Source: Pseudonocardia sp. SCN 73-27 (GTDB lineage Bacteria > Actinomycetota > Actinomycetes > Mycobacteriales > Pseudonocardiaceae). Taken from it: a stretch of 64,000 bases of DNA. A program made the position numbers and the translations under genes. Below are positions 1 to 64,000 of this stretch, piece after piece. A model generated the notes under the pieces. That model was not told the DNA's origin. It saw only the letters and a program-made list of their open reading frames with translations, and did not search any database. The stretch covers positions 236,664-300,663 of the forward strand of contig MEGH01000005.1 in the NCBI GenBank assembly GCA_001725415.1. Direction: 5' to 3'. Numbering within the stretch: position 1 is the stretch's first letter; every line of letters starts with the position of its first letter.

Positions 1-69
1 ACCTACGGCATCGACACCCTCGCCAGCGGCGGCCGCAGCAACCACCTGGGCCAGTACATCGGCTACTGA
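1..69 (+). CDS. 3' end of an unidentified protein (partial)
   Basis: Reading frame 1 is open from the left edge and ends at a TGA at 67-69. It encodes the last 22 residues of a protein whose body lies outside the window, ending in NHLGQYIGY. A strong hairpin at 86-124 follows at once, as expected after a real gene end. The tail is too short to assign a family, so no function is proposed. Confidence 0.5.
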   Translation, partial: TYGIDTLASGGRSNHLGQYIGY

Positions 70-85
70 TTCCCGGCTGACACGA

Positions 86-124
86 ACGGCCCGGTCGCGC
101 CACTGAACTGCGCGACCGGGCCGT
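86..124. terminator. Strong intrinsic hairpin after the left-edge gene
   Basis: Two perfect 15-bp arms (86-100 and 110-124) enclose a 9-base loop. It lies 17 bases after the stop of the left-edge gene, with no gene on the other side for about 250 bases. There is no U-tract, as is usual for actinobacterial terminators. Confidence 0.7.
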
Positions 125-383
125 CCGTTCGCGTTCGGGGGTGGGACACGCCGCCCAGTCACGGCGCAACCAGCCGCGCAACGCCCCTGTCGCCTCTGTC
201 GCCTCTGTCGCCTCTCCGAGTCCGAGCGGTACACGGCGACGTGCTGCAGCATCCGGCCGTTTCCACCTCAGTCCGACCCGCACGTTCGGCCCCGCACGTC
301 GACGGCGGTCCGTGCCGGGCCGCAACCTGCGCGTGACACCTCCGGAACGCGCGGTGATCAGCCGGATGAGAGAATCGGACGCG
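125..383. other. Intergenic region upstream of the acyltransferase
   Basis: No gene is supported here although the acyltransferase frame stays open back to 141: the extra codons encode low-complexity Arg/Ser/Pro sequence outside the family's domain. Three 9-bp direct repeats (unit GTCGCCTCT) occupy 189-215. No convincing -10/-35 pair was recognised. Confidence 0.4.
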
Positions 384-2414
384 ATGACCGCCATGCCCGC
401 TCCGCCCGTCGCCACGACGGGTGTCCGGAACGAGCGGCGCTACCGGCCGGAGCTCCAGGGTCTGCGGGCGCTGGCCGTCGCACTCGTCGTCGTCTACCAC
501 GTGTGGTTCGACCGGATCTCCGGCGGCGTCGACGTCTTCTTCCTGGTCTCCGGCTTCCTGATCACCGGCCAGCTGTACCGGGCGGCGCAGCGCGGCAGCG
601 TACCGCTGACCAAGAACTGGGGCCGTCAGATCGCCCGGCTGGTGCCGGCGGTCGCGGTCGTCCTGGTCGCCACGGTGGCCGCGGGGCTCGCGATCCTGCC
701 CGAGGCGCGCTGGGTGCAGACGGTCCGCGAGGTCGTCGCCTCGGCGTTCTTCCTGGAGAACTGGCGGCTCGCGGCCGACTCCGTCGACTACTCGGCGCAG
801 CACAACACGGCCAGCGTGGTGCAGCACTTCTGGTCGCTGTCGATCCAGGTGCAGTTCTACGTCGTGTGGCCGCTGCTGATCGCGGGGGTCGTGCTCGTCG
901 CCGGCCGGGCACGCCTCGACCGCACGCTCACCCGCGTCCTCGCCGCCCTCTTCGTCGCCTCGCTCGCCTACTCGGTGGTGCTCACGGCGCTCGACCAGCC
1001 GCTCGCCTACTTCCACTCGCTCACCCGGGTCTGGGAGTTCGCGCTGGGCGGACTTCTCGCACTGTGGATCGACAAGATCGACCTGCCCGCACGCCTCCGG
1101 GTGTTCCTGGGCTGGCTCGGCGTGATCGGGCTCGTCGCGTGCGGGGCGGTGCTGCAGGTCGGCAGCGTCTTCCCCGGCTTCGCCGCCCTGTGGCCGACGT
1201 GCGCGGCCGCGCTCGTCCTCCTCGCCGGCGCCACCGGCAGCAGGCGCGGCGCCGACCGGCTGCTGTCGTCGACACCGATGCGCTACCTCGGGGACATCAG
1301 CTACTCCCTCTACCTGTGGCACTGGCCGGTGCTGCTGTTCTTCCTCGTCCTCACCGGGGAGTCGGCGGCCGACCTCGAGGGCGGCTCGTTCGTCATCGTG
1401 CTGTCGCTGCTGCTTGCGGTGATCACCTACCACGTGGTCGAGGAGCCGATGCGGCAGCGGCACGAGAGCCGGCGGTCGCAGTACCGGCTCGGCGTCGTCG
1501 CGGTGGCCGCAATCCTGCTGGCCACCGGGGGCTGGCAGGCCGTGTCGATGGTGCGGGCCGACCACGGCGCGCAGATCGGCGACTCGACGCACCCCGGCGC
1601 GATGGCGCTCGCCCCCGGCTACACGTCGGTCGCGGCCACCGACGAGCCCGTGGACCCGTTGCCGCCCATGGTCTCCCTCGGCGAGGACTGGGGCCGCACC
1701 ACCGACCCGTGGACGTGCGGGGCCGACCCGGTCCGCCCGCCACTCGAGTCGTGCACCCTCCCTGTCGACGGCACGCCGGAGCGACGAATCGTCGTCGTCG
1801 GCGACTCACACTCCCAGCAGTACCTCGGTGCGCTGGAGCCGATCGCGCAGCAGAACCGCTGGGAGGTCACGACCTTCCTCAAGGGTGCGTGCCCGTTCTC
1901 GACCGTCTCGGAGACCGAGCCGGAGTCGGCCGAGTGCCTGGCCTGGAACACCGCGCTGGTGCCCGCGGTCGTCGACCTGCATCCCGACGCCGTCTTCACC
2001 ATGGCCAGCCGCGAGGTCCGCACCGGGCTGACCGAGAGCACCCCGGCCGGCTTCGTCGAGGCATGGACCCGGCTGTCCGACGTCGGCATCCCCGTCCTCG
2101 CGGTGCGCGACAACCCGCGCTTCGACTTCCGCCCGCCCGACTGCATCCAGGAGAACGGCCGCGGCGCCACCCGGTGCGGCGCCGAGCGCAACGCCTGGTA
2201 CCCGGAGGTCCCGTCGTGGGTCGGCACCCCCGGCGTCCCGTCGAGCGTGCGGTTCCTCGACTTCAGCGACCTCATGTGCGCCCCGGACGGGCAGTGCCCC
2301 GCCGAGATCGGCAACGTGTGGGTCTACATGGACGACAACCACCTGAGCGCGACGTTCACCGCGTCGATGGCGCCCGTCGTCGAGCAGCGGATCCTGTCCG
2401 CGATGGGCTGGTAG
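384..2414 (+). CDS. Acyltransferase_3 (OafA/YrhL-like) with C-terminal SGNH domain
   Basis: A membrane acyltransferase likely to O-acetylate a surface sugar or lipid. The N-terminal half starts with the family signature RPELQGLRALAVALVVVYH near residue 18, then GGVDVFFLVSGFLI, followed by about ten hydrophobic segments to near residue 370. The C-terminal half is an SGNH hydrolase-like domain with GDSHS near residue 474 and a DDNHLS block near residue 650 giving the Asp/His pair. This fusion is the common OafA-type architecture, in which the SGNH part completes acyl transfer outside the membrane. ATG at 384 was chosen over the in-frame ATG at 366 because AGAGA sits just upstream; either is possible. 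The acceptor cannot be read from the sequence. Confidence 0.85.
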   Translation: MTAMPAPPVATTGVRNERRYRPELQGLRALAVALVVVYHVWFDRISGGVDVFFLVSGFLITGQLYRAAQRGSVPLTKNWGRQIARLVPAVAVVLVATVAAGLAILPEARWVQTVREVVASAFFLENWRLAADSVDYSAQHNTASVVQHFWSLSIQVQFYVVWPLLIAGVVLVAGRARLDRTLTRVLAALFVASLAYSVVLTALDQPLAYFHSLTRVWEFALGGLLALWIDKIDLPARLRVFLGWLGVIGLVACGAVLQVGSVFPGFAALWPTCAAALVLLAGATGSRRGADRLLSSTPMRYLGDISYSLYLWHWPVLLFFLVLTGESAADLEGGSFVIVLSLLLAVITYHVVEEPMRQRHESRRSQYRLGVVAVAAILLATGGWQAVSMVRADHGAQIGDSTHPGAMALAPGYTSVAATDEPVDPLPPMVSLGEDWGRTTDPWTCGADPVRPPLESCTLPVDGTPERRIVVVGDSHSQQYLGALEPIAQQNRWEVTTFLKGACPFSTVSETEPESAECLAWNTALVPAVVDLHPDAVFTMASREVRTGLTESTPAGFVEAWTRLSDVGIPVLAVRDNPRFDFRPPDCIQENGRGATRCGAERNAWYPEVPSWVGTPGVPSSVRFLDFSDLMCAPDGQCPAEIGNVWVYMDDNHLSATFTASMAPVVEQRILSAMGW

Positions 2415-2416
2415 AC

Positions 2417-2653
2417 CTACCCCCCGTCGAGCACGGGCCGGGCCCGTTCCTCGCCGACGGCGACGACGTCGCCCGCCCGAAGCTGCGCGCCTCGGCGGGT
2501 CTCGTCGCGGCCGTTGACCTGGACCTCACCTGCCTCGACCAGTTCGCGTGCGTGCACACCGTCCTCGGCAAGGCCCGCGAGCTTGAGGAACTGACCGAGC
2601 CGGATCGGCTCCTCGCGGATGGGGACGGCACGGATCGGCGACCTGGCGGACAT
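2417..2653 (-). CDS. Small S4-domain RNA-binding protein
   Basis: A 78-residue protein that is almost entirely one S4 domain. The signature GQFLKLAGLAEDGVHAREL, then VQVNGRDETRRGAQLRAGDVV, is the RNA-binding alpha-L fold seen in YbcJ/Hsp15-type proteins. The family binds structured RNA, often on the ribosome. ATG at 2653 was chosen because codons further upstream encode Arg-rich sequence overlapping the SARP gene. Its stop lies two bases from the convergent acyltransferase stop, so the genes meet tail to tail with no room for a separate terminator. Confidence 0.8.
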   Translation of the reverse strand: MSARSPIRAVPIREEPIRLGQFLKLAGLAEDGVHARELVEAGEVQVNGRDETRRGAQLRAGDVVAVGEERARPVLDGG

Positions 2654-2660
2654 GGGTCCA

Positions 2661-3419
2661 TCATCCCCGGCCCGTCGGCGCGGCCTCCAACAGCTCCGCG
2701 TGCAGCGCCCGGCTCGCCGGACCCGGAACGGCACCGAGGTCGTCGCGCAGCACCCGGGTGAGCCGGTCGTAGACCTCCAGGGCCGCACCGCGATCGCCGC
2801 GTCGGTCGAGCGCCCGCATGAGCAGCCGGTAGCCCGTCTCGGCCAGCGGATCGTCGTCGACGAGCGCGCGGGCGCTGCGCTCGGCGCTCGCGAGCTCGGT
2901 GGGCCCCAGCTGCAGGCAGGCCTCGGCGTAGCAGGTCAGGGCACGACGACGGTCGTGCGCCAGCTCGGCCCGGCGCCGCTGCACCCACGGCTCGTCGAAC
3001 TCGGCGAGGAACGTCCGCTGCAGCACGAACACCGCGCTCAGCGACTGCGTCCAGGCCCGGCGCCAGTCCCGCCGGGCGGTCGCGGCCTCGGCGGCGTGCA
3101 GCGCGGCCCCGGCGACGGCCCCGTCGACGATCGAGCCCTCCGGCAGCACCAGCTGCAGCCCCGACCGGCCCCGGATCTCCGCGGGCGCGACGAGTGCCCG
3201 CACCTTGGACAGCAAGGCCGTGAACGTCGCCGCCGCCCCGGCCCCCGGCTCCGCGGGCTCCCAGAGCCGTTCGACGATCGTGGCGCGGTCGACGGGGCTG
3301 TGGCGGGAGTCGGCCAGCAGCGCGACCAGCAGCCGTCCACGCCTGCCGGGCAACGCCTGCTCGACCGGCCGGCCGTCGACGGAGAGCGCGAAACGCCCAT
3401 GCAGCTGGATCCGGACCAC
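2661..3419 (-). CDS. SARP-type transcription regulator (winged helix plus BTAD)
   Basis: A 252-residue regulator with an N-terminal OmpR-type winged helix (about residues 1-95) and a bacterial transcriptional activation domain (about 100-250). Diagnostic stretches are RGRLLVALLAD, EFDEPWVQRRRAEL and DDLGAVPGPASRALHAEL; the last is the classic end of BTAD. It has no NB-ARC or TPR extension, so it is a small SARP like ActII-ORF4. SARPs usually activate secondary-metabolite clusters, but none is visible here, so its targets are unknown. GTG at 3419 lies 8 bases after a predicted -10 box, pointing to a leaderless mRNA. The S4 gene follows 7 bases downstream and may be co-transcribed. Confidence 0.8.
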   Translation of the reverse strand: MVRIQLHGRFALSVDGRPVEQALPGRRGRLLVALLADSRHSPVDRATIVERLWEPAEPGAGAAATFTALLSKVRALVAPAEIRGRSGLQLVLPEGSIVDGAVAGAALHAAEAATARRDWRRAWTQSLSAVFVLQRTFLAEFDEPWVQRRRAELAHDRRRALTCYAEACLQLGPTELASAERSARALVDDDPLAETGYRLLMRALDRRGDRGAALEVYDRLTRVLRDDLGAVPGPASRALHAELLEAAPTGRG

Positions 3420-3427
3420 GGTGCCCA

Positions 3428-3457
3428 ATTGCAGGGATACGGCAAGGTCGGTGTCAA
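3428..3457 (-). promoter_or_regulatory. Promoter of the SARP gene (leaderless arrangement)
   Basis: On the minus strand TTGACA (3457-3452) and TGCAAT (3433-3428) are separated by 18 bases, and the GTG start begins 8 bases after the -10. No ribosome site precedes the GTG, which fits transcription starting at or next to the start codon. Confidence 0.55.
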
Positions 3458-3516
3458 TACTCGGGGCCGAACGGGACGCCGCCCCGGCGGACCGGACTCC
3501 GACGAACGGAGCAGTC

Positions 3517-3678
3517 GTGAACCAGGTGACGTGCGAGTGCGGCTTCCAGACCCGCGACGCCGAGGAGGGCCCGGTGGTGACGGCCGTGCTCGACCACGTC
3601 CGCGCCGACCACCCCGACCTGGAGGGGGCGGTCACGCCCGAGGTCGTGCGGGGCTGGATCGAGGTCGTTCCGGGCTGA
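3517..3678 (+). CDS. Small Cys-containing protein, DUF1059-like
   Basis: A 53-residue protein starting at GTG with GGAG five bases upstream. The first residues hold a C-x-C-G motif (TCECGF), followed by an amphipathic stretch TAVLDHVRADHPDL and a short tail. This layout resembles the DUF1059 small-protein family of actinobacteria, whose function is unknown. It is transcribed divergently from the SARP gene with about 100 bases between starts. The assignment rests on overall shape, since the protein is too short for a firm call. Confidence 0.6.
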   Translation: MNQVTCECGFQTRDAEEGPVVTAVLDHVRADHPDLEGAVTPEVVRGWIEVVPG

Positions 3679-3746
3679 CCCTGTGAGCGGCCCCCTCGAC
3701 CGATGGCCCTGGCCCGGGGCCGCCGGAAGGTGCAGGCTGTGCGGCC

Positions 3747-4658
3747 ATGACGAGCGGTGGTCGGGTCGCGATCGTGACGGGCGGCGCGTCGGGGATCGGG
3801 AGGGCCCTCGGCGCGGCGCTCGTCGCCCGGGGCGACACGGTCGTGCTGGCCGACGTCGACGTCGAGGGGGCGACGTCGGCCGCCGACGGCATGCGCGGAC
3901 CCGGGACGGCGACGGCCGCTGCACTCGACGTCCGTGACGGGCCCGCCGTCGAGCGGCTGGTCCACTACACCGCCGACGCCCATGGCCGGCTCGACCTCAT
4001 GGTCAACAACGCCGGGCTCGGCATCGGCGGGCCCGTGGACGAGCTGACGGCCGCGCACTGGGACCGGGTCGTCGACGTCAACCTGCGTGGCGTGATCCAC
4101 GGCGTGCACGCCGCCTACCCGGTGATGGTGCGACAGCGGCGCGGACACATCGTCAACACCGCGTCGATGGCCGGGCTGGTCCCCGGGCCCGGGCTGACGC
4201 CGTACGCCACGACGAAGTGGGGTGTCGTCGGGCTGTCGCTGAGCCTGCGCGCGGAGGCGGCGCGGCACGGCGTCCGGGTGACGGTGGTGTGCCCGGCCGG
4301 CGTCGACACCCCGATCCTCGACAAGGGCCCGCCCGCCGACCTGCCGCGCATCCCGTCCGACGACACCGTCGACGCGCGGAAGATGATCACGATCATGAGC
4401 GGCGGCAAGCTCTATGACGCGGACGCACTCGCGGCCGACGTGCTGCGCGGCATCGACCGCAACAAGGCACTGGTCGTGCGGCCGCGCTATGCAGGTCTGC
4501 TGTGGCGGCTGACGCGCCTCTCCCCCGCCGGCATGACCCGCCTCGCTGCCCTCACCGCGTCCCGCGCAACCCACTCGCGAGTGGCGTTACTGGCCATGGC
4601 CAGCAATGCCACTCACGAGCGCCGGAGGCGTGTTGTCCGGTCCCGGCCGCGACGGTGA
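3747..4658 (+). CDS. Short-chain dehydrogenase/reductase with a repeat-derived tail
   Basis: A classical SDR of 303 residues. It has the cofactor motif TGGASGIGR (residues 9-17), NNAG near residue 90, and the catalytic Tyr/Lys in YATTKW near residue 153. An acidic DVDVEG after the second strand makes NAD(H) more likely than NADP(H). The substrate is not readable. The last ~28 residues are unusual: codons from 4574 to 4619 are a palindromic repeat of the family described in this window, giving a tail containing ALLAMASNATHER. The enzyme proper probably ends near residue 275. The convergent larA-like gene begins after a second repeat copy. Confidence 0.85.
   Translation: MTSGGRVAIVTGGASGIGRALGAALVARGDTVVLADVDVEGATSAADGMRGPGTATAAALDVRDGPAVERLVHYTADAHGRLDLMVNNAGLGIGGPVDELTAAHWDRVVDVNLRGVIHGVHAAYPVMVRQRRGHIVNTASMAGLVPGPGLTPYATTKWGVVGLSLSLRAEAARHGVRVTVVCPAGVDTPILDKGPPADLPRIPSDDTVDARKMITIMSGGKLYDADALAADVLRGIDRNKALVVRPRYAGLLWRLTRLSPAGMTRLAALTASRATHSRVALLAMASNATHERRRRVVRSRPRR
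4574..4619. repeat. Palindromic repeat family A, copy 1 (inside SDR 3' end)
   Basis: Imperfect palindrome with outer arms CTCGCGAGTGGCGTTACTGG and the matching right arm ending ACTCACGAG; the centre is TGGCCATGGCCA. It lies in frame within the SDR and encodes part of its C-terminus. Confidence 0.85.
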
Positions 4659-4675
4659 CGTTCACTGCTGCCCTC

Positions 4676-4715
4676 GTGCGCGGCAATGGTCGCTATGGCG
4701 ACCATTGCCGCGCAC
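4676..4715. repeat. Palindromic repeat family A, copy 2
   Basis: Perfect 17-bp arms (4676-4692 and 4699-4715) around CTATGG, followed by the typical AGG after the right arm. It fills the gap between the stops of the SDR (plus strand) and the LarA homologue (minus strand). Confidence 0.9.
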
Positions 4716-4721
4716 AGGGGT

Positions 4722-6002
4722 TCAGGCTGCGACGTACGGCAGCGTCAGGGGGCCTTCCGGCAGGACGCAGACCCGGGAGTCGGGGCCCGCGGCGGCGAGG
4801 GCCTCGTCGACCGTCTCTCGGACGTCGGCGCACGGGAGCAGGTGGGCCGAGCGCAGGTCGTCGGCATCGAGGTAGTCGGTGTGGACGGCCACCCGCGCGC
4901 GGTCGAGGACGCGGGCGAGCACCTGGACCTGCCACTGGTCGGGCACGGTCCTCTCGCGCGCCGCGATCGAGTCCAGCAGCGCCCGCGGCGAGTCCGCCGA
5001 GGCCAGGACCTCGCGGAACGAGCCGTGGTCGGGGAACCCGTCGCGACACTCCGCGGCACAGACGATCCGCCCACCCGGGCGCACGACGGTCGCGGCCGCC
5101 GACATGCCCTTCACCGCCTGGTAGAGGTTCTGGTCGAGCGGGTGCCCGGCGTTGGTGGTGACGACGACGTCGAACAGCCCGTCGACGGGCACCATCGCGA
5201 CCCGCCGCGCCTCCTCCCGGGCGACGGCGTGCATCGCGAGGACCTCCCCGCCGAACGCGGCGACGACGCGTTGGTCGCGGTCGAGGATGACGTCACACGC
5301 GAAGTCGACGCCCGTGGCCGCGGCGATGGCGCGCACGTCGTCGTGGACCGGGTTGCCCTCGCAGATCCCCCAGATGGCCTTGGGGTCGCCGATCCGTGTC
5401 GCGTCGTGGAGGGTCAGGACGGTCTCCAGCGCCGCCAGGCCCGGCGCGACGAGCTTGGGGCCGCCGCTGAACCCGGCGAAGAAGTGCGGCTCGACGAACC
5501 CGGTCGTGATCCGGACGTCGGCCTCGACCCAGTCGCGGGCCAGCCACACGGGCACGTCGTTGCCGTGGCGGCCGCGCCAGACGAGCGTGGACTCGTCGCG
5601 GGCGTCGTGGTTGACCACGCGGTAGGTCCCGAGGATGTCCGTGCCCAGCATGGCGAGCAGCTCGTCGTCGGTGTTGCCGCGATGGGTGCCGGTGGCGACC
5701 ATGATCGTGACGTCGTCGGGGCGCAGGACGCCCTCGAGCTCGTCGAAGATCTCGGCGAGCATCAGCTCGCGCGGCTGCGGGCGGGTGCCGTCGCAGATCG
5801 AGATGGCGACGCGCTGTCCCGGCTTCACGATCTCCCGCAGCGGCGGCCCGGCGACCGGGTGACGTAGCGCGTCGCGGACGAGCCGCTGCGGCGGCGTCGT
5901 GACGCTCAGGTGCGCCGGTTCGACGACCGTCGTGCGCTCCGTGGGCAGGTCCACCTCCAGCCCGTCGCTGCCGTACGCGAGCCGGACCCGTCGCTCACTC
6001 AC
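4722..6002 (-). CDS. LarA-like nickel-dependent racemase homologue
   Basis: A 426-residue protein matching the LarA (DUF2088) family in length and motifs. The N-terminal domain carries DGTRPQP and MVATGTHRGN; the central region carries VNHDARD and GFVEPHFFAGFSGGPK, where the family's metal-pincer cofactor-binding His/Lys residues lie. LarA racemises lactate or related 2-hydroxy acids using a nickel-pincer nucleotide made by LarB, LarC and LarE. None of those maturation genes is nearby, so the substrate and metal state are open; paralogues racemise other hydroxy acids. GTG at 6002 follows AGGAG at good spacing. Confidence 0.8.
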   Translation of the reverse strand: MSERRVRLAYGSDGLEVDLPTERTTVVEPAHLSVTTPPQRLVRDALRHPVAGPPLREIVKPGQRVAISICDGTRPQPRELMLAEIFDELEGVLRPDDVTIMVATGTHRGNTDDELLAMLGTDILGTYRVVNHDARDESTLVWRGRHGNDVPVWLARDWVEADVRITTGFVEPHFFAGFSGGPKLVAPGLAALETVLTLHDATRIGDPKAIWGICEGNPVHDDVRAIAAATGVDFACDVILDRDQRVVAAFGGEVLAMHAVAREEARRVAMVPVDGLFDVVVTTNAGHPLDQNLYQAVKGMSAAATVVRPGGRIVCAAECRDGFPDHGSFREVLASADSPRALLDSIAARERTVPDQWQVQVLARVLDRARVAVHTDYLDADDLRSAHLLPCADVRETVDEALAAAGPDSRVCVLPEGPLTLPYVAA

Positions 6003-6303
6003 CGTTGCTCCTCTCCTGGCAACCGCCCGTCGACGACAGGCTGTTCCATTCGGTACGACACGGCGACGATGCCGCCGTTCGTCGCCATCTCGATTCCGCC
6101 GAACGGACCTGGCGGCCCAAGGGCTCCGAGTGGATAACGTTACGTCGCGAAGTCTCGACATCCCTCTCGGAACCGGGCGGCCCCGGTTCCGTGCCGCTCC
6201 CCAGGCGATGAACCCGACGACGGGCAGGTCAGCCCGGTTGTCCCTGCCGCACGTCCGACCGCGCGAGGTGCCGGGCACCCCGCCTTCCAGGAGGAACTCC
6301 TTC
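6003..6303. other. Divergent promoter region between larA-like and divIVA-like genes
   Basis: About 300 bases separate the two divergent starts. It contains AGGAG for the larA-like GTG at the left, a hairpin at 6168-6191 (10-bp arms, 4-base loop), and an AGGAGGAA ribosome site at the right. No gene is supported. The -10/-35 boxes could not be placed with confidence. Confidence 0.4.
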
Positions 6304-7104
6304 GTGACCGGACCGATCCCCACGACCGAGAACGTGCCCGACTTCCCGGTGGCGATGCGCGGGTACGAGCGCAGGCAGGTCGACGAGTACGTCACCGGCC
6401 TCATCGAGAAGATGAACCGCATGCGCACCGAGGTCGCCGAGGGTCAGCGCAAGCTCCGGCTCGCCACCGAGCACGCCGAGGCCACCGAGCGTGAGCTGCG
6501 CGAGGCCCGCAACCGCCCCGCCCCCGAGGCCGCGCCGCCCGCCGAGGAGGGCTTCGGGTTCCGCGCCGAGAAGCTGCTGCGCCTGGCCGAGCAGGAGGCG
6601 ACAGAGCTGCGCGCGAACGCGTCGCGTGAGGCGTCGGCGATCGTCGAGAAGGCGCGCACCGAGGCCGAGCACCACCGTCACGAGGTGGAGCAGAGCCTGA
6701 TCAGCCGGGCGTCGCTGATGGAGCAGCAGGCTGCGCAGCGCGCGACCGAGCTTCAGGACCGCGAGCAGCAGATCGCCGACCAGCTGGCGGCCGCCCGCGA
6801 GCAGGCCGACGAGCTGCACGCCAACGCCACCCGGGCCGCCGAGCGGCTGCGCCAGGAGTCGGAGGCGCAGGCCGAGGAGACCCGCAAGCGCGCCGAGCAG
6901 GTGGCGCAGCGTCGTGAAGAAAAGGCGACGCAGGAGGTCACGCGGCTGACCTCGCTGCAGAACGACGTGCGCGGCGAGCTGAGCCGGCTCGCGGGCGTGC
7001 TGGGCAAGGAGCTGGGCGGGGGCGCACCGGCGCCGCGCGACGGGGAGAACCCGGCGCCGGGCCGTCGGGGCGCGCACGCCTCGCAGGCCGCCAACAGCAA
7101 CTGA
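6304..7104 (+). CDS. DivIVA-domain coiled-coil protein
   Basis: A 266-residue, highly charged Ala/Glu/Arg/Gln-rich protein. Residues ~10-50 contain VAMRGYERRQVDEYVTGLIE, the short DivIVA-like lead segment, and residues ~45-235 form a long heptad coiled coil. The tail is low-complexity Gly/Pro/Ala. The family in actinobacteria (Wag31 relatives) marks poles and septa or organises the cell-wall machinery; this copy is a paralogue rather than the canonical Wag31, which has a longer N-terminal membrane-binding domain. GTG at 6304 is preceded by AGGAGGAA. A strong bidirectional terminator follows. Confidence 0.75.
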   Translation: MTGPIPTTENVPDFPVAMRGYERRQVDEYVTGLIEKMNRMRTEVAEGQRKLRLATEHAEATERELREARNRPAPEAAPPAEEGFGFRAEKLLRLAEQEATELRANASREASAIVEKARTEAEHHRHEVEQSLISRASLMEQQAAQRATELQDREQQIADQLAAAREQADELHANATRAAERLRQESEAQAEETRKRAEQVAQRREEKATQEVTRLTSLQNDVRGELSRLAGVLGKELGGGAPAPRDGENPAPGRRGAHASQAANSN

Positions 7105-7112
7105 CCCACCTG

Positions 7113-7150
7113 CCGCGGCGCCGGTCGCCACGCGGGGACCGGCGCCGCGG
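7113..7150. terminator. Bidirectional terminator between convergent genes
   Basis: Perfect 14-bp GC arms (7113-7126, 7137-7150) with a short loop, lying between the stop of the DivIVA-like gene (7104) and the stop of the cupin gene (7156). Confidence 0.75.
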
Positions 7151-7155
7151 TCGTG

Positions 7156-7521
7156 TCAGGAGCCGTAGTAGTCGTTGCCCCGCGAGAACTCGACGAACGT
7201 GCACGCCTCGTCGCCCTCGGACCAGGCGTCGTGGCCGGGCGGGAGCAGCATGACGTCGCCGGCGGAGAAGCGCTCCTCCGAGCCGTCGGTCATCCGGACC
7301 GCGAGGGTGCCGGCGAGGACGAGCGCGACGTGCGGGAGCTGGCACAGGTCGGTGCCCGCGTAGTCCTTCAGGTCGTTCGACCACTTGGCGCCGACGCCGA
7401 AGGTCACCTCGGTGACGGCGACGCCGTCCAGCTCGGCGGTGCGCTTGGAGATCAGGCCGTGGACGTCGCTCTCGACGTCGGCCAGGTGCGCCTTCTGCAT
7501 CGCCGGGTTGTACTCGCTCAC
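7156..7521 (-). CDS. Single-domain cupin protein
   Basis: A 121-residue protein spanning one cupin fold. The first cupin motif is degenerate (QLPHVALVLAGTLAVRM), followed by GDVMLLPPGHDAW and FVEFSRG. The His in PHV and the His in PGHDAW could bind a metal. Such proteins act as small-molecule binding or isomerase/dioxygenase modules, but nothing identifies the ligand. GTG at 7521 is preceded by GAGGAGG. It is followed (leftward) by the terminator at 7113-7150, so it is probably the last gene of its transcript. Confidence 0.7.
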   Translation of the reverse strand: MSEYNPAMQKAHLADVESDVHGLISKRTAELDGVAVTEVTFGVGAKWSNDLKDYAGTDLCQLPHVALVLAGTLAVRMTDGSEERFSAGDVMLLPPGHDAWSEGDEACTFVEFSRGNDYYGS

Positions 7522-7584
7522 GCGGTCCTCCTCGCAGGTGCGGCGGTGCTCGCCGCAGTCGGCGTACAGCATCGCACCGCGTGA

Positions 7585-7785
7585 TCAGCCCAGCGCCATC
7601 CCGCGTTCGGCCAGCTCCTCGGTGAGCACGCGAATGGCCTTGGGGCCGACGCCGTGCAATGCGAGGAGGTCCTTCGCGGGGACGCCGTCGAGCTGTTCGA
7701 GGCGTGTGTAGCCGGCCAGCGTCAGCGCGCCCGTGGCGGGCCGCCCGATGCCGCGGGGCAGGTCAGCGTCCGTTGCGTCGGTCAT
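7585..7785 (-). CDS. Helix-hairpin-helix small protein
   Basis: A 66-residue protein carrying a helix-hairpin-helix motif: LDGVPAKDLLALHGVGPKAI in the middle, in the style of Pathogenicity-locus/Cdd1 or RpoA-C-terminal HhH domains. The GVGPKAI turn is the DNA-backbone-binding hairpin. It may bind DNA non-specifically or mediate protein contacts. ATG at 7785 lies inside the 3' end of the upstream MarR gene (stop at 7763), so the two are probably co-translated. Another reading is that it is a domain of unknown function shared widely in actinobacteria. Confidence 0.7.
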   Translation of the reverse strand: MTDATDADLPRGIGRPATGALTLAGYTRLEQLDGVPAKDLLALHGVGPKAIRVLTEELAERGMALG

Positions 7786-8266
7786 CGGCTCCTCCCGTGG
7801 TTGATGCATCCCCTGCCAGCTCGGCCGTCGCCTCCTGCTGGAGCGCGGCGGCCTCGGTCATGAACCGGTCGATGACGGCGAGCTCGGCCGTGTCGTAGTG
7901 CGCGCACAGCTCGCGCAGGCCGGTGACGAAGCGGGTGAAGAGAACGGTGTTGCGCGCCACCAGATCCGGCTCGATCTCGACGAGGAACCGGCGGCCGTCG
8001 CTGGGGTGGGGGGTGCGGCGCGCGACGCCCTTGCGGGTCAACCGGTCGAGGAGCCCGGTGACCGACGCGGGCGCGAGGCCGGACTCGGCGGCCAGCTCGC
8101 CGGGGGTGATGGGGCCGAGGCGCTGGATCACCTCGAGGGCCTTGCTCTCGGTCGCGGTCAGCCCGGAGTGCTCGGCGACAGCGGTGTGGAACATGACGGC
8201 TGCCGTCGACAGCAGGCGGCCGGCCTCCAGGACCTTCTCGACGGCCCGTTCGTGCTCGCTTGACAC
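7763..8266 (-). CDS. MarR-family regulator
   Basis: A 167-residue winged-helix regulator. ALEVIQRLGPITPGELAAESGLAPASVTGLLDRL is split over the recognition helix and the preceding helices, and SDGRRFLVEIEPD is the wing; flanking helices supply dimerisation. It is divergent from an FAD monooxygenase across a perfect 36-bp palindrome, which makes it the likely repressor of that enzyme and of itself, released by the enzyme's substrate or a related aromatic ligand (inference from the usual MarR arrangement). GTG at 8266 has no clear ribosome site. Confidence 0.85.
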   Translation of the reverse strand: MSSEHERAVEKVLEAGRLLSTAAVMFHTAVAEHSGLTATESKALEVIQRLGPITPGELAAESGLAPASVTGLLDRLTRKGVARRTPHPSDGRRFLVEIEPDLVARNTVLFTRFVTGLRELCAHYDTAELAVIDRFMTEAAALQQEATAELAGDASTTGGADDRRNGR

Positions 8267-8280
8267 CGCGGCAGTGTATC

Positions 8281-8316
8281 CGCAACTATTTCGTTCGGCC
8301 GAACGAAATAGTTGCG
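8281..8316. promoter_or_regulatory. Perfect 36-bp palindromic operator between marR and the monooxygenase
   Basis: Both arms (8281-8298, 8299-8316) match without error; the inner part is TTTCGTTCGGCCGAACGAAA. It overlaps the intergenic region from 14 bases upstream of the MarR start to within a few bases of the monooxygenase ribosome site, so a bound dimer would block both genes. Confidence 0.85.
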
Positions 8317-8326
8317 AGGAGGCACC

Positions 8327-9535
8327 GTGCACGCACTCGTCATCGGCGGCGGCATCGCCGGCACCACCACCGCCATCGCGCTGGCCAAGGCGGGCATCGA
8401 CGCGACCGTCCACGAGGCCTACGACCGCGACTCCGAAGGCGTCGGCGGCTGGCTCACGTTGGCCTCCAACGGCATCGACGCCCTCGCCACCCTCGGTCTC
8501 GGCACCGAGGTCACCGCGCACGGCTTCCCGACGCGCACCATGCGCCTGTCCAACCACACCGGCCGCGTCCTCGCCGAGTTCCCGATGGCCCCCGAGCGGC
8601 CCGACGGGCTGGAGGTCCACACCGTCCGCCGCTCCGACCTCTACCGCGTCCTGCGCGACGCCGCGACCGCCCGCGGCATACCCGTGACATACGGAAGACG
8701 CCTGGTCGACGCCACACCGAGACCCGGCGGCGGGGTGGTCGCCCGCTTCGCCGACGGCGAGCTCGTCGAGGCCGACCTGCTCGTCGGCGCCGACGGGCTG
8801 CGCTCGGCCGTCCGCACGATCATCGACCCGGGCGCGCCCGCTGCCCGCTACGCGGGACTGCTCAACACCGGGGGCTACGCGACGGGCGTGACCCTGCCCC
8901 CGCGCTTCCGTGCCGACCCCGGCGTCATCGAGTTCTGCTTCGGCCGCAACTGTTTCCTCGGCTACTCGGTCGCCCCCGACGGCAGCGTCTGGTGGTTCGC
9001 CAACCCCGCCAGCCGTCAGGAGATGGGCCGCGCCGAGCTCGCCGCCATCAGCGAGGACGAGTGGCGCCGCCGGCTGCACGCACTCTTCGCCGACGACGAC
9101 CTGCCCGCCGCCCTGCTCATCGACGGCAGCGACCACATCTTCGCCGGCTGGAACACCTACGACTTCCCCACCGTCCCCACCTGGCACCGCGACGACATGA
9201 TCATCGTCGGCGACGCCGCCCACGCCACCTCGCCCGCATCCGGGCAGGGCGCGTCGATGGCGATCGAGGACGCCGTCACGTTGGCCCGTTGCCTGCGCGA
9301 CGACGGCTCCGTCGCGGCGGCGTTCGCCGACCACGAGTCGTTGCGGCGCGAGCGGGTCGAGAAGGTCGTCAGGCAGGGCAAGCGCAACGGCACCGGCAAG
9401 ACCGCCGGCCCGGTCGCCCGCGTCATCCGCGACAAGGTGATCATGCCGATGGTCGCCTCCCGCGCCGCGAAGACCGGCGCGAGCCCGAGCGAGTGGCTGT
9501 TCGGCCACCACATCGAATGGGACGCGCCTGTCTGA
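8327..9535 (+). CDS. FAD-dependent monooxygenase (UbiH/PHBH type)
   Basis: A 402-residue single-component flavoprotein hydroxylase. It opens with the Rossmann FAD motif GGGIAGTTTAIALAKAG, has the central LLVGADGLRSAVR (DG motif) near residue 160 and ends the FAD site with GDAAHATSPASGQGASMAIEDA near residues 294-313. The class uses NAD(P)H and O2 to hydroxylate or epoxidise small molecules, often aromatics or antibiotics. GTG at 8327 follows GAGGAGG within the operator's right edge. Divergence from a MarR gene suggests induction by its own substrate. Confidence 0.85.
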   Translation: MHALVIGGGIAGTTTAIALAKAGIDATVHEAYDRDSEGVGGWLTLASNGIDALATLGLGTEVTAHGFPTRTMRLSNHTGRVLAEFPMAPERPDGLEVHTVRRSDLYRVLRDAATARGIPVTYGRRLVDATPRPGGGVVARFADGELVEADLLVGADGLRSAVRTIIDPGAPAARYAGLLNTGGYATGVTLPPRFRADPGVIEFCFGRNCFLGYSVAPDGSVWWFANPASRQEMGRAELAAISEDEWRRRLHALFADDDLPAALLIDGSDHIFAGWNTYDFPTVPTWHRDDMIIVGDAAHATSPASGQGASMAIEDAVTLARCLRDDGSVAAAFADHESLRRERVEKVVRQGKRNGTGKTAGPVARVIRDKVIMPMVASRAAKTGASPSEWLFGHHIEWDAPV

Positions 9536-9576
9536 CCCCGCTTGCGCCCCCGCGGTCCGGCCGGGATCGTGAAGGC

Positions 9577-9894
9577 GTGGGCATCCTGTTCGCGCTGACG
9601 ATCCCCGGTGTCGTCTGCCTGCTGGTGGCGCTCGTCGCCCTGGAGCGGTTCGGGCTCTGGGCGCGCCGAAGCAGCCTGTTGCCCTGGCGGCGCGACGCCG
9701 GCCCGGCCCCGACACAGTCACTTCCGCTGTCGGGCACCGGGTTCCAGGAGATCGACGCCTTTTTCACCGGCGCCAAGCGCGCCGAGCTCGACGAGAAGCA
9801 CTCCCGAACGATGATGCGTGACGACTCCTCCGACGGCACCCCGCCCGGAGCGCACGTGGACCTCGATGCGGGAGTGGTGACCGTCCACCGGTAG
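9577..9894 (+). CDS. DUF6191-like single-span membrane protein
   Basis: A 105-residue protein with one N-terminal membrane helix (LTIPGVVCLLVALVAL), a basic loop (RRSSLLPWRRDA) and a soluble tail whose family-like parts are GTGFQEIDAFFTGAKRAELDE and the VDLDAGVVTV end. This layout matches the small actinobacterial DUF6191 family of unknown function. The GTG start was chosen because the hydrophobic helix begins there. It follows the monooxygenase on the same strand by about 40 bases and may be read through from it. Confidence 0.7.
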   Translation: MGILFALTIPGVVCLLVALVALERFGLWARRSSLLPWRRDAGPAPTQSLPLSGTGFQEIDAFFTGAKRAELDEKHSRTMMRDDSSDGTPPGAHVDLDAGVVTVHR

Positions 9895-9900
9895 CGACGA

Positions 9901-10623
9901 TCACCAGGGGACGACCCCCGAGTCGGAGAAGATGCCGCCGGTCGGGCCGTCGGCGGGCAACGTCGCGAGCCTGATCGCGATCGTCGCGCCCTGCTCCGGC
10001 GTACGGGTGCCGCGGTGGCCGTTCAGGTCCGTCGCGACGTAGCCGGGGCAGCCGGCGTTGACCAGGATCCCGGTGTCGCGCAGCTCCTTCGCGTACTGCA
10101 CGGTCAGGGCGGTGAGGAAGCTCTTCGACGGCGAGTAGGCGCCCGAGATCGGACCCGTGTCGCCGCCGCCCGACTGCAGCGTCAGCGACCCCACCGAGCT
10201 CGACATGTTCACGATCCGCGGCGCGGCCGAGCGCCGCAGCATCGGCAGCATCGCGTTGGTGACGCGCAGGACCCCGATGACGTTGGTGTCGACGACCGCG
10301 CGCACCACCTCCGGATCGACCAGCGACGGCTCCTGCGGCGCCCCGCCGGTGATGGCGGCGTTGTTGACCAGCACGTCGAGGCCGCCCTCCTGGTCATGCA
10401 CGAGCCGGGCCGCGGCGGTGACGCTCGCGTCGTCGGTGACGTCGAGCGGCACCCCGAACACGTCGGCGCCCGCCGCCCGCAGCTTCTCGACAGCCGTCTC
10501 CCGCCGCGCGTCGTCGCGGGCTCCGACGCCGACCCGCCAGCCCAGCGCACCCAGGCCCGCCGCGATCTCGAAACCGATCCCCTTGTTCGCGCCGGTGACC
10601 AGCGCAACCGTCCGTTCGCTCAT
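9901..10623 (-). CDS. Short-chain dehydrogenase/reductase
   Basis: A 240-residue classical SDR with TGANKGIGFEIA at the N-terminus, NNAA near residue 90, the catalytic Ser in NMSSSVG and Tyr/Lys in YSPSK. A basic residue (ARDDARR) after the second strand suggests NADP(H). The sequence resembles carbonyl-reductase-like SDRs. It is transcribed divergently from a LysR regulator with a palindromic LysR box between them, so it is the probable regulated target. The substrate is unknown. Confidence 0.85.
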   Translation of the reverse strand: MSERTVALVTGANKGIGFEIAAGLGALGWRVGVGARDDARRETAVEKLRAAGADVFGVPLDVTDDASVTAAARLVHDQEGGLDVLVNNAAITGGAPQEPSLVDPEVVRAVVDTNVIGVLRVTNAMLPMLRRSAAPRIVNMSSSVGSLTLQSGGGDTGPISGAYSPSKSFLTALTVQYAKELRDTGILVNAGCPGYVATDLNGHRGTRTPEQGATIAIRLATLPADGPTGGIFSDSGVVPW

Positions 10624-10680
10624 GCCGTCGATCGTGCAACTGGACCGCTGGATGCGGCCAACACCGATCCGATCGTCGTC

Positions 10681-10697
10681 GATACCCACCCGGTATC
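10681..10697. promoter_or_regulatory. LysR-type box between SDR and LysR genes
   Basis: GATACC-N5-GGTATC is a perfect interrupted palindrome containing a T-N11-A core (T at 10683, A at 10695). It lies 21 bases upstream of the LysR ATG in the 95-base divergent region, the standard place for a LysR recognition site. Confidence 0.65.
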
Positions 10698-10718
10698 GCA
10701 GCTGGGTACCGTAGACGC

Positions 10719-11564
10719 ATGGAGACGCGCGAGCTGCGGTACTTCGTCGCCGTCGCGGAGGAGCTGCATTTCGGCCGCGCCGCCCGGCGCCTCGGCATCG
10801 CGCAGCCGCCGCTGTCACGTGCGGTGCAGCAGCTCGAACGCCGGCTCGGGGTGACGCTGCTGGAGCGCACCAGCCGCGGCGTCGCGTTGACCGACGCCGG
10901 TTCGGTGCTGCTGCAGGAGGGTCGCGCCGCCCTCGACGCCGTGGAGGCCGCCGAACGCCGGACCCGGCGCGCCGCCGCACCGGCCGGCTCCCCCGGGCTC
11001 GTGCTCGTCACCAAGGCGGGCGCGTCGACCGAGCTGCTGGCCAAGCTGCTCGACGCCTACGCCGCCGAACCCGGTGCCGTCGACGTCGACGTCGTCCTGT
11101 GCGGGATCGGCGAGCAGGAGCGCTACCTGCGCGACGGCCGCGCCGACGTCGCGTTCCTGCACCGCCCCTTCGACTCGACGATCGGGCTCGACACCGAGGA
11201 ACTGCTCACCGAGGGCCAGGTCGTGCTCCTGCCGGCCGGGCACCCGATGACCGCTCGGCCGCACCTGTGCGTCGACGACGTCGCCGCGATCCCCGGCCTC
11301 CCGATGCCGCGCTGGCCCCGCGACGACGGCAGCTACCCGGACGGTCCGGGCCCCGAGGTCCACGACAACACCCAGCTGCTGCAGCTCGTCGCACTCGGGC
11401 GGACGACGGCGATCCTGCCCGAGTCGGTGCGCACCCACCTGCACGACGACATCGTCACCGTCCCGGTGCTCGACGCGCCGTCCGTGACGACGGTGATCGC
11501 CTGGCCCCCGCACAGCAGGTCACTGCCGCTGGCGCAGCTGATCCGGACGGCGACCCGCCTCTGA
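10719..11564 (+). CDS. LysR-family transcription regulator
   Basis: A 281-residue LysR protein. The N-terminal winged helix is unmistakable: LRYFVAVAEELHFGRAARRL, then AQPPLSRAVQQLERRLGVTL. The rest is a periplasmic-binding-like effector domain (about residues 90-280). It probably controls the divergent SDR through the box at 10681-10697; in this family the effector is often the substrate or product of the target enzyme. It ends 98 bases before a convergent VOC gene, with a palindromic repeat of family B in the gap. Confidence 0.88.
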   Translation: METRELRYFVAVAEELHFGRAARRLGIAQPPLSRAVQQLERRLGVTLLERTSRGVALTDAGSVLLQEGRAALDAVEAAERRTRRAAAPAGSPGLVLVTKAGASTELLAKLLDAYAAEPGAVDVDVVLCGIGEQERYLRDGRADVAFLHRPFDSTIGLDTEELLTEGQVVLLPAGHPMTARPHLCVDDVAAIPGLPMPRWPRDDGSYPDGPGPEVHDNTQLLQLVALGRTTAILPESVRTHLHDDIVTVPVLDAPSVTTVIAWPPHSRSLPLAQLIRTATRL

Positions 11565-11573
11565 GGAACACCG

Positions 11574-11636
11574 CCGAGTCCGACCTGGGGGACTGGTTCG
11601 ATCATGGCCCGGACCCGCGTGGTGTCGAGCTCGGTG
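11574..11636. repeat. Palindromic repeat family B, copy 1 (degenerate)
   Basis: Arms beginning CCGAGTCCGAC and ending GTCGAGCTCGG surround a core GGACTGGTTCGATCATGGCC. The same core and outer ends recur at 32711-32769. It lies between convergent genes. Confidence 0.7.
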
Positions 11637-11662
11637 CGGGGCCATGGCCTGCGCCGCCGGCG

Positions 11663-12055
11663 CTATTTCATCGTCGCCAGCTGGATGAGGTTGCCGCACG
11701 TGTCGTCGAGCACCGCGGTCACGACGGGTCCGAGGTCCGTGGGCTCCTGGGTGAACGCCACGCCCAGGCCGGTCAGCCGCTCGTGCTCGGCGTACACGTC
11801 GTCCACCGCGAACTGCGTGAACGGGATGCCGTCGGCGACCAGGGCATCCTTGAGCTGCCTGGACGCCGGGTGCCCGTCGGGCTCCAGCAGCAGCTCGACA
11901 CCGTCGGGCACCGCGGGCGAGACGACGGTCAGCCACCGCGCATCGCCGCCCATCGGGATGTCGGTCTTCTTCACGAAGCCGAGCTTGTCGGTGTAGAAGT
12001 CCAGCGCCTTGGCCTGGTCGTCGACCCACACACTGGCCACGTTGATCTTGATCAC
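11663..12055 (-). CDS. VOC-superfamily (glyoxalase-like) protein
   Basis: A 130-residue protein with two beta-alpha-beta-beta-beta modules of the vicinal-oxygen-chelate fold: VWVDDQAKALDFYTDKLGF at the N-terminus, then VYAEHERLTGLGVAF and AVLDDTCGNLIQL near the end. These are the typical fold landmarks. Members may be lyases, dioxygenases or drug-binding proteins, and the substrate is not visible. GTG at 12055 overlaps the stop of the upstream ArsR gene by four bases (GTGA), so the two are translationally coupled. Confidence 0.82.
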   Translation of the reverse strand: MIKINVASVWVDDQAKALDFYTDKLGFVKKTDIPMGGDARWLTVVSPAVPDGVELLLEPDGHPASRQLKDALVADGIPFTQFAVDDVYAEHERLTGLGVAFTQEPTDLGPVVTAVLDDTCGNLIQLATMK

Positions 12056-12342
12056 GAGTCGGCTTCCTCCGCGTCGATGGGCCACCTCTCGACGATCGCC
12101 CGCAGCGGGCTCGTGTCGACGTGGTGGAACTTGTAGCGACCCTCGCGCCGGGTGTGCACCAGGCCGGCCTCCTCCAGCACCGCGAGGTGCTGCGAGATGG
12201 CCTGGCGTGACGACGTCAGCCCGTGCTTCATGGTCAGCCGGCCGCAGATCTCGAACAGCGTCTGCCCGTCCCGTTCGACCAGCTCGTCGAGGATCGTCCT
12301 GCGTGTCGCGTCGCCGAGAGCCTTGAACAGGTCGGCGTCCAC
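12052..12342 (-). CDS. ArsR-family regulator
   Basis: A 96-residue winged-helix protein: ALGDATRRTILDEL, SSRQAISQHLAVLEEAGLV and RREGRYKFHHV are the ArsR DNA-binding elements. No Cys-rich metal site is visible, so it belongs to the non-metal group often paired with VOC or SRPBCC genes. Here it is followed by and coupled to a VOC gene. GTG at 12342 was preferred over an in-frame TTG at 12360 because a consensus promoter puts the transcription start at the GTG. It probably controls its own operon. Confidence 0.82.
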   Translation of the reverse strand: MDADLFKALGDATRRTILDELVERDGQTLFEICGRLTMKHGLTSSRQAISQHLAVLEEAGLVHTRREGRYKFHHVDTSPLRAIVERWPIDAEEADS

Positions 12343-12349
12343 GGGAGGA

Positions 12350-12379
12350 TTTATACGCAAGCGGCGACTTGCCTGTCAA
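12350..12379 (-). promoter_or_regulatory. Consensus promoter of the arsR-VOC operon (leaderless)
   Basis: On the minus strand TTGACA (12379-12374) and TATAAA (12355-12350) are 18 bases apart. The GTG of the ArsR gene begins only 7 bases after the -10, which predicts a transcript starting at the start codon. Confidence 0.7.
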
Positions 12380-12382
12380 GCG

Positions 12383-12420
12383 ACGACGCCCGGCCCGCGC
12401 GCTGCGGGACCGGGCGTCGT
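12383..12420. terminator. Terminator downstream of the isochorismatase-like gene
   Basis: Perfect 11-bp arms (12383-12393 and 12410-12420) rich in GC, placed just past the stop of the minus-strand hydrolase gene and just before the arsR promoter. Confidence 0.65.
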
Positions 12421-12434
12421 GGCCATGCGGACGG

Positions 12435-13088
12435 TCAGGCCGGCACGGGCGCCACCTCACGCGTGAGCCGCTGCATCAGGTCGTCCGCGGTCACGACCTC
12501 CTCCACGTACCCCTGCTTCAGCGTCTCGACCGTCACCTTGTGCATGGTCGCCGCAGGCGTCCCGTCGATGCCGTCGAAGGTGCAGTTCAGGTCGTCGACG
12601 AACAGCACCCGGTAGTCGCGGTTCATCGCATCGACGGTCGTGCACATGCAGCAGAAGTTCGTCGCCATACCGGTCACGATGATCGTGTTGCGGCCCAGGA
12701 ACGGAGGGTTGCGCAGGTAGGTGTCCAGCCGAGTGCCGTAGAACGGGCTGTACTTGCTCTTCGCGATGTAGATCTCGCCGTCGCCGTACTCCGGCGGCCG
12801 CAGGCGGTCGACGACGTCGACCGTCGGGCTCCCGACCTGACACGAGACCCGGTCGCGGATCTGCCACCAGTGTCGCTCGTAGAGCGAGTTGTTCATTCCC
12901 TGAGACGCCGAATGGACGATCGGGACGCCGTTCGCCCGGCCGAACGCGAGCAGGTCGTCGAGCTTGTCGTACATGTCGCGGCCCTCGTCGATCGCGAACT
13001 CCTCCCCCGGATCGAGAAAGTCCTTGATCATGTCGACCACGAAGATGATGCTGTCGTCGACCAGGTCCCGACCCCGTCGCTCGTCCAT
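12435..13088 (-). CDS. Isochorismatase-like cysteine hydrolase
   Basis: A 217-residue member of the cysteine hydrolase superfamily (isochorismatase, nicotinamidase, N-carbamoyl hydrolases). The triad is recognisable: Asp in VVDMIKDF near residue 19, Lys in AKSKYSPFYGT in the middle, and the nucleophilic Cys in GMATNFCCMCTTVDAM. The doubled Cys and extra CMC after the usual GxxTxxCV are unlike textbook members. Substrate unknown. ATG at 13088 follows GGAGACGGGA. It is divergent from a LuxR-type gene, which may regulate it. Confidence 0.82.
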   Translation of the reverse strand: MDERRGRDLVDDSIIFVVDMIKDFLDPGEEFAIDEGRDMYDKLDDLLAFGRANGVPIVHSASQGMNNSLYERHWWQIRDRVSCQVGSPTVDVVDRLRPPEYGDGEIYIAKSKYSPFYGTRLDTYLRNPPFLGRNTIIVTGMATNFCCMCTTVDAMNRDYRVLFVDDLNCTFDGIDGTPAATMHKVTVETLKQGYVEEVVTADDLMQRLTREVAPVPA

Positions 13089-13286
13089 TCCCGTCTCCTG
13101 TCCCGCCCGACACCGGGCGATCGCCTGATCCACGCACCGGACAGCTCCGCCGATGAGCGCGGTCGGAACGCTAGGTCGGGCACCGCGCGGACGACCATCG
13201 GTCAGCTGACCGACTTTGCCGCTCAGCGGGGTCCCGCGGCCACCGGGCCCGGGTAGGGTCCGGTCAGACCCACGGCGGGAGGTCCC

Positions 13287-13988
13287 ATGGACGATCCCTC
13301 GGCACGCACACCGCGGTCCCCCTGCGATCGCATGGAGTCGTTCCTCGACGAGCTGAGCAGGCACGTCCCCTACGCGGCCGCGCTCGTGACCGCGCACGAC
13401 CCGAAGCGCAAGCAGCACGTCACCGTCGCCAACCACGGCTACCCCGCGGACGTCGTCGGCTACGTCCTCGACCACTACATCCCGGCCGACCCGAGCTTCC
13501 GGCTCGCCGCCTCCCACCCCGACGACGTCCTGCACTGGGACACGCTCCCCGAGTTCCGCCGCAGCCCGATCGCGACCGACGTCCTCGTCCCCTCCGGCTT
13601 CCACCAGGGCTCGTCGATGGTGCTCGACGACCGCGCCGGCCGCACCATCGGGACGCTGCACGTCAGCCTCGACGAGTCGCTGGTCACCCCCACCACGCTC
13701 GGCGTCCTCGCCCGCGCCCGCCGCGGCGCGGTCCCGCTCGTCGCCGCCCAGCGCATGCGGCTGGCCACGACGCTCTCCGCCCGCGAGCTCGAGGTGCTCC
13801 GCCACATGGGCGCAGGGCTCAACAACGCCGAGATCGCCGCGGAGCTGTGGGTCTCGCGCCGGACCGTCGCGACCCACGTCGAGCACATCCTGCGCAAGCT
13901 GGGCGCGGGCAACCGCGTCCAGGCCGTCGTGCGGGCCATCGCGATCGGCCTGGTGTCGCCCTACGCCGAGTTCGAGACGAACTTCTGA
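13287..13988 (+). CDS. LuxR-type regulator with N-terminal sensory domain
   Basis: A 233-residue regulator. The C-terminal GerE-type helix-turn-helix is clear (LSARELEVLRHMGAGLNNAEIA, then VSRRTVATHVEHILRKLG). The N-terminal ~150 residues have a GAF-like or autoinducer-domain-like composition without an obvious receiver Asp, so it is not a response regulator of the usual kind. GGGAGG precedes the ATG. The divergent hydrolase gene, 198 bases away, is the most obvious candidate target. The ligand is unknown. Confidence 0.8.
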   Translation: MDDPSARTPRSPCDRMESFLDELSRHVPYAAALVTAHDPKRKQHVTVANHGYPADVVGYVLDHYIPADPSFRLAASHPDDVLHWDTLPEFRRSPIATDVLVPSGFHQGSSMVLDDRAGRTIGTLHVSLDESLVTPTTLGVLARARRGAVPLVAAQRMRLATTLSARELEVLRHMGAGLNNAEIAAELWVSRRTVATHVEHILRKLGAGNRVQAVVRAIAIGLVSPYAEFETNF

Positions 13989-14043
13989 CGCCTGGGACCC
14001 TCTCGGCCCTGCCGCACCAGCGCAACCGGGCTTATCGTGCGGT

Positions 14044-14712
14044 GTGCTCGTCCAGCCGATGGCGTCGCTGACCGACCTCGCGCTGGGGTTGGTCACGCTC
14101 GTCCTGGTGCCGCGGCTGCCCCGGGACGTCGTCGGGGCGCGGTACTGGCGCGCCGCGTTCATCTGGGCGGCGGTGACCGCGATCGCGGGCGCGGTCTACC
14201 ACGGGTTCCTCGTCGACCTCCCCCGGATCGGCACGATCACGTGGGCCGTCATGAGCACCATGGTCGTCGTCGTCATGTCGTTCATGCTGGCGGCGACCGT
14301 GGTGCAGGTCCTCGGCCCGAGCCGCGCCGCCTGGTTCTGGCCGCTGCGCCTGCTGGGCGTCGGGGCCTACCTGGTCATCGCCGCCACCGGCAGTCCCAGC
14401 ATCACGGCGATCATGCTGTGCGAGAGCATCACGATGGCCTGCATCATCGGTCTCTGGGTGTGGGCGTGGCGACGCCGGCACCCGGCAGCCCTGGCGATGC
14501 TGGTCGCAATCGGCGCGAGCATCGCGGCCGCGATGTTCCGGCTGGTGCCGGGTGCGGCGGCGCTGCTGTGGACGGACCCCGACTCCGCCTACCACCTGGG
14601 ACAGATCGTCGGGATCGTGCTGCTGTCCCGGGCCGTCGCGGGTAGCGGGTCCGTCGCTGCATCCGGCCCCGGGCCCCACGCCGATGCACCCTCGCGGCGG
14701 TTCCGCCGATGA
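14044..14712 (+). CDS. Integral membrane protein of unknown function (DUF6962-like)
   Basis: A 222-residue protein with about seven hydrophobic segments starting at residue ~8 (LTDLALGLVTLVLVPRL). A conserved-looking YHGF sits in the first loop after the second span and HLGQIVGIVLL near the end, the arrangement seen in DUF6962-type membrane proteins. No catalytic motif is seen. The tail is hydrophilic Ser/Pro/Arg-rich. GTG at 14044 lacks a strong ribosome site, so the start is uncertain. It is followed by a 250-base gap before a transporter gene. Confidence 0.65.
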   Translation: MLVQPMASLTDLALGLVTLVLVPRLPRDVVGARYWRAAFIWAAVTAIAGAVYHGFLVDLPRIGTITWAVMSTMVVVVMSFMLAATVVQVLGPSRAAWFWPLRLLGVGAYLVIAATGSPSITAIMLCESITMACIIGLWVWAWRRRHPAALAMLVAIGASIAAAMFRLVPGAAALLWTDPDSAYHLGQIVGIVLLSRAVAGSGSVAASGPGPHADAPSRRFRR

Positions 14713-14752
14713 GTCTCGCCGCGCGGCGGATGGGGCAGAAGGTGCGCGACGC

Positions 14753-14945
14753 GGTTCACCCTGACCAGGCGATGCTGCCGGTTGCGCCCTCCATTAACTT
14801 CTGCGGCTTCCCCGGCTCGCCTTCGAGGAGGCCGTGGAGGGCACATCGTGTCTTCTCGATGTCGAGGAGGGCGATGACAGCTTCCTGACCGCCACACTGC
14901 TCGAAGTTACGGACGAAACGCGGGAGATGTCTGTCGGGCCGGAGC
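14753..14945 (-). pseudogene. Coding-like remnant, family not recognised
   Basis: On the minus strand an open stretch ending at a TGA near 14756 reads naturally as protein (IALLDIEKTRC, then HGLLEGEPGKPQKLMEGATG). Its base composition is less GC-rich than that of the neighbours. There is no credible start and the frame upstream degenerates inside the divergent transporter's 5' region. It may be the 3' end of a gene cut off by rearrangement. I do not recognise the family. Confidence 0.3.
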
Positions 14946-14962
14946 GCAGAAGGGACCTGACG

Positions 14963-16636
14963 ATGGCGGACACGGCAGACGCGGTGAGCGCTGCGCCTGG
15001 CACGTCGACCAAACCGTCGGTTCGTTGGGTACCGCTGATCGCACTGGGAGTCGCCCAGTTCGTGATGGTGCTCGACCAGTCGGTGATGAATGTGTCGATC
15101 AGCACGCTGGTCGCCGAATTCGACACGACGGTGACGACGATCCAAGCAGTCATCACGCTGTACTGCCTGGTCATGGCGATGTTCATGCTGACGGGCGCCA
15201 AGGTCGGTGACATCATCGGTCGGCGCCGCGCGTTCGTCGTCGGCCTGATCATCTACGGATGCGGTTCGCTGATGACCGCATTGGCACCGACCGTGGCCGT
15301 GCTGACCCTCGGCTGGTCGATCCTCGAAGGAATCGGCGCGTCGCTGGTTCTGCCGGCGCTGGCCGCGCTCATCGCCGGGAACTTCACCGGAGCCGCCCGG
15401 AAGGTCGCCTACGCGGTCATCGGCGGCGTCGCCGGGGCCGGCATCGCTGTCGGCCCGATTCTCGGCGGCTGGGCGACGACGGAGCTGACCTGGCGGATCG
15501 TGTTCGCCGGCGAGGTCGTGCTGGTCCTGTTCATCCTCGCCGTGACCGGCAAGGTCGCCGATGCCGTGCGCAGTGGACCGAAACCGCGGCTGGACTACCT
15601 GGGCGCCGCCATGTCGGCCGTGGGGCTCGGCGTCATCGTGCTCGGTACGTTGCAGTCGAGCACCTGGGGCTGGGTGGTACCGAAGGACTCCCCGATCGCT
15701 CCGCTGGGCTTCTCTCTCACCATGTGGATGATCACCGCGGGAGCCGTCCTGCTCTGGGCCTTCACGGTATGGCAGCGCCATCGGGAGAAGACCGGGGCGG
15801 ACCCGCTCGTGCACCTGAGCCTCGTGCGGATACCGCCCCTGCGCTCGGGCCTGGCCGGGCTGTTCAGCCAGAACCTCATCCTCATGGGCGTCTTCTTCGT
15901 GGTGCCGCTGTACCTGCAACTCGTACTCGGCCTGAACGCGCTGCAGACCGGCATCAAGATGCTGCCCATCTCGATCACCATGTTCCTGGCCGCCGCGGCC
16001 GGCTCGCGGCTGTCGTCGCGCTTCACCGTGCGCGGGATCGTCCGAACCGGGCTCGCCACCACGGTGGTGGCGATCGTGATCCTGATCGCCACGGTCCAAC
16101 CGCAACTCCGGGACGCCGGGTTCGCCGTCTCGATGGCGATCCTCGGCGCCGGGATGGGGCTCATCGCGTCCCAACTCGGCAACGTCGTGCAGTCCTCGGT
16201 CGACGCCTCCGGGCGCGGCGAGGCCGGCGGCCTGCAGTACACCGGGCAACAGCTCGGCTCCTCCCTCGGCGTCGCACTGATCGGTGCGATCGTGCTCACC
16301 GGACTGACCAGCGGGTTCGTCACCACCGTCGAGGCCGATCCACGGATCACCGCCGAGGTCTCCGCACAGGTGGGTGTCGCCGTCGAAAGCGGTATCGACT
16401 TCGTGTCGACCGATCAGGTGCAGGCTGCCGCCGAGCAGGCCGGACTCGACCCGGCCGCCACCACGGCGATTGCGGACAACTACAGCAAGGCCCAGCTCCG
16501 CTCGCTGAAGGTCGGCTTGCTGGCCGCGGCTCTGCTCGCTCTGCTTGCGCTGATGTCCACCCGGCATCTTCCGCACGACCCACCAACCAGGCCGCGCAGG
16601 GACGAGGAGGCAGCGGATCCCCCGTCGTCCACCTGA
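14963..16636 (+). CDS. MFS multidrug exporter, DHA2 (14-TMS) family
   Basis: A 557-residue permease with 14 predicted membrane spans. It shows the DHA2 hallmarks: LDQSVMNVSISTLVAEF in the first span and loop, GAKVGDIIGRRRAFVVG as motif A, and GPILGGWATTELTWRIVF as the antiporter motif C region. These proteins export drugs or metabolites in exchange for protons. ATG at 14963 was chosen because AAGGGA lies eight bases upstream; an ATG at 14927 is an alternative. The gene is slightly less GC-rich than its neighbours and sits beside an integrase scar, so acquisition by transfer is possible. Confidence 0.85.
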   Translation: MADTADAVSAAPGTSTKPSVRWVPLIALGVAQFVMVLDQSVMNVSISTLVAEFDTTVTTIQAVITLYCLVMAMFMLTGAKVGDIIGRRRAFVVGLIIYGCGSLMTALAPTVAVLTLGWSILEGIGASLVLPALAALIAGNFTGAARKVAYAVIGGVAGAGIAVGPILGGWATTELTWRIVFAGEVVLVLFILAVTGKVADAVRSGPKPRLDYLGAAMSAVGLGVIVLGTLQSSTWGWVVPKDSPIAPLGFSLTMWMITAGAVLLWAFTVWQRHREKTGADPLVHLSLVRIPPLRSGLAGLFSQNLILMGVFFVVPLYLQLVLGLNALQTGIKMLPISITMFLAAAAGSRLSSRFTVRGIVRTGLATTVVAIVILIATVQPQLRDAGFAVSMAILGAGMGLIASQLGNVVQSSVDASGRGEAGGLQYTGQQLGSSLGVALIGAIVLTGLTSGFVTTVEADPRITAEVSAQVGVAVESGIDFVSTDQVQAAAEQAGLDPAATTAIADNYSKAQLRSLKVGLLAAALLALLALMSTRHLPHDPPTRPRRDEEAADPPSST

Positions 16637-16770
16637 GCGGAGCGGACGGCTGAGACGCGGGGCACGCCTCAGCCACCGAGACCCCGTCCGCCGCGCTACA
16701 TGCCGGCCGGCCACACGAGCAGCGCTCGCGACTGGGACACCGATCGACAACTCCCCACAGGTGCCGGCAA
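16637..16770. other. Intergenic region with a hairpin after the exporter gene
   Basis: A stem GGCTGAG...CTCAGCC starts ~13 bases after the exporter stop and could act as a terminator. Nothing else is recognised before the integrase remnant. Confidence 0.4.
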
Positions 16771-16965
16771 CCCTCAGCCAGCGATCCGCTGCACGACGCC
16801 CTGCACAGCTACGCCACAGCGGCGTTGCGGCCGGGGTGCCGGCAAGGTCGTCGGCGAGCGGCTGGGGCACTCGTCGGGCCCGTCGACCCAGGGCACCGTC
16901 GAAGACGTCATCCCGGGACGGACGAACACGCCGCACGCAGGTCGCCGCGACGGCGGCCCTGGGCC
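16771..16965 (+). pseudogene. Decayed tyrosine-recombinase (integrase) 3' fragment
   Basis: The plus strand reads LHDALHSYATAALR from 16789, the box II motif LHDLRHxxAT of phage-type integrases. After two apparent 1-bp deletions near 16830-16845 it continues in another frame as KVVGERLGHSS, then TQGTVEDVIPG, matching the usual VSERLGHSS...T.DTY.HV.PG end. The catalytic Tyr of that last motif is Val here and the box-II Arg is lost, so the gene is dead. It points at, and lies ~115 bases from, the 3' end of the initiator tRNA gene, the classic location of an integrase at an attachment site. Confidence 0.75.
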
Positions 16966-17036
16966 GCGGACGATTTCCGTGACCACCGCCGTGACCGTCG
17001 GGCCGATTCACCGCTGACGTGGGCACTCACACAACC

Positions 17037-17071
17037 AGAAGGACCCTGACCGTGCTGGTCAGGGTCCTTCT
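17037..17071. terminator. Perfect terminator downstream of tRNA-fMet
   Basis: Two perfect 15-bp arms (17037-17051, 17057-17071) with a 5-base loop, beginning 8 bases past the tRNA 3' end on the minus strand. The short run of T after the stem in either direction suits bidirectional use. Confidence 0.8.
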
Positions 17072-17078
17072 GGGGTAG

Positions 17079-17152
17079 TAGCGGGGGTAGGATTCGAACC
17101 TACGACCTCTGGGTTATGAGCCCAGCGAGCTACCGAGCTGCTCCACCCCGCG
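17079..17152 (-). tRNA. Initiator tRNA-fMet (CAT)
   Basis: The minus strand folds as a tRNA: anticodon loop CTCATAA, D arm around GAGCAGCTCGGTAGCTC, and T arm GTAGGTTCGAATCCTAC. Initiator features are present: an unpaired first base (C1 opposite T72) and the three G-C pairs in the anticodon stem (CTGGG/CCCAG). The CCA end is not encoded. The gene has a strong terminator immediately downstream and an integrase remnant beyond it. Confidence 0.93.
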
Positions 17153-17365
17153 CCGTTCACTGCGTCGTGCTCGTGCAGTGCGTTGTTGCTGTTGTAGGTA
17201 GAACAGTACACCCGCCGGAAACGTTCCCGCACCCGGGGGGCAACCCGCTCCGACCTGCGGCGATGCAGCGTGGAGGCCCGTCTACCGGGACGAACGCCGC
17301 ATGGACGTCTTCCGGTGTCTCCGGTCACATCTGTTGATCTTCGCTCGGAGCGGCCGACACACGAC

Positions 17366-17400
17366 GACGCCCCGCCCGGCGGGAGGCCGGACGGGGCGTC
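17366..17400. terminator. Terminator after the UPF0182 gene
   Basis: Nine-bp arms GACGCCCCG (17366-17374) and CGGGGCGTC (17392-17400) with an extra inner CCGGC/GCCGG pairing, placed just beyond the minus-strand UPF0182 stop at 17414. Confidence 0.6.
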
Positions 17401-17413
17401 GGTCGGTGGTGCG

Positions 17414-20311
17414 TCAGCCGCCCTGAGCGGCCTGGAACTTCTTGACGGCGGCGTCGAGCGCGGCGAGCGCCTGCCCCTGGGCCGCGAAGTCACCGGACTG
17501 CTGAGCCGCCTTGAGCTGGTTCAGCGCCTGCGAGATCTCTGCCGCCGCGGCCGAGGCCGCCGGGTTGGCGCCGCCCCCGGCGCCCGGGTTGGGCGGCGGG
17601 CTGGTGCCCGTGTCGGTCGGCGGCGGCGCACCTCCGCCGCCCTGCGCCACACCTCCACCGGCCCCGGCGCCGAACACCTGGTCGAGCGCCGTCGCGAGGT
17701 TGGCGTCGTAGCCGACTCTGCCGCCGTAGCTCACCAGCACTCTGGCCAGCTGCGGATAGGAGGAGTCCTGCCCGGCTCTCTCGATGTAGACCGGTTCGAC
17801 GTAGAGCAGGCCGCCGGCGACGGGCAACGTCAGCAGGTTGCCGTAGTCGATCGTGGTCTGGTTCTGTCTCAGCAGGTTGAGCTCCTGCGACACGGTCGGT
17901 GAGCCGAGGAACTGTGCCTGTACCTGCTGTGGGCCGAGTGTCTGCGTGTCGGCGGGGAGCTGCAGGATCGTGATCTTGCCGTAGTTCTCCGGATCGGAGT
18001 CCGCCGTCATGTAGGCGGCGAGGAACTGTCTCTGCAGGCTCACCAGCGCGCTGGTGAGCTGGAACGACGCACCCTGCTGGTTGGGCAGGCCCGCGAGCAG
18101 GTAGTACGGCGGCTGCGGTTCCTGACCCGAGCCGGTGTTGCCCTGCACCGTCGGGTCGGAGGGGACGTCCCAGAACGACACCGTCGAGAAGAACTCGCCC
18201 GGGTTGGTGACGTGATAGCGGGTCAGCAGCTGGCGCTGGACCTTGAACTGGTCCTCGGGGTACCGGAAGTGCTCGCGCAGCTCGGGGCTGATCGCCGAGC
18301 TGGGCTGCACGGTGCCGGGGAAGACCTTCTCCCACGTCTTGAGCACGGGGTCGTTGTCGTCGAACGAGTAGAGCGTGACGGTGCCGTCGTAGGCGTCGAC
18401 GGTGGCCTTCACCGAGTTGCGCAGGTAGCTGACGTCGGTGTCGGGCAGCCGTTGGACGCCACCCTGCAGGCTGTCGCGTGTGGCGTCGCCGAGCGGGACC
18501 TGCTGGGCGTAGGGGTACTGCTTGAGCGTCGTGTAGCCGTCGACGATCCACTGGATCTTGCCGTCGACGACGGCAGGGTACGGGTCGCCGTCGACGGTCA
18601 GCCAGGGTGCGACGTTCTTGACGCGCTCCAACGGGTCGCGGTTGAAGATGATCTTCGACTCGTCGTTGATCGAGTCGTTGAACAGGATCCGGATCTCGCC
18701 GTTGTCGATGGCGAAGACGAGGCGGTTGAAGAAGTTGCCGAGGGAGACGCCGCCCTTGCCGGTGTAGGTGTACTGCTGGCTGTCGGAGTCGTACTCGCGG
18801 GCGGCGGCACCGGGCCGGGCGCCGACGATCGAGTAGTCCTTGATCAGCTCGCCGTAGTAGATGCGCGGCTGGGTGACGTCGATGGCGCCCTTGGTCGTCG
18901 TGTCACTGACCGTGAACTCGGGCAGGCCGCCGCGGCCGCCGGTGTCCTCGAGCGCGGCGTTGACCTTGTTGGCCGGCGCGGCGACGAACCCGTTGCCGTG
19001 GGTGTAGACGAGGTGGCGGTTGATCCAGTCGGTCTGGTTGCCGACGAGGCCGCTGCTGTCGAGCTCGCGGGCTGCGACGACGTAGTCCTGCGTCTCGTTG
19101 TTGACGGTGTACCGGTCGATGTCGAGCTTGTCCGGGAAGCCGTAGAAGTTGCGACGCTGCTGGAGCTGCGTGAACGTCTTGGTGAGCTTCGCCGGGTCGA
19201 GCAGCCGGATGTTCGGGATGGTCGAGGTGTCGGAGCGCACGGCGGCCGGGGTGGCCGTCGACGTGCCCGAGTAGGGCTCGACGGTCACCTTGTCGTCGGT
19301 GAGCCCGAACGCTTGTCGTGTGGCCTCGATGTTGCGGGAGATCGACGGCGCCTCGCGCTCGTTGGCGTTGGGGCCGACGACGAACTGCTGCAGGATCGCG
19401 GGCCACGCGGCGCCGACGAGGACGCTGGACAGCACGAGCAGGACCAGCGCGATGGCGGGCAGCTGCAGGTTGCGCCGGAAGATCGACACGAAGAACGCGA
19501 TGGCGCAGATGAGCGAGATGAACAGCAGGATGAGCTTGGCCGGCATCACCGCGTTGAGGTCGGTGTAGGTGGCGCCGTTGAAGTTCGGGTTGCGGTCGGA
19601 AAAGAGCAACTCGTAGCGGTCGAAGAAGTAGGCGAGCGCCTTGAGCAGCACGAACACGCCGGCGAGCGTCGCGAGGTGGGCGCGCGCCGCCGAGGAGATC
19701 TGACCGGAGCGGCCGGAGAGGCGGATGCCGCCGAAGAGATAGTGCGTGATCAGCGCGGCGACGAACGAGAGGGCGACGCCGACCATGACCCAGTCGAGCA
19801 GCAGCCGGTAGAACGGCAGGTCGAACGCGTAGAAGCTGACGTCCTTGCCGAACTGCGGATCGGTGATCCCGAACGAGGTGCCGTGCAGGAACATCTGCAC
19901 GGTCTGCCAGTCGCCCTGCGCGGCGAGACCCGCGATGAGGCCGACGACGACGGGGATGGCGATGGCGAAGAGCCGCAGCCGCTGGATGATCACCGTGCGG
20001 TAGCGGGCGATCGGGTCCTCGGGGCCGGACACGGGCACGAAGACCGGCCGGAACCGGTAGGCGAGCCACATCGACAGCCAGACGAGGCCGCCGATCAGCA
20101 GGCCTCCGAGCACGAACTGGACGGTGCGGGTGAACAGCACCGTCGAGAACACCGAGCGGAAGCCGACCTCGCCGTACCACAGCCAGTTGACGTAGAAGTC
20201 GATCAGCCGGGAGCCGCCCAGGAACAGCACGACCACGATCGCCGCGATGATGAGCAGGATCCGGGGGCGGCGAGGTATGGATGGCACCGCCGCTGGGGGC
20301 CGTGTGGCCAC
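17414..20311 (-). CDS. UPF0182 family large membrane protein
   Basis: A 965-residue protein matching the actinobacterial UPF0182 family in length and layout (as I recall, M. tuberculosis Rv3193c). About seven membrane helices occupy the first ~330 residues (first: ILLIIAAIVVVLFLGG). They are followed by a large extracytoplasmic domain with repeated YxxQVPLGD- and TRYHVTNPGEFF-like blocks and a Gly/Pro-rich tail ending in an Ala/Gln helix. The function is unknown. GTG at 20311 follows AGGAG eight bases upstream. It is divergent from a DUF2342 metalloprotease gene, an arrangement also found in mycobacteria. Confidence 0.88.
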   Translation of the reverse strand: MATRPPAAVPSIPRRPRILLIIAAIVVVLFLGGSRLIDFYVNWLWYGEVGFRSVFSTVLFTRTVQFVLGGLLIGGLVWLSMWLAYRFRPVFVPVSGPEDPIARYRTVIIQRLRLFAIAIPVVVGLIAGLAAQGDWQTVQMFLHGTSFGITDPQFGKDVSFYAFDLPFYRLLLDWVMVGVALSFVAALITHYLFGGIRLSGRSGQISSAARAHLATLAGVFVLLKALAYFFDRYELLFSDRNPNFNGATYTDLNAVMPAKLILLFISLICAIAFFVSIFRRNLQLPAIALVLLVLSSVLVGAAWPAILQQFVVGPNANEREAPSISRNIEATRQAFGLTDDKVTVEPYSGTSTATPAAVRSDTSTIPNIRLLDPAKLTKTFTQLQQRRNFYGFPDKLDIDRYTVNNETQDYVVAARELDSSGLVGNQTDWINRHLVYTHGNGFVAAPANKVNAALEDTGGRGGLPEFTVSDTTTKGAIDVTQPRIYYGELIKDYSIVGARPGAAAREYDSDSQQYTYTGKGGVSLGNFFNRLVFAIDNGEIRILFNDSINDESKIIFNRDPLERVKNVAPWLTVDGDPYPAVVDGKIQWIVDGYTTLKQYPYAQQVPLGDATRDSLQGGVQRLPDTDVSYLRNSVKATVDAYDGTVTLYSFDDNDPVLKTWEKVFPGTVQPSSAISPELREHFRYPEDQFKVQRQLLTRYHVTNPGEFFSTVSFWDVPSDPTVQGNTGSGQEPQPPYYLLAGLPNQQGASFQLTSALVSLQRQFLAAYMTADSDPENYGKITILQLPADTQTLGPQQVQAQFLGSPTVSQELNLLRQNQTTIDYGNLLTLPVAGGLLYVEPVYIERAGQDSSYPQLARVLVSYGGRVGYDANLATALDQVFGAGAGGGVAQGGGGAPPPTDTGTSPPPNPGAGGGANPAASAAAAEISQALNQLKAAQQSGDFAAQGQALAALDAAVKKFQAAQGG

Positions 20312-20627
20312 GGGTCACGCTCCTGACGTCGTAAGGCGAACTGCCGCGGGCGCGCGCCGGCCACCATGGCCGCGACAACGCGAGAGTCGCCGGCAGCCGC
20401 ACGGACGGCGCGCCCTGACGTGCCAACTCTACGGAAGGGGCGTGTGGTTCCCGTTGCGTGGGCCACGTTGGCAAATCGTGACAATTCGGATCCGGCTCGT
20501 TCGTGGACGCCGAGCGCGACCTCCGACGTCCTCGACCGGTGCCCGGGCACCTCGTCCGGGGCAACGCTGTGCGCGAACAGCGACGATCCACATCCCCGGG
20601 GGTGGCGAGCCCGCGTACCGTGGTGAC
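20312..20627. other. Divergent region between UPF0182 and DUF2342 genes
   Basis: Just over 300 bases without a supported gene. In mycobacteria a PDZ/Lon-like protease gene (Rv3194c) sits beside the UPF0182 gene, but nothing like it is present here. A TTGGCA/TTGACA-like box could not be paired with a good -10. Confidence 0.4.
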
Positions 20628-22136
20628 ATGAGTGACGTCCCCTTCGGCTTCGGACCGCAAGACCGCGACAAGGACCGCGACCGGCCCGGTGACGGCGAGG
20701 GCTCCGAGCCCAAGGGGCCCCAGGACCCGTTCGGTTTCGGCAACCTGCCGGGCATGCCGCCCGGCGGGATCCCCGGAATGCCCGGTGGTTTCCCCGGGAT
20801 GCCCGGCGCGGGTGGCCCCGGCGGCTTCGACATGAGCCAGCTCGGGCAGATGCTCACCCAGCTCGGGCAGATGCTCAGCCACGCCCAGACCGGTGGGGGT
20901 GGCGACGGCCCGGTCAACTACGACCTCGCCGCCCAGATCGCCACGCAGGCGCTGGCACAGAAGACGTCGTCGCTGACCGACGCGCAGCGCAGCGCCGTCC
21001 GCGACGCGGTGGCACTGGCCCAGCTGTGGCTCGACGAGGCCACGGAGTTCCCGGCGGCGTCGTCGGAGGCCGTGGCCTGGACGCCCACCGACTGGGTGAA
21101 GTCGAGCATGCCGACGTGGAAGCGCATGTGCGACCCCGTCGCGCGTCGGGTGTCGAGCGCCTGGGTGGAGGGACTGCCGGAGCAGGCCAAGCAGGCGGCA
21201 GGCCCGATGCTCGCGATGGTCGGGCAGATGGGCGGGCTCGCGTTCGGCAGCCAGCTCGGCAACGGCCTGGGCGAGCTCGCCGCCGAGGTGCTCACCTCCA
21301 CCGACATCGGCTTTCCGGTCGGCCCGTCGGGCACGGCGGCGCTGCTGCCCGAGGCGATCGAGAAGTTCACCGAGGGCCTCGACCGTCCGGCCAACGAGGT
21401 CATGATCTTCCTCGCCGCCCGTGAGGCCGCGCACCAGCGGCTGTTCACGCACGTGCCGTGGCTGCGGGAGCGGCTGCTCGGCGCGGTGGAGCAGTACGCG
21501 CAGGGCATCTCCGTCGACACCTCGCGGATCGAGGAGCTGGCCTCGTCGATCGACCCGTCGAACCCGGAGTCGATACAGGAGGCAATGCAGGGCGGCATGT
21601 TCGAGCCGCAGACGACGCCTGAGCAGAAGGCGGCGCTCGCGCGGCTGGAGACGCTGCTGGCCCTCGTCGAGGGCTGGGTCGACGCGGTCGTCGCGCAGGC
21701 GGTCGGTGATCGGCTGCCGGGCGCGGAGGCGCTGCGGGAGACGCTGCGGCGCAGGCGCGCCTCGGGCGGCCCGGCCGAGCAGGCCTTCGCGACGGTCGTC
21801 GGACTGGAGCTGCGGCCGCGGCGGCTGCGTGCGGCCGCCGAGCTGTGGAGGCTGCTGGGCGAGCAGCGCGGCGTCGCGGGCCGCGACGCGCTCTGGGCGC
21901 ACCCCGACCTCGTCCCCACCGCCGACGACCTCGACGACCCGGCCGGTTTCGTTGCCGGTTCCGACGACTCGGACCCGATCGCGGAGATCGAGCGTCAGCT
22001 CCAGCGCGACCGCGAGAACGACGCGGCGATGGACGCGGCCAAGGAGGCCGCCGAGCGTCGCGAAGCGGCCCAGCGGGAGCAGGACGCGGCCTCGGACACG
22101 TCCGAGAAGGACGACGAGAAGCCCACCGAGGACTGA
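20628..22136 (+). CDS. DUF2342 zinc-dependent metalloprotease-like protein
   Basis: A 502-residue protein of the actinobacterial DUF2342/TIGR03624 family. The N-terminal ~80 residues are a Gly/Pro/Met-rich low-complexity stretch (repeats of GMPGG). The conserved body carries AAREAAHQRLFTHVPWL near residues 264-280, with the shape of the family's degenerate metal-binding helix (H-x-x-x-x-H in place of HExxH). The C-terminal tail is highly charged. Crystal work on relatives described a metalloprotease-like fold; substrates are unknown. It is followed convergently by a classical HELAH metallopeptidase and is divergent from UPF0182. Confidence 0.85.
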   Translation: MSDVPFGFGPQDRDKDRDRPGDGEGSEPKGPQDPFGFGNLPGMPPGGIPGMPGGFPGMPGAGGPGGFDMSQLGQMLTQLGQMLSHAQTGGGGDGPVNYDLAAQIATQALAQKTSSLTDAQRSAVRDAVALAQLWLDEATEFPAASSEAVAWTPTDWVKSSMPTWKRMCDPVARRVSSAWVEGLPEQAKQAAGPMLAMVGQMGGLAFGSQLGNGLGELAAEVLTSTDIGFPVGPSGTAALLPEAIEKFTEGLDRPANEVMIFLAAREAAHQRLFTHVPWLRERLLGAVEQYAQGISVDTSRIEELASSIDPSNPESIQEAMQGGMFEPQTTPEQKAALARLETLLALVEGWVDAVVAQAVGDRLPGAEALRETLRRRRASGGPAEQAFATVVGLELRPRRLRAAAELWRLLGEQRGVAGRDALWAHPDLVPTADDLDDPAGFVAGSDDSDPIAEIERQLQRDRENDAAMDAAKEAAERREAAQREQDAASDTSEKDDEKPTED

Positions 22137-22144
22137 GCCGGGAT

Positions 22145-22171
22145 CCCGCGGCGGGGTCAGCCCGCCGCGGG
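22145..22171. terminator. Hairpin between convergent metalloprotease genes
   Basis: Perfect 11-bp arms (22145-22155, 22161-22171) with a 5-base loop, overlapping the stop of the minus-strand M48-like gene and lying 9 bases past the DUF2342 stop. Confidence 0.65.
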
Positions 22172-22798
22172 CTCCCCCGCGTCGTCGATCGCGGCGATGC
22201 CCTCGAGCCCACCGACGTCCCCGTCGAGGTCGCCGTCCGGCTCGGTGTCGTCGGTCGCGTCGTCGCCGTCGGTGCCGACGAACCCGAGTCCCGCCGCGGC
22301 GGAGAGCCCTTCCAGGTAGCCGATGGCGCGCTCGGTGCGCGGGTAGCGGCGCACCAGCTCCCAGAACTGGTCGTCGTGCCCGGGCACCAGCAGGTGCGCC
22401 AGCTCGTGGACCAGCACGTAGTCGACGACCCAGCCCGGCACGTCGCGCAGCCGCTCGCTGACGCGGATCGTGCCGTCGACAGGCGTGCACGACGCCCACC
22501 GGGTGCGCATCGGCGCGACCCAGCGCACCGACGTCGGCACCGCGTCGGGGCCGAGATAGCGACGGGACAGCTCGAGACTGCGCCGCAGCAACGCGTCGTT
22601 GCCCGTGCGCGCCGGTGAGCGACGTCTGGCCTCGCTGCGTTCGAGGCGGCGGACCATCTCGTCGACCCAGCGCCGTTCCTCGGACTCGCTCATCCAACCC
22701 GGGATGAAGACGATGACTGTGTCGCCTTCTCGCCGAGCGCTCACCATCCGCCGACGCCGGTCGCTCCTCCGGACCTCGACGGCTGAGGGTCCCGCCAT
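22157..22798 (-). CDS. YgjP-like (DUF45/M48-type) metallopeptidase
   Basis: A 213-residue protein containing VDYVLVHELAHLLVPGHDDQFWELVRR near residues 125-150: HELAH is a zinc-binding HExxH motif, and the downstream GHDDQFW supplies the third ligand region of the YgjP/DUF45 family. MRTRWASCTPVDGTIRVSERL before it is equally typical. The acidic C-terminal tail is low complexity. Probably a soluble peptidase of unknown substrate. It is convergent to the DUF2342 gene and divergent from the ThiF-like gene. Confidence 0.85.
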   Translation of the reverse strand: MAGPSAVEVRRSDRRRRMVSARREGDTVIVFIPGWMSESEERRWVDEMVRRLERSEARRRSPARTGNDALLRRSLELSRRYLGPDAVPTSVRWVAPMRTRWASCTPVDGTIRVSERLRDVPGWVVDYVLVHELAHLLVPGHDDQFWELVRRYPRTERAIGYLEGLSAAAGLGFVGTDGDDATDDTEPDGDLDGDVGGLEGIAAIDDAGEPAAG

Positions 22799-22922
22799 GT
22801 CGGAAGTCTATGCCCGACGCGGACGTCCGGCCGCACGTCGGCCGTCCGGGTCGCGGTCGCACCCGCAACGAGAGCCGCGGATCCACCCGGACGAGGCCCG
22901 GCGCACGGTCACCATCACCGCC

Positions 22923-23978
22923 ATGACCTCCCTCGATGTCCGGGCCGGGCTGCCGGCCGTGCTCGTCGTCGACCCCTGTAGGCCGTTGCTCGAACGCGGC
23001 CCCGGCACCCGTGTCGTGGGGCTCGCGCCCGGGACGGCGGTCGTCGTCGACGAGCTGACCCCTCCCCTGGCGGCACTGCTCGACGAGCTGGCCCGCCCCG
23101 CCCACCGCGACCGGGTGCTGGCCCGCGCGGTCGAGGCGGGCGCCGACCCGGCCGAGGCCGTGGCGATGGTCGTCGACCTGCTGGCGTGCGGGGCGGTCGT
23201 CGACGCCGACCGGGCCGCGCGGACGGCACGCCGGCGGGCCGGGGCGATCGTGCGGGTGCAGGGCGACGGCCCGATCGCGGTGGGCGTGGCCTGCGGGTTG
23301 GCGGCGGCGGGGGTGGGGACGGTCGAGATCGTGGCCGCGGGCGTCGTCGAGCGCGAGGACGTCGGCACCGGGTACCTCGACGAGGACCGCGGCCGGTCCC
23401 GCGCGGCCGCCGCCGCCGACGCGTCGCGACGGGTCGCGCCCGGCGTACGGACGCGGCTACCCACCCGGTTCGCCCCGGACCTCGTGGTGCTCGCCGACGC
23501 CGCGGCGTCGGATCCCGTCACGGTCCGTGGTCTGGTCGCGACGGGCGTCGCGCACCTGCAGGCCCGGACCCGCGACGGGCACGGCGTCGTCGGGCCGCTG
23601 GTGCTTCCCGGGCGCAGCGCGTGCCTGGAGTGCCTCGACCGCCATCGCGCCGACCTCGACCCGGAGTGGGGACGGCTCGCACCCCGCCTCGCCCGGCTGC
23701 GCGCGGCCGCCGACGCCCCCGCGGTCGTCGCGACGATCGGGATGGCGACGGCGCAGGCGCTCACCGTGACGGACGGCACCGTCACCCCTCCCGCGGCCCT
23801 CGGGGCGACCGTCGAGATCGACGTCGCGGCCGCCGTCACCGCGCGTCGTCGCTGGTCACGGCATCCCGACTGCCCGTGCTCCGGCGCGGGCGTCCGCCTC
23901 TCCGTGGACACCGGTCACCGGGCGCGCCGGGCCGTGGAATGCACGCCGGGCCCTCGACGGGGGACAATCGAGGCGTGA
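22923..23978 (+). CDS. ThiF/E1-like protein with zinc-binding cysteines
   Basis: A 351-residue protein with an N-terminal ~110-residue segment, then a Rossmann-like region (VQGDGPIAVGVACGLAAAGVGTVEIV) as in ThiF/MoeB/E1 enzymes. A CLECLDRHRADLD pair near residues 233-236 and CPC near 317-319 provide the four Cys of the E1 zinc site. The ATP-binding Arg/Lys set of active E1 enzymes is not obvious, so it may be a substrate-binding E1-like partner as in TOMM cyclodehydratases. In mycobacteria the same position holds Rv3196. It overlaps the next gene by four bases (GTGA), coupling it to the ABC1 kinase. Confidence 0.75.
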   Translation: MTSLDVRAGLPAVLVVDPCRPLLERGPGTRVVGLAPGTAVVVDELTPPLAALLDELARPAHRDRVLARAVEAGADPAEAVAMVVDLLACGAVVDADRAARTARRRAGAIVRVQGDGPIAVGVACGLAAAGVGTVEIVAAGVVEREDVGTGYLDEDRGRSRAAAAADASRRVAPGVRTRLPTRFAPDLVVLADAAASDPVTVRGLVATGVAHLQARTRDGHGVVGPLVLPGRSACLECLDRHRADLDPEWGRLAPRLARLRAAADAPAVVATIGMATAQALTVTDGTVTPPAALGATVEIDVAAAVTARRRWSRHPDCPCSGAGVRLSVDTGHRARRAVECTPGPRRGTIEA

Positions 23979-25312
23979 CCGACATCCCCCGACGGACCGT
24001 GTCCCGGACCGCCAAGCTCGCCGGGCTCCCGCTCGGCGTCGCCGGGCGGGCCGCCGCGGGCTGGGGCCGCAGGCTCGTGGGCGGCGACGCCGACCAGATC
24101 TCCGCGCAGCTCATGGCCAAGAGCGCCGAGCAGCTGTTCGCCGTCCTCGGCGAGCTCAAGGGCGGCGCGATGAAGTTCGGTCAGGCACTGAGCGTGTTCG
24201 AGGCGGCCGTCCCGGAGGAGTTCGCGGAGCCGTACCGCGAGGCGTTGACGAAGCTGCAGTCGGCGGCACCCCCGATGCCGTTCAGCGAGGTGCAGCGGAT
24301 GCTGTCCGAGCAGTTCGGCCGCAACTGGCCCAGCCGGTTCCAGGAGTTCGACGAGACCCCCGCCGCCGCGGCGAGCATCGGTCAGGTGCACCGCGCGGTA
24401 TGGCACGACGGGCGCGACGTCGCCGTCAAGGTCCAGTACCCGGGAGCCGAGGAGGCCGTGCTGTCGGACCTGCGACAGCTGTCACGGATGAGCCGGCTGT
24501 TGCAGCCGCTCGCGCCGGGCATGGAGATCAAGCCGCTCATCGAGGAGATGCGCGAGCGGATGGTCGAGGAGCTCGACTACCGCGACGAGGCCGACAACCA
24601 GCGGAAGTTCGCCGCCGAGTTCGACGGCGACGACAAGGTGCGGGTGCCCAAGGTCGTCGCGTCGGCACCGCGCGCGATGGTGACCGAGTGGGTCACCGGG
24701 ACACCCATGTCGTCGATCATCCGGGACGGGACGCAGGAGCGTCGCGACCAGGCAGGCGCCCTGCTCGCGGAGTTCCACTACTCCGCACCTGCGCGGCTGG
24801 GCCTGCTGCACGCCGACCCGCACCCCGGCAACTTCCAGGTCCTCGACGACGGCCGGATGCTCGTCCTCGACTTCGGCGCCGTCGCCCGGCTGCCCGAGGG
24901 GCTGCCCCGCCCGCTGACGATCATGACGCGCTACGCGTTGCAGCGCCGGCCCTCCGACCTCATGGAGCTGATGGTCGAGGAGGGCTTCGTCCGGGCGGAC
25001 ACGGCAGTGACCGCGGAGGAGGCGATGGCCTACCTGTCGCCGTTCACCGACCCGCTGGGCACGCCGACGTTCCGGTTCAGCCGGGAGTGGCTGCGCGGCC
25101 AGGCCGAACGCGTCGGCGACCTGCGCAGCCCCGAGTTCGACACCGGACGGCTGCTGAACTTGCCGCGCCAGTACCTCCTGGTGCACCGGGTCACGCTCGG
25201 CACGCTGGGGATCCTCTGCCAGCTGGGCGCCGAGGTGCCGTTGCGCGGGATCGTCTCGCACTGGCAGCCCGAGCTGTTCGCCGACGGCGACACCCCGGCT
25301 GCGGGGAGCTGA
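23975..25312 (+). CDS. ABC1/AarF (UbiB-like) atypical kinase
   Basis: A 445-residue protein of the UbiB/ABC1 family. It holds the family's N-terminal KxGQ region (KGGAMKFGQALSV), the nucleotide-loop analogue PAAAASIGQVHRA, the Lys of VAVKVQYPG near residue 151, the catalytic-loop analogue LHADPHPGNFQV near 278 and DFGAVARL (DFG) near 299. ABC1 proteins bind ATP and support isoprenoid-quinone or lipid metabolism; the physiological substrate in actinobacteria is not known. Start GTG 23975 overlaps the ThiF-like stop. A terminator follows at 25343-25381. Confidence 0.88.
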   Translation: MTDIPRRTVSRTAKLAGLPLGVAGRAAAGWGRRLVGGDADQISAQLMAKSAEQLFAVLGELKGGAMKFGQALSVFEAAVPEEFAEPYREALTKLQSAAPPMPFSEVQRMLSEQFGRNWPSRFQEFDETPAAAASIGQVHRAVWHDGRDVAVKVQYPGAEEAVLSDLRQLSRMSRLLQPLAPGMEIKPLIEEMRERMVEELDYRDEADNQRKFAAEFDGDDKVRVPKVVASAPRAMVTEWVTGTPMSSIIRDGTQERRDQAGALLAEFHYSAPARLGLLHADPHPGNFQVLDDGRMLVLDFGAVARLPEGLPRPLTIMTRYALQRRPSDLMELMVEEGFVRADTAVTAEEAMAYLSPFTDPLGTPTFRFSREWLRGQAERVGDLRSPEFDTGRLLNLPRQYLLVHRVTLGTLGILCQLGAEVPLRGIVSHWQPELFADGDTPAAGS

Positions 25313-25342
25313 CCCGGCCCCTTCCCCGCCCGGAAACATGTC

Positions 25343-25381
25343 GACGCCCGCCCCCGACCGGATGGTCATGGGGCGGGCGTC
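25343..25381. terminator. Bidirectional terminator between ABC1 and a small convergent gene
   Basis: Perfect 12-bp GC arms (25343-25354, 25370-25381) with a 15-base loop, between stops at 25312 (plus) and 25426 (minus). Confidence 0.75.
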
Positions 25382-25425
25382 GTCGCATCACGGCGCCGGT
25401 AGCAGGAGCGCCGTGGGCCCGCGGG

Positions 25426-25689
25426 TCAACAGGCGGCGGCGCGGGCGCGTTCTGCGCTGCGCCGGGCGCGCTGCTCGGCGTATCGAGCCAGCTTCGCCCA
25501 GCGTCGGCCCGCGGCCACGGAACGCACCAGCCGGTGACGGCGGGCTTGTTCTTCGGCCTCCTGCCTTCGCGATCGAGCCAGGGCTTCGTGGATCAGCATC
25601 GTGGTTCCCTCTGTGGTTCCGGCCGGTCGCCGGGTGTCGGTCACGGACTGCTGGGTGGACACGGCGGTTGCCGGCTGGAGGTCGTTCAT
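25426..25689 (-). CDS. Small basic helical protein of unknown function
   Basis: An 87-residue protein. The N-terminal third is Thr/Ser/Gln-rich; from MLIHEALARSRRQEAEEQARR onward it is a basic amphipathic helix. Short proteins starting MLIHEALAR are widespread in actinobacteria and of unknown role. Two starts are plausible: ATG 25689 after GAGGAG, used here, and ATG 25599 after GAGGG, which would give just the conserved 57-residue part. It follows whiB7 on the same strand by ~50 bases, so it may share the antibiotic-responsive transcript. Confidence 0.7.
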   Translation of the reverse strand: MNDLQPATAVSTQQSVTDTRRPAGTTEGTTMLIHEALARSRRQEAEEQARRHRLVRSVAAGRRWAKLARYAEQRARRSAERARAAAC

Positions 25690-25740
25690 CTCGGCTTCTC
25701 CTCTGTGATCGGGGTGTGCGGGGTCGTACGAGGTGTTCGG

Positions 25741-26118
25741 TCAGGCGCCGACGGCCGCGTAGTAGCGGCGGTCGCGCTCCAGGTCGGTCTTGCGGGGGCG
25801 GCCCCTCGGGCGCTTGCGCGGGATCACCGCGCCACGCTCGAAGATCTCGCCGCCCCAGACCCCCCAGGGCTCCTCGCGGCTCTTCGCGCCCGCCAGGCAC
25901 TCGGCCCGGATCGGACACCCACCGCACAACGCCTTCGCCTGCTCCAGCTGCAGCGGCGACTCGGCGAACCAGAGGTCCGCGTCGCCGGAACGGCAGGGCA
26001 GGTCCAGACCAGCGGCCGGGGCCGCGTCCAGCAACATCCCGACGCCAGAGGCGGTGTCGCCGCCTGCCAGGTCGGGGGTGACCGCTCCGGCGTCCAACGG
26101 AGCTGATCTCACTAGCAC
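25741..26118 (-). CDS. whiB7: WhiB7 redox-sensing resistance regulator
   Basis: A 125-residue WhiB protein. The four Fe-S Cys are in LPCRSGDADLWF, then ALCGGCPIRAECLAG (C...C-x2-C-x5-C). The beta-turn GVWGGEIFERG follows, and the C-terminal AT-hook RKRPRGRPRK is specific to WhiB7/WblC among Wbl proteins. WhiB7 binds sigma A region 4 and AT-rich DNA next to -35 boxes, activating intrinsic resistance to ribosome-targeting antibiotics. The second GTG at 26118 has AGGAGG at five-base spacing. It lies behind uvrD2 as in mycobacteria and is preceded by a promoter, upstream ORF and terminator annotated separately. Confidence 0.93.
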   Translation of the reverse strand: MLVRSAPLDAGAVTPDLAGGDTASGVGMLLDAAPAAGLDLPCRSGDADLWFAESPLQLEQAKALCGGCPIRAECLAGAKSREEPWGVWGGEIFERGAVIPRKRPRGRPRKTDLERDRRYYAAVGA

Positions 26119-26173
26119 CACTACCTCCTGGTGAGAGATGTGATCGGTTACGACATTCCAACTGAGGAAACGA

Positions 26174-26214
26174 AAAGGGCCGCGGAGCCCAGGTGTGTGG
26201 GTTCCGCGGCCCTT
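26174..26214 (-). terminator. Attenuator terminator in the whiB7 leader
   Basis: Sixteen-bp arms (26175-26190 and 26199-26214, one G-U pair) with an 8-base loop, followed on the minus strand by TTTTCGTTT. It lies after the upstream ORF stop and 56 bases before the whiB7 start: the premature-termination element of a ribosome-mediated attenuator. Confidence 0.85.
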
Positions 26215-26246
26215 GTCGACGAGACTCGGCCTGAGGCGCTCGATAC

Positions 26247-26456
26247 CTAAGTTCGGAAGCGACGCCCGGATGCGGACACACCTGTGCTGTTGTCGACGAG
26301 CTTCGGCAGAACGACGCGATCCACGACGCGCAGCTGGTGCTGCGGGTACGCTCGCGCGACGACGCCCTGCTCCGCGACACGCAGACGGGCACCACTGATG
26401 CGGGTGCCGGTGCAGGCGGAGGTGCCGAAGCCGCCGATCGTCATGATCGTGTTCAC
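26247..26456 (-). CDS. Upstream ORF (leader peptide) of whiB7
   Basis: A 69-codon ORF beginning at GTG 26456 with GAGGAGG six bases upstream. It encodes an unremarkable peptide (starts VNTIMTIGGFGT, ends SGRRFRT) and stops 32 bases before the terminator hairpin. In mycobacteria and Streptomyces the whiB7/wblC leader contains a translated uORF; impaired translation lets RNA polymerase pass the terminator. Position, strong ribosome site and lack of any domain make a regulatory role more likely than a functional protein. It is longer than the short mycobacterial uORF. Confidence 0.75.
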   Translation of the reverse strand: MNTIMTIGGFGTSACTGTRISGARLRVAEQGVVARAYPQHQLRVVDRVVLPKLVDNSTGVSASGRRFRT

Positions 26457-26516
26457 AGGGCACCTCCTCTTCGCGTCCAGGCGTCCGACGGGACATCTCC
26501 CGGCCGGTGACGTCGA

Positions 26517-26556
26517 CTTTAGAGACGCCCCTGCGGGGCGCACAACCTATTTAAAT
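26517..26556 (-). promoter_or_regulatory. whiB7 promoter with AT-rich WhiB7 site
   Basis: Minus strand: AT-rich ATTTAAATA (26556-26548), three bases, then -35 TTGTGC (26545-26540), 17-base spacer, and -10 CTAAAG (26522-26517). An AT block directly upstream of the -35 is the published WhiB7 recognition feature and fits autoactivation. It lies between the uvrD2 stop (26571) and the upstream ORF. Confidence 0.65.
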
Positions 26557-26570
26557 GGTTGCGTGAAGAA

Positions 26571-28625
26571 TCATCGCCGGTCGGCGACCAGGGCGAGGAC
26601 GTCCGGGCCGTAACGGTCGAGCTTGCGCGCCCCGATCCCGGGAATCCCGACGAGCGCGGCGACGTCGGACGGGCGGTGTTCGGCGATGGCCGCGAGCGTC
26701 GCGTCGGTGAACACGACGTAGGCCGGGACCTGCTGTTCCTTGGCCGCGACTGCCCGCCACGAGCGCAGCCTGTCGAGCAGCTCCATGTCCACATCGGACG
26801 GACAGTCGCCGCAGCGGCGCATCTTCATCGCCTCGGCGCCCAGCAGCGGAGAACCGCACACCCGGCAACGCGGCTTGTTGCCGCTCGACCGGTCGGCCGC
26901 GATCCGTGACGCCGGGTGGTGGTCGGGGATGAGCCCGTGCAGGAACCTGCTACGGCGACGCTGACGGCCCTTCCCCGGCGCGCGCGTGAGCGCCCACGAC
27001 ATCGCCAGCACCCGCCGGGCCCGGGTGATGCCGACGTAGAGGAGCCGACGCTCCTCCTCGATCGCGTCGTCGTCGCCCTCGGCGTGCTGGATCGGCAACG
27101 TGCCGTCGACGAGCCCGACGAGGAACACGACGTCCCACTCCAGGCCCTTGGCCGCGTGCAGCGAGGCGAGCGTGACGCCCTGGACCGTGGGCGGGTGCGC
27201 GGCGTCGGCACGGGTCTCGAGCTCGACGACGAATGCCGGCAGGTCGATCCCGTCGCGGACGGCGACGAGCTCCTCGGCCAGCCCGACCAGCGCGAGCAGC
27301 GACTCCCACTGGGTGCGGGCGCTCGCGCCGGCGGGCGGCTCGTCGGTCAGCCCGACCGGGGCCAGCAGGGCGCGAACGGTGCCGACCAGGTCGTCGCCAC
27401 CCCGCTGGCCGGCCATGCGCAGCACGCTGACGGCGCGGCGGACCTCGGGCCGCTTGAAGAACCGCTCGCCGCCGCGGACCTGGAACGGGATGCCCGCGTC
27501 GGCCAGCGCCTGCTCGTAGGCCTCCGACTGGGCGTTGATCCGGAACAGGACGGCGATCTCGGCGGCGGGCGTGCCGTCGGCGATCAGCCTGCGGATGCGG
27601 CGGGCGACGGCGGCGGCCTCGGCCGGCTCGTCGTCGTGCTCGGTGAAGTCGGGATCCGGGCCGGGCGGGAGCTGGCCCTCCAGCCGCAGCCGCGACCCGG
27701 CGACGCGCCCGCGGGCCGCCGAGATCAGCGTGTTGGCCGCGGCGACGACCTGCGGTGTCGACCGGTAGTCGCGCTGCAGCCGCACCACGACCGCCTCGGG
27801 GAAGCGGCGCGGGAACTCCAGCAGGTGCTTCGGCGTGGCCCCCGCGAACGTGTAGATCGTCTGGTTGGCGTCACCGACGACGGTGAGATCGTCACGGTCG
27901 CCCAGCCACGCGTCGAGCACCCGCTGCTGCAGGGCCGTGACGTCCTGGTACTCGTCGACGACGAAGCAGCGGTACCGGTCGCGGAACTCCTCCGCGACGA
28001 CCGCGTGCTCCTCCAGCGCAGCCGCGGTGTGCAGCAGCAGGTCGTCGAAGTCGAGCATCTCGGCCCGGTTCTTCAGCTCCTCGTAGTGCGCGTAGACCGC
28101 GGCGACCTGCTCCGCAGGGCCCGGGCTGTCGCGGCGCAGCCGGGCCACCGCCGCCGGGTACTCGGCCGGGGTGATCAGGCTCGACTTGGCCCACTCGATC
28201 TCGGTGGTCAGGTCGCGTACCGAGTCCTGGTCGGTGCCCGCCTTCGCCCGGACCGCGGCCTGGCCGACGGCGCGCAGCTTGTGCTCGATCAGCTGCCACT
28301 GCCGGTCGCCCACCACCCGCGGCCAGAAGTAGCGCAGCTGCCGCAACGCTGCCGCGTGAAACGTGCGCGCCTGCACCCCGCCCGCGCCCAGCGCCCGCAG
28401 CCGGGTGCGCAGCTCCCCCGCCGCGCGCGCGGTGAACGTGACCGCGAGGACCTGCCCCGGCGCCACGTGCCCGGTGCCGACGAGGTGCGCGATCCGCCGC
28501 GTGATCGTCCGTGTCTTGCCCGTGCCCGCGCCCGCGAGCACGCAGACCGGGCCGCGCGGCGCGGTGACCGCCGCCAGCTGCTCCTCGTCGAGTGCATGCA
28601 ACGGGTCAGCGGTCACGTCGGCCAT
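26571..28625 (-). CDS. uvrD2: ATP-dependent DNA helicase UvrD2
   Basis: A 684-residue superfamily I helicase. Walker A is GAGTGKT near residue 33, motif II is DEYQDV near 223, and [16 protein letters not shown] is the late RecA2 motif. A tetracysteine pair CRVCG...CGDC near 590-610 links to a C-terminal HRDC domain (VLALVADRR end), the exact architecture of mycobacterial UvrD2, which is essential there and needs the tetracysteine motif for helicase action. It unwinds 3'-tailed duplexes in repair or replication. Its start is 96 bases from the divergent mycoredoxin gene. Confidence 0.92.
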
Positions 28626-28720
28626 CCTCGCAAAGACCCCCGACAACCCCGACGGTGCGGGTGAGGCGTGGCACAGACCACGACGGAAGCAAATCCACAC
28701 GTCCTGCCGTTGATCCTGAC

Positions 28721-28969
28721 ATGGCTCAGCTGACGATGTACTCCACCCAGTGGTGCGGCTACTGCCGCCGCCTCAAGACCCAGCTCGACGAGGCGGGCAT
28801 CGAGTACAAGGAGATCGACATCGAGCGCAACGCCGACGCCGCGCGCTTCGTCGAAGGTGTGAACGGCGGCAACCAGACCGTCCCGACCGTCCTGTTCCCC
28901 GACGAGACCACCGCGACCAACCCGTCGCTGGCACAGGTCAAGGCCAAGCTGGAGACGCCGGTCGTCTGA
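28721..28969 (+). CDS. Mycoredoxin (glutaredoxin-fold, mycothiol-dependent)
   Basis: An 82-residue thioredoxin-fold protein. The active site is WCGYC at residues 11-15, with the cis-Pro in TVPTVLF and the final helix LAQVKAKLE. Mycoredoxin-1 of actinobacteria has this motif and position and reduces mycothiol-mixed disulfides. The gene lies between uvrD2 and nudC, as Rv3198A does in M. tuberculosis. ATG at 28721 is the only sensible start. Confidence 0.9.
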
Positions 28970-28994
28970 CCGGCGTCCGGGGCCGCGCGGGATG

Positions 28995-29993
28995 TCAGTC
29001 CCGCGCCGCCCATGCCTCGAGCATCGACCGGGCGATCGAGACGCGGCCCGGCAGCAGCACGACCTTGCGGTCGCCCGCGTCGGGGCTGCCCGCCCAGTCG
29101 CCCCGAGCCAGGCCCTCGCGCAGCTCCTCGCGGGTGATCCAGACTGCGTCCTCGATCTCGCCGTCGGCGGGCACCAGCGGCTGCGCCGGATCGGCGACGG
29201 CCTGGAACCCCACCATCAGCGACCGCGGGAACGGCCACGCCTGGCTGCCCAGGTAGCCGATGTCGGTGACCTCGACACCGACCTCCTCGGCGATCTCGCG
29301 GGCGACGCACGCCTCCAGCGACTCCCCCGCCTCGACGAACCCCGCGAGCACCGAGAACCGTCCGGGCGGCCACACCGGCTGGCGCGCCAGCAGGACGCGA
29401 TCGGCGCCGTCGTGGACCAGGCAGATCACAGCAGGGTCGGTGCGCGGGTACTCCTCGTGGCCGGCCGCCTCGCAGCGCCGGACCCAGCCGCCGTTGTGGG
29501 TGTGGGTCGGTGAGCCGTCGCGGGCGCAGAAGCGGGCGTTGTCGTGCCAGCTCAGCGACGCCACCGCCGTGGTGAGCAGGCCGGCGCCGAGCGCGTCGAG
29601 CTCGGCGCCCACGGCGCGCAGGTCGGCCCACTCGGCCGGGTCGTCGCCCGCCACGATGTCGGGCCGGCCGCGCACACCCCAGTAGGCGGTGCCGTCGGCC
29701 TCGCCCAGCAGAACCGCGCCCTCCGGCGGGGCGTCACCCGACGACGGCCGCGTCCGCAGCGTCACCCCCGAGCCGGCGGCGGCGTCCCACGCTGCCGCGT
29801 CGCCCTCGCGGAACACGGCCTCCGGTGCGGAGTCCCAGCTGACGGGGGTGCGGCCCTTGTCGTCGACGACCACGATCCGCGCCGACGACCAGCCCGCCAG
29901 CTGGCGGGCCGTGTCGGTGCGCAGCGGCTCGTCCCGCAGGGCGGCCGCCCGGGACAGGACCGGCGGGTGCAGGAGCTCGAACGCGGCGCTCAC
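28995..29993 (-). CDS. nudC: NAD+ diphosphatase / RNA deNADding Nudix enzyme NudC
   Basis: A 332-residue NudC. The Nudix box is GFVEAGESLEACVAREIAEEVG near residues 225-246, followed by the NudC-specific SQAWPFPRSLM (usual SQPWPFPxS; Pro is Ala here). The zinc ribbon is partly degenerate: the usual CxxC...CxxC reads FCARD...RCEAA, so two of four Cys are missing. NudC hydrolyses NAD(H) and removes NAD caps from RNA. GTG at 29993 overlaps the stop of the upstream M16 gene by four bases. Confidence 0.88.
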   Translation of the reverse strand: MSAAFELLHPPVLSRAAALRDEPLRTDTARQLAGWSSARIVVVDDKGRTPVSWDSAPEAVFREGDAAAWDAAAGSGVTLRTRPSSGDAPPEGAVLLGEADGTAYWGVRGRPDIVAGDDPAEWADLRAVGAELDALGAGLLTTAVASLSWHDNARFCARDGSPTHTHNGGWVRRCEAAGHEEYPRTDPAVICLVHDGADRVLLARQPVWPPGRFSVLAGFVEAGESLEACVAREIAEEVGVEVTDIGYLGSQAWPFPRSLMVGFQAVADPAQPLVPADGEIEDAVWITREELREGLARGDWAGSPDAGDRKVVLLPGRVSIARSMLEAWAARD

Positions 29994-31363
29994 GGGCCGG
30001 TGATCCCGCCGAGCGCGCGGACGCTGTCGCCGATGACGTCGGCGTCGCCCACCACCACCCCGGTGAACGTCGACGGCGCGAAGAAGCGCAGCGCCGCCGC
30101 GGCCACCTCGTCGGCGGCCACGGCCGTGAGCCTGCCTGGATGGGCGCGCAACCAGTCGACGTCGAGGCCGTCGGCCGCGAGCGAGGTGAGCATCCCCGCG
30201 AGGCCGCCCTGGCTGTCGAGCGAGATCAGCAGCGACCCGATCGCGTACGACCGCGCCGCCTCGACCTCGTCGGCCGTCGGCGGGACCGCCACCATCCGGC
30301 CCAGTTCGTAGCGGGTCTCCAGCAGCGCGGCGGCGGTGACGTCGCTCGCGACGTCGGTCTCCACACCCAGCAGCGACCCGCCCGGCACGAACTCCATCCC
30401 GGAGTGCGCGCCGTAGGTGTAGCCCTTGTCCTCGCGGATGTTCTCCATCCAGCGGGAGGAGAAGTAGCCGCCGAAGACGAGGTTGGCCAGCTGCAGCGTG
30501 GCGTAGTCGTCGTCGTCTCGGCGCAGTCCACGGCCCGACAGGCGCAGCTGCGACTGCACCGACCCCGGCCGGTGCACCAGCTGCAGGTCGCCCGCCGCGG
30601 GAAGCGACGGCGCCTCCAGCTCGTGGGCCGGGTGGTCGGCCGTCCAGCCGGCCAGCGCGTCGCCGACCTGCGCGATCGCCGCCTCCGGGTCGATGTCGCC
30701 GACGAGGGTCAGGATCGCCCCGCCCGGCACCAGAGACGCGGCCTGCAGCGCCCGCACCTGCTCGGCGGTGACGGCCGAGACCTCCTCGACCGTCGGCATC
30801 TCCCTGGTGATCGGGTGGTCGCCGAACCGCTTGCGCTGCAACGCCTCGCGGGCGATCGTCCGCGGCTGCGCGCGGGCCACCGCGATCCGCTCGGCCAGCC
30901 GCTCCCGCTCGCGCGCCACCTCGGTGTCGGGGTGCGTGGCCGAGGTGAGGACGTCGGCGAGGACGCCCAACACCCGCGGCAGCCCGTCGGCCAGACCCGA
31001 CCCGCCGATCGAGAGCCGCTCGGGGTCGACGCTCACGCCCAGCTCGGCGCCCACGGCCGCCAGCTCGTCGTCGATCTCGACGCGGTCGCGGTCCGCGGTG
31101 CCGGTGAGCAGCGTCGACGACAGCAGCTCGCCGACGGCGGGGTGCTCACGCGTGCGCGCCGCGAACGGGACGCGCATCCGGACCTCGACCATCGGCACGC
31201 CCGGCCGGTGCGCCGCCAGGACCCGCAGCCCCGACGGCAGTGTCCGCTCCACGACGTCGGGCAGCGGCACCTCACGCGTCTCGCCCAGCGCGGGCAGCGG
31301 GCGCGGGCCGGCGGGGGTGCGGCCGATCTCCTCGGCGGTGCGGTGCGTCGTCACGGCGGTCAC
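29990..31363 (-). CDS. M16-family peptidase-like protein, inactive partner
   Basis: A 457-residue M16 (insulinase-fold) protein. The position of HxxEH is occupied by AVGELLSSTLL, so the zinc site is absent. It retains the fold and the C-terminal R/Y-type substrate motif region (FGGYFSSRWMENIREDKGYTYG). In bacterial two-subunit M16 proteases one such dead subunit pairs with an active one. The active partner is the next gene upstream, which overlaps it by four bases (GTGA), so both chains are made together. Confidence 0.85.
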   Translation of the reverse strand: MTAVTTHRTAEEIGRTPAGPRPLPALGETREVPLPDVVERTLPSGLRVLAAHRPGVPMVEVRMRVPFAARTREHPAVGELLSSTLLTGTADRDRVEIDDELAAVGAELGVSVDPERLSIGGSGLADGLPRVLGVLADVLTSATHPDTEVARERERLAERIAVARAQPRTIAREALQRKRFGDHPITREMPTVEEVSAVTAEQVRALQAASLVPGGAILTLVGDIDPEAAIAQVGDALAGWTADHPAHELEAPSLPAAGDLQLVHRPGSVQSQLRLSGRGLRRDDDDYATLQLANLVFGGYFSSRWMENIREDKGYTYGAHSGMEFVPGGSLLGVETDVASDVTAAALLETRYELGRMVAVPPTADEVEAARSYAIGSLLISLDSQGGLAGMLTSLAADGLDVDWLRAHPGRLTAVAADEVAAAALRFFAPSTFTGVVVGDADVIGDSVRALGGITGP

Positions 31364-32655
31364 GCGTCGTCTCCCTGCTGTTCTTCCTGCGCCGGTTCCA
31401 CGAGCAACACGCCTCGGCCGGCGCCGCGCAGCGCACCCGCCGCGTCCGCGACCTGGGTCGGGGTGAGCGCGGCGAGCCGGTCGGTCAGCTCGAGGGTGAT
31501 CTCGGCGCGGCCGTAGAGCAGCTCGCGGGCGCCGAGCCCGAGCATCCGGTACATCACGCGGTCGTTCTCCTGATGCAGCGCCGCCGACCAGCGCGCCACC
31601 TGACGGGCCAGCTCGTCTGGGCTCGGCGGCGTCGCCGCCAGCTTCTCCAGCTCCTCGTCGACCGCCCCGACGACCCTGTCGGGCTCGACCGCCGCCGGGT
31701 GCACCGCGGTGACCGTGAACGTGTCGGGATCGCGGGCGTCGAGCGAGCCCATCAACCCGGCGCTCGCCGACACGTCGGTGACCAGCCCGTCGGCGTGCAC
31801 GAGCCGGCGCTCCAGCCGGGCCGCTTCGCCGTCGCCCAGCACCGACGCCAGCAGCACGTGCGCGAGGTAGCCGTCGAGATCCGTTGCGGGGTCGGGCATC
31901 CGGAAGCCCATCGCCAGCGCGGGCAGCGGGGCGTGCGCGTCGGGCACCGACCGGCGGCGTTCGGCGCCCGGGGCCGGCTCGGCGAAGCTCGGGCGCACGG
32001 GCGTCGGACGGGCCGGGATGTCGCCGAAGTGCTTCTCCACCAACGCCATCGTGGTGTCGACGTCGATCGGTCCGGCGACCGTCAGCTGCGCGTTGCCCGG
32101 CGCGTAGAAGGTGTCGAAGAAGCCGGCCGCGTCCTCGAGGCCGGCCTGCTCCAGCTCGGAGAAGTCGCCGTAGCCGTTGTGCGCGTTGGGGAACGTGTCG
32201 TACAGGACCGGCGGCAGCAGGATCCAGGGGAACCCGCCGTAGGGCCGGTTCAGGACGTTGAGCCGGATCTCCTCCTTGACGACGTCGACCTGGTTGCGCA
32301 GGTTCTCCTCGGTGAGCTTCGGCGCGCGGAGCCGGTCGGCCTCGAGGAACAGCGCCCGCTCCAGCGCCGCCGCCGGGAGGACCTCGAAGTAGTCGGTGTA
32401 GTCCTGATGGGTCGAGCCGTTGAAGACACCGCCGGAGCCCTGGACGTGGCGGAAGTGCGCCAGCTTCTCCAGGCTCTCGCTGCCCTGGAACATCAGGTGC
32501 TCGAACAGGTGCGCGAACCCGGTGCGCCCCTCCGGCTCGGAGCGGAATCCGACGTCGACGTGCACGGCGACCCCGACGACCGGCGTCGCAGGATCGGGGA
32601 CGAGCAGCACGCGCAGCCCGTTGGACAGCGTCGCGCGGTGGAGTTCGATCGACAC
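31360..32655 (-). CDS. M16-family zinc peptidase, active subunit
   Basis: A 431-residue protein with the inverted zinc motif HLFEHLMFQGS near residues 52-62 (HxxEH) and the distal Glu in NQVDVVKEEIRLN. It matches processing-peptidase-like M16B enzymes. The overlapping downstream gene encodes the inactive half, so a heterodimer that degrades peptides is the likely product. GTG at 32655 is the start nearest the conserved N-terminus; no strong ribosome site is seen. A family B repeat and a VapBC operon lie upstream. Confidence 0.87.
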   Translation of the reverse strand: MSIELHRATLSNGLRVLLVPDPATPVVGVAVHVDVGFRSEPEGRTGFAHLFEHLMFQGSESLEKLAHFRHVQGSGGVFNGSTHQDYTDYFEVLPAAALERALFLEADRLRAPKLTEENLRNQVDVVKEEIRLNVLNRPYGGFPWILLPPVLYDTFPNAHNGYGDFSELEQAGLEDAAGFFDTFYAPGNAQLTVAGPIDVDTTMALVEKHFGDIPARPTPVRPSFAEPAPGAERRRSVPDAHAPLPALAMGFRMPDPATDLDGYLAHVLLASVLGDGEAARLERRLVHADGLVTDVSASAGLMGSLDARDPDTFTVTAVHPAAVEPDRVVGAVDEELEKLAATPPSPDELARQVARWSAALHQENDRVMYRMLGLGARELLYGRAEITLELTDRLAALTPTQVADAAGALRGAGRGVLLVEPAQEEQQGDDA

Positions 32656-32710
32656 GAGGGTGACACTAACCCTCGACCCCGTCGCGCGCCCTGCGCTGTC
32701 CACAGCCCCA

Positions 32711-32769
32711 CCGAGTTCGACGTCGGACTGGTTCGATCATCGCCGGGACCAGTCCGGTGTCGAACTCGG
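32711..32769. repeat. Palindromic repeat family B, copy 2
   Basis: Arms of 24 bases (CCGAGTTCGACGTCGGACTG... and the reverse complement at 32746-32769) pair with three mismatches around a GATCATCGCCG centre. It shares core and ends with the copy at 11574-11636. It lies between the M16 start and the vapC stop. Confidence 0.8.
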
Positions 32770-32791
32770 CGCGGCGTCCTGACCGCGACGT

Positions 32792-33172
32792 TCAGACCGC
32801 GATGACCTCGACGAGATCGGTCAGCCCCGCGAAGTCCGCGACGTTGCGCGTGTAGAGACGGGCGCCGTGAGCGTGTGCCGTCGCTGCGACGAGGAGGTCC
32901 ATCGTGCGCACCCTCGGCTGTCGCCCGGCCGTGACCACGGCCGCCGCGACCTGTGCGTAGCTGTCGGCGACCGCGTCGTCGACCGGCAGCGGATCGAAAG
33001 ATCGCTGGAGCACGCTGAGGCGACGGAGCCGCTCGGCCCGCACCGCCGGTTCCTTCGCGACGAGGACGCCGAACTGCAGTTCCGCGATCGTCACCACGCT
33101 GATCGCCAGCTCGCCCGTCAGCGGGCCTACGGCGGGCGCAATGACGAGGTCGGTGTCGAGAAGCGCTCTCAC
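32792..33172 (-). CDS. VapC-type PIN-domain toxin
   Basis: A 126-residue PIN-domain protein: ALLDTDLVIA (first acidic residue D6), VTIAELQFG (conserved Glu), RTMDLLVAATAHAHGARLYTRNVADF with the later Asp residues. This is a VapC endoribonuclease that cleaves RNA when free of antitoxin. GTG at 33172 overlaps the antitoxin stop by four bases. The preceding gene encodes a Phd/YefM-type antitoxin, giving a complete type II module. Confidence 0.88.
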   Translation of the reverse strand: MRALLDTDLVIAPAVGPLTGELAISVVTIAELQFGVLVAKEPAVRAERLRRLSVLQRSFDPLPVDDAVADSYAQVAAAVVTAGRQPRVRTMDLLVAATAHAHGARLYTRNVADFAGLTDLVEVIAV

Positions 33173-33417
33173 GCGTCCTGCCACGGATCGCGGAGGTCGC
33201 CGTCGACGAGGTCGCGATCGCCCGGCCAGTCGGGATCGGCCGGCCCGACGAACAGCCCTGCGATGTCGTCGTAGCTCCGCCACGCGCGTGGGGCGACCGG
33301 CACGAGCCGCGCGCTCGGGCGGCCGGCGACCGTAATCGTCACCTCTTCGCCTGCCTCGACGCGTCGCAGCAGCTCGGAGGCGTTCTGCCTCAGCTCGCGC
33401 AGTCCGACCTCGGTCAC
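33169..33417 (-). CDS. VapB antitoxin (Phd/YefM fold)
   Basis: An 82-residue antitoxin. The N-terminal half is Phd/YefM-like (VGLRELRQNASELLRRVEAGEEVTITVAGRP is spread over the DNA-binding part); the acidic, Trp-rich C-terminal half (DPDWPGDRDLVDG) is the toxin-neutralising tail. It would repress its own promoter, where a palindrome is found. GTG at 33417 is the start. Confidence 0.87.
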   Translation of the reverse strand: MTEVGLRELRQNASELLRRVEAGEEVTITVAGRPSARLVPVAPRAWRSYDDIAGLFVGPADPDWPGDRDLVDGDLRDPWQDA

Positions 33418-33427
33418 ACGACCAACG

Positions 33428-33443
33428 GTAGCACTTGTGCTAC
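33428..33443. promoter_or_regulatory. Palindromic operator upstream of vapBC
   Basis: GTAGCAC-TT-GTGCTAC is a perfect dyad 10 bases upstream of the vapB start, overlapping the proA-like stop codon (33440-33442). It is the likely autoregulatory site of the VapBC complex. Confidence 0.6.
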
Positions 33444-34690
33444 ACCGGCGGCAGGACGACGAACTGGCGCAGTGCCAGGTCGGGGTAGGTCACCGGGCCG
33501 CGTGGGCCCGGGGTGCGGTCGACGTTGATCCCCGTCTCGGGCAGGCCGAGCAGCTTGTATCCGTCGAGGAGCCGGGTCGTCGTGTTCCAGAAGACGCCCG
33601 TGCCGGTGTAGGCGTCGATGAACGCGGTGGCGGCGTCCTCGTCGCGTGCGCACACCGTGGCGGCCAGGCCGCTGGTCTCGCGGGCGGCGGTGTGCGCGGC
33701 GTCGATCGCACCGTCGACGGGCTGGACCGTCACGTGCGACTCGTTGCCGGAGTCGAGCGCCCACTCGTGCCCGAGCCGGTGGCTGTGCGGAGGAAGGCTC
33801 AGCTCGATGCCCTTGCCCGACAGTACTTTTTCGGCGACGGGGAGCAGCGCGTCGTAGACCGGGCGGTCGATGAGCAGGAGGTTGAGCCGGTTGCAGACGC
33901 CGAGCCGGTCGGTGCTCGCCTCGACGAGCCGGGTGACCTGCTCCGGTTCGGCGCTGGCATCGAGGTAGAGGACGCCGCCGCCGTCGGCGTGGGCGAGGAT
34001 GCGGGTGCCCGCGGTGGCGCCGAGCGCGGAGAGCCGGCGGGTGACCTCGCCGCTGCCGCGCACGACCACCAGCGGCACCAGGTCGGGCAGTCCGACGAGG
34101 GCGTCGGCGCCGGCGTGGCCGGGCGTCGGGACCAGCTGGACGGCAGCGGGCGGGACGCCGTTGGCCTCCAGCGCAGGCGCGACGACCTGCTCGACGAGCG
34201 CGGTTGCGCTGCCGAGCGCGGCGGCACCGGTGCGCAGGACGGCGGCGCTGCGCGCCTTGAGGACCTGGGAGGCGACGTCGACGGTCACGTTCGGGCGGGC
34301 TTCGAACACCGCGCCGATGACACCGACCGGGATGCGGCGCTCGAACACGCGCTCGCCGGACGGGAGGGTGCGGACCTCGCGCTCGGTGGGCGGCTCGGGG
34401 GTATCGGCGAGGACCTCGAGCTGGACGGCCATGTCGGCCAGGCGTTCCGGGGTGAGCGTGAGCCGGTCGAGCAGGCCCGCGGCCATGCCGTTGTGCCGGG
34501 CGGCGTCGACGTCGGCGCCGTTGGCGGCCAACAGGACCCCGGCGCGGTCGCGCAGCAGGGCAGCGGCCTCGCGCAGGGCGGCGTCGACGGCCGGGCCGCC
34601 GGCCGCGCGGACTCCCGGGGCGGCCGCGGCGGCACGCTCGGCAGCGGCGCGGACGGCGGCGAACTCGGGGGCCTGCTGGTCGATGCTCAC
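33440..34690 (-). CDS. ProA-like aldehyde dehydrogenase family protein
   Basis: A 416-residue relative of glutamate-5-semialdehyde dehydrogenase: GVIGAVFEARPNVTVDVASQ and the catalytic Cys in TDRLGVCNRLNLLLI are clear. Its C-terminal third departs from canonical ProA, which ends with a RF.DG...G.E.GIS...HARGPMGL block; here it reads TTRLLDGYKLLGLPETGINVD, then PRGPVTYPDLALRQFVV. It may be a paralogue with another acyl or aldehyde substrate. No proB is present. GTG at 34690 was chosen because codons further upstream come from a palindromic repeat. Confidence 0.78.
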   Translation of the reverse strand: MSIDQQAPEFAAVRAAAERAAAAAPGVRAAGGPAVDAALREAAALLRDRAGVLLAANGADVDAARHNGMAAGLLDRLTLTPERLADMAVQLEVLADTPEPPTEREVRTLPSGERVFERRIPVGVIGAVFEARPNVTVDVASQVLKARSAAVLRTGAAALGSATALVEQVVAPALEANGVPPAAVQLVPTPGHAGADALVGLPDLVPLVVVRGSGEVTRRLSALGATAGTRILAHADGGGVLYLDASAEPEQVTRLVEASTDRLGVCNRLNLLLIDRPVYDALLPVAEKVLSGKGIELSLPPHSHRLGHEWALDSGNESHVTVQPVDGAIDAAHTAARETSGLAATVCARDEDAATAFIDAYTGTGVFWNTTTRLLDGYKLLGLPETGINVDRTPGPRGPVTYPDLALRQFVVLPPV

Positions 34691-34728
34691 GGTCCGGAAC
34701 CGTACCCGGCTGCTCGCACGGGGCTCGC

Positions 34729-34764
34729 GAGTGGAGATGGTCGCTGTAGCGACCATCGCCGCTC
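34729..34764. repeat. Palindromic repeat family A, copy 3
   Basis: GAGTGGAGATGGTCGCT and AGCGACCATCGCCGCTC around GT, with CTCGC before and ACAGG after. The arms have two mismatches. It lies in the 80-base gap between the sortase stop and the proA-like start. Confidence 0.8.
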
Positions 34765-34770
34765 ACAGGC

Positions 34771-35406
34771 TCAGGTGGGCGTTGCGAAGACCACCACGTT
34801 GTCGTCGTAGCGCCGGGCGGCAGGGTCGAAGCGGCCGCCGCACGTGATGAGGACGAGGCGGGCGGCGCCGGTACGGGTGAAGAGATCGGGCGGGAGCTCG
34901 GCCTTGTGGTACTCGCGGCGGGCGACGACGTCGTAGATGATGTCGCGGCCGTCGTTGTCGCGCAGGGTGATCCGCTCCCCGACGCCGAGCTCGTGCAACA
35001 CGGCGAAGGTGCCGAGGCCTGCGACTCGGGAGTCGACGTGCCCGGCCAGCACGACCGAGCCGGAGCCCGAGCCGGGCAGCGCACCGGGTGACCACCAGCC
35101 GACGGTCGTCGGCTCCTCGGGCAGGGTGAGCGACCCGTCGGGGGCCGTCGAGACGGGGACGACGGGGGCGTCGACGCCGCGGATCGACACCGTCGCGGGG
35201 ACCACCCCGGGTGCGACCCGGGCCTCGACGAGCGGCGCGGCCACCGGGACCGTGCCGACGTCGTGCGCCGGGCGGGTCAGCAGCAGCGCCACTCCGGCGA
35301 GCAGACAGCCCACCCCCAGCGCCGCGGCCAGGACACGCCAGCGCCGGGCTCGACGTGCATCGAGCCCGGCGGTAGGGGACGTCGTCAGGCCTGGCGACGT
35401 CGCCAC
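34771..35406 (-). CDS. Class F-like sortase
   Basis: A 211-residue membrane-anchored sortase. A single N-terminal span (VLAAALGVGCLLAGVALLL) is followed by an extracytoplasmic catalytic domain: His in LAGHVDSR near residue 123, Cys in LVLITCGGRFD near 188 and Arg in RRYDDNVVV about ten residues later. Class F sortases are actinobacterial and anchor or modify surface proteins; their targets are often unknown. GTG at 35406 overlaps the preceding lipoprotein gene by 22 bases, so the two are probably co-translated and functionally linked. Confidence 0.86.
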   Translation of the reverse strand: MATSPGLTTSPTAGLDARRARRWRVLAAALGVGCLLAGVALLLTRPAHDVGTVPVAAPLVEARVAPGVVPATVSIRGVDAPVVPVSTAPDGSLTLPEEPTTVGWWSPGALPGSGSGSVVLAGHVDSRVAGLGTFAVLHELGVGERITLRDNDGRDIIYDVVARREYHKAELPPDLFTRTGAARLVLITCGGRFDPAARRYDDNVVVFATPT

Positions 35407-36116
35407 AGGCCGGCGCCCGCGAGGAGGATCGCGCCGCCGCCGATGAGGGCGACGGGCAGGACGTCGTCGGACGACTCGGCCTGACCACCGGTGCCCGCGT
35501 CGACCGAACCGGGGTCGGCCGAACCGGAGGACGTCGACGCCGAGGTCAGCTTGGTCTTCAGCGCGTCGAGCCGGGCGAGCGCGGCCTGCGCGGCCTGCTT
35601 GGCCTCCGGGGACGCGTCGGGGTCGTTGAGGACCGCGGTGGCCGCGTCGCGGGCCTGCTGCTCCATGTCGAGCGCGGCGCGTAGCCAGGCCTGGTCGAAC
35701 GGCTGGCCGTTGCGGGCCTGGAGGTCGTTGATGACCTGCTGCTGCTGGGCGGTGAGGCCGTCGGTGAGCGCGACACCCTGGGCGGTGGCCTGGTCGCGGA
35801 TCGCCTGGTCGAGGGCCTGGCCGTTGGAGGTCACGTCGGGGGCGAGGCCCTTGACCTGGTCGCCGTCGCCCTGGCTGGTGCCGAGGCCGCCGAGCGCGAT
35901 GAGAGCGAGCGCGCCCTGGTGGGCCTGACCGAACGCGGCGCGCTGCGCCTCGGTGACCTGGCCGCCGGCGCCGGGCTGGGCCGACGCGGCAGGCGGTGGG
36001 GTGGCGCCGGGGGCGGGTGCGTCGGCATCCGTGCCCGAGGAACAGGCCGCGGCGCCGACGAGGGCGAGCCCTGCGATCAGGGTTCCGGCGGCGATGCGGC
36101 CGCTGTGGTGGCTCAT
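35385..36116 (-). CDS. DUF4142 lipoprotein with C-terminal membrane anchor
   Basis: A 243-residue exported protein. Signal peptide with lipobox ALVGAAACSS, a Pro/Ala linker, a ferritin-like DUF4142 helical domain (residues ~60-190) and a Ser/Gly/Asp linker. It ends with a hydrophobic helix and basic tail (LPVALIGGGAILLAGAGLWRRRQA region), reminiscent of a sortase sorting signal though the motif is LPVAL and not LPxTG. ATG at 36116 has GGAG six bases upstream. It overlaps a class F sortase gene. Confidence 0.75.
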   Translation of the reverse strand: MSHHSGRIAAGTLIAGLALVGAAACSSGTDADAPAPGATPPPAASAQPGAGGQVTEAQRAAFGQAHQGALALIALGGLGTSQGDGDQVKGLAPDVTSNGQALDQAIRDQATAQGVALTDGLTAQQQQVINDLQARNGQPFDQAWLRAALDMEQQARDAATAVLNDPDASPEAKQAAQAALARLDALKTKLTSASTSSGSADPGSVDAGTGGQAESSDDVLPVALIGGGAILLAGAGLWRRRQA

Positions 36117-36223
36117 GGGGGACTCCATGTCGTGTCGGCGGATCGTCGTCGCGGGCAATACTCCATCCGGTGTAACGACGGCGCGCGCAGAATCGCTCTA
36201 ATCCCCTCCTTCGGGCGGTCTTC

Positions 36224-37093
36224 TCAGCCCAGGTGCGGCAGCTTCGCCGGGGTCGTGGGCGGCGGGACGACGGGGCCGATGTCGCCGTCGGGCGCCTCGT
36301 CGAGGTCGACCATCACCGGGGCGTGGTCGCTGGGCCCGGATCCCTTGCGCGCCTGGCGGTCGATCCACGCGGCCTGCACCCGGCCGACGGCGTCGTCGCC
36401 GACCAGGACGAGGTCGATGCGCATGCCCTTGTCCTGGTGGAAGCGTCCGGCGCGGTAGTCCCAGTAGGAGAAGACGCGCTCGCCGGGCCAGCGGTCGCGG
36501 ACGACGTCGTGCAGACCGAGGCCGGTCAGCCCTTCGAGGGCCTTGCGCTCGGCCGGAGTGACGTGGGTGGCGTCGACGAACAGCGACGGGTCCCAGACAT
36601 CGGCGTCGGTCGGGGCGATGTTCATGTCCCCGGCGACGACACTCGACGTGGTCGGGCCGTCGGACACCATGGCCTGCAACGCGTCCAGCCAGCGGAGCTT
36701 GTAGGCGTAGTGCGGGTCGTCGGGGGTGCGGCCGTTGGGCACGTAGACCGACGTCACCCGCAGCCCGCCGCAGGTCGCCGAGATGGCGCGGGCCTCGGGG
36801 GCGGAGTGGTCGTCGGGGAACCGGGGTTCGCCGGGCAGGCCGCGCTCGACGTCGTCGAGGCCGACGCGCGAGAGCAGCGCGACACCGTTCCAGCGGCCCT
36901 GCCCGTAGTGGGCGACCTCGTAGCCGCGGTCGCGCAGCTCGGCGTCGTAGGTCTCGGACCACTCGTCGTCGGAGGCCTTGGTCTCCTGCAGACACACGAC
37001 GTCCGGCTTCCGCTGGTCGAGCCACGGCAGCAGCCGCGGGAGCCGGATCTTGGCGGAGTTCACGTTCCATGTGGCCAGACGCACGGACGGCAC
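36224..37093 (-). CDS. xth: Exonuclease III family AP endonuclease
   Basis: A 289-residue EEP-fold nuclease. TWNVNSAKIR at the N-terminus, CLQETK with the metal-binding Glu, VVAGDMNIAP and the closing SDHAPV are exonuclease III signatures; SYWDYRAG lies where ExoIII aromatic residues contact DNA. The enzyme incises at abasic sites and removes 3' blocks in base-excision repair. The GTG at 37093 gives MPSVRLATW; a second GTG three codons in is equally good. It is divergent from xylA with only 46 bases between starts. Confidence 0.88.
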   Translation of the reverse strand: MPSVRLATWNVNSAKIRLPRLLPWLDQRKPDVVCLQETKASDDEWSETYDAELRDRGYEVAHYGQGRWNGVALLSRVGLDDVERGLPGEPRFPDDHSAPEARAISATCGGLRVTSVYVPNGRTPDDPHYAYKLRWLDALQAMVSDGPTTSSVVAGDMNIAPTDADVWDPSLFVDATHVTPAERKALEGLTGLGLHDVVRDRWPGERVFSYWDYRAGRFHQDKGMRIDLVLVGDDAVGRVQAAWIDRQARKGSGPSDHAPVMVDLDEAPDGDIGPVVPPPTTPAKLPHLG

Positions 37094-37110
37094 GCTACCG
37101 TTTCCCTATT

Positions 37111-37127
37111 AGTTCGGACGTCGAACA
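37111..37127. promoter_or_regulatory. Dyad operator upstream of xylA (ROK-type)
   Basis: AGTTCG-N5-CGAACA lies 13 bases upstream of the xylA start, between xth and xylA. Actinobacterial ROK repressors of xylose genes bind TTAGTT/AACTAA-like dyads of this kind, and such a regulator is encoded two genes downstream. Confidence 0.55.
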
Positions 37128-37139
37128 AAAGGGGCGATC

Positions 37140-38327
37140 ATGGCGACGCAGCCGACGCGCGAGGACAGGTTCAGCTTCGGGCTGTGGACCGTGGGCTGGC
37201 CCGCCCGCGACCCCTTCGGCGACGCCACCCGGCCCGCGCTCGACCCCGTCGAGTCGGTCCACCGGCTCTCCGACCTGGGCGCATGGGGCGTCACGTTCCA
37301 CGACGACGACCTCATCCCCTTCGGCACCGACGCCGCCGAGCGCAACCGGATCATCGCCCGCTTCCGCGGTGCGCTCGACGCGACCGGCCTCGTCGTCCCG
37401 ATGATGACGACGAACCTGTTCACCCACCCCGTCTTCAAGGACGGCGCCTTCACCAGCAACGACCGCGGCGTCCGCCGGTTCGCGCTGCGCAAGGTGCTGC
37501 GCAACCTGGACCTCGCCGCCGAGCTCGGCGCGTCGACCTACGTGTTCTGGGGTGGCCGCGAGGGCGCGGAGGTCGACCAGGGCAAGGACATCCGCGCCGC
37601 GCTCGACCGCTACCGCGAGGGCATCGACCTGCTCGCCGGCTACGTCAAGGAGCAGGGCTACGGCATCCGTTTCGCCATCGAGCCCAAACCCAACGAGCCC
37701 CGCGGCGACATCCTGCTGCCCACCCTCGGCCACGCGCTGGCGTTCATCGCCGAGCTGGAGCACGGCGACATCGTCGGCGTGAACCCCGAGGTCGGGCACG
37801 AGCAGATGGCCGGGCTCAACTACTCCGCCGGCATCGCGCAGGCGCTGTGGGCGGGCAAGCTCTTCCACCTCGACCTCAACGGCCAGCGCGGCATCAAGTA
37901 CGACCAGGACCTGATCTTCGGCCACGGTGACCTGCTCAACGCCTTCTCTCTGGTCGACCTGCTGGAGAACGGCGCCCCCGGCGGCGGCCCGGTGTACGAC
38001 GGCCCACGCCACTTCGACTACAAGCCGCTGCGCACCGAGGACGTCGCCGGGGTCTGGGACTCCGCCGCCGCGAACATGCGCACCTACCTGCTGCTCCGCG
38101 AGCGTGCCGCGGCGTTCCGTTCCGACCCCGAGGTCGTGTCGGCATTGGCGACGTCGGGCGTCGCGGACCTCGGCACGCCGACGCTGAACAGCGGCGAGAC
38201 GGCGGCCGACCTCCTGGCCGACCGGACCGCGTTCGAGGACTACGACGCCGACAAGGAGGCCGAGCGCGGCTACGGCTACGCGAAGCTGGCCCAGCTGGCG
38301 CTGGAACACGTCCTGGGGGCCCGATGA
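37140..38327 (+). CDS. xylA: Xylose isomerase
   Basis: A 395-residue actinobacterial-type (class I) xylose isomerase converting D-xylose to D-xylulose. It opens with [18 protein letters not shown], has the catalytic His in [11 protein letters not shown] near residue 54, VFWGGREG near 138, the metal Glu in IEPKPNEP near 180 and the [10 protein letters not shown] and LDLNGQ metal-binding blocks later. The length is typical of Streptomyces/Actinoplanes enzymes. AAGGGG precedes the ATG. It is followed by xylB and a ROK regulator, making a complete intracellular xylose module; no transporter is visible. Confidence 0.95.
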
Positions 38328-38332
38328 CCCCT

Positions 38333-38372
38333 GTGAGTGGCAATCATGGCTATAGCCATGATTGCCACTCAC
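38333..38372. repeat. Palindromic repeat family A, copy 4 (perfect)
   Basis: A perfect 40-bp palindrome with 20-bp arms, GTGAGTGGCAATCATGGCTA and its complement. It occupies the gap between xylA (stop 38327) and xylB (start 38392) and is the most regular copy in the window. Confidence 0.93.
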
Positions 38373-38391
38373 GACCTCTGGGGGGCGTCGC

Positions 38392-39807
38392 GTGACGCGG
38401 GGGCTCGTCGCCGGGGTCGACTCGTCGACACAGTCGTGCACCGTCGTCATCCGGGACGCTGCGACCGGCGCGCCGGTCCGGCGCGGGGTGGCGCCCCACC
38501 CGGCCGGCACGTCGGTTTCTCCTGACGCATGGTGGTCCGCTCTGCAGGCTGCTCTCGAGAGCGCCGGGGGGATCGACGACGTCGCCGCGATCTCGGTCGG
38601 CGCCCAGCAGCACGGGATGGTGTGCCTCGACGCCTCCGGCGCGGTGGTCCGCGACGCGTTGCTGTGGAACGACACCCGCTCCGCGGCCGCGGCCGACGAA
38701 CTGGTCGCCGAGCTCGGCGCCCAGACCTGGGCGGACGCGACGGGCAGCGTGCCGGTGGCGTCGTTCACGGTCACGAAGCTACGGTGGCTGGCCTCGCACG
38801 AGCCGGAGCACGCCGCCGCGACCGAGGCCGTCGCGCTGCCCCACGACTGGCTGACGTGGCGGCTGCGCGGCACCGGCGCCCTCGACGACCTCACCACCGA
38901 CCGCAGCGACGCCTCCGGCACCGGCTACTTCTCCCCGACGACGGACGAGTACCGCATCGACCTGCTCGAACGCGCCCTCGGCCGGCCCGGTGTACTGGTC
39001 CCGCGGGTGGCCGCGCCGTCGGAGGTCGTCGGCCACACGCCGGGAGGGATCACGCTCGGACCGGGCGCCGGGGACAACGCGTCGGCAGCGCTGGGCCTCG
39101 GCGCGAAGCCCGGCGACGTCGTCGTGTCGCTGGGGACGTCGGGCGTCGTCAGCGCGGTCAGCCCGGTCGCGACGGCCGATCCGACGGGGACCATCGCCGG
39201 GTTCGCGTCGGCGACCGGGGAGCACCTGCCGCTGGTCTGCACCCTCAACGCCGCCCGCGTTCTCGACGCCGCCGCGACCCTGCTGCGTGTGGACCACGAG
39301 TCGTTGTCCGGGCTCGCCCTGTCCTGTCCGCCCGGGGCGGGCGGGCTCGTTCTCGTCCCCTATCTGGACGGCGAGCGGACGCCGAACCGTCCCGACGCGA
39401 CGGGCTCGCTGCACGGCCTCACCCTCGGCACCGCCGACCCCTCCCATCTCGCGCGCGCCGCGGTCGAGGGCCTGCTCTGCGGACTCGCCGACGCCCTCGA
39501 CGCGCTGGTCGACGCGGGTGTGCCCGTCGAGCGGATCCTGCTCGTCGGCGGGGCGGCGCGATCGGAGGCGGTCACCCGGATCGCACCGGCGGTGTTCGGC
39601 CGGCCCGTCGTCGTCCCGACGCCCGGCGACTACGTGGCCGACGGCGCCGCCCGCCAGGCCGCCTGGGCGCTCTCCGGCACTCTTCCGGAGTGGGAGGCCG
39701 CCGGCACCGTCGTCCACGAGGCCGACCCGACGCCCGCGGTGCGCGAGCGCTACGCCGCCGTCCGCGACATGACCGCCACGCGGCTCAGTGATACCGCTCC
39801 CCGGTGA
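38392..39807 (+). CDS. xylB: Xylulokinase
   Basis: A 471-residue FGGY-family sugar kinase. [12 protein letters not shown] at the N-terminus is the phosphate-1 loop, [12 protein letters not shown] is the xylulokinase-type substrate loop, LWNDTRS follows, and [11 protein letters not shown] plus [12 protein letters not shown] are the adenine-side motifs. It phosphorylates D-xylulose to feed the pentose phosphate pathway. GTG at 38392 follows a GGGGGG ribosome site. It starts 64 bases after xylA with a palindromic repeat in the gap and overlaps the ROK gene. Confidence 0.93.
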
Positions 39808-40948
39808 CCGCGGCGCAGCCGGCCCGTCCCCCGTCGGGCCGGCTGCGCGGGTGGAACCGGCGGGGCCGCTGACGGTCCGGCGCCACAACCGGGGCCTGGT
39901 GCTCGCCGCGGTGGCCTCGGCGCCGGCGTCGCGGGCCGCGGTCGCCGCGTCGACCGGCCTCACCCGCGGCACCGTGTCCTCGCTGGTCGACGACCTGCTC
40001 GCCGACGGCATGCTCGTCGAGCTCGACGCCCCCCGCGGCGGCCGCGGCCGGCCCGCGAACCCGTTGCAGCTCAACCCCTCCGGGCCCTGCGGGGTCGGCG
40101 TCGAGATCGGTGTCGACGACATCGCCGCCTGCGTCGCCGACCTCACCGGGACCGTCCGCGTCGTCCGCCGGGTGCAGTCCAGGCACCGGCACCGCGCCCC
40201 CGAGGACGGGCTGCACCGCGCCGCCGCGCTGGTCCGCGAGCTCGTCGCCGAGACCGGGCTGACCGTCGCGGGCGCGCGGGTGGCGCTGCCGGGCGTCGTC
40301 ACCCCCGACGGGGTCCTCCAGCGCGCGCCCAACCTGCCGCACTGGCAGGACGTCGCGGTCGCGGCGCCGCTGGGGGACGCCCTGGGACACAGCGTCACCG
40401 CCGCCAACGAGGCCGACCTCGCCGCACTTGCCGAGCTGTGGACCGGGCAGGGCCTGCGCGACATGCTCTTCGTCTCCGGCGGCGTGGGCGTCGGCGCCGG
40501 GATCGTGTTGGACGGCAGGCTCTTCCGCGGCGCCAACGGGCGGGCCGGGGAGCTGGGGCACGTCGTCGTCGACCCGGCAGGGCGCGCCTGCACGTGCGGC
40601 GGCACAGGCTGTCTGGAGACCGTCGCCGGGACCGCGGCGCTGCTGCGCGCCGCCGGCGTCCCCGATGTCGACGCCCTCGTCCGCGATCCGGGGCCGGCGC
40701 TCGACGTTGCCGGGGCCGCGCTGGGGACCGCGCTCGCCGGTGCCGTCAATCTCCTGGACGTGCCCGCCGTCGTCCTCGGCGGGGTCTACGGACGGCTCGG
40801 CGACGACCTGCGCACGCGGGTCCGTGACGCCCTGCGGTCACGGGTGGTCACCCTGCCGCCGGTGCGGGTGCTGCGCGCCGCTGTCACCCGGGACGCCGCG
40901 CTGCACGGCGCCGCGCTGGGCGTCGTCAGGGACCTCGTCGGGGCGTGA
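39788..40948 (+). CDS. ROK-family regulator of the xylose genes (XylR-like)
   Basis: A 386-residue ROK repressor. The N-terminal winged helix reads [23 protein letters not shown], followed by a sugar-kinase-like effector domain with [14 protein letters not shown], the GxGxG region [11 protein letters not shown] and the zinc motif [10 protein letters not shown] near residue 268. In this location it should repress xylA and be released by xylose. GTG at 39788 overlaps the xylB end by 20 bases; a GTG at 39851 just before the winged helix is an alternative start. Convergent with a K+ channel gene. Confidence 0.88.
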
Positions 40949-42023
40949 ACCGCTCGTGACTGGCGTCATTGGCTATAGCCAATGACGCCAGTCGCACGTA
41001 GAGGAGACGGTCGCCGCGCTCGAGGGCGTCGACCGACGCGTGGTCGACGCGCACCAGCTCGTTGTTGCGGACGACGCCCAGCACGATGTCGGGCAGATGC
41101 CGCGGCGAGCCCCCGACCTCGGTCTCCTCGACCTGCCGCTCACTGATCGCGAAACCCGCGTCCGGCGTCAGCAGGTCCTCGATGACCTCGACGACGCTCG
41201 GGGTCGTCGTCGCCACACCCAGCAGCCGGCCCGCCGTCTCCGCCGAGACGATGACCGAGTTCGCGCCCGACTGCCGCAGCAGGTGCACGTTCTCCGACTC
41301 CCGGACCGCAACGACGATCGTGATCTTCGGGGCCAGCTCGCGGGCGGTCAGCGTGACGAGGACGGCGGTGTCGTCCCGGTTCGCCGCGATCACGATCGCC
41401 GACGCGTACGGCACGCCCGCGACGCGCAGCACGCTCGACCGGGTCGCGTTGCCGTTCACCGTGATCAGCCCGAGCGCGGACGCGGCGTCGAGCTGCGTGC
41501 GGTCGGTGTCGACGACGACGATCTCCGACGGGTCCGCCCCGTCGCCGAGGAGCGTGTCGACCGCGGCCCGGCCCTTGGTGCCGTAGCCGACGATGATCGT
41601 GTGGTCGCGCACGCGTGACCTCCAGCGGGAGATGCGATACGCCTGGCGCGAGCGTTCCGTGAGCAGTTCCACGGTGGTGCCGACCAGGACGATGAGGAAG
41701 AGCAGCCGCAACGGCGTGATGACGACCGTCGTGACCAGCCGGGTCGCGCTCGTGACCGGGACGATGTCGCCGTAGCCGGTGGTCGAGAGCGACACGGTCG
41801 CGTAGTAGAGGGCGTCGAGGAACGAGATGCCGCTGCCGTCGTCGTTGTTGTCGACGTAGCCCGCTCGCGACAGCCAGACGATCAGCGCGGTCGCGAACAG
41901 CGCACCCAGCGCGACCGCGAGGCGGCGCACCAGGGACACGACCGGGCCGACGGTCGGGTCCGGCATACGCAGGGCGCCCGCGGTCTCCCTGTCGAGAACC
42001 CTGCGCCGCAACCGCTCGTTCAT
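40926..42023 (-). CDS. Two-span K+ channel with TrkA (RCK) domain
   Basis: A 365-residue potassium channel: two membrane helices (LAVALGALFATALIVWL and LLFLIVLVGTTVELL) flank the pore loop with the selectivity filter TTGYGD. A Rossmann RCK-N domain follows (TIIVGYGTKGRAAVDTL) and an RCK-C domain closes it. Orthologues such as Rv3200c are presumed K+ channels. The last ~14 residues (LASLAIANDASHER...) are encoded by a palindromic repeat at 40958-40993 and do not belong to the domain. It converges on the ROK gene and overlaps its end. Confidence 0.87.
   Translation of the reverse strand: MNERLRRRVLDRETAGALRMPDPTVGPVVSLVRRLAVALGALFATALIVWLSRAGYVDNNDDGSGISFLDALYYATVSLSTTGYGDIVPVTSATRLVTTVVITPLRLLFLIVLVGTTVELLTERSRQAYRISRWRSRVRDHTIIVGYGTKGRAAVDTLLGDGADPSEIVVVDTDRTQLDAASALGLITVNGNATRSSVLRVAGVPYASAIVIAANRDDTAVLVTLTARELAPKITIVVAVRESENVHLLRQSGANSVIVSAETAGRLLGVATTTPSVVEVIEDLLTPDAGFAISERQVEETEVGGSPRHLPDIVLGVVRNNELVRVDHASVDALERGDRLLYVRLASLAIANDASHERFTPRRGP
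40958..40993. repeat. Palindromic repeat family A, copy 5 (perfect)
   Basis: A perfect 36-bp palindrome (arms GACTGGCGTCATTGGCTA and complement) with CTCGT before and GCAC after. It lies inside the 3' end of the K+ channel gene and just past the ROK stop. Confidence 0.92.
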
Positions 42024-42074
42024 CGCCGCGGAGGGTAGCGCGCCGTCGTCACCGTGAGTCTGTGACGTCGACGA

Positions 42075-43190
42075 TCACTCGGAGGACTGATCAGCGACGA
42101 TGCCCGCCTCCGCCGCGCCGGCGACGAGCGTGTCGAGCCCGAACGCACCGACCGCGTCGAGCGCACCCGTCCCGTCGACGCCGTGCTCCGCCGCGCGGCC
42201 CGCTCCCCACGCCAGCAGTCCGGCCGTGATCGCGTACCCGTCGGGCGAGGTCAGGTGCGTGCGGGCCAGCAACGTGCCCGTCCCGTCGAAGGCCTCGGCG
42301 ACGAAGTGCGACGTCGTCCGTTCCAGCGTGGCCGCGTCCGGAGCGGACGGGATCCGGGCGATCGCCTTCTGCAGCACGGCGGTCGTGCCGCTCGCCAGCA
42401 ACGGGATCCGACCCAGCAGCGGGGTGACGCGATTCGACGCGTGCAGGGCCCCGCTCGCGGCGCCGAACCAGCCCAGATACACGTCGACCGTCCGCAGGCC
42501 CGGCGCCAGCCGTGGCAACGCGAACTGCTCCGACGCCCCGATCGTCACCCCCGGGCGGGGCTTGCCGGCGACGTGGAACGTCCGCATCCGCGACGCCGCC
42601 GGCTCCTCGCGCAGGCCGCCGTCGCGGAACGCGTACGCGGGCTCGGTCATGATGCCGGCGACCGAGTCGAGCGTGCCCCGCGAGAACGCACGGCCGCGGC
42701 CGCCACCGCTGAGGAAGTAGCCGACGTCGATCCGCCGCGCCGCCTCCCCCGCCTCCCGCAGCGCCAGTGCGCCCGCGAGAACACCCGGGACATAGTCGTT
42801 GCCGAACGCCGTGAGCAGGGCCGCGCCGGTCCGTGCCGCCGCGGGGCCGTGTGACTCGTGGACCTCGCGGATGAACGGCGGCTCGCCCGTCGAGTCGAAG
42901 TAGATCGCGCCCGCCTCGATCGCCGCCGCGACCGCGGGGCCGCCGAGCCGCATGAACGGCCCGACCGTCGACACCAGGACGTCGCCCTTCTCGACGAGCG
43001 CCCGGATCGACGCCGGATCGGTGACGTCGGCGCGGGCCGTCTGCAGGCCACCGAGGCCGTGCGCGATCCCGGCCAGCCGGTCGGGATCGCGGCCTGCCAG
43101 GACCGGACTGAGGCCGCGGTCGACCATCGCCTGCGCGGTGCGCCCGCCGGTGTACCCGGTGGCGCCGAGGAGCACGATCCTGCCGGTCAT
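42075..43190 (-). CDS. Saccharopine-dehydrogenase-like NAD(P)-binding protein
   Basis: A 371-residue protein with an N-terminal Rossmann motif GATGYTGGRTAQAM and repeated hydrophobic beta-strands (VLVSTVGPFMRLGG). It resembles the trans-acting enoyl reductase/saccharopine-dehydrogenase-like family of actinobacteria. FDSTGEPPFIREVHESHG and FGNDYVPGVLAG are typical of this group. It probably uses NADP(H) on a lipid or polyketide intermediate, but the substrate is unknown. ATG at 43190. It follows a MarR gene on the same strand and could be co-regulated with it. Confidence 0.78.
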   Translation of the reverse strand: MTGRIVLLGATGYTGGRTAQAMVDRGLSPVLAGRDPDRLAGIAHGLGGLQTARADVTDPASIRALVEKGDVLVSTVGPFMRLGGPAVAAAIEAGAIYFDSTGEPPFIREVHESHGPAAARTGAALLTAFGNDYVPGVLAGALALREAGEAARRIDVGYFLSGGGRGRAFSRGTLDSVAGIMTEPAYAFRDGGLREEPAASRMRTFHVAGKPRPGVTIGASEQFALPRLAPGLRTVDVYLGWFGAASGALHASNRVTPLLGRIPLLASGTTAVLQKAIARIPSAPDAATLERTTSHFVAEAFDGTGTLLARTHLTSPDGYAITAGLLAWGAGRAAEHGVDGTGALDAVGAFGLDTLVAGAAEAGIVADQSSE

Positions 43191-43209
43191 GTCAGCAATC
43201 TAGGGGTTT

Positions 43210-43800
43210 TCAGGCCCCGTTGTCGGCCCCGTTGTCGGTCCTGTCGTCGGCCCTGTCGTCGGTCCTGTCGTCGGTCCTTTCCTCCGCCCGGCGTGGGATC
43301 GCCGGGTAGCCGGGGCCGGCGGTGACGTCGAGAATCCGGCGCGACGCCTCCCCGAGCCGTGCGAACAGCTCCGGGCCGAGGGGGTCGGTGACCAGCCTGC
43401 GGACCGCCGCCACGTGCCCCGGTGCCGCCGCGACCAGCTTGGCCGTGCCCGCGTCGGTGAGCGTCGCGATCGTCACCCGCCCGTTGCCCGGGCAGGGGCG
43501 GCGCTCGACCCAGCCGTTTCGCTCCAGCTTCGCGACGGCGTGCGACAGCCGCGACAACGACCCCTGCGTGAGGACGGCCAGCTCGCTCATCCGCAGCGTG
43601 CGCTCCGGCGCGTCGGACAGGCCGGCCATCACGAGGTAGCCGAACAGGGACAGGTCCTCGTCGCGCTGGAGCTGGGCATCGAGGAAGCCCGGCAGCGTCA
43701 ACAGCATCCCGCTGAACGCGAGCCAGCTGCGCAGCTCGCCGTCGTCGAGCCAGCGGGTCTCGGCCTGGGCGGCCGGATCGAGGTCAGGGGTCGTACCCAC
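43210..43800 (-). CDS. MarR-family regulator with repetitive acidic tail
   Basis: A 196-residue MarR protein. The winged helix is clear: RMSELAVLTQGSLSRLSHAVAKLERNGWV, then PGNGRVTIATLTDAG. The C-terminal 24 residues (TDDRTDDRADDRTDNGADNG pattern) are encoded by a 12-bp tandem repeat at 43213-43284 and form an acidic/basic low-complexity extension not seen in ordinary MarR proteins. GTG at 43800. It is divergent from a DoxX gene, its likely target, with a TTGAAGCTTCAA dyad between. Confidence 0.82.
   Translation of the reverse strand: MGTTPDLDPAAQAETRWLDDGELRSWLAFSGMLLTLPGFLDAQLQRDEDLSLFGYLVMAGLSDAPERTLRMSELAVLTQGSLSRLSHAVAKLERNGWVERRPCPGNGRVTIATLTDAGTAKLVAAAPGHVAAVRRLVTDPLGPELFARLGEASRRILDVTAGPGYPAIPRRAEERTDDRTDDRADDRTDNGADNGA
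43213..43284. repeat. Six-copy 12-bp tandem repeat at the MarR 3' end
   Basis: Six units of 12 bp, two of them identical (GGCCCCGTTGTC) and the others one to four bases different. Because 12 is divisible by 3 the repeat is in frame and encodes the four-residue motif DRTD/NGAD. Confidence 0.9.
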
Positions 43801-43830
43801 CCGGTGAGCGTAACCGAGGCGTGACTTGAC

Positions 43831-43842
43831 TTGAAGCTTCAA
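43831..43842. promoter_or_regulatory. TTGAAGCTTCAA operator between marR and doxX
   Basis: A perfect 12-bp palindrome centred between the divergent starts at 43800 and 43893, in a noticeably AT-richer stretch. It overlaps a TTGACT (43826-43831) -35-like box. It fits a MarR dimer site. Confidence 0.55.
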
Positions 43843-43892
43843 CACTTAGAACCTGAACACGTCGATTGAACGCTCAACTCAGGAGGTGCGTC

Positions 43893-44267
43893 GTGGGAGT
43901 CGCGGCGTGGATCGTGCAGACTCTGTTGGCCGTGGCCATGCTCGGCGCCGGTGGCACCAAGCTCACCCGCAACCGCAAGGACCTCGTCTCGGGCAACATG
44001 GCCTGGGCCGAGGACTTCAGCGACAACTCCGTCAAGCTCATCGGCGCCGTCGAGGTGCTCGGCGCGATCGGGCTCGTCCTCCCCTGGGCGCTCGGCGTCC
44101 TGCCCGTGCTCACCCCGATCGCCGGCGCCGCCCTGGCCGCGGTCCTGCTCGGCGCCGTCGTCGTGCACGTCCGCCGCAAGGAGTGGGCCGGCATCGTCCC
44201 GCCGCTCGTCCTCGCGGCGATGGGCGTCTTCGTCGCGGTGGTGCGGTTCGTCGACCTGGCGGCCTGA
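43893..44267 (+). CDS. DoxX-family membrane protein
   Basis: A 124-residue protein with four hydrophobic segments (WIVQTLLAVAMLGAGGTKL, LIGAVEVLGAIGLVLPWAL and two more), as in DoxX-like membrane subunits. In actinobacteria DoxX takes part in redox-linked membrane stress complexes. GTG at 43893 follows AGGAGG. Divergent from a MarR gene, which probably represses it until an electrophile or drug appears (inference). Confidence 0.8.
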   Translation: MGVAAWIVQTLLAVAMLGAGGTKLTRNRKDLVSGNMAWAEDFSDNSVKLIGAVEVLGAIGLVLPWALGVLPVLTPIAGAALAAVLLGAVVVHVRRKEWAGIVPPLVLAAMGVFVAVVRFVDLAA

Positions 44268-44280
44268 CCCGGCCCTCCGG

Positions 44281-44447
44281 CCCGTTGTTGCGGAGTGCCC
44301 CGGCGCCGGGTCCGCGCTGCACGAACGGGCCGTTGCTGCAGCTCGGTTGCCCGAAAGGGCTGTTCGGGCAACCGGGGTCCGGCGGCAGCAGACCCCGCGC
44401 AACCTCACTGCTGTTCCGGGCGCCGAGAAGAACCGTGAGGTTGCGCG
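44281..44447. repeat. Cluster of three different palindromes
   Basis: Three successive palindromes fill the convergent gap between doxX and adnB. The first is GCCCGTT...AACGGGC around a GC-rich centre (44280-44330). The second has perfect 12-bp arms CGGTTGCCCGAA/TTCGGGCAACCG (44344-44374). The third has 13-bp arms CGCGCAACCTCAC/GTGAGGTTGCGCG (44396-44447). They do not match family A or B. Confidence 0.8.
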
Positions 44448-44454
44448 CGAGTTG

Positions 44455-47400
44455 TCAGGCTGAGGGGGTCGGGACGTCGTCGAGGAGAGCGCGCAGGCCG
44501 TCGGCGTCGAGGAGGTCGGCCGGGCGCAGGGTGCGGCCGGTGCGCACGTAGTGGAACACCGCCCGCACGCGCTCCGGCTCCACCCCGGCCAGCGCGGCCC
44601 AGGCCAGCCGGTAGGCGGCGAGCTGCACGGCCAGCGGGCCGAGGCGGGACTCGTCGGGGGGCGGGCCCGTCTTCCAGTCGACGACGGTGAACCCGCCGTC
44701 GGGCTCGGGGAACACCGCGTCCATCCGCCCGCGCACGGCGATCCCGGCGATGACGGTCTCGAAGGGCACCTCGACCTCGACCGGGCGCCGGTCGGCCCAC
44801 TCCGAGCGGAGGAACGCGGCCTGCAGGTCCTCGAGGGCGTCATCGGAGGCGGCGCCGTCGTCGGCGGCGCCGGGGAGGTCGTCCAGGTCGAGCAGGCCGG
44901 CCGCCCCGAAGCGCTGTTCCAGCCAGGCGTGGAACGCCGTGCCGCGGCGGGCGTGCGGGTTGGGCGGCAAGGGGAGCGGGCGGCGGAGCCTCGCGGCGAG
45001 GGCGTCGGGGTCGGCGGCGAGCTCGACGAGCTGGCTGACGGAGAAGTGCGCGGGCAGCTCGACGGTGGGCCGGGCGCGAGCGGCGGCGCGTTCGGCGAGG
45101 AGGACGTCGACGTCGGCGGCCCAGCCCTCGGGGTCGCCCCCGTCCTCGCCGAGATCGGGTTCGGGTTCCTCGGACGGAGGCAGCAGGTCGAGCTGCGCCC
45201 CCGCGTCGGCGGCGGCCGCGCGTTCCTCGGCTTGGCGTTCCCGGGCCTCGGCCAGACCGCGCAGCGCGGAACGCACCATGTCGGCGCCGGTGTGGACGTC
45301 GGACGAGCGGGCGCCGAGAGGGTCGGCGGGCCATTCGGCGGTGACGACGCGGTCGTTGGCGGGGTTGGTCTCGGCCTCGGCGGGTTCTTCGGCCCAGGCC
45401 TCGACGCGTCCTCCGGCAGCGGGTATCTCCCCTGCGACCTGCAGCAGGAACTCCGAGGGTTCGCGGGGTCGGTCGCCGAGGGTACCCCAGCGGTGCCCGG
45501 ACAGCAGCAGGACGCGTTCGGCGCGGGTGAGCGCGACGTAGAACAGGCGGCGTTCCTCGACGAGGCGGCGGGCGTCGAGCGCGTCCTGGTGCGTCTTGAC
45601 CGCGAGCTCCGCCTCCTTGCGGTCGACGTTCCCGGGGAGCGCGAACGACGGGAGGTCGGCGGCGTCGCCCCTCAGGGGGACGGGCAGGTCGGCGGGTGAG
45701 GTGAGCCAGTCGCCGCCGATCTTGCGGCCGGGGAAGACCTGCGCGACCAGGTGCGGGACGGCGACGACCTCCCATTCGAGGCCCTTGGCGGCGTGCACGG
45801 TGAGGACCTGGACGCGGTCGGGGACGACCTCGATCTCGCCGGGGGTGAGGCCGTCCTCGGCCTGTTCGGCGGTCTCGAGGTAGTCGAGCAGGGCGGTGAG
45901 GGAGGAGACCTCGGCCCCGGCGGAGAACTCGGCGACGACGTCGGCGAACGCGTCGAGGTGCGCACGCCCCACCGGGCCGGGCCGCGAGGCTGCCTCGGTG
46001 TCGAGCAGGAGGAGGCGTTCCGCGTCGGCGACGAGGTCGGTGAGCGGCGCGGAGAGCCGGGAGCGCAGCCACAGCAGGTCGCGGCCGAGGCGGCGGATGC
46101 GGTCGAACCCGGCGGACGAGTACTGCTCGGGCGGGCCTGGGTCGTCGAGGGCGTCGACGATGCCTGCTTGTTCGGCCTGCTCCCCCGGCAGCGCGCCGAG
46201 GGCCAGCTCGGCGGCACTGAGCGGGCCGGGATCGTTGCCGGTCATGGGTGGGGCGAGCTCGCGGGCGCGGGCCCAGAGCGCCGCGAGGTCGGCGACGCCG
46301 AGCCGGAACCGGGCGCCGGTGAGCAGCCGCATCGCGGCAGGGCCGGCGAGGGGATCGGCGACGAGCCGCAGGGCGCTGACGAGGTCGCGCACCTCGGGGG
46401 TGTCGAGGAGCCCGCCGAGGCCGACGACCTCGACCGGCAGTCCGCGGGCGCGCAGGGCGGCGGCGATGGCGTCCATGTCGGCGCGGCGGCGGACCAGCAC
46501 CGCGGACGTCGGCGCATCCCGTCCCTCGTCGGCAGCGGCACCCCACTGGGCGGCGACGGCGTCGGCCATCCACGCGACCTCGGTGTCGACGTCGGGCAGC
46601 AGCGCGGCGCGGACGTCGCCGTCGGCGGCGGTCGGTCCGGCCCGCAGCTCCCCGACGGGCACGGCGCCGGGCCCGGTGCGCAGCGGCTCGGAGACGGCGT
46701 TGGCCAGCGCGAGGACCTCGGGCGGGTTGCGGAAGCTGGTGAGCAGGCCGTACTCGTCGGCGGGGTCGTCGCCCGCGGGGAAGTCGGTGCGGAAGCGGGC
46801 GAGGTTGCCGGCGCTGGCGCCGCGCCATCCGTAGATCGACTGGCACGGGTCACCGACGGCCGTCACCGACAGGCCGTCGTCACGCGAAGGGGCGCCGGGG
46901 ATGCGCCCGAACAGGGCCCGGAGCAGGACGCGCTGGGCGTGGCCGGTGTCCTGGTACTCGTCGAGCAGGACGGCCTTGTAGGTGGCGCGTTCGGTGACAC
47001 CCACCTCGGGGTGCTCATCGGCGACGCGAGCGGCGATGGCCATCTGGTCGGCGAAGTCGATCGTGCGCTCGGCACGTTTGCGGGCGGCGAAGGCCTCGAC
47101 CAGCGGCAGCAGCTCGACGCGCATGCGCTGGGCGGCGATCCAGCGCTTGTAGGTCTGCGACGGTTCGGCGCGCTGCCCCTTGGCACGCGGCGCGTTCTCC
47201 AGCGCGTCGGCCATCTCACCGGCGAGGCGGCGCACGTCGGCGGGGTCGGCGAGGTGCTCGCCGATCTCCCCCGCCAGCGCGAGCAGGTAGCCGGTGACGG
47301 TGGCGGGGACGCGGTCGATCTCCAGGTCGTCGGCCCAGGTGGAGACGACGCGGTGCGCGAGCTGCCACGACGCCGTCTCGGTGAGCAGCCGCGCGGCGGG

Positions 47401-47805
47401 CTCGGCGGGCAGCCGCAACGCGTGTTCGGCGACGAGCCGCCCGGCGTAGGCGTGGTAGGTCGAGACGGTCGGCTCCCCGGCGAGGACCGCGGTGCGGCGC
47501 ACGCCGGACGGGTCGAGCTCGTCGAGCAGCGGGGACCCGGCGAGCCGCCGCAGCCGGGCCCGGACGCGCTGGCCGAGCTGCTGCGCGGCCTTGCGGGTGA
47601 AGGTGAGGCCGAGGACCTGCTCGGGCAGCACCTGACCGGTGGCGACCAGCCACACGACGCGGGCGGCCATCGTCTCGGTCTTGCCCGCCCCGGCCCCGGC
47701 GACGACGAGCGCGGGCCGGGCGGGTGCGGCGATGACGGCGGCCTGCTCGTCGGTGGGCGGGTGCAGGCCGAGCGCCGCGGCCAGCGACGCGGGGGTGAGG
47801 CTCAC
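44455..47805 (-). CDS. adnB: AdnB, lead motor-nuclease subunit of the AdnAB DNA end-resection complex
   Basis: A 1116-residue protein: N-terminal UvrD-type helicase and C-terminal RecB-type nuclease. Walker A is GAGAGKT near residue 40, motif II DEYQDT near 281, and the later motif [17 protein letters not shown] is present; the nuclease active site is VVDWKTG near 1043. AdnAB of mycobacteria resects double-strand ends and AdnB is the main ATP-driven motor. GTG at 47805 overlaps the adnA stop by four bases. Order adnA then adnB and the next-door hydrolase/ATL genes match the mycobacterial Rv3202c-Rv3201c block. Confidence 0.92.
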   Translation of the reverse strand: MSLTPASLAAALGLHPPTDEQAAVIAAPARPALVVAGAGAGKTETMAARVVWLVATGQVLPEQVLGLTFTRKAAQQLGQRVRARLRRLAGSPLLDELDPSGVRRTAVLAGEPTVSTYHAYAGRLVAEHALRLPAEPAARLLTETASWQLAHRVVSTWADDLEIDRVPATVTGYLLALAGEIGEHLADPADVRRLAGEMADALENAPRAKGQRAEPSQTYKRWIAAQRMRVELLPLVEAFAARKRAERTIDFADQMAIAARVADEHPEVGVTERATYKAVLLDEYQDTGHAQRVLLRALFGRIPGAPSRDDGLSVTAVGDPCQSIYGWRGASAGNLARFRTDFPAGDDPADEYGLLTSFRNPPEVLALANAVSEPLRTGPGAVPVGELRAGPTAADGDVRAALLPDVDTEVAWMADAVAAQWGAAADEGRDAPTSAVLVRRRADMDAIAAALRARGLPVEVVGLGGLLDTPEVRDLVSALRLVADPLAGPAAMRLLTGARFRLGVADLAALWARARELAPPMTGNDPGPLSAAELALGALPGEQAEQAGIVDALDDPGPPEQYSSAGFDRIRRLGRDLLWLRSRLSAPLTDLVADAERLLLLDTEAASRPGPVGRAHLDAFADVVAEFSAGAEVSSLTALLDYLETAEQAEDGLTPGEIEVVPDRVQVLTVHAAKGLEWEVVAVPHLVAQVFPGRKIGGDWLTSPADLPVPLRGDAADLPSFALPGNVDRKEAELAVKTHQDALDARRLVEERRLFYVALTRAERVLLLSGHRWGTLGDRPREPSEFLLQVAGEIPAAGGRVEAWAEEPAEAETNPANDRVVTAEWPADPLGARSSDVHTGADMVRSALRGLAEARERQAEERAAAADAGAQLDLLPPSEEPEPDLGEDGGDPEGWAADVDVLLAERAAARARPTVELPAHFSVSQLVELAADPDALAARLRRPLPLPPNPHARRGTAFHAWLEQRFGAAGLLDLDDLPGAADDGAASDDALEDLQAAFLRSEWADRRPVEVEVPFETVIAGIAVRGRMDAVFPEPDGGFTVVDWKTGPPPDESRLGPLAVQLAAYRLAWAALAGVEPERVRAVFHYVRTGRTLRPADLLDADGLRALLDDVPTPSA

Positions 47806-50800
47806 GGCGCGGTCACCGGCCGTCCGGCCTCGCGCGCGGGGCAGCTGGTACGCACGGGGCAGCGTTCGCAGTCGGCGCTGACGCGGGCGACGAATGCCGA
47901 ACCGGACGTGTCCTGCGCGCAGGTCGCGACAACGCCGCGCCAGCGGGCCAGCTCGGCCGCGTCGAGCGGGGGCTGCGTGGGCTCCTTGGCCTGGCCGCTC
48001 GCCTTGCGGTCGGCGAGGTAGACCAACCTCGCGCCGCCCGGGGTGACGCCCTTCTCGAGCAGCCGCCCGAACGCGCCGAGCGCGGCCGCGAGCTGGTAGA
48101 CGGCCAGCTGCGGGTGTTCGGCCGCGACGCGTGCGCTGACCGCGGTCTTGCCCGTCTTGACGTCGACGACGACGGGGCGGCCCTCGGCGTCGACCTCCAG
48201 CCGGTCGACCCGGCCGCGCAGCTGCAGCCACGGCCCCTGGGCGCGGCCGACCTCGGGCTGCCGGCCGGGGACGTCGCCCTCGACCGGCAGGTCGAGCCGC
48301 ACGGCCTGCTCGACGGCGACGAGCCGCAGCCCGTCGGCGCGGCTGGTGCGGACCCATTCGTCGAACGCGGCCAGCATCGCCCGGACACGGTCGAGCTCGC
48401 GGCGCCCGTACCAGGGGGCGCCGGCGTCGAGCCGCGCCCAGGCCGACCGCAGCGCGTGCTCCAGCTCGGCCGGTTCCGCGCCGGCGGACGCCGACTGCAC
48501 CAGGGCGTGCACCAGCGAGCCGGTGACCGCGGCGAGCGCGCCGACGTCGCCACCGCCGTGGCGTTCGAGGACCCACCGCAGCGGGCAGGCCATGATCCGT
48601 TCGACGTCGGACGGCGACACCGGCACGACCTCGCCGGGCACCCGCAGCGGTGCGTCGGTGGAGACGGGCGCGAGGCCGTACCAGTCATCGGGATGTGCGC
48701 CGGGGACGTTCGCCGCGGCGAGCCGGGCGAGCTGCAGAGCGGCCCGCTCTCGCACGGCGGGATCGCCCGGCGTGGACACTGCACGTCGCAACTCCCCCAC
48801 CAGCTCGGCCAGCACGAGCGACCGGCTCGGGCGCTGCACCGTGCGAGCCTCCGCGGCACCCGCGGGCAGTGGATCGAGCTCGTCGAGGAACCGGGACGGC
48901 TGCTCGTCCTCGCCCTGCACCGCGCTGACCAGCAACGTGTGCGCTGCGCGGGTGCACGCGACGTAGAACAGCCTGCGCTCCTCGGCGAGCAGCGGTGCGA
49001 CCCGCGACACCCGCGCGTCGGGTTCGGCGATGCCGGCGAGCAGGTCGACGAGGCGCTCGGTGCCGAGCAGGCTGCCGCGCATCCGCAGGTCGGGCCACGC
49101 GCCCTCCTGCACCCCCGGCACGGCGACGACCTGCCACTGCCGGCCGCGGGCGCCGTGCGCGGTGAGCAGGGAGACGGCGTCGCCCATCGGGGCGCGGGCG
49201 GCCATGGAGTCCCCCGGCAGCTGCTGGTCGGCGAGGTAGTCGGCGAAGCCGGCGACGTCGGCGCCCGGGAGCCGGTCGCTGTAGCGGGCGGCGGCGTCGA
49301 AGAGCGCGAGGACGGCGTCGAGATCGCGGTCGGCGGCGGCGCCGACGGGCCCGCCGCGTCCGCTGGACTCGGCCCAGCGATCGCCCAGGCCGGACTGCTG
49401 CCAGACCCGCCAGAGCACCTCCTCGACGCTGTGCCCCTCCCGCGCCGCCGCGGCGGCCGTGGCGAGCAGGGCGCCGACCCGGCGCAGCGGCGCGGTCTCC
49501 GACGGCGGCAACGTCGCCAGCGGGTCGACGTCGCCCTCCACCGCGGCCCGCAACGCTGCGACCAGCAGCGGATCACTACTGGCGATCTGATCCCCCGCCG
49601 CCGCGTGCAACCGCAGCAACCCCCGCCGCAGCCGACGCATCCGCATCGGATCACCCGAGCCCAGTGGCGAGGTGAGCAGCGCTGCGGCCGCGTCGGCGTC
49701 GAGCGACTCCGGCCGTGTCGCCGCGCGCAGCACCATCAGCAACGGCACGACCGCGGGCTGGCGGCCCAGCGGCAGCTCGTCGGGCGGCGCCGCGATGGGC
49801 ACCCCGGAGGCCACCAGCGCCCGTCGCAGCCCGGGGAGCGACCGTCGCGTCGACCGCGACAGCACCGCCATCTCCGACCACGGCACCCCGTCGACGAGAT
49901 GGGCGCGGCGCAGCCGGTCGGCGATCCACGCGGCCTCGGCGGTGACCGACGCGAACACCCGGACCAGGACCTCCCCGCCGTCCGGGTCCTCGCCCTCGGG
50001 GCCGCGCCGTGACCGGCCATCCCCGGTGCCCGGCAACCTGGCTGCCAGCCGCTCCCCCGCCGCGCGGACCAGGGGTGCGCTTCGATGGTCGACGTCGAGC
50101 ACCACCGTCTCGGCCTCGACGGCCTGCAGCCCCTGCGGATCGGCGCCGCGGAACATCAGCACCGCCTGGTCGGCGTCGCCGGCCAGCAACGTGGTCGTCG
50201 CCGTCGTTCCCAGGGCGCCGACCAGCTCCATCTGCTGCGGGTCCAAATCCTGGGCGTCGTCGACGAAGAGGTGGCGCACGCGCTGCTGCTCGGCCGCCCG
50301 CAGATCCGGATCCGCGGCCAGCGTGTCGAGCGCGGCCGCGACCAGCTCCGCCGAGTCGAGCGCCGGAGCGGTGGCCTGCGGCGCCCCGCGACCGGCGGCG
50401 CCGCGCAGCAGCACGACCTGCTCGTACACCCGGAAGAACCGGCCCGCTGCGCGCCATTCGTCGACGTCGAACCGCTCGCCGATCCGGTGCAGCTCCTCGG
50501 GCCCGAGGCCGCGCTCCGCCGCCCGCAGCAGCAGCTCCCGCAGCTCGGCCGCGAAACCCGGCAGTCCCAGCGCGGGCCGCAGCCGTTCCGGCCATCCCGA
50601 GCCGGGCGCGTCGCCCTCGATCTCCCCGGCCAGCAGCTCCCGGACCACGACGTCCTGCTCCGCACCCGCCAGCAGCCGCGGCGGCGGATCGCCGTGCCGG
50701 GCGGCGTGCAGGCGCAGCACTCCGAACGCGTACGAGTGCACGGTGCGCACCAGCAGCTCACGCGTCGTCGACTCGGGGTTCCCGCCGTCGGGATGCAGCA

Positions 50801-51098
50801 GCGGCGTCAACCTCTCCCGCATGTCGACGGCCGCGCGCCGGCTCCCGACCAGCACCAGCATGTTCTCGGGCGCGACACCCTCCCGGATGCGCTCGGCCAG
50901 CGCGGCGAGCAGCACCGTGGTCTTCCCCGTGCCCGGCCCGCCGACGACCCGCAGCGGACCCTCGCGGTGTGCCAGGACGCGACGAGCGGCGTCGTCCCAC
51001 GTCGGCACCCCTGCGGGCGCGACGGCACCGCGCACGAGCAGCGGCACCCGGCCGCGGCGGGGCGCGGCGGCGGTGCGGGGGGACGAGGGGCGTGGCAC
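47802..51098 (-). CDS. adnA: AdnA, partner motor-nuclease subunit of AdnAB
   Basis: A 1098-residue UvrD-fold helicase with a RecB-type nuclease. Walker A is GGPGTGKTTVLLAAL near residue 50; motif II reads LFVDDAQDLDPQQ near 281, i.e. DDAQD where DExxD is usual. The nuclease motif is PVVVDVKTGKTA near 979. A Cys cluster at the end (CERCPVRTSCPA) with an earlier Cys forms the Fe-S cluster typical of AdnA. The start is GTG 51098, 81 bases from the divergent hydrolase gene; sequence upstream is Arg-rich and excluded. Confidence 0.9.
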   Translation of the reverse strand: MPRPSSPRTAAAPRRGRVPLLVRGAVAPAGVPTWDDAARRVLAHREGPLRVVGGPGTGKTTVLLAALAERIREGVAPENMLVLVGSRRAAVDMRERLTPLLHPDGGNPESTTRELLVRTVHSYAFGVLRLHAARHGDPPPRLLAGAEQDVVVRELLAGEIEGDAPGSGWPERLRPALGLPGFAAELRELLLRAAERGLGPEELHRIGERFDVDEWRAAGRFFRVYEQVVLLRGAAGRGAPQATAPALDSAELVAAALDTLAADPDLRAAEQQRVRHLFVDDAQDLDPQQMELVGALGTTATTTLLAGDADQAVLMFRGADPQGLQAVEAETVVLDVDHRSAPLVRAAGERLAARLPGTGDGRSRRGPEGEDPDGGEVLVRVFASVTAEAAWIADRLRRAHLVDGVPWSEMAVLSRSTRRSLPGLRRALVASGVPIAAPPDELPLGRQPAVVPLLMVLRAATRPESLDADAAAALLTSPLGSGDPMRMRRLRRGLLRLHAAAGDQIASSDPLLVAALRAAVEGDVDPLATLPPSETAPLRRVGALLATAAAAAREGHSVEEVLWRVWQQSGLGDRWAESSGRGGPVGAAADRDLDAVLALFDAAARYSDRLPGADVAGFADYLADQQLPGDSMAARAPMGDAVSLLTAHGARGRQWQVVAVPGVQEGAWPDLRMRGSLLGTERLVDLLAGIAEPDARVSRVAPLLAEERRLFYVACTRAAHTLLVSAVQGEDEQPSRFLDELDPLPAGAAEARTVQRPSRSLVLAELVGELRRAVSTPGDPAVRERAALQLARLAAANVPGAHPDDWYGLAPVSTDAPLRVPGEVVPVSPSDVERIMACPLRWVLERHGGGDVGALAAVTGSLVHALVQSASAGAEPAELEHALRSAWARLDAGAPWYGRRELDRVRAMLAAFDEWVRTSRADGLRLVAVEQAVRLDLPVEGDVPGRQPEVGRAQGPWLQLRGRVDRLEVDAEGRPVVVDVKTGKTAVSARVAAEHPQLAVYQLAAALGAFGRLLEKGVTPGGARLVYLADRKASGQAKEPTQPPLDAAELARWRGVVATCAQDTSGSAFVARVSADCERCPVRTSCPAREAGRPVTAP

Positions 51099-51178
51099 CC
51101 GAGGATTCGACCACGACCCACCGACGATCTCCGCGGGGCCGCCCCCACCTGCCGTTCGCCACCGACCGTGATGGCAGC

Positions 51179-51973
51179 ATGACGGGAGTGTCCGAGAACG
51201 CCCGGCGCCTGCACGTGCACACCTTCGGCAATCCCGTCGGCGTGCCGGTGCTCGCACTCCACGGGGTGACGGGCCACGGCGCGCGGTGGGCCCCGCTCGC
51301 CGAGGCCGTGCCCGAACTCCGCTGGATCGGCGTCGACCTGCGGGGACACGGCCGTTCCCCGTGGGCTCCGCCGTGGAACATCGAGCAGCACGTCGCCGAC
51401 GCCGTCGCCGTCCTCGACCGGCTCGAGGTGGAGGACGTGGCCGTCGTCGGGCACTCGTTCGGTGGCGCCGTCGCGGTGCACCTCGCCAGGGCCGTCCCCG
51501 ACCGCGTCGAGCGGCTCGTCCTCCTCGACCCTGCGCTCGGCCTCGACCCCGACGACATGCTCGAGACCGCCGAGGACACCCGCCGCGACGAGACCTACCC
51601 GGACCTCGAGAGCGCCCGCGCCGACCGCGCCGACCGTTGGAAGGGCGTCGACGGCGCGCTCGTCGACGCCGAGGTCGCCGCCCACCTCGCCTACTTCGAG
51701 GACCGCTGGGAGTGGCGCTACCTGCGCTCCGCGGCGCTGGTCGCCTGGAACGAGATGGCCCGTCCCGCCGTCGTCCCACCCGCCGGGATGCCGACGCTCG
51801 TCGTGCCCGCCACGCGCGGCGAGTTCGTCGAGCAGTCCTGGCTCGACCGCTGCGCCGCGACCCTGGGCGCCGACCTGACCGTGAGGCCCGTCGAGGCGGG
51901 GCACATGCTGTTCCTCGAACGCACCGACGAGGTGGCCGCGCACATCCGCGAGTTCGTGCTCGGCCTCGACTGA
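51179..51973 (+). CDS. Alpha/beta-hydrolase (LipV-like)
   Basis: A 264-residue alpha/beta-hydrolase. LALHGVTGHGARWAPLA holds the oxyanion loop, VVGHSFGGAVAVHLARA the nucleophile elbow (GHSFGG, Ser near residue 95), and VEAGHMLFLERTDEV the catalytic His near residue 240. The acid residue should lie in the TLVVPATRGEF region. Homologues such as Rv3203 LipV are esterases/lipases, but substrates are unknown. ATG at 51179; a GTG three codons in is an alternative. Divergent from adnA and 17 bases before the ATL gene. Confidence 0.85.
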   Translation: MTGVSENARRLHVHTFGNPVGVPVLALHGVTGHGARWAPLAEAVPELRWIGVDLRGHGRSPWAPPWNIEQHVADAVAVLDRLEVEDVAVVGHSFGGAVAVHLARAVPDRVERLVLLDPALGLDPDDMLETAEDTRRDETYPDLESARADRADRWKGVDGALVDAEVAAHLAYFEDRWEWRYLRSAALVAWNEMARPAVVPPAGMPTLVVPATRGEFVEQSWLDRCAATLGADLTVRPVEAGHMLFLERTDEVAAHIREFVLGLD

Positions 51974-51990
51974 GCGCCCGGAGGAGACGG

Positions 51991-52272
51991 ATGGACGAGG
52001 AGACGGTCGAGGCTGTCCGCGACGCCGTCCGCGCCATCCCGCCGGGTGAGACGTCGACCTACGGCGAGATCGCCCGCCGGCTGGGTCTGAGCTCGCCGCG
52101 GATCGTGGGCAAGATCCTGTCCGAGGACGGGCACGACATCCCCTGGCACCGCGTCCTGCGCGCCGACGGCACCCCGGCCCCGCACATCGCGGTCGAGCAG
52201 GCGGCGCGGCTGCGCGCGGAAGGCGTCCTGCTGGTGGACGGCCGCCTCCCCCGCGAGCGCCGCCGCCGCTGA
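51991..52272 (+). CDS. Alkyltransferase-like (ATL) DNA-binding protein
   Basis: A 93-residue protein with the MGMT/Ogt-type winged-helix fold: IPPGETSTYGEIARRLG and IPWHRVLRADG. The acceptor Cys of true alkyltransferases (PCHR) is Trp (PWHR), which defines ATL proteins. They cannot remove alkyl groups; they bind O6-alkylguanine and pass it to nucleotide-excision repair. AGGAG precedes the ATG. It is the last plus-strand gene before a convergent nitrate-cluster gene; a palindromic repeat lies after its stop. Confidence 0.9.
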   Translation: MDEETVEAVRDAVRAIPPGETSTYGEIARRLGLSSPRIVGKILSEDGHDIPWHRVLRADGTPAPHIAVEQAARLRAEGVLLVDGRLPRERRRR

Positions 52273-52349
52273 GGCCCCTTTATTGCAGGAACGGCACTGT
52301 GCCAGGGCACCAGAGCCGGGGCGGGGCCAAGGGCACGCGTCCCGCGCTC

Positions 52350-52389
52350 GTGAGTGGCGTTATTGGCTATAGCCAACAACGCCACTCAC
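52350..52389. repeat. Palindromic repeat family A, copy 6
   Basis: A 40-bp palindrome with one mismatch (GTGAGTGGCGTTATTGGCTA / TAGCCAACAACGCCACTCAC), flanked by CTC and AGG. It lies between the convergent stops of the ATL gene and the chelatase gene. Confidence 0.92.
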
Positions 52390-52394
52390 AGGCC

Positions 52395-53066
52395 CTACGC
52401 GGCCGACTGTGCGAGGGCGTCCTCGTAGCGGGCCAGGATCGTGTCGACGACTGCCGGGTGCGTGCCCAGGGGTGCGGCGACGACGTCGGCCCCGCAGGCG
52501 GCGACGCGGTCGGCGAACGCCCCCGGCGCCAGCAGCCAGGAGGCGACGGCGATCCGCGTCTCCCCGGCCGACCGCAGCCCGGCGACGAGGGTGTCGACCC
52601 GCGGCGCGGCGGAGGCGGCGAACCCCACCCGCACCCGACGGCCCGTCGCGACCTGCAGCGTCCGCGCGGCCTGCCGTACCTGACCGAGAGCGACCGCGTC
52701 GGCCGATCCCGCGGCGGCGAGGACGACGGCGTCGCCGTGGCGCCACCCGGCCTGGCGGAGCCGGTCGAGCGCGGCCGCCGCGAGCGCGGGGTCGGGACCG
52801 ATCGCGGGCGTCACCGGGAACGAGGACGCCCCCGCGGCGGCCAGCTGGGCCGGCAGGTCACGGCGGACGTGGTACCCGGCGGCGAGGAACGCGGGGACGA
52901 CGACGGCGTGCGGCAGGTCCGCGGCGACCGACGCGATCGTCGGGCCGCGGACGTCGGCGTAGGCGAGCCGGACATCGAGTCCGGACCGGGTCTGCACCGC
53001 GTTCGCGAGGTCCCGGGAAGCGTCGCCCGATCGGCTCCCGTGTGCGACGAGCAGGAGCGGGGTCAC
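52395..53066 (-). CDS. Sirohydrochlorin chelatase (CbiX-like)
   Basis: A 223-residue chelatase: LLLVAHGSRSGDASR with the catalytic His at the N-terminus and VVPAFLAAGYHVRRDLP with the second metal-binding His in the middle, the CbiX/SirB pattern, and a second half repeating the fold. Next to nirBD it most likely inserts iron to make siroheme for the nitrite reductase. It is the last gene of the nitrate operon and overlaps the NnaR-like gene by four bases (GTGA), so siroheme supply is coupled to the operon. Confidence 0.85.
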   Translation of the reverse strand: MTPLLLVAHGSRSGDASRDLANAVQTRSGLDVRLAYADVRGPTIASVAADLPHAVVVPAFLAAGYHVRRDLPAQLAAAGASSFPVTPAIGPDPALAAAALDRLRQAGWRHGDAVVLAAAGSADAVALGQVRQAARTLQVATGRRVRVGFAASAAPRVDTLVAGLRSAGETRIAVASWLLAPGAFADRVAACGADVVAAPLGTHPAVVDTILARYEDALAQSAA

Positions 53067-54244
53067 CGCGAACCTCCGCAGTGCCCACCGATGGGGATGG
53101 GCCCGGCGGCGGGGTCGAGGGCGAGCCGGTACCCGCGTTTGACGACGGTCTGCACCAGCTTCGGCTCCCCCAGCGCCGCACGCAGCCGGGCGACGGCGGT
53201 CTCGACGGCGTGCTCGTCGTGGCCGCCTCCGGGCAAGGCGCGCAACAGCTCCGCACGCGCGACGACCCTTCCCGGGCGGCGCGCGAGCACCCGCAGCAAC
53301 GCCATCCCGGTCGGCGGGACGGGCCGCAGGGAGCCGTCGACGAGAACGGCGTGTCCGCGCAGCTCCAGGACGTGCCCGGCGACGGGTAGCCACCGCGCCC
53401 GGGCGGGTGCGACGGCCTCCAGCTCGCGGACCATGGCGCCGAGCCGGGAGCGGTGGGGTTGCACGGTGGGGACGTCGACATCCTGCAGCGGCGCGGCGGT
53501 GACGGGGCCTACGCACATGACGAGGACGGGTCCGCGGAGGGCGGCGAGCAGCGGATCCCGCAGACCGCGCTCGTCGGCGCGGGCCAGCATGCTCGCGGCG
53601 GCGGGGGCGCTGGTGAAGGTCAGGATGTCGACGCCGCCGGCGAGGACGGCGTCGGTGAGCCGGTCGAGCGGGGTGACGTCCTGAGGTGGCAGCCACCGGT
53701 AGACCGGTACCTCGACGACCTCGGCGCCCGCCATGACGAGGGCCTCGACCATGTCGGGCAACGGTTCCCCGTGGAGCTGGACGGCGATCCGTAGTCCGTC
53801 CACACCGGACTCCAGGAGGTGGTCGAGCACCTCGGCCGACGACTCGGACTCCGGCGACCACGCGTCGGCCAGCCCGGACGCCCGGATCGCCCCGCGCGCC
53901 TTGGGTCCACGGGCGAGGACGGCTCCCTTGCCGAGCACCGTGACCAGGTCGTCGCCCAGCCCCCAGCCATCGGCGGCCTCGATCCAGCCGCGGAACCCGA
54001 TACCCGTCGTCGCGACCGTGACGTCCGGTGGACGAGCGATCAGCGCGCGGGTGCTCTCGAGCAGCTGGGTGTCGTCGGCCAGCGGGACGATCCGCAGCGC
54101 CGGCCCGTGCTGGACGACGGCGCCGCGCCGCTCCAGCATCGTCGTCAGCTCCTCGGCACGCCGGGCCGCCGTGACGCCGACCGTGAAGCCCGCCAGCGCC
54201 GGCACGGCCGCGTCGTCGCGCTTCCCGGCGACGGCCACGATCAT
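53063..54244 (-). CDS. NnaR-type regulator: HemD domain fused to OmpR-type winged helix
   Basis: A 393-residue fusion. The N-terminal ~260 residues are a uroporphyrinogen-III-synthase-like domain (FTVGVTAARRAEEL, TVATTGIGFRGWIEAADGWG, ILTFTSAPAAASMLAR). The C-terminal ~100 residues are an OmpR/PhoB winged helix (RPVPPTGMALLRVLARRPGRVV, HAVETAVARLRAALG). This is the architecture of mycobacterial NnaR, which works with GlnR to activate nitrate and nitrite assimilation genes. It sits in the operon it would control. HemD-like catalysis has not been shown for this class. Confidence 0.85.
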   Translation of the reverse strand: MIVAVAGKRDDAAVPALAGFTVGVTAARRAEELTTMLERRGAVVQHGPALRIVPLADDTQLLESTRALIARPPDVTVATTGIGFRGWIEAADGWGLGDDLVTVLGKGAVLARGPKARGAIRASGLADAWSPESESSAEVLDHLLESGVDGLRIAVQLHGEPLPDMVEALVMAGAEVVEVPVYRWLPPQDVTPLDRLTDAVLAGGVDILTFTSAPAAASMLARADERGLRDPLLAALRGPVLVMCVGPVTAAPLQDVDVPTVQPHRSRLGAMVRELEAVAPARARWLPVAGHVLELRGHAVLVDGSLRPVPPTGMALLRVLARRPGRVVARAELLRALPGGGHDEHAVETAVARLRAALGEPKLVQTVVKRGYRLALDPAAGPIPIGGHCGGSR

Positions 54245-54600
54245 CGCCCGACCCTCTGAGACACAGCTCGCAGCGCGACGATCCCGCCGTCGACCGAGAC
54301 GTCGTACACCTCGACGCGCACGGTCGGGTCGTCGAGACAGGTGCCGTCCACCAGCGAGAACACCTGCTTGTAGACGGGCGACGCGACGGTGGGGACACCG
54401 CCGCGGTCGCCGACGATCCCGCGCGAGAGCACCGCCGCCCCCGAGAACGGGTCGACGTTGCCGAGCGCGTGCACCGACCCCTCGTGCGTGCGGAACAGCG
54501 CGACCTGCCGCCCGTCGAGCAGCGCGGCGACCCCGCGTTCGGGTTCGAGCTGGTCGACGCGACACACGGGCGTCCACGTCGCCAGGACGGCTGCGGTCAC
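54241..54600 (-). CDS. nirD: Nitrite reductase small subunit NirD
   Basis: A 119-residue Rieske-fold protein without Fe-S ligands, as normal for NirD: FRTHEGSVHALGNVDPFSGAAVLSRGIVGDRG, then VASPVYKQVFSLVDGTCLDD. It binds NirB to complete NADH-dependent nitrite reductase, which reduces nitrite to ammonium. GTG at 54600 overlaps nirB by four bases, and its own stop overlaps the start of the NnaR-like gene. Confidence 0.92.
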   Translation of the reverse strand: MTAAVLATWTPVCRVDQLEPERGVAALLDGRQVALFRTHEGSVHALGNVDPFSGAAVLSRGIVGDRGGVPTVASPVYKQVFSLVDGTCLDDPTVRVEVYDVSVDGGIVALRAVSQRVGR

Positions 54601-57119
54601 GAGCCCACCTCCGGGATTCCGATCAACACGGGCGTGCGGGGCGCGGGCACCTGCTGGCCGCGCTCGGTCACGAACGAGATCGTCGGGTCGGGGGATCCCG
54701 GCGCGTTGACGAAGGACACGAAGCGCGACAGCTTCTCCTCGTCGGCGAGCACCCCGGTCCACTCGTCGGCGTACGACGCGACGTGCGCCGCCATCGCCGC
54801 CTCCAGGTCCGCACAGATGCCGAGCGAGTCGTCGACGATCACCGCACGCAGGTGGTCGAGCCCGCCTTCCATGGCCTCGATCCAGGATGCGGTGCGCTGC
54901 AGGCGGTCCGCGGTCCGGACGTAGAACATCAGGAACCTGTCGACGAGCCGCACGAGCGTCTCGGTGTCCACATCGGACACGAGCAGGTCGGCATGCCGCG
55001 GGGTGAAGCCGCCGTTGCCGCCGACGTAGAGGTTCCAGCCGGTCTCCGTCGCGATGATTCCGAAGTCCTTGGAGCGGGCCTCCGCACACTCACGCGCACA
55101 ACCGGAGACCCCTGACTTGATCTTGTGTGGGCTGCGCAGCCCGCGGTAGCGCAGCTCCAGCTCGACGGCCAGCCCGACGGAGTCCTGCTGCCCGTACCGG
55201 CACCACGTGCTGCCGACGCAGGACTTCACCGTCCGCAGTGCCTTGCCGTAGGCGTGGCCGGACTCGAAGCCGGCGTCGACCAGGCGTCGCCAGATCTCGG
55301 GGAGCTGTTCGACGCGGGCGCCGAACATGTCGATCCGCTGCCCGCCGGTGATCTTGGTGTAGAGCCCGAAGTCGCGGGCGACCTCGCCGATGACGATCAG
55401 CCCGTCCGGCGTGATCTCCCCGCCCGGCACCCGCGGCACGACGCTGTAGGTGCCGTCGCGCTGCATGTTGGCGAGGAAGCGGTCGTTGGTGTCCTGCAAC
55501 GACGCCTGCTCGCCGGCGAGGATGTGGCCCCTCCCGAGAGAGGCGAGGATCGACGCGACGACCGGTTTGCAGACGTCGCAGCCCCGGCCGGTGCCGTGGC
55601 GCGCGACGAGGTCGCTGAACGTCGTGATGCCGGCACCGGCGACGATCTCGAACAGCTCGGCGCGGGAGGCGGCGAAGTGCTCGCAGAGGGCTTTCGAGAC
55701 CTCGACGCCTTCCTGCACGAGCAGCGTTTTCAACAGGGGGACGCAGGAGCCGCAGCTGGTTCCGGCTCGGGTGCAGGCCTTGAGATCGGCAACGGTGCAC
55801 GCGCCCTCGGCGATCGCTTCGCGGAGGGCCCCCTTCGTGACCGCGTTGCACGAGCACACCTGCGCGCCGTCCGGCAGCGCGTCCGCGCCCAGTTCGACGG
55901 CGCCGGGGGCGATGAGCGCCACCGGATCGGCGGGCAGGGCTTGTCCGACGAGCGGGCGCAGCGCGGCGTACCGGGAGGCGTCGCCCACGAGGACCCCGCC
56001 GAGCAGCGTCGATGCGTCGTCGCTGACGACCAGCTTCGCGTACGTGCCCGCGACCGGGTCGTTGATCACCACGGGCAGCGCGCCCTCGGTCGTCGCGTGC
56101 GCGTCGCCGAAACTGGCGACGTCCACGCCCAGCAGCTTGAGCTGCGTCGACATGTCGAGCTCGGCCGGCGTCATGCGGGCGTCGCCGCCCAGCAGGCGAT
56201 CCGCGACGACCTCCGCCATCGCGTACCCCGGCGCCACCAGCCCGTAGGTCCGTCCCTCCAGCGCCGCGCACTCGCCGACGGCCCAGACGTGCTGGTCCGC
56301 GGTGCGGCACCGGTCGTCGACCAGCACTCCGCCGCGCTCGCCGACCGCCAGCCCGGCGCTCCTCGCGAGGCCGTCGGCCGCCCTGATGCCCGCGGAGAAC
56401 ACGACGACGTCGGCGTCCAGCTCGATCCCGTCGGACAGCTGCGCGACGAGCCGCCCCCGGTCCGCGACGATCCCCGCCACCGAGACGCCGCAGCGCACCG
56501 CGATGGCCTGGCGCTCGACGAGCGTCCGCAGCAGTGCCCCACCGCCCTCGTCGACCTGCACCGGCATCAGCCGCGGTGCGATCTCGACGACCTGCGGCGA
56601 CAGCCCCAGCGAGCGCATCGCCCGCGCCGCCTCCAGCCCGAGCAACCCGCCGCCGACGACGACGGCCGATCTCCTGCCCGGCACCGGGCGCCCGAGCGCC
56701 GCTCGGGCTGCGGCCTTGATGGAGTCCAGGTCATCGAGGGTGCGGTACACGAAGCACCCCGGCAGCTCACGTCCCGGGACGGGCGGCACGAACGGAACCG
56801 AACCGGTCGCGAGGACGAGCGCGTCGTAGCGGATCGTCTCGCCGTCAGCGGTGCGGACCAGCCGTTCCTCACGGTCGATGCCTACGACGGAGGTACCGCG
56901 CCGGACGTCGACCAACGGATCGTCGTGCGTGCCGAGCGACAGCTCGTCCTCGGTCCGACCATCCACATAGGACGAAAGGGCGACGCGGTCGTAGGCCGGC
57001 CGGTCCTCCTCTCCCAGGACCGTGACGTGCCAGGTGCCGGTGCTGTCGCGGTCGCGCAGGGCTGCCACGAGCCGGTGCCCGACCATCCCGTGCCCGACGA
57101 CGACCAGCTCCCGGGTCAT
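54597..57119 (-). CDS. nirB: NADH-dependent nitrite reductase large subunit NirB
   Basis: An 840-residue assimilatory nitrite reductase. It starts with an FAD/NAD domain (GHGMVGHRLVAAL, ALVLATGSVPFVPP), then a BFD-type [2Fe-2S] region with CSCNAVTKGALREAI and TSCGSCVPLL near residues 420-470. It ends with a siroheme/[4Fe-4S] domain whose Cys ligands are CVGSTWC near 636 and CARECAEARSKD near 672. Electrons pass NADH to FAD to Fe-S to siroheme and reduce nitrite to ammonium. ATG at 57119 overlaps the preceding gene by four bases. Confidence 0.95.
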   Translation of the reverse strand: MTRELVVVGHGMVGHRLVAALRDRDSTGTWHVTVLGEEDRPAYDRVALSSYVDGRTEDELSLGTHDDPLVDVRRGTSVVGIDREERLVRTADGETIRYDALVLATGSVPFVPPVPGRELPGCFVYRTLDDLDSIKAAARAALGRPVPGRRSAVVVGGGLLGLEAARAMRSLGLSPQVVEIAPRLMPVQVDEGGGALLRTLVERQAIAVRCGVSVAGIVADRGRLVAQLSDGIELDADVVVFSAGIRAADGLARSAGLAVGERGGVLVDDRCRTADQHVWAVGECAALEGRTYGLVAPGYAMAEVVADRLLGGDARMTPAELDMSTQLKLLGVDVASFGDAHATTEGALPVVINDPVAGTYAKLVVSDDASTLLGGVLVGDASRYAALRPLVGQALPADPVALIAPGAVELGADALPDGAQVCSCNAVTKGALREAIAEGACTVADLKACTRAGTSCGSCVPLLKTLLVQEGVEVSKALCEHFAASRAELFEIVAGAGITTFSDLVARHGTGRGCDVCKPVVASILASLGRGHILAGEQASLQDTNDRFLANMQRDGTYSVVPRVPGGEITPDGLIVIGEVARDFGLYTKITGGQRIDMFGARVEQLPEIWRRLVDAGFESGHAYGKALRTVKSCVGSTWCRYGQQDSVGLAVELELRYRGLRSPHKIKSGVSGCARECAEARSKDFGIIATETGWNLYVGGNGGFTPRHADLLVSDVDTETLVRLVDRFLMFYVRTADRLQRTASWIEAMEGGLDHLRAVIVDDSLGICADLEAAMAAHVASYADEWTGVLADEEKLSRFVSFVNAPGSPDPTISFVTERGQQVPAPRTPVLIGIPEVGS

Positions 57120-58591
57120 GCTGCCCCCTCCGTGTAGTCGTGGTCCTGCGTGGTGGAGCCGACCCGTTCCTGCAACTGGGGCGGGCCCGGATCGGCGGGC
57201 GCGTCCGTCGCGGCCAGCCACGCGCAGATGCCCTCGACCGTCCCGGCGCAGCTGCCGCAGCCCGTCGCGGCGCGGGTTGCTCCGCGCAGCGCCGCGAGAT
57301 CCGTTGCCCCCGAACGCCATGCGGCGACGAGGGCACCCTTGGTGACGGTGTTGCACCGGCACACCACGGCGGCCGCGGGGAGGCGCCCCGGATCGGAGGT
57401 CGGCGTCGCCTCGCCCGGAAGCGCGCGCCCGAGCAGCAGGGCGAGGCGGTCGGACGGGGCGGGCGATCCGGTGTCGTGCAGCTGGATCATCGACGCCGCC
57501 GCGTCAGGGAAGCCGATCATGATCCCGCCGACGACCCGGTCGTCGCGCAGCGCCAGCTTCGCGTACCGGCCGCGGCGGGAGTCGGTGAGCCGCAGCAGCT
57601 CCACGGTGTCGTCCTCGGCGTGGACGTCACCGACCGCGGTGAGGTCGACGCCGGAGGCCTTGAGCCGGGTGACGGCCCGCGTACCGCGGTAGCGGGCAGC
57701 CGGGTCGGCGCCGGTGAGCAGGTCGGCGAGGACCGCGGCCTGCTCCCATCCGGGCTGGACGAGCCCGGATGGGGCGCCGTCGTGCTGGGCGCAGTCGCCG
57801 ATCGCGTACACGTGCTCCAGCGAGGTGCGCAGCCGGTCGTCGACGACGATCCCGCGGTCGACCTGGGCGCCGGCGTCGGACGCGAGCGTGGTCTCGGGGC
57901 GCACCCCGGCGGCGACGACGAGGCCGTCCGCATCGATCACGGTTCCGTCGTTGCAGGTCAGGCCGGTGCCGGGCGCCCAGGAGACGGCGCCGACCCCGAG
58001 CAGGACCCGCACCCCCAGCTTGTCGACGACATCGGCCAGTACCGCGCCTGCACCCGCGTCGAGTTGGCGTTCCATGAGGTGCCCGGCCGGGTGGACGACG
58101 GTGACGTCGACACCTCGGGCGGCGAGCCCGCGTGCCGCCTCCAGCCCGAGGAGCCCGCCGCCGAGGACGGCGAGCGTCGCGCCGGGGCGGGCCATGTCGA
58201 GGATGGCGAGGCAGTCGTCGAGGTCCCGGAATCCGACGACGCCGGGCCCCGGCACTCCGGCGACCGGCGGCAGCCAGGCTCGCGAGCCGGTCGCGAGGAC
58301 GAGGTCGTCATAGGGCAGGAGGGTGCCGTCGGCGAGGGTCAGGGTGCGCGTGGCCGGACGGAGTGAGACTGCCGCGATCCCGGACCGCAGGTCGACCTCT
58401 GGATCGACCGTGGGCAGCGCGATCCCCGCGGGATCGATGCCGCCGGCGAGGACCGTCGACAGCAGGACCCGGTTGTACGCGGGATGCGCCTCGGCCCCGA
58501 CGACGGTCAGCCGCGCGCCACCGCGGCGACGCACCTCGTCGGCGAACCGGGCGCCGACCATCCCGTTGCCCACCACCACGATGCGCCTCAT
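57116..58591 (-). CDS. Assimilatory nitrate reductase electron-transfer subunit (NasB-like)
   Basis: A 491-residue FAD-dependent pyridine-nucleotide oxidoreductase plus BFD-like domain. It resembles the N-terminal half of NirB (GNGMVGARFADEV, VLATGSRAWLPPV, GGGLLGLEAARGL) and carries a Cys cluster CRCNTVTKGALVAAW...GCGSCAGTVEGICAW near residues 410-460. It presumably takes electrons from NAD(P)H and passes them to the molybdopterin nitrate reductase encoded just upstream, as NasB does in other bacteria. ATG at 58591 overlaps the nitrate reductase stop by four bases. Confidence 0.85.
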   Translation of the reverse strand: MRRIVVVGNGMVGARFADEVRRRGGARLTVVGAEAHPAYNRVLLSTVLAGGIDPAGIALPTVDPEVDLRSGIAAVSLRPATRTLTLADGTLLPYDDLVLATGSRAWLPPVAGVPGPGVVGFRDLDDCLAILDMARPGATLAVLGGGLLGLEAARGLAARGVDVTVVHPAGHLMERQLDAGAGAVLADVVDKLGVRVLLGVGAVSWAPGTGLTCNDGTVIDADGLVVAAGVRPETTLASDAGAQVDRGIVVDDRLRTSLEHVYAIGDCAQHDGAPSGLVQPGWEQAAVLADLLTGADPAARYRGTRAVTRLKASGVDLTAVGDVHAEDDTVELLRLTDSRRGRYAKLALRDDRVVGGIMIGFPDAAASMIQLHDTGSPAPSDRLALLLGRALPGEATPTSDPGRLPAAAVVCRCNTVTKGALVAAWRSGATDLAALRGATRAATGCGSCAGTVEGICAWLAATDAPADPGPPQLQERVGSTTQDHDYTEGAA

Positions 58592-60699
58592 GCCGCCCCC
58601 TCCGCGGAGGCCGCCTCGGCGGGTCGTGAGCGGTAATGGTCGCTACAGCGACCATTACCGCTCACAGGCTCCAGACGGACCGCGGCGACCTTGAACTCCG
58701 GCATCCGGCTGACCGGATCCAGCGCGGGGTTGGTGATCAGGTTCGCGGCCTGGTCGTCGCCGAAGTGGAACGGCAGGAACACCGTGTCCGGGCGCAGCGT
58801 CGCGACGCAGCGGACCCGGGCGCGCACACGGCCGCGGCGGGACTCCACGTGAGCCCATCCGCCGTCGGCCAGTCCGGCGCGGGCCGCGGTGTCGGGGTGG
58901 ACCTCGACGAAGTTCTCCGGCGAGATCGAGACCAGTTCGTCGACGCGGCGCGTCTGCGCCCCCGACTGGTAGTGCACCAGCACCCGGCCGGTGGTGGCGC
59001 GCAACGGATAGGGATCGTCGGGGAGCTCGGCGGCGGGCACGTGGTCGACGGCGACGAGGCGGGCGCGGCCGTCGGGGTGGGCGAAGTGGTCGAGGAAGAG
59101 GCGTGGGGTGCCGGGGTGGTCGGTCGACGGGCAGGGCCAGTGCAGCGACTCGCCTGCGTCGAGGCGCTCATAGGTGATGCCGGAGTAGTCGGCGGGTCCG
59201 CCCGCCGACGCCGCGCGCAGCTCGTCGAACACCGCGCGCGGCGTCGTGGGGAAGCCGCCGTAGCCCAGTTCGGCGGCGAGGTCGGTGATGACGTCGAGGT
59301 CGGTCGGGACGCCGGGTGGCGGGGGCAGAGCGCGGCGGCGGCGCAGCACCCGGCCCTCGAGGTTCGTGACGGTGCCCTCCTCCTCGGCCCACTGGGCGAC
59401 GGGCAGCACCACGTCGGCGCGCCGGGCGGTCTCGCCGGGCAGGAAGTCGGCGACGACAAGGAGATCGAGCGCGTCCAATTTGGAGGCGACACGGGCCGAG
59501 TCAGGCGCCGACACCCGCAGGTTCGACCCGAACACCAGCAGCGCCCGCGGGCCCCCTGGCGTACCGATGGCGTCGATGAGCTCGACCGCCGACCGGCCCG
59601 GGCCGGGGATCGAGGCCGGGTCCACCCCCCACACACCCGCGACGTGCGCACGCGCGGCCGGATCGTCGATGCGGCGGTAGCCGGGCAGCTGGTCGGCCTT
59701 CTGCCCGTGCTCGCGCCCGCCCTGCCCGTTGCCCTGCCCGGTGATCGTCCCGAACCCGGACCCCGGTGTGCCGGGGAGCCCGAGCGCGAGGGCGAGGTTG
59801 ATCCACGCCGTCACGGTGTCGACGCCGTGCGCGTGCTGCTCGGCGCCCCGCGCGGTGAGGACGTAGCGGCGCGAGGACCCGGCCAGCCAGGAGACGACTG
59901 TCCGCATGTCGGCAGCCGCCACCCCGCACACGCGCTCGGCCCGCTCCGGCCACCACTGCGCGGCGAGCCGCCAGGCGTCGTCGAAACCCGTTGTACGCGA
60001 AGACAGATAGTCGGTGTCGACCGCGCCGGACACCACCGCCGCATGCAGGAGACCCAACGCGAGGACGAGGTCCGTTCCCGGCACCGGCTGCAGGTGCAGA
60101 CCCCCGGAGCCGACAGCACGCTCGGCCGTCGGCGTAAGGCGCGGGTCGACGACCACCAGCCGCGCCGAGCCCAGGTGCCCCATCAGTGGCGGCATCGTCT
60201 CGGCGACGTTCGCACCGGCGAGGACGACGACGTCGGCGTCGTCGAGGTCGGTCACCGGGAACGGCAGGCCGCGGTCGAGGCCGAAGGCGCGGTTGCCCGC
60301 CGCCGCGGCCGACGACATGCAGAAGCGGCCGTTGTAGTCGATCTGCGACGTCCGCAGCGCGACGCGGGCGAAGCGCCCCAACAGGTACGCCTTCTCGTTG
60401 GTGAGCCCGCCGCCGCCGAGGACGGCCACGGAGTCCGGCCCGTGCAGAGCCTGCAGCTCACGGAGGCGGCCGCCCACATAGGAGAGCGCGGCGTCCCAGG
60501 ACGACACCCGTCCGTCCACCACAGGAGAGAGCAGCCGGTCCGGGTGCGCCAGCAGCGACCCCGCCGTCCAGCCCTTCTGGCACAGCCCACCGCGGTTGGT
60601 CGGGAACTCCCGCGGCGTGACCTCACCGTCGGCGCCGACCGTCATGCCGCACTGCAGTGCGCAGTACGGGCAGTGGGTGTCGGCGGGCATGCGGGCCAT
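58588..60699 (-). CDS. Assimilatory nitrate reductase catalytic subunit (NasC/NarB type)
   Basis: A 703-residue molybdopterin oxidoreductase. The [4Fe-4S] ligands are CPYCALQC near residues 10-17 and the Cys of GGLCQKGWTAG near 46. Molybdopterin-binding motifs include YNGRFCMSSAAAAGNRAFG and GSGFGTITGQGNGQGGREHG, both characteristic of nitrate reductases. It reduces nitrate to nitrite in the cytoplasm. The last ~25 residues (VSGNGRCSDHYRSRPA...) come from a palindromic repeat at 58626-58665. Starts at 60699 and 60690 (ATG) are both possible; no ribosome site is evident. Confidence 0.9.
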   Translation of the reverse strand: MARMPADTHCPYCALQCGMTVGADGEVTPREFPTNRGGLCQKGWTAGSLLAHPDRLLSPVVDGRVSSWDAALSYVGGRLRELQALHGPDSVAVLGGGGLTNEKAYLLGRFARVALRTSQIDYNGRFCMSSAAAAGNRAFGLDRGLPFPVTDLDDADVVVLAGANVAETMPPLMGHLGSARLVVVDPRLTPTAERAVGSGGLHLQPVPGTDLVLALGLLHAAVVSGAVDTDYLSSRTTGFDDAWRLAAQWWPERAERVCGVAAADMRTVVSWLAGSSRRYVLTARGAEQHAHGVDTVTAWINLALALGLPGTPGSGFGTITGQGNGQGGREHGQKADQLPGYRRIDDPAARAHVAGVWGVDPASIPGPGRSAVELIDAIGTPGGPRALLVFGSNLRVSAPDSARVASKLDALDLLVVADFLPGETARRADVVLPVAQWAEEEGTVTNLEGRVLRRRRALPPPPGVPTDLDVITDLAAELGYGGFPTTPRAVFDELRAASAGGPADYSGITYERLDAGESLHWPCPSTDHPGTPRLFLDHFAHPDGRARLVAVDHVPAAELPDDPYPLRATTGRVLVHYQSGAQTRRVDELVSISPENFVEVHPDTAARAGLADGGWAHVESRRGRVRARVRCVATLRPDTVFLPFHFGDDQAANLITNPALDPVSRMPEFKVAAVRLEPVSGNGRCSDHYRSRPAEAASAEGAA
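58626..58665. repeat. Palindromic repeat family A, copy 7
   Basis: A 40-bp palindrome with perfect 19-bp arms (GTGAGCGGTAATGGTCGCT / complement) and a two-base centre, flanked by TC and AGG. It lies inside the 3' end of the nitrate reductase gene and is translated as its C-terminus. Confidence 0.93.
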
Positions 60700-60761
60700 C
60701 GTCGGACGGCCCGGTACCGGTCGTGGTTCGGCGACGTTTCCAGCGCGTGACACCGGCAAGA

Positions 60762-62132
60762 TCACACCGCCACCGGTGCGCCGGCCGTCGCGCGGGCGGG
60801 CGAGCGGAGGTAGACGACGACCGTCACCACCGTGCACACCAGATAGAACGCGAAGAACACCCAGAACGCCGGCACCCCCGACCTCGTCGCGGCGAACGAC
60901 TGCCGGAACGCCAGGTTGATGAGCAGCCCACCGAGTGCGCCGACGGCCGCGATGAGCCCGATCGCCGCGCCGGAGACGCGTCGGGCGTGCAGCAGGGCCG
61001 CGTCAGCCGAGGCGATGCGCGCCAACGCCTTCCGTCGGAAGATCGCGGGGATCATCTTGTACGTCGACCCGTTCCCGACGCCCGAGAACACGAACAGCGC
61101 GATGAACCCGGCGACGAACAGCGGCAGCGACGCCATGCCCGACGCCACGATGCACACGACGGCCGCGGCGGCCATGGCCACGAAGTTGACGGCGGTGACG
61201 CGGGCGCCGCCGAAGCGGTCGGCCAGCCAGCCGCCGAGCGGGCGGATGAACGACCCGAGCAGCGGGCCGATGAACGTCAGTGCCGCGGCCTGCAACGGGG
61301 TGCGACCGAACTGCGTCTGCAGCACCAGCCCGAAGGCGAAGCTGTAACCGATGAACGAGCCGAACGTGCCGATGTAGAGGAACGACATGATCGCGGTGTC
61401 GCGGTCGGCGACGGCCAGCCTGAAGGCGCCGGTGTCGTTGCGGACGCTCGACAGGTTGTCCATGAACAGCGCCGCACACACCGCGCAGATCACGATCAGC
61501 GGGATGTAGACGGCCAGCAGCAGCTTCGGGTGCCCCGCGCCCGCGGTGGCGATGACCAGCAGCGCGACCAGCTGGATGACGGCCACGCCCAGGTTGCCGC
61601 CGCCCGCGTTGAGCCCCAGCGCGGTGCCCTTGCGGCCCTCGGGGAAGAACGTGTTGATGTTCGTCATCGACGACGCGAAGTTGCCACCACCGAACCCGGC
61701 CAGCGCCGCCATCAGCACGAACACCGCGTACGGGGTACCGGGCTGCAGGACGAACGCGGCCGCGACCGTCGGGATCAGGAGCAGCAGGCCCGACACGATC
61801 GTCCAGTTGCGGCCGCCGAAGCGTGCCACCGCGAACGTGTACGGCACCCGCAGCACCGCCCCGACCAGCGTCGCCGTCGCGCCGAGGAAGAACTTCCCGG
61901 CGGCGTCGACGCCGTACTCCGGGCCCATGAACAGCACGAACACCGACCACAACGTCCACACCGAGAATCCGACGTGCTCGACGAAGATCGACGCCCACAG
62001 GTTGCGGTTCGCGACCCTGCGGCCCGTGCGCTCCCAGAAGCCGGGGTCCTCGGGCTCCCAGTCGTCGATCCAGCGCCCGCCCAGCCGCCCCCGGCTGCTC
62101 GACTGCTCGTTCGTGACGTCCGTGAGGGTCAC
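60762..62132 (-). CDS. narK: Nitrate/nitrite transporter NarK
   Basis: A 456-residue MFS permease of the NarK/NasA type with 12 predicted spans. The nitrate signature stretches are GFGGGNFASSMTNINTFFP and GGGNLGVAVIQLV in the first half and FGRTPLQAAALTFIGPLLGSFIRPLGGWLADRFGG in the loops. It imports nitrate, and possibly exports nitrite, for the reductases downstream. GTG at 62132; the gap to the nitrate reductase gene is only 62 bases, so all seven genes may be one operon. Confidence 0.93.
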   Translation of the reverse strand: MTLTDVTNEQSSSRGRLGGRWIDDWEPEDPGFWERTGRRVANRNLWASIFVEHVGFSVWTLWSVFVLFMGPEYGVDAAGKFFLGATATLVGAVLRVPYTFAVARFGGRNWTIVSGLLLLIPTVAAAFVLQPGTPYAVFVLMAALAGFGGGNFASSMTNINTFFPEGRKGTALGLNAGGGNLGVAVIQLVALLVIATAGAGHPKLLLAVYIPLIVICAVCAALFMDNLSSVRNDTGAFRLAVADRDTAIMSFLYIGTFGSFIGYSFAFGLVLQTQFGRTPLQAAALTFIGPLLGSFIRPLGGWLADRFGGARVTAVNFVAMAAAAVVCIVASGMASLPLFVAGFIALFVFSGVGNGSTYKMIPAIFRRKALARIASADAALLHARRVSGAAIGLIAAVGALGGLLINLAFRQSFAATRSGVPAFWVFFAFYLVCTVVTVVVYLRSPARATAGAPVAV

Positions 62133-62274
62133 GCCTGGCCTCCCGCCGCTCGCCGATCAGATCGGTGGCAGACGCTAGGAAGCGCGGATTACCTCGTCGT
62201 GGCCCCGCGTGTCATCGACGCAACGGGGCCCTCAATGTGACGCGGTCGACGCTGTGAGGCGCCGGTCGACGCTC

Positions 62275-62316
62275 GTGAGCGGTAATGGTCGCCATAGCGC
62301 GACCATCGCCGCTCAC
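62275..62316. repeat. Palindromic repeat family A, copy 8
   Basis: Arms GTGAGCGGTAATGGTCGC and GCGACCATCGCCGCTCAC with two mismatches and a CATAGC centre, flanked by CTC and AGG. It lies just past the stop of the TIGR02569-like gene and ~140 bases upstream of narK. Confidence 0.88.
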
Positions 62317-62321
62317 AGGGG

Positions 62322-63167
62322 TCAGAGACGGGCGCTGATCAGGCCCGCGGCCCGCTCCAGGCCGCCGAGCGAGCGGACCGTGCCCTCAGGGTGCTGAGCG
62401 TGCAGGGCCAGCCGGTAGAGCAGGGCGCGCAGCAGCGCCTGCGGCCACTCGGCCAGGTGCGACCACCGCTCGAGGATGCCCGCGTCGGCGTTGCCCCAGG
62501 CCAGGGCGTCGATGACGACGACCGCCGCCGCCCACTCCGCCGGCCGCCAGAACGGCACGAGATCGAGCACCGCCGGGCTGCCGTCGGAGTCGAACAGGAC
62601 CGCGCCGAACAGCTCGCCGTGCACGACCTGCGGGACCAGCTTGATCGGGCGGCGGTAGGCACCGAGCTCGGAGAACAGGTCGCCACCCGTGGCGGGGTCG
62701 AGCGTCAGCCTGCGCTCGCCGAACGCCGCCGACACCGAGCGTGACAGCACGTCGTCGCGGTCGTCGAGCAGCCGCGGGCGCAGCACGTCGGCCGTCGCGG
62801 CGTGCAGGCGCATCGCGGCGGCGACGACGTCGTCGTGGCGCGGTTCGGCGCTGCCCGGCAGGAACCGGCACGCCGCCCAGCCGGCGACGACCCAGCGCCC
62901 GTCCGATGACCGCAGCGGCCGGGCGAGGCGCACCCCGTCGACGGTGAGGTTCTCCAGCACGCCGGCCGACCACGCCGCCACGGCGTTGTCGGACACCGGC
63001 CGGATGAGGGCCTCGCCGCACTGCCAGGCGCGCTGGCCGGCCCAGGCGACGGGTCGGGGCGGCGCGTCGGCGACACCGAACGCGGTGCGGACGTGCTGGG
63101 GCAACGCCTCCCCCGCCCCGGGCGCGCGCGGCCCCGGATCAGCGGAGGCTGTGTGAGCTGCGGTCAC
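62322..63167 (-). CDS. TIGR02569-like actinobacterial protein
   Basis: A 281-residue protein of a conserved actinobacterial family of unknown function. QRAWQCGEALIRPVSDNAVAAWSAGVLENL, RWVVAGWAACRFLPG, PQVVHGELFGAVLFD, VLDLVPFWRPAEWAAAVVVIDAL are family-like stretches split over the sequence. The HGEL followed by VLDLVPFWR resembles the catalytic segment of aminoglycoside phosphotransferase-like folds, but substrate and activity are unknown. As I recall, Rv3205c occupies the corresponding place in M. tuberculosis. GTG at 63167 was chosen over 63176; neither has a clear ribosome site. Confidence 0.75.
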   Translation of the reverse strand: MTAAHTASADPGPRAPGAGEALPQHVRTAFGVADAPPRPVAWAGQRAWQCGEALIRPVSDNAVAAWSAGVLENLTVDGVRLARPLRSSDGRWVVAGWAACRFLPGSAEPRHDDVVAAAMRLHAATADVLRPRLLDDRDDVLSRSVSAAFGERRLTLDPATGGDLFSELGAYRRPIKLVPQVVHGELFGAVLFDSDGSPAVLDLVPFWRPAEWAAAVVVIDALAWGNADAGILERWSHLAEWPQALLRALLYRLALHAQHPEGTVRSLGGLERAAGLISARL

Positions 63168-63236
63168 GCCCCGCACGCTACCTGCGACGGTCGTGGGCGT
63201 CGTGCCGCCACGCGGGCGCGACCACGGTGAACGGGC

Positions 63237-64000
63237 TCAGCCGACGACACGGTCGGGGTCGTCGCTGCCGGTCGCGGGCGCGTCGGCGGATGGCGGCGGC
63301 GGCTGTTCGGCGGCGGCGCGACGGGCCTGTTCGGCCTCCGCGGCGCGGACCGTCTCGGCCATGCCGGGGTACATCCAGCCGACGCCCGGCGCGACCGCGA
63401 CCGTGTCCTCGCCGGCCGCGCAGGGCGCCATGTACTCGTGGGCCGCCGAGCCGCCCATCATGCCTACGTCGCTCTCGACCCGGTACCAGCGCAGGCCGGT
63501 GCGGTCGTAGATCCGGTCGTAGGCCTGGATGCAGAGGTTGTAGACCTCGTCCAGCCCGGCCTCGTCGCGGTCGAAGCTGTAGGCGTCCTTCATCGCGAAC
63601 TCGCGGGTGCGGAGGATGCCGGCCCGGGGCCGCGGTTCGTCACGTTCCTTGGTCTGGATCTGGTAGAGCAGCAGCGGCAGGTCGCGGTAGGAGCGAACCT
63701 CGTGGGCGACGTGGCCGGTCACGCATTCCTCGCCGGTCATGGCCAGCACCATCGGCGATCCCTTGCGGTCTGCTAGCTTGAACAGTGCGTCGATCCCGTA
63801 CCGGCCCGTCTTCTCCCAGGGGTCGGCCGGCTGCATGATCGGCATCGAGATCTCCTGGCCGCCGATCCGGTCCATCTCCTCGCGGATGATCTGCTCCGCT
63901 TTGCGATGGGCCCGCAGCCCGGCCGGCAGGTAGGTCCAGAGCCCGGCCCCCATCTGCCGGACCATGCCTGCCCGGACCAGCAGTTTGTGGCTGATCGCCT
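63237..64000 (-). CDS. Prolyl-tRNA synthetase-like protein, C-terminally short, 5' end outside window
   Basis: The frame is open to the right edge and reads SHKLLVRAGMVRQMGAGLWTYLP, then EQIIREEMDRIGGQEISMPIM and RTREFAMKDAYSFD (motif 2 region), all characteristic of bacterial ProRS. After MGGSAAHEYMAPCAAGEDTV the sequence ends within ~55 residues in an Ala/Glu/Pro-rich tail. Canonical ProRS (~570 residues) continues with an editing insertion, class II motif 3 and an anticodon domain; all are absent, and the next gene starts 69 bases on. It is probably a truncated paralogue; the essential proS should be elsewhere. Confidence 0.8.
   Translation of the reverse strand, partial: AISHKLLVRAGMVRQMGAGLWTYLPAGLRAHRKAEQIIREEMDRIGGQEISMPIMQPADPWEKTGRYGIDALFKLADRKGSPMVLAMTGEECVTGHVAHEVRSYRDLPLLLYQIQTKERDEPRPRAGILRTREFAMKDAYSFDRDEAGLDEVYNLCIQAYDRIYDRTGLRWYRVESDVGMMGGSAAHEYMAPCAAGEDTVAVAPGVGWMYPGMAETVRAAEAEQARRAAAEQPPPPSADAPATGSDDPDRVVG

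Follow-up and report, generated by a model that had tools for sequence, protein, structure and literature searches.

Palindrome copies at gene ends in the window

The window, i.e., the whole stretch of 64,000 nucleotides analysed here, contains eight palindromes that form one family, each a 40-nt palindrome (18-bp stem and 4-nt centre) within a 46-nt unit. An independent scan of the window returned exactly the eight copies listed in a preliminary description of this DNA, at the same positions, and the division into two core classes proposed there also held, with GGC cores in copies 1, 4, 5, and 6 and CGC cores in copies 2, 3, 7, and 8. The outer ends said to be shared, GTGAG(Y)GG...CC(R)CTCAC, are near-fixed but not uniform: in four copies, one or both arms depart from GTGAG(Y)GG (GCGAG in those listed at 4574 and 34729, GTGCGCGG in 4676, and GTGACTGG in 40958). 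Six of the eight copies have CCT/AGG flanking one end and CTC/GTC (or GAC) flanking the opposite end, the exceptions being 4574 and 40958; since these flanks differ between sides, the unit has a direction. An oriented profile of 98 copies showed mostly CCT, CCC, CTC, or GTC before GTGAG and mostly GAC, GAG, or AGG after CTCAC. The elements are predicted to form stable hairpins without a U tract, downstream of stop codons (−34.7 and −36.8 kcal/mol for two typical copies), and the 4-nt centre in Pseudonocardia is mostly self-complementary (YATR). Above the Rfam gathering score, only a tRNA was matched in the window, and nothing at the palindrome copies.

Genes were called by a custom codon-usage gene finder and not taken from annotation. 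This independent finder bore out the claim that every window copy lies at a gene 3′ end (8/8), six of them closely behind a stop codon and two (4574 and 58626) within the terminal ~80 nt of predicted genes. The first copy (4574–4619, GGC class), with an imperfect stem and like flanks on both sides, lies within the predicted 3′ end of gene 3747–4658 (plus strand), and the second (4673–4718, minus strand, CGC class, GTGCGCGG ends) occupies a convergent gap, 3 nt from the stop of gene 4722–6002 (minus strand). At 34724–34769 (minus strand, CGC class), the stop of a sortase-domain gene (34771–35292, minus strand) is 1 nt away and an aldehyde-dehydrogenase-like gene begins 36 nt downstream of the element, which has orthologs in both P. 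sulfidoxydans (G023) and P. dioxanivorans (G017).

The copy at 38330–38375 (plus strand, GGC class, CAATCATGGC) separates xylA for xylose isomerase (37140–38327, plus strand; TIGR02631, 674.7 bits, cut-off 447), whose stop lies 2 nt before it, from xylB for xylulokinase (38392–39807, plus strand; TIGR01312, 380.8 bits, cut-off 380.25), whose predicted start lies 16 nt past its end. This site holds a CGC-class element in P. sulfidoxydans and a different strong hairpin in P. dioxanivorans. Further along, a GGC-class copy with GTGACTGG ends (40953–40998) lies 4 nt past the stop of a ROK-family gene (39851–40948, plus strand) and extends into the predicted 3′ end of a gene on the other strand (40926–41966, minus strand), while another with one arm CGTTATTGGC (52347–52392, minus strand, GGC class) lies in a convergent gap 2 nt past the stop of a CbiX-domain gene (52395–53066, minus strand). 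The CGC-class copy at 58623–58668 (minus strand) falls in the last 80 nt of a NasC-like nitrate reductase gene (58588–60699, minus strand), with a NirB-like reductase gene downstream in what looks like a nas/nir operon, and its site is also filled in P. sulfidoxydans. The last copy (62272–62319, minus strand, CGC class) is 48 nt long owing to 2 extra bases near the loop and lies 2 nt past the stop of gene 62322–63104 (minus strand); its site is filled in P. sulfidoxydans, and the element is absent from G017 and G251.

Copy number, spread, and spacing from the stop codon

The host genome is that of a Pseudonocardia close to P. sulfidoxydans. A strict pattern matched it 106 times on the forward and 93 times on the reverse strand, and the backwards pattern matched 0 times on either, so that the copies far exceed random expectation across the genome. 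A separate detector found 48 elements in an 860,663-b host sample (12% of the genome) and 3 in a reversed-sequence control; two of the 48 were subsequently classed as off-pattern, leaving 46. These two controls rule out a chance origin. Extrapolation from 48 elements in 861 kb gives roughly 370 copies per genome, with decayed copies undercounted because the detector favours 40-mers; a covariance search of the host genome scored no more than 150 candidates.

The pattern was absent from 243 of 245 other genomes in a class-wide draw. One other genus of the same bacterial family carried up to 173 copies with identical ends and different cores, many of them with unlike halves and several mismatches. 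Copy number was patchy within Pseudonocardia, where 26 of 36 genomes matched and 10 had none. The cores are species-typical, and two core classes coexist in the host genome, whose cores are heterogeneous (mean 3.64 differences per 10-bp arm versus 0.72 to 1.53 within five other species). A search for plasmid records with the element gave no match, and listings of open-access literature showed nothing describing the family, with neither GTGAGTGG nor CCACTCAC found among the matches listed.

Among 209 Pseudonocardia copies with gene context, a stop codon lay between −12 and +60 nt in 180, 79 of which were flanked by stops on both sides; the remainder comprised 20 copies without a nearby stop and 9 inside genes. 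In the 101 one-sided copies, the stop was at most 15 nt away in 84 and was the element's own TGA in 25, and the typical element lies 4–5 nt past the stop or supplies the stop itself. The median distance from stop to hairpin was 5 nt for the family (n = 113) versus 13 nt for other strong host hairpins (n = 40; p = 6e-6). Of at least 15 tandem gene pairs outside the window, 10 were examined for gene identity; some hint at shared pathways and none proves an operon.

We tentatively propose, as a plausible reading of these sequence patterns, that the elements are a lineage-specific REP-like family of dispersed palindromes whose hairpin acts at the stop codon, on the mRNA of the gene upstream. The element may hinder 3′-to-5′ decay of this mRNA and may influence how ribosomes at the stop codon are released or recycled. 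It would thereby set the amount of the upstream gene product, including inside operons such as xylA/xylB, and transcription termination, if any, would be a side effect.

A possible but rather doubtful alternative is that the elements are U-less (I-shaped) intrinsic terminators, made bidirectional by their palindromy. This would suit the distribution over junctions in the host sample, where elements are strongly enriched in convergent gaps (21/131), less frequent in tandem ones (23/538), and nearly absent from divergent ones (1/134), with 2 of 47 elements unassigned. Two family-free genomes of the genus also carry ordinary GC-rich hairpins at the equivalent places. In Streptomyces Term-seq data, U-less structured 3′ ends (n = 353) outnumbered those with a U tract (n = 182), and that report likens the former to I-shaped terminators (PMC8269248). 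However, the median spacing of 5 nt falls in a range of ribosomal repression known from an E. coli terminator, tR2, which is nearly fully repressed close to a stop codon and near maximal beyond 30 bp (PMC4824070), although actinobacteria may differ. Moreover, elements sit between xylA and xylB and between the nasC-like and nirB-like genes, and termination alone leaves the near-fixed ends, the 40-nt length, and the species-typical cores unexplained.

Different cores at shared sites

All 18 resolvable host sites (of the 46 kept) were also filled in P. sulfidoxydans, after two host hairpins and three counterparts had been dropped as non-family; without this removal the figure is 20/20. Cores at orthologous sites resemble each other no more than reshuffled pairs do: in 17 orthologous 40-mer pairs (306 stem pairs), both-sided changes affected 56 stem pairs and one-sided changes 18, and this total of 74 compares with 72.8 (sd 3.6) for reshuffled partners. 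Relatives with an element opposite a host GGC-class copy carried a CGC-class one every time (11/11 comparisons, covering 10 sites). Across the 17 pairs, identity was 48% over the 20 flanking bases next to the unit and 91% for the anchors; with flanks so diverged, most sites could have lost and regained their element or had the entire gap replaced. In-place replacement can be seen directly at just a few sites. Four of the 17 pairs keep at least 14 of 20 flanking bases and show 1 to 4 both-sided stem-pair changes. One host site opposite a full P. sulfidoxydans element holds a shortened hairpin, GTGAGTGGC-TTCG-GCCGCTCAC.

Other host hairpins near stop codons served as controls. After removal of two leaked family members, 20 had both anchors, of which 4 lacked an ungapped match and 16 were compared; a further 33 could not be placed. 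In the 16, both-sided changes affected 7 of 234 stem pairs and one-sided changes 43, the latter partly from indel misregister. Total stem change was alike in controls (50/234) and family (74/306), and the contrast lies in the both-sided changes.

The preliminary description took covariation of the arms to imply selection for the dyad. The arms do covary and stay paired: in the seven window copies without insertion, 96.8% of 126 stem cells are paired, and 10 of 18 stem pairs change on both sides, compared with 5.3 (sd 1.4) in shuffles, 0 of 500 of which reached 10. The step from covariation alone to selection was too quick, because arm-to-arm correction or copying between elements would also keep arms matched, and the sites shared with P. 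sulfidoxydans hold unrelated cores. Covariation as sufficient proof of RNA selection is therefore rejected, as an exchange of matched cores would give the same pattern. G-U exceeded A-C combinations only weakly on the sense strand of the stem (25 versus 14, p = 0.11). In the related genus, the asymmetric centre TTCTAA/TTAGAA showed no preference for the transcript strand (8 versus 8, one other), and recognition of an RNA loop is rejected on that ground. Together with the self-complementary YATR centre, which an RNA loop does not need, this absence of strand preference points to the DNA level.

At that level, the palindrome could be bound by a dimeric or tetrameric protein, either an RNA polymerase roadblock or a nucleoid organiser, with a drifting specificity that all sites of a species would follow jointly. 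The conserved ends, length, and mostly self-complementary centre agree with this, as does the equal use of both orientations in the related genus, and the species-typical cores and the 11/11 class difference resemble co-evolution with a binding protein. We nevertheless consider it unlikely: the host genome holds two core classes side by side, base pairs at different sites are linked, a pattern that copied haplotypes would produce, relatives sometimes carry another hairpin at the same site, and one apparent descendant retains the hairpin with its core lost.

The possibility that the elements are selfish mobile palindromes of the REPIN or MITE type, tolerated where harmless and often regained or moved at stop codons, appears quite unlikely, even though copy number is patchy in the genus, identical 40-mers recur within one genome, and gap sequence is poorly kept around shared sites. 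No Y1 transposase was found in the host, P. sulfidoxydans, P. dioxanivorans, or P. autotrophica (G025). The RAYT/Y1 transposase sought after the preliminary description gave 0 matches to PF01797 in the host genome, with 5 of 14 control genomes positive, which rules out RAYT-driven spread there. Among 62 genomes of the genus, five carried a Y1 transposase (G003, G008, G015, G020, and G022), and only G022 was element-rich. Half-sites in the 860,663-b host sample were paired in 88 cases and solo in 4; with hardly any solo ends attributable to a larger element, a MITE parent is rejected on this sample. No clean insertion with target-site duplication was seen in 21 filled/empty alignments, where gap sequence was too diverged at most sites, and all 18 resolvable host sites were common to P. 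sulfidoxydans. Some empty sites resemble deletion scars.

Uptake sequences can form inverted pairs at gene ends, but they are mostly single, so that a DNA-uptake type sequence doubling as an inverted-pair terminator is highly improbable and is contradicted by the near-absence of single half-sites in the host sample (4/92).

The proposal of a REP/MITE-like element or mRNA-end module thus survives in part. Hundreds of copies, 3′-end placement, a conserved dyad, and the lack of an Rfam match at the copies fit a REP-like and mRNA-end character, whereas few solo ends, no clean target duplication, and no Y1/RAYT gene in the host genome leave the MITE-like part unsupported. For the REP-like family acting at the stop codon, we infer that cores may spread by copying between elements, with the conserved ends as the places of ectopic conversion or template switching. 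A bolder form, which we think improbable, is a set of transposase-free, self-homogenising palindromes whose 8-bp ends mediate core exchange, giving a dialect per species, and in which a putative DNA-reading protein marks gene ends from both sides. Hundreds of 3′-end sites exchanging cores within a genome would let each species gain its own dialect at all sites at once.

Relation to known repeats and hairpins

REP-type repeats were already known in the 1980s, and a 1988 title reportedly asked of them ‘Evolution by gene conversion?’. That question, of gene conversion versus transposition versus selection for a binding factor, can be addressed here with site and core separated, because sites are shared between sister species and cores are not, nearby hairpins provide a built-in control, and the host lacks RAYT. 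The spacing from the stop codon also makes the family a natural system for studying REP-type control at the end of translation.

The family shares dispersal, inverted symmetry, and uneven copy number with REPIN/RAYT and MITE systems; unlike them, it has no RAYT-type transposase in the host and no parent or target duplication in the material examined. Its hairpin is stable, U-less, and located at gene 3′ ends, resembling the I-shaped terminators (PMC8269248). Other strong host hairpins differ in sequence from site to site, and most of their stems are preserved relative to P. sulfidoxydans (16/20 ungapped), whereas the family has near-fixed ends and length and differing cores at shared sites.

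REP or PU elements of enterobacteria and the GTAG/CGTC REP superfamilies are 20–40-nt palindromes of high copy number, intergenic and often touching a gene 3′ end, and GTAG REPs often supply the stop codon of the flanking ORF (PMC3733652, PMC12306157). The Pseudonocardia family is likewise a short, high-copy, mainly intergenic palindrome, and its GTGAG can provide the stop codon as in GTAG REPs. It differs in having no GTAG or CGTC tetranucleotide at its end, in being a nearly symmetric 40-mer, and in a host without RAYT/Y1 transposase. Its spacing also sets it apart, since the stop codon is no more than 15 nt away in 84 of the 101 one-sided copies, versus about 11% reported for E. coli REPs.

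A lineage-restricted, REP-like palindrome family

All eight palindromes reported in the preliminary description were found in the window, and a separate detector returned exactly those eight there. The unit is 46 nt long and contains a 40-nt palindrome, GTGAG(Y)GG-10-YATR-10-CC(R)CTCAC, with a stem of 18 bp. Oriented copies were mostly flanked by CCT on the stop-codon side (57/98) and by GAC or GAG on the far side (60/98). No Rfam match was found at the eight window sites. Hairpin energies of two typical units were -34.7 and -36.8 kcal/mol, and as RNA the element is predicted to be a very stable hairpin immediately 3' of the stop codon.

The proposed search of the whole genome and of related genomes put the copy number far above controls. 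The strict pattern gave 106 forward and 93 reverse matches in the 6.95 Mb SCN 73-27 genome versus 0 in the backwards control, and a looser detector found 48 copies in an 860,663 b sample of this genome versus 3 in reversed sequence. The ends-only pattern matched 174 times, with a length of exactly 40 nt in 168. Scaled by proportion from the sample, with two off-pattern rows dropped, the genome would contain ~370 copies. A covariance model had matches in 26 of 36 Pseudonocardia genomes and in none of 24 other genomes of the order, and among the matches listed, all named records with the repeat were Pseudonocardia. In a class-wide draw of 246 genomes, from which a related genus of the same family (g26) was absent, three genomes contained the 40-nt pattern: SCN 73-27 and two with one match each. 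Seven sampled g26 genomes had 9 to 173 ends-only matches each; among the matches listed, nearly all elements were 40 nt long, with a centre that was mostly GTTCTAAC or its complement. One genome of a third genus, from a different family, had 11 ends-only matches with a third core. The palindrome family is real, lineage-restricted, and REP-like.

A second, rarer palindrome family (about 43-53 nt, ends GAACGGCAC...GTGCCGTTC) was also seen at gene ends, at L180:1808, L183:6811, and L188:17854 of SCN 73-27 and in stretches of P. dioxanivorans CB1190, Pseudonocardia sp. N23, and P. sulfidoxydans NBRC 16205. Its exact ends matched once in 861 kb of SCN 73-27, four times in 240 kb of P. dioxanivorans, once in 349 kb of N23, and four times in 415 kb of P. 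sulfidoxydans (control, 0). In P. dioxanivorans, the xylA|xylB gap holds a second-family palindrome in the position taken by the main element in the window (38330..38375).

Placement at gene ends and possible function

Tabulation against stop codons, as suggested in the preliminary description, confirmed the placement at gene ends. With gene context from our own gene finder, 180 of 209 distinct Pseudonocardia copies had a stop codon at -12 to +60 nt, and 79 of these had one on either side; 20 of the 209 had no stop and 9 lay inside genes. For the 101 one-sided copies, the stop was ≤15 nt away in 84 and ≤7 nt in 71, and the TGA within GTGAG itself served as the stop in 25. Elements occupied 21/131 convergent, 23/538 tandem, and 1/134 divergent junctions of the sample, with 2 of 47 elements unassigned. 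Of 42 g26 loci examined, 35 had a stop in the -12 to +60 nt range on one or both sides. Strong hairpins outside the family in the SCN 73-27 genome also cluster 3' of stops, but further away (median 13 versus 5 nt). The family-free Pseudonocardia genomes G027 and G002 have sequence-diverse hairpins at such places; near-stop hairpins numbered 65 per Mb in each of these, 86 in SCN 73-27, and 137 in P. sulfidoxydans.

Same-pathway genes flank two of the eight copies in the window. One copy lies between xylA and xylB, each of which scores above its model cut-off; the other (element 58623..58668) lies between a nasC-like and a nirB-like gene, named by best models with scores below cut-off. Window positions 52395-62132 form what looks like an assimilatory nitrate/nitrite gene cluster (NarK-like transporter, NasC-like, NirB-like reductase, NirB, NirD, uroporphyrinogen-III synthase, and CbiX-domain protein), with one element within it and one at its end.

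A possible effect on the upstream mRNA is favoured over plain termination because of this same-pathway placement and two E. coli precedents: a terminator as close to the stop as the element is repressed by the ribosome (PMC4824070), and REPs are reported to lower translation only if <16 nt from the stop (a study described in PMC12306157). On the sense strand, the outermost stem pair was T-G in 55 copies versus C-A in 18, as would be consistent with wobble pairing in RNA, although a directional end motif would explain it just as well. A purely RNA-level reading is opposed by the mostly self-complementary 4-nt centre in Pseudonocardia, the asymmetric centre of g26, which occurs equally often in either orientation (8 and 8), and the non-significant excess of G-U over A-C in the stem (25 to 14, p=0.11).

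Shared sites with different cores

What stands out is that sister species have their sites in common but not their cores. In syntenic stretches, SCN 73-27 sites were filled in P. sulfidoxydans at 18 of 18 resolvable sites, in N23 at 10 of 22, and in P. dioxanivorans at 2 of 8, and 17 of 27 P. sulfidoxydans sites were filled in SCN 73-27. None of 17 SCN 73-27/P. sulfidoxydans pairs, whose flanking anchors shared 91% identity, had identical inner arms. Stem pairs differed on both sides in 56/306 and on one side in 18, and the total of 74 changed pairs is as high as for reshuffled partners (72.8, sd 3.6). As a control, we compared other near-stop hairpins of the two genomes, with two family members taken out. 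Both anchors were present for 20 hairpins, of which 4 lacked an ungapped match; in the remaining 16, stem pairs changed on both sides in 7/234 and on one side in 43, with six stems unchanged. For the 17 pairs, identity across the 20 bases bordering the unit was only 48%, and at least 14 of 20 were kept in only four, which had 4, 2, 1, and 2 both-sided changes. Elsewhere, an element lost and later regained at that stop codon, or a gap replaced in its entirety, would give an identical picture.

Cores fall into a GGC class (window copies 1, 4, 5, 6) and a CGC class (2, 3, 7, 8). Seven other Pseudonocardia species or strains contributed 126 40-mers, 124 of them in the CGC class; of the 44 from SCN 73-27, 20 were in the GGC class. 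Opposite ten GGC-class sites of SCN 73-27, the element in P. sulfidoxydans or N23 was CGC in all 11 comparisons. Mean differences per 10-bp arm were 3.64 in SCN 73-27 versus within-species means of 0.72 to 1.53 in five others; its elements are a mixture, not a single type, and inner pairs are strongly linked across its sites. In g26, one element can combine halves of different types; in genome G153, one core is dominant.

Some empty sites look like losses: they retain remnants (CCTGTGAG, for example) or have a shortened TTCG-loop hairpin in place of the full element. At C5:226537 (L176) of SCN 73-27, a short hairpin, GTGAGCGGC-CGAA-GCCACTCAC (TTCG loop on the other strand), lies opposite a full-length P. 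sulfidoxydans element and is the sole short version by exact ends in 1.86 Mb. In P. sulfidoxydans, ~17-nt tandem repeats (GTGAGCCTGTCCGGGC-like) lie just above C4:10912 (L230), beside the ortholog of the window 40953 element. The assembly of this species breaks (starts of contigs C4 and C56) at the ortholog of the window 52347 element, and such repeats may therefore fragment draft assemblies.

Spread of the element and comparison with known REPs

The RAYT/Y1-type transposase put forward as a search target in the preliminary description is absent from the SCN 73-27 genome. Y1 transposases occurred in 5 of 62 Pseudonocardia genomes, and their presence does not track copy number, since model matches among these five range from 78 (G022), 14 (G020), and 3 (G015) to none (G003, G008). 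Solo half-sites were rare in the sample (4, versus 88 paired). We therefore infer that the element spreads by copying between elements rather than by transposition. A possible alternative to copying is selection acting separately at each site to follow a drifting binding specificity. Under copying between elements, cores would be transferred by ectopic conversion or template switching, and the conserved ends would serve as handles. The Pseudonocardia family differs from GTAG/CGTC REPs in two of the features by which those are defined, the tag and the transposase.
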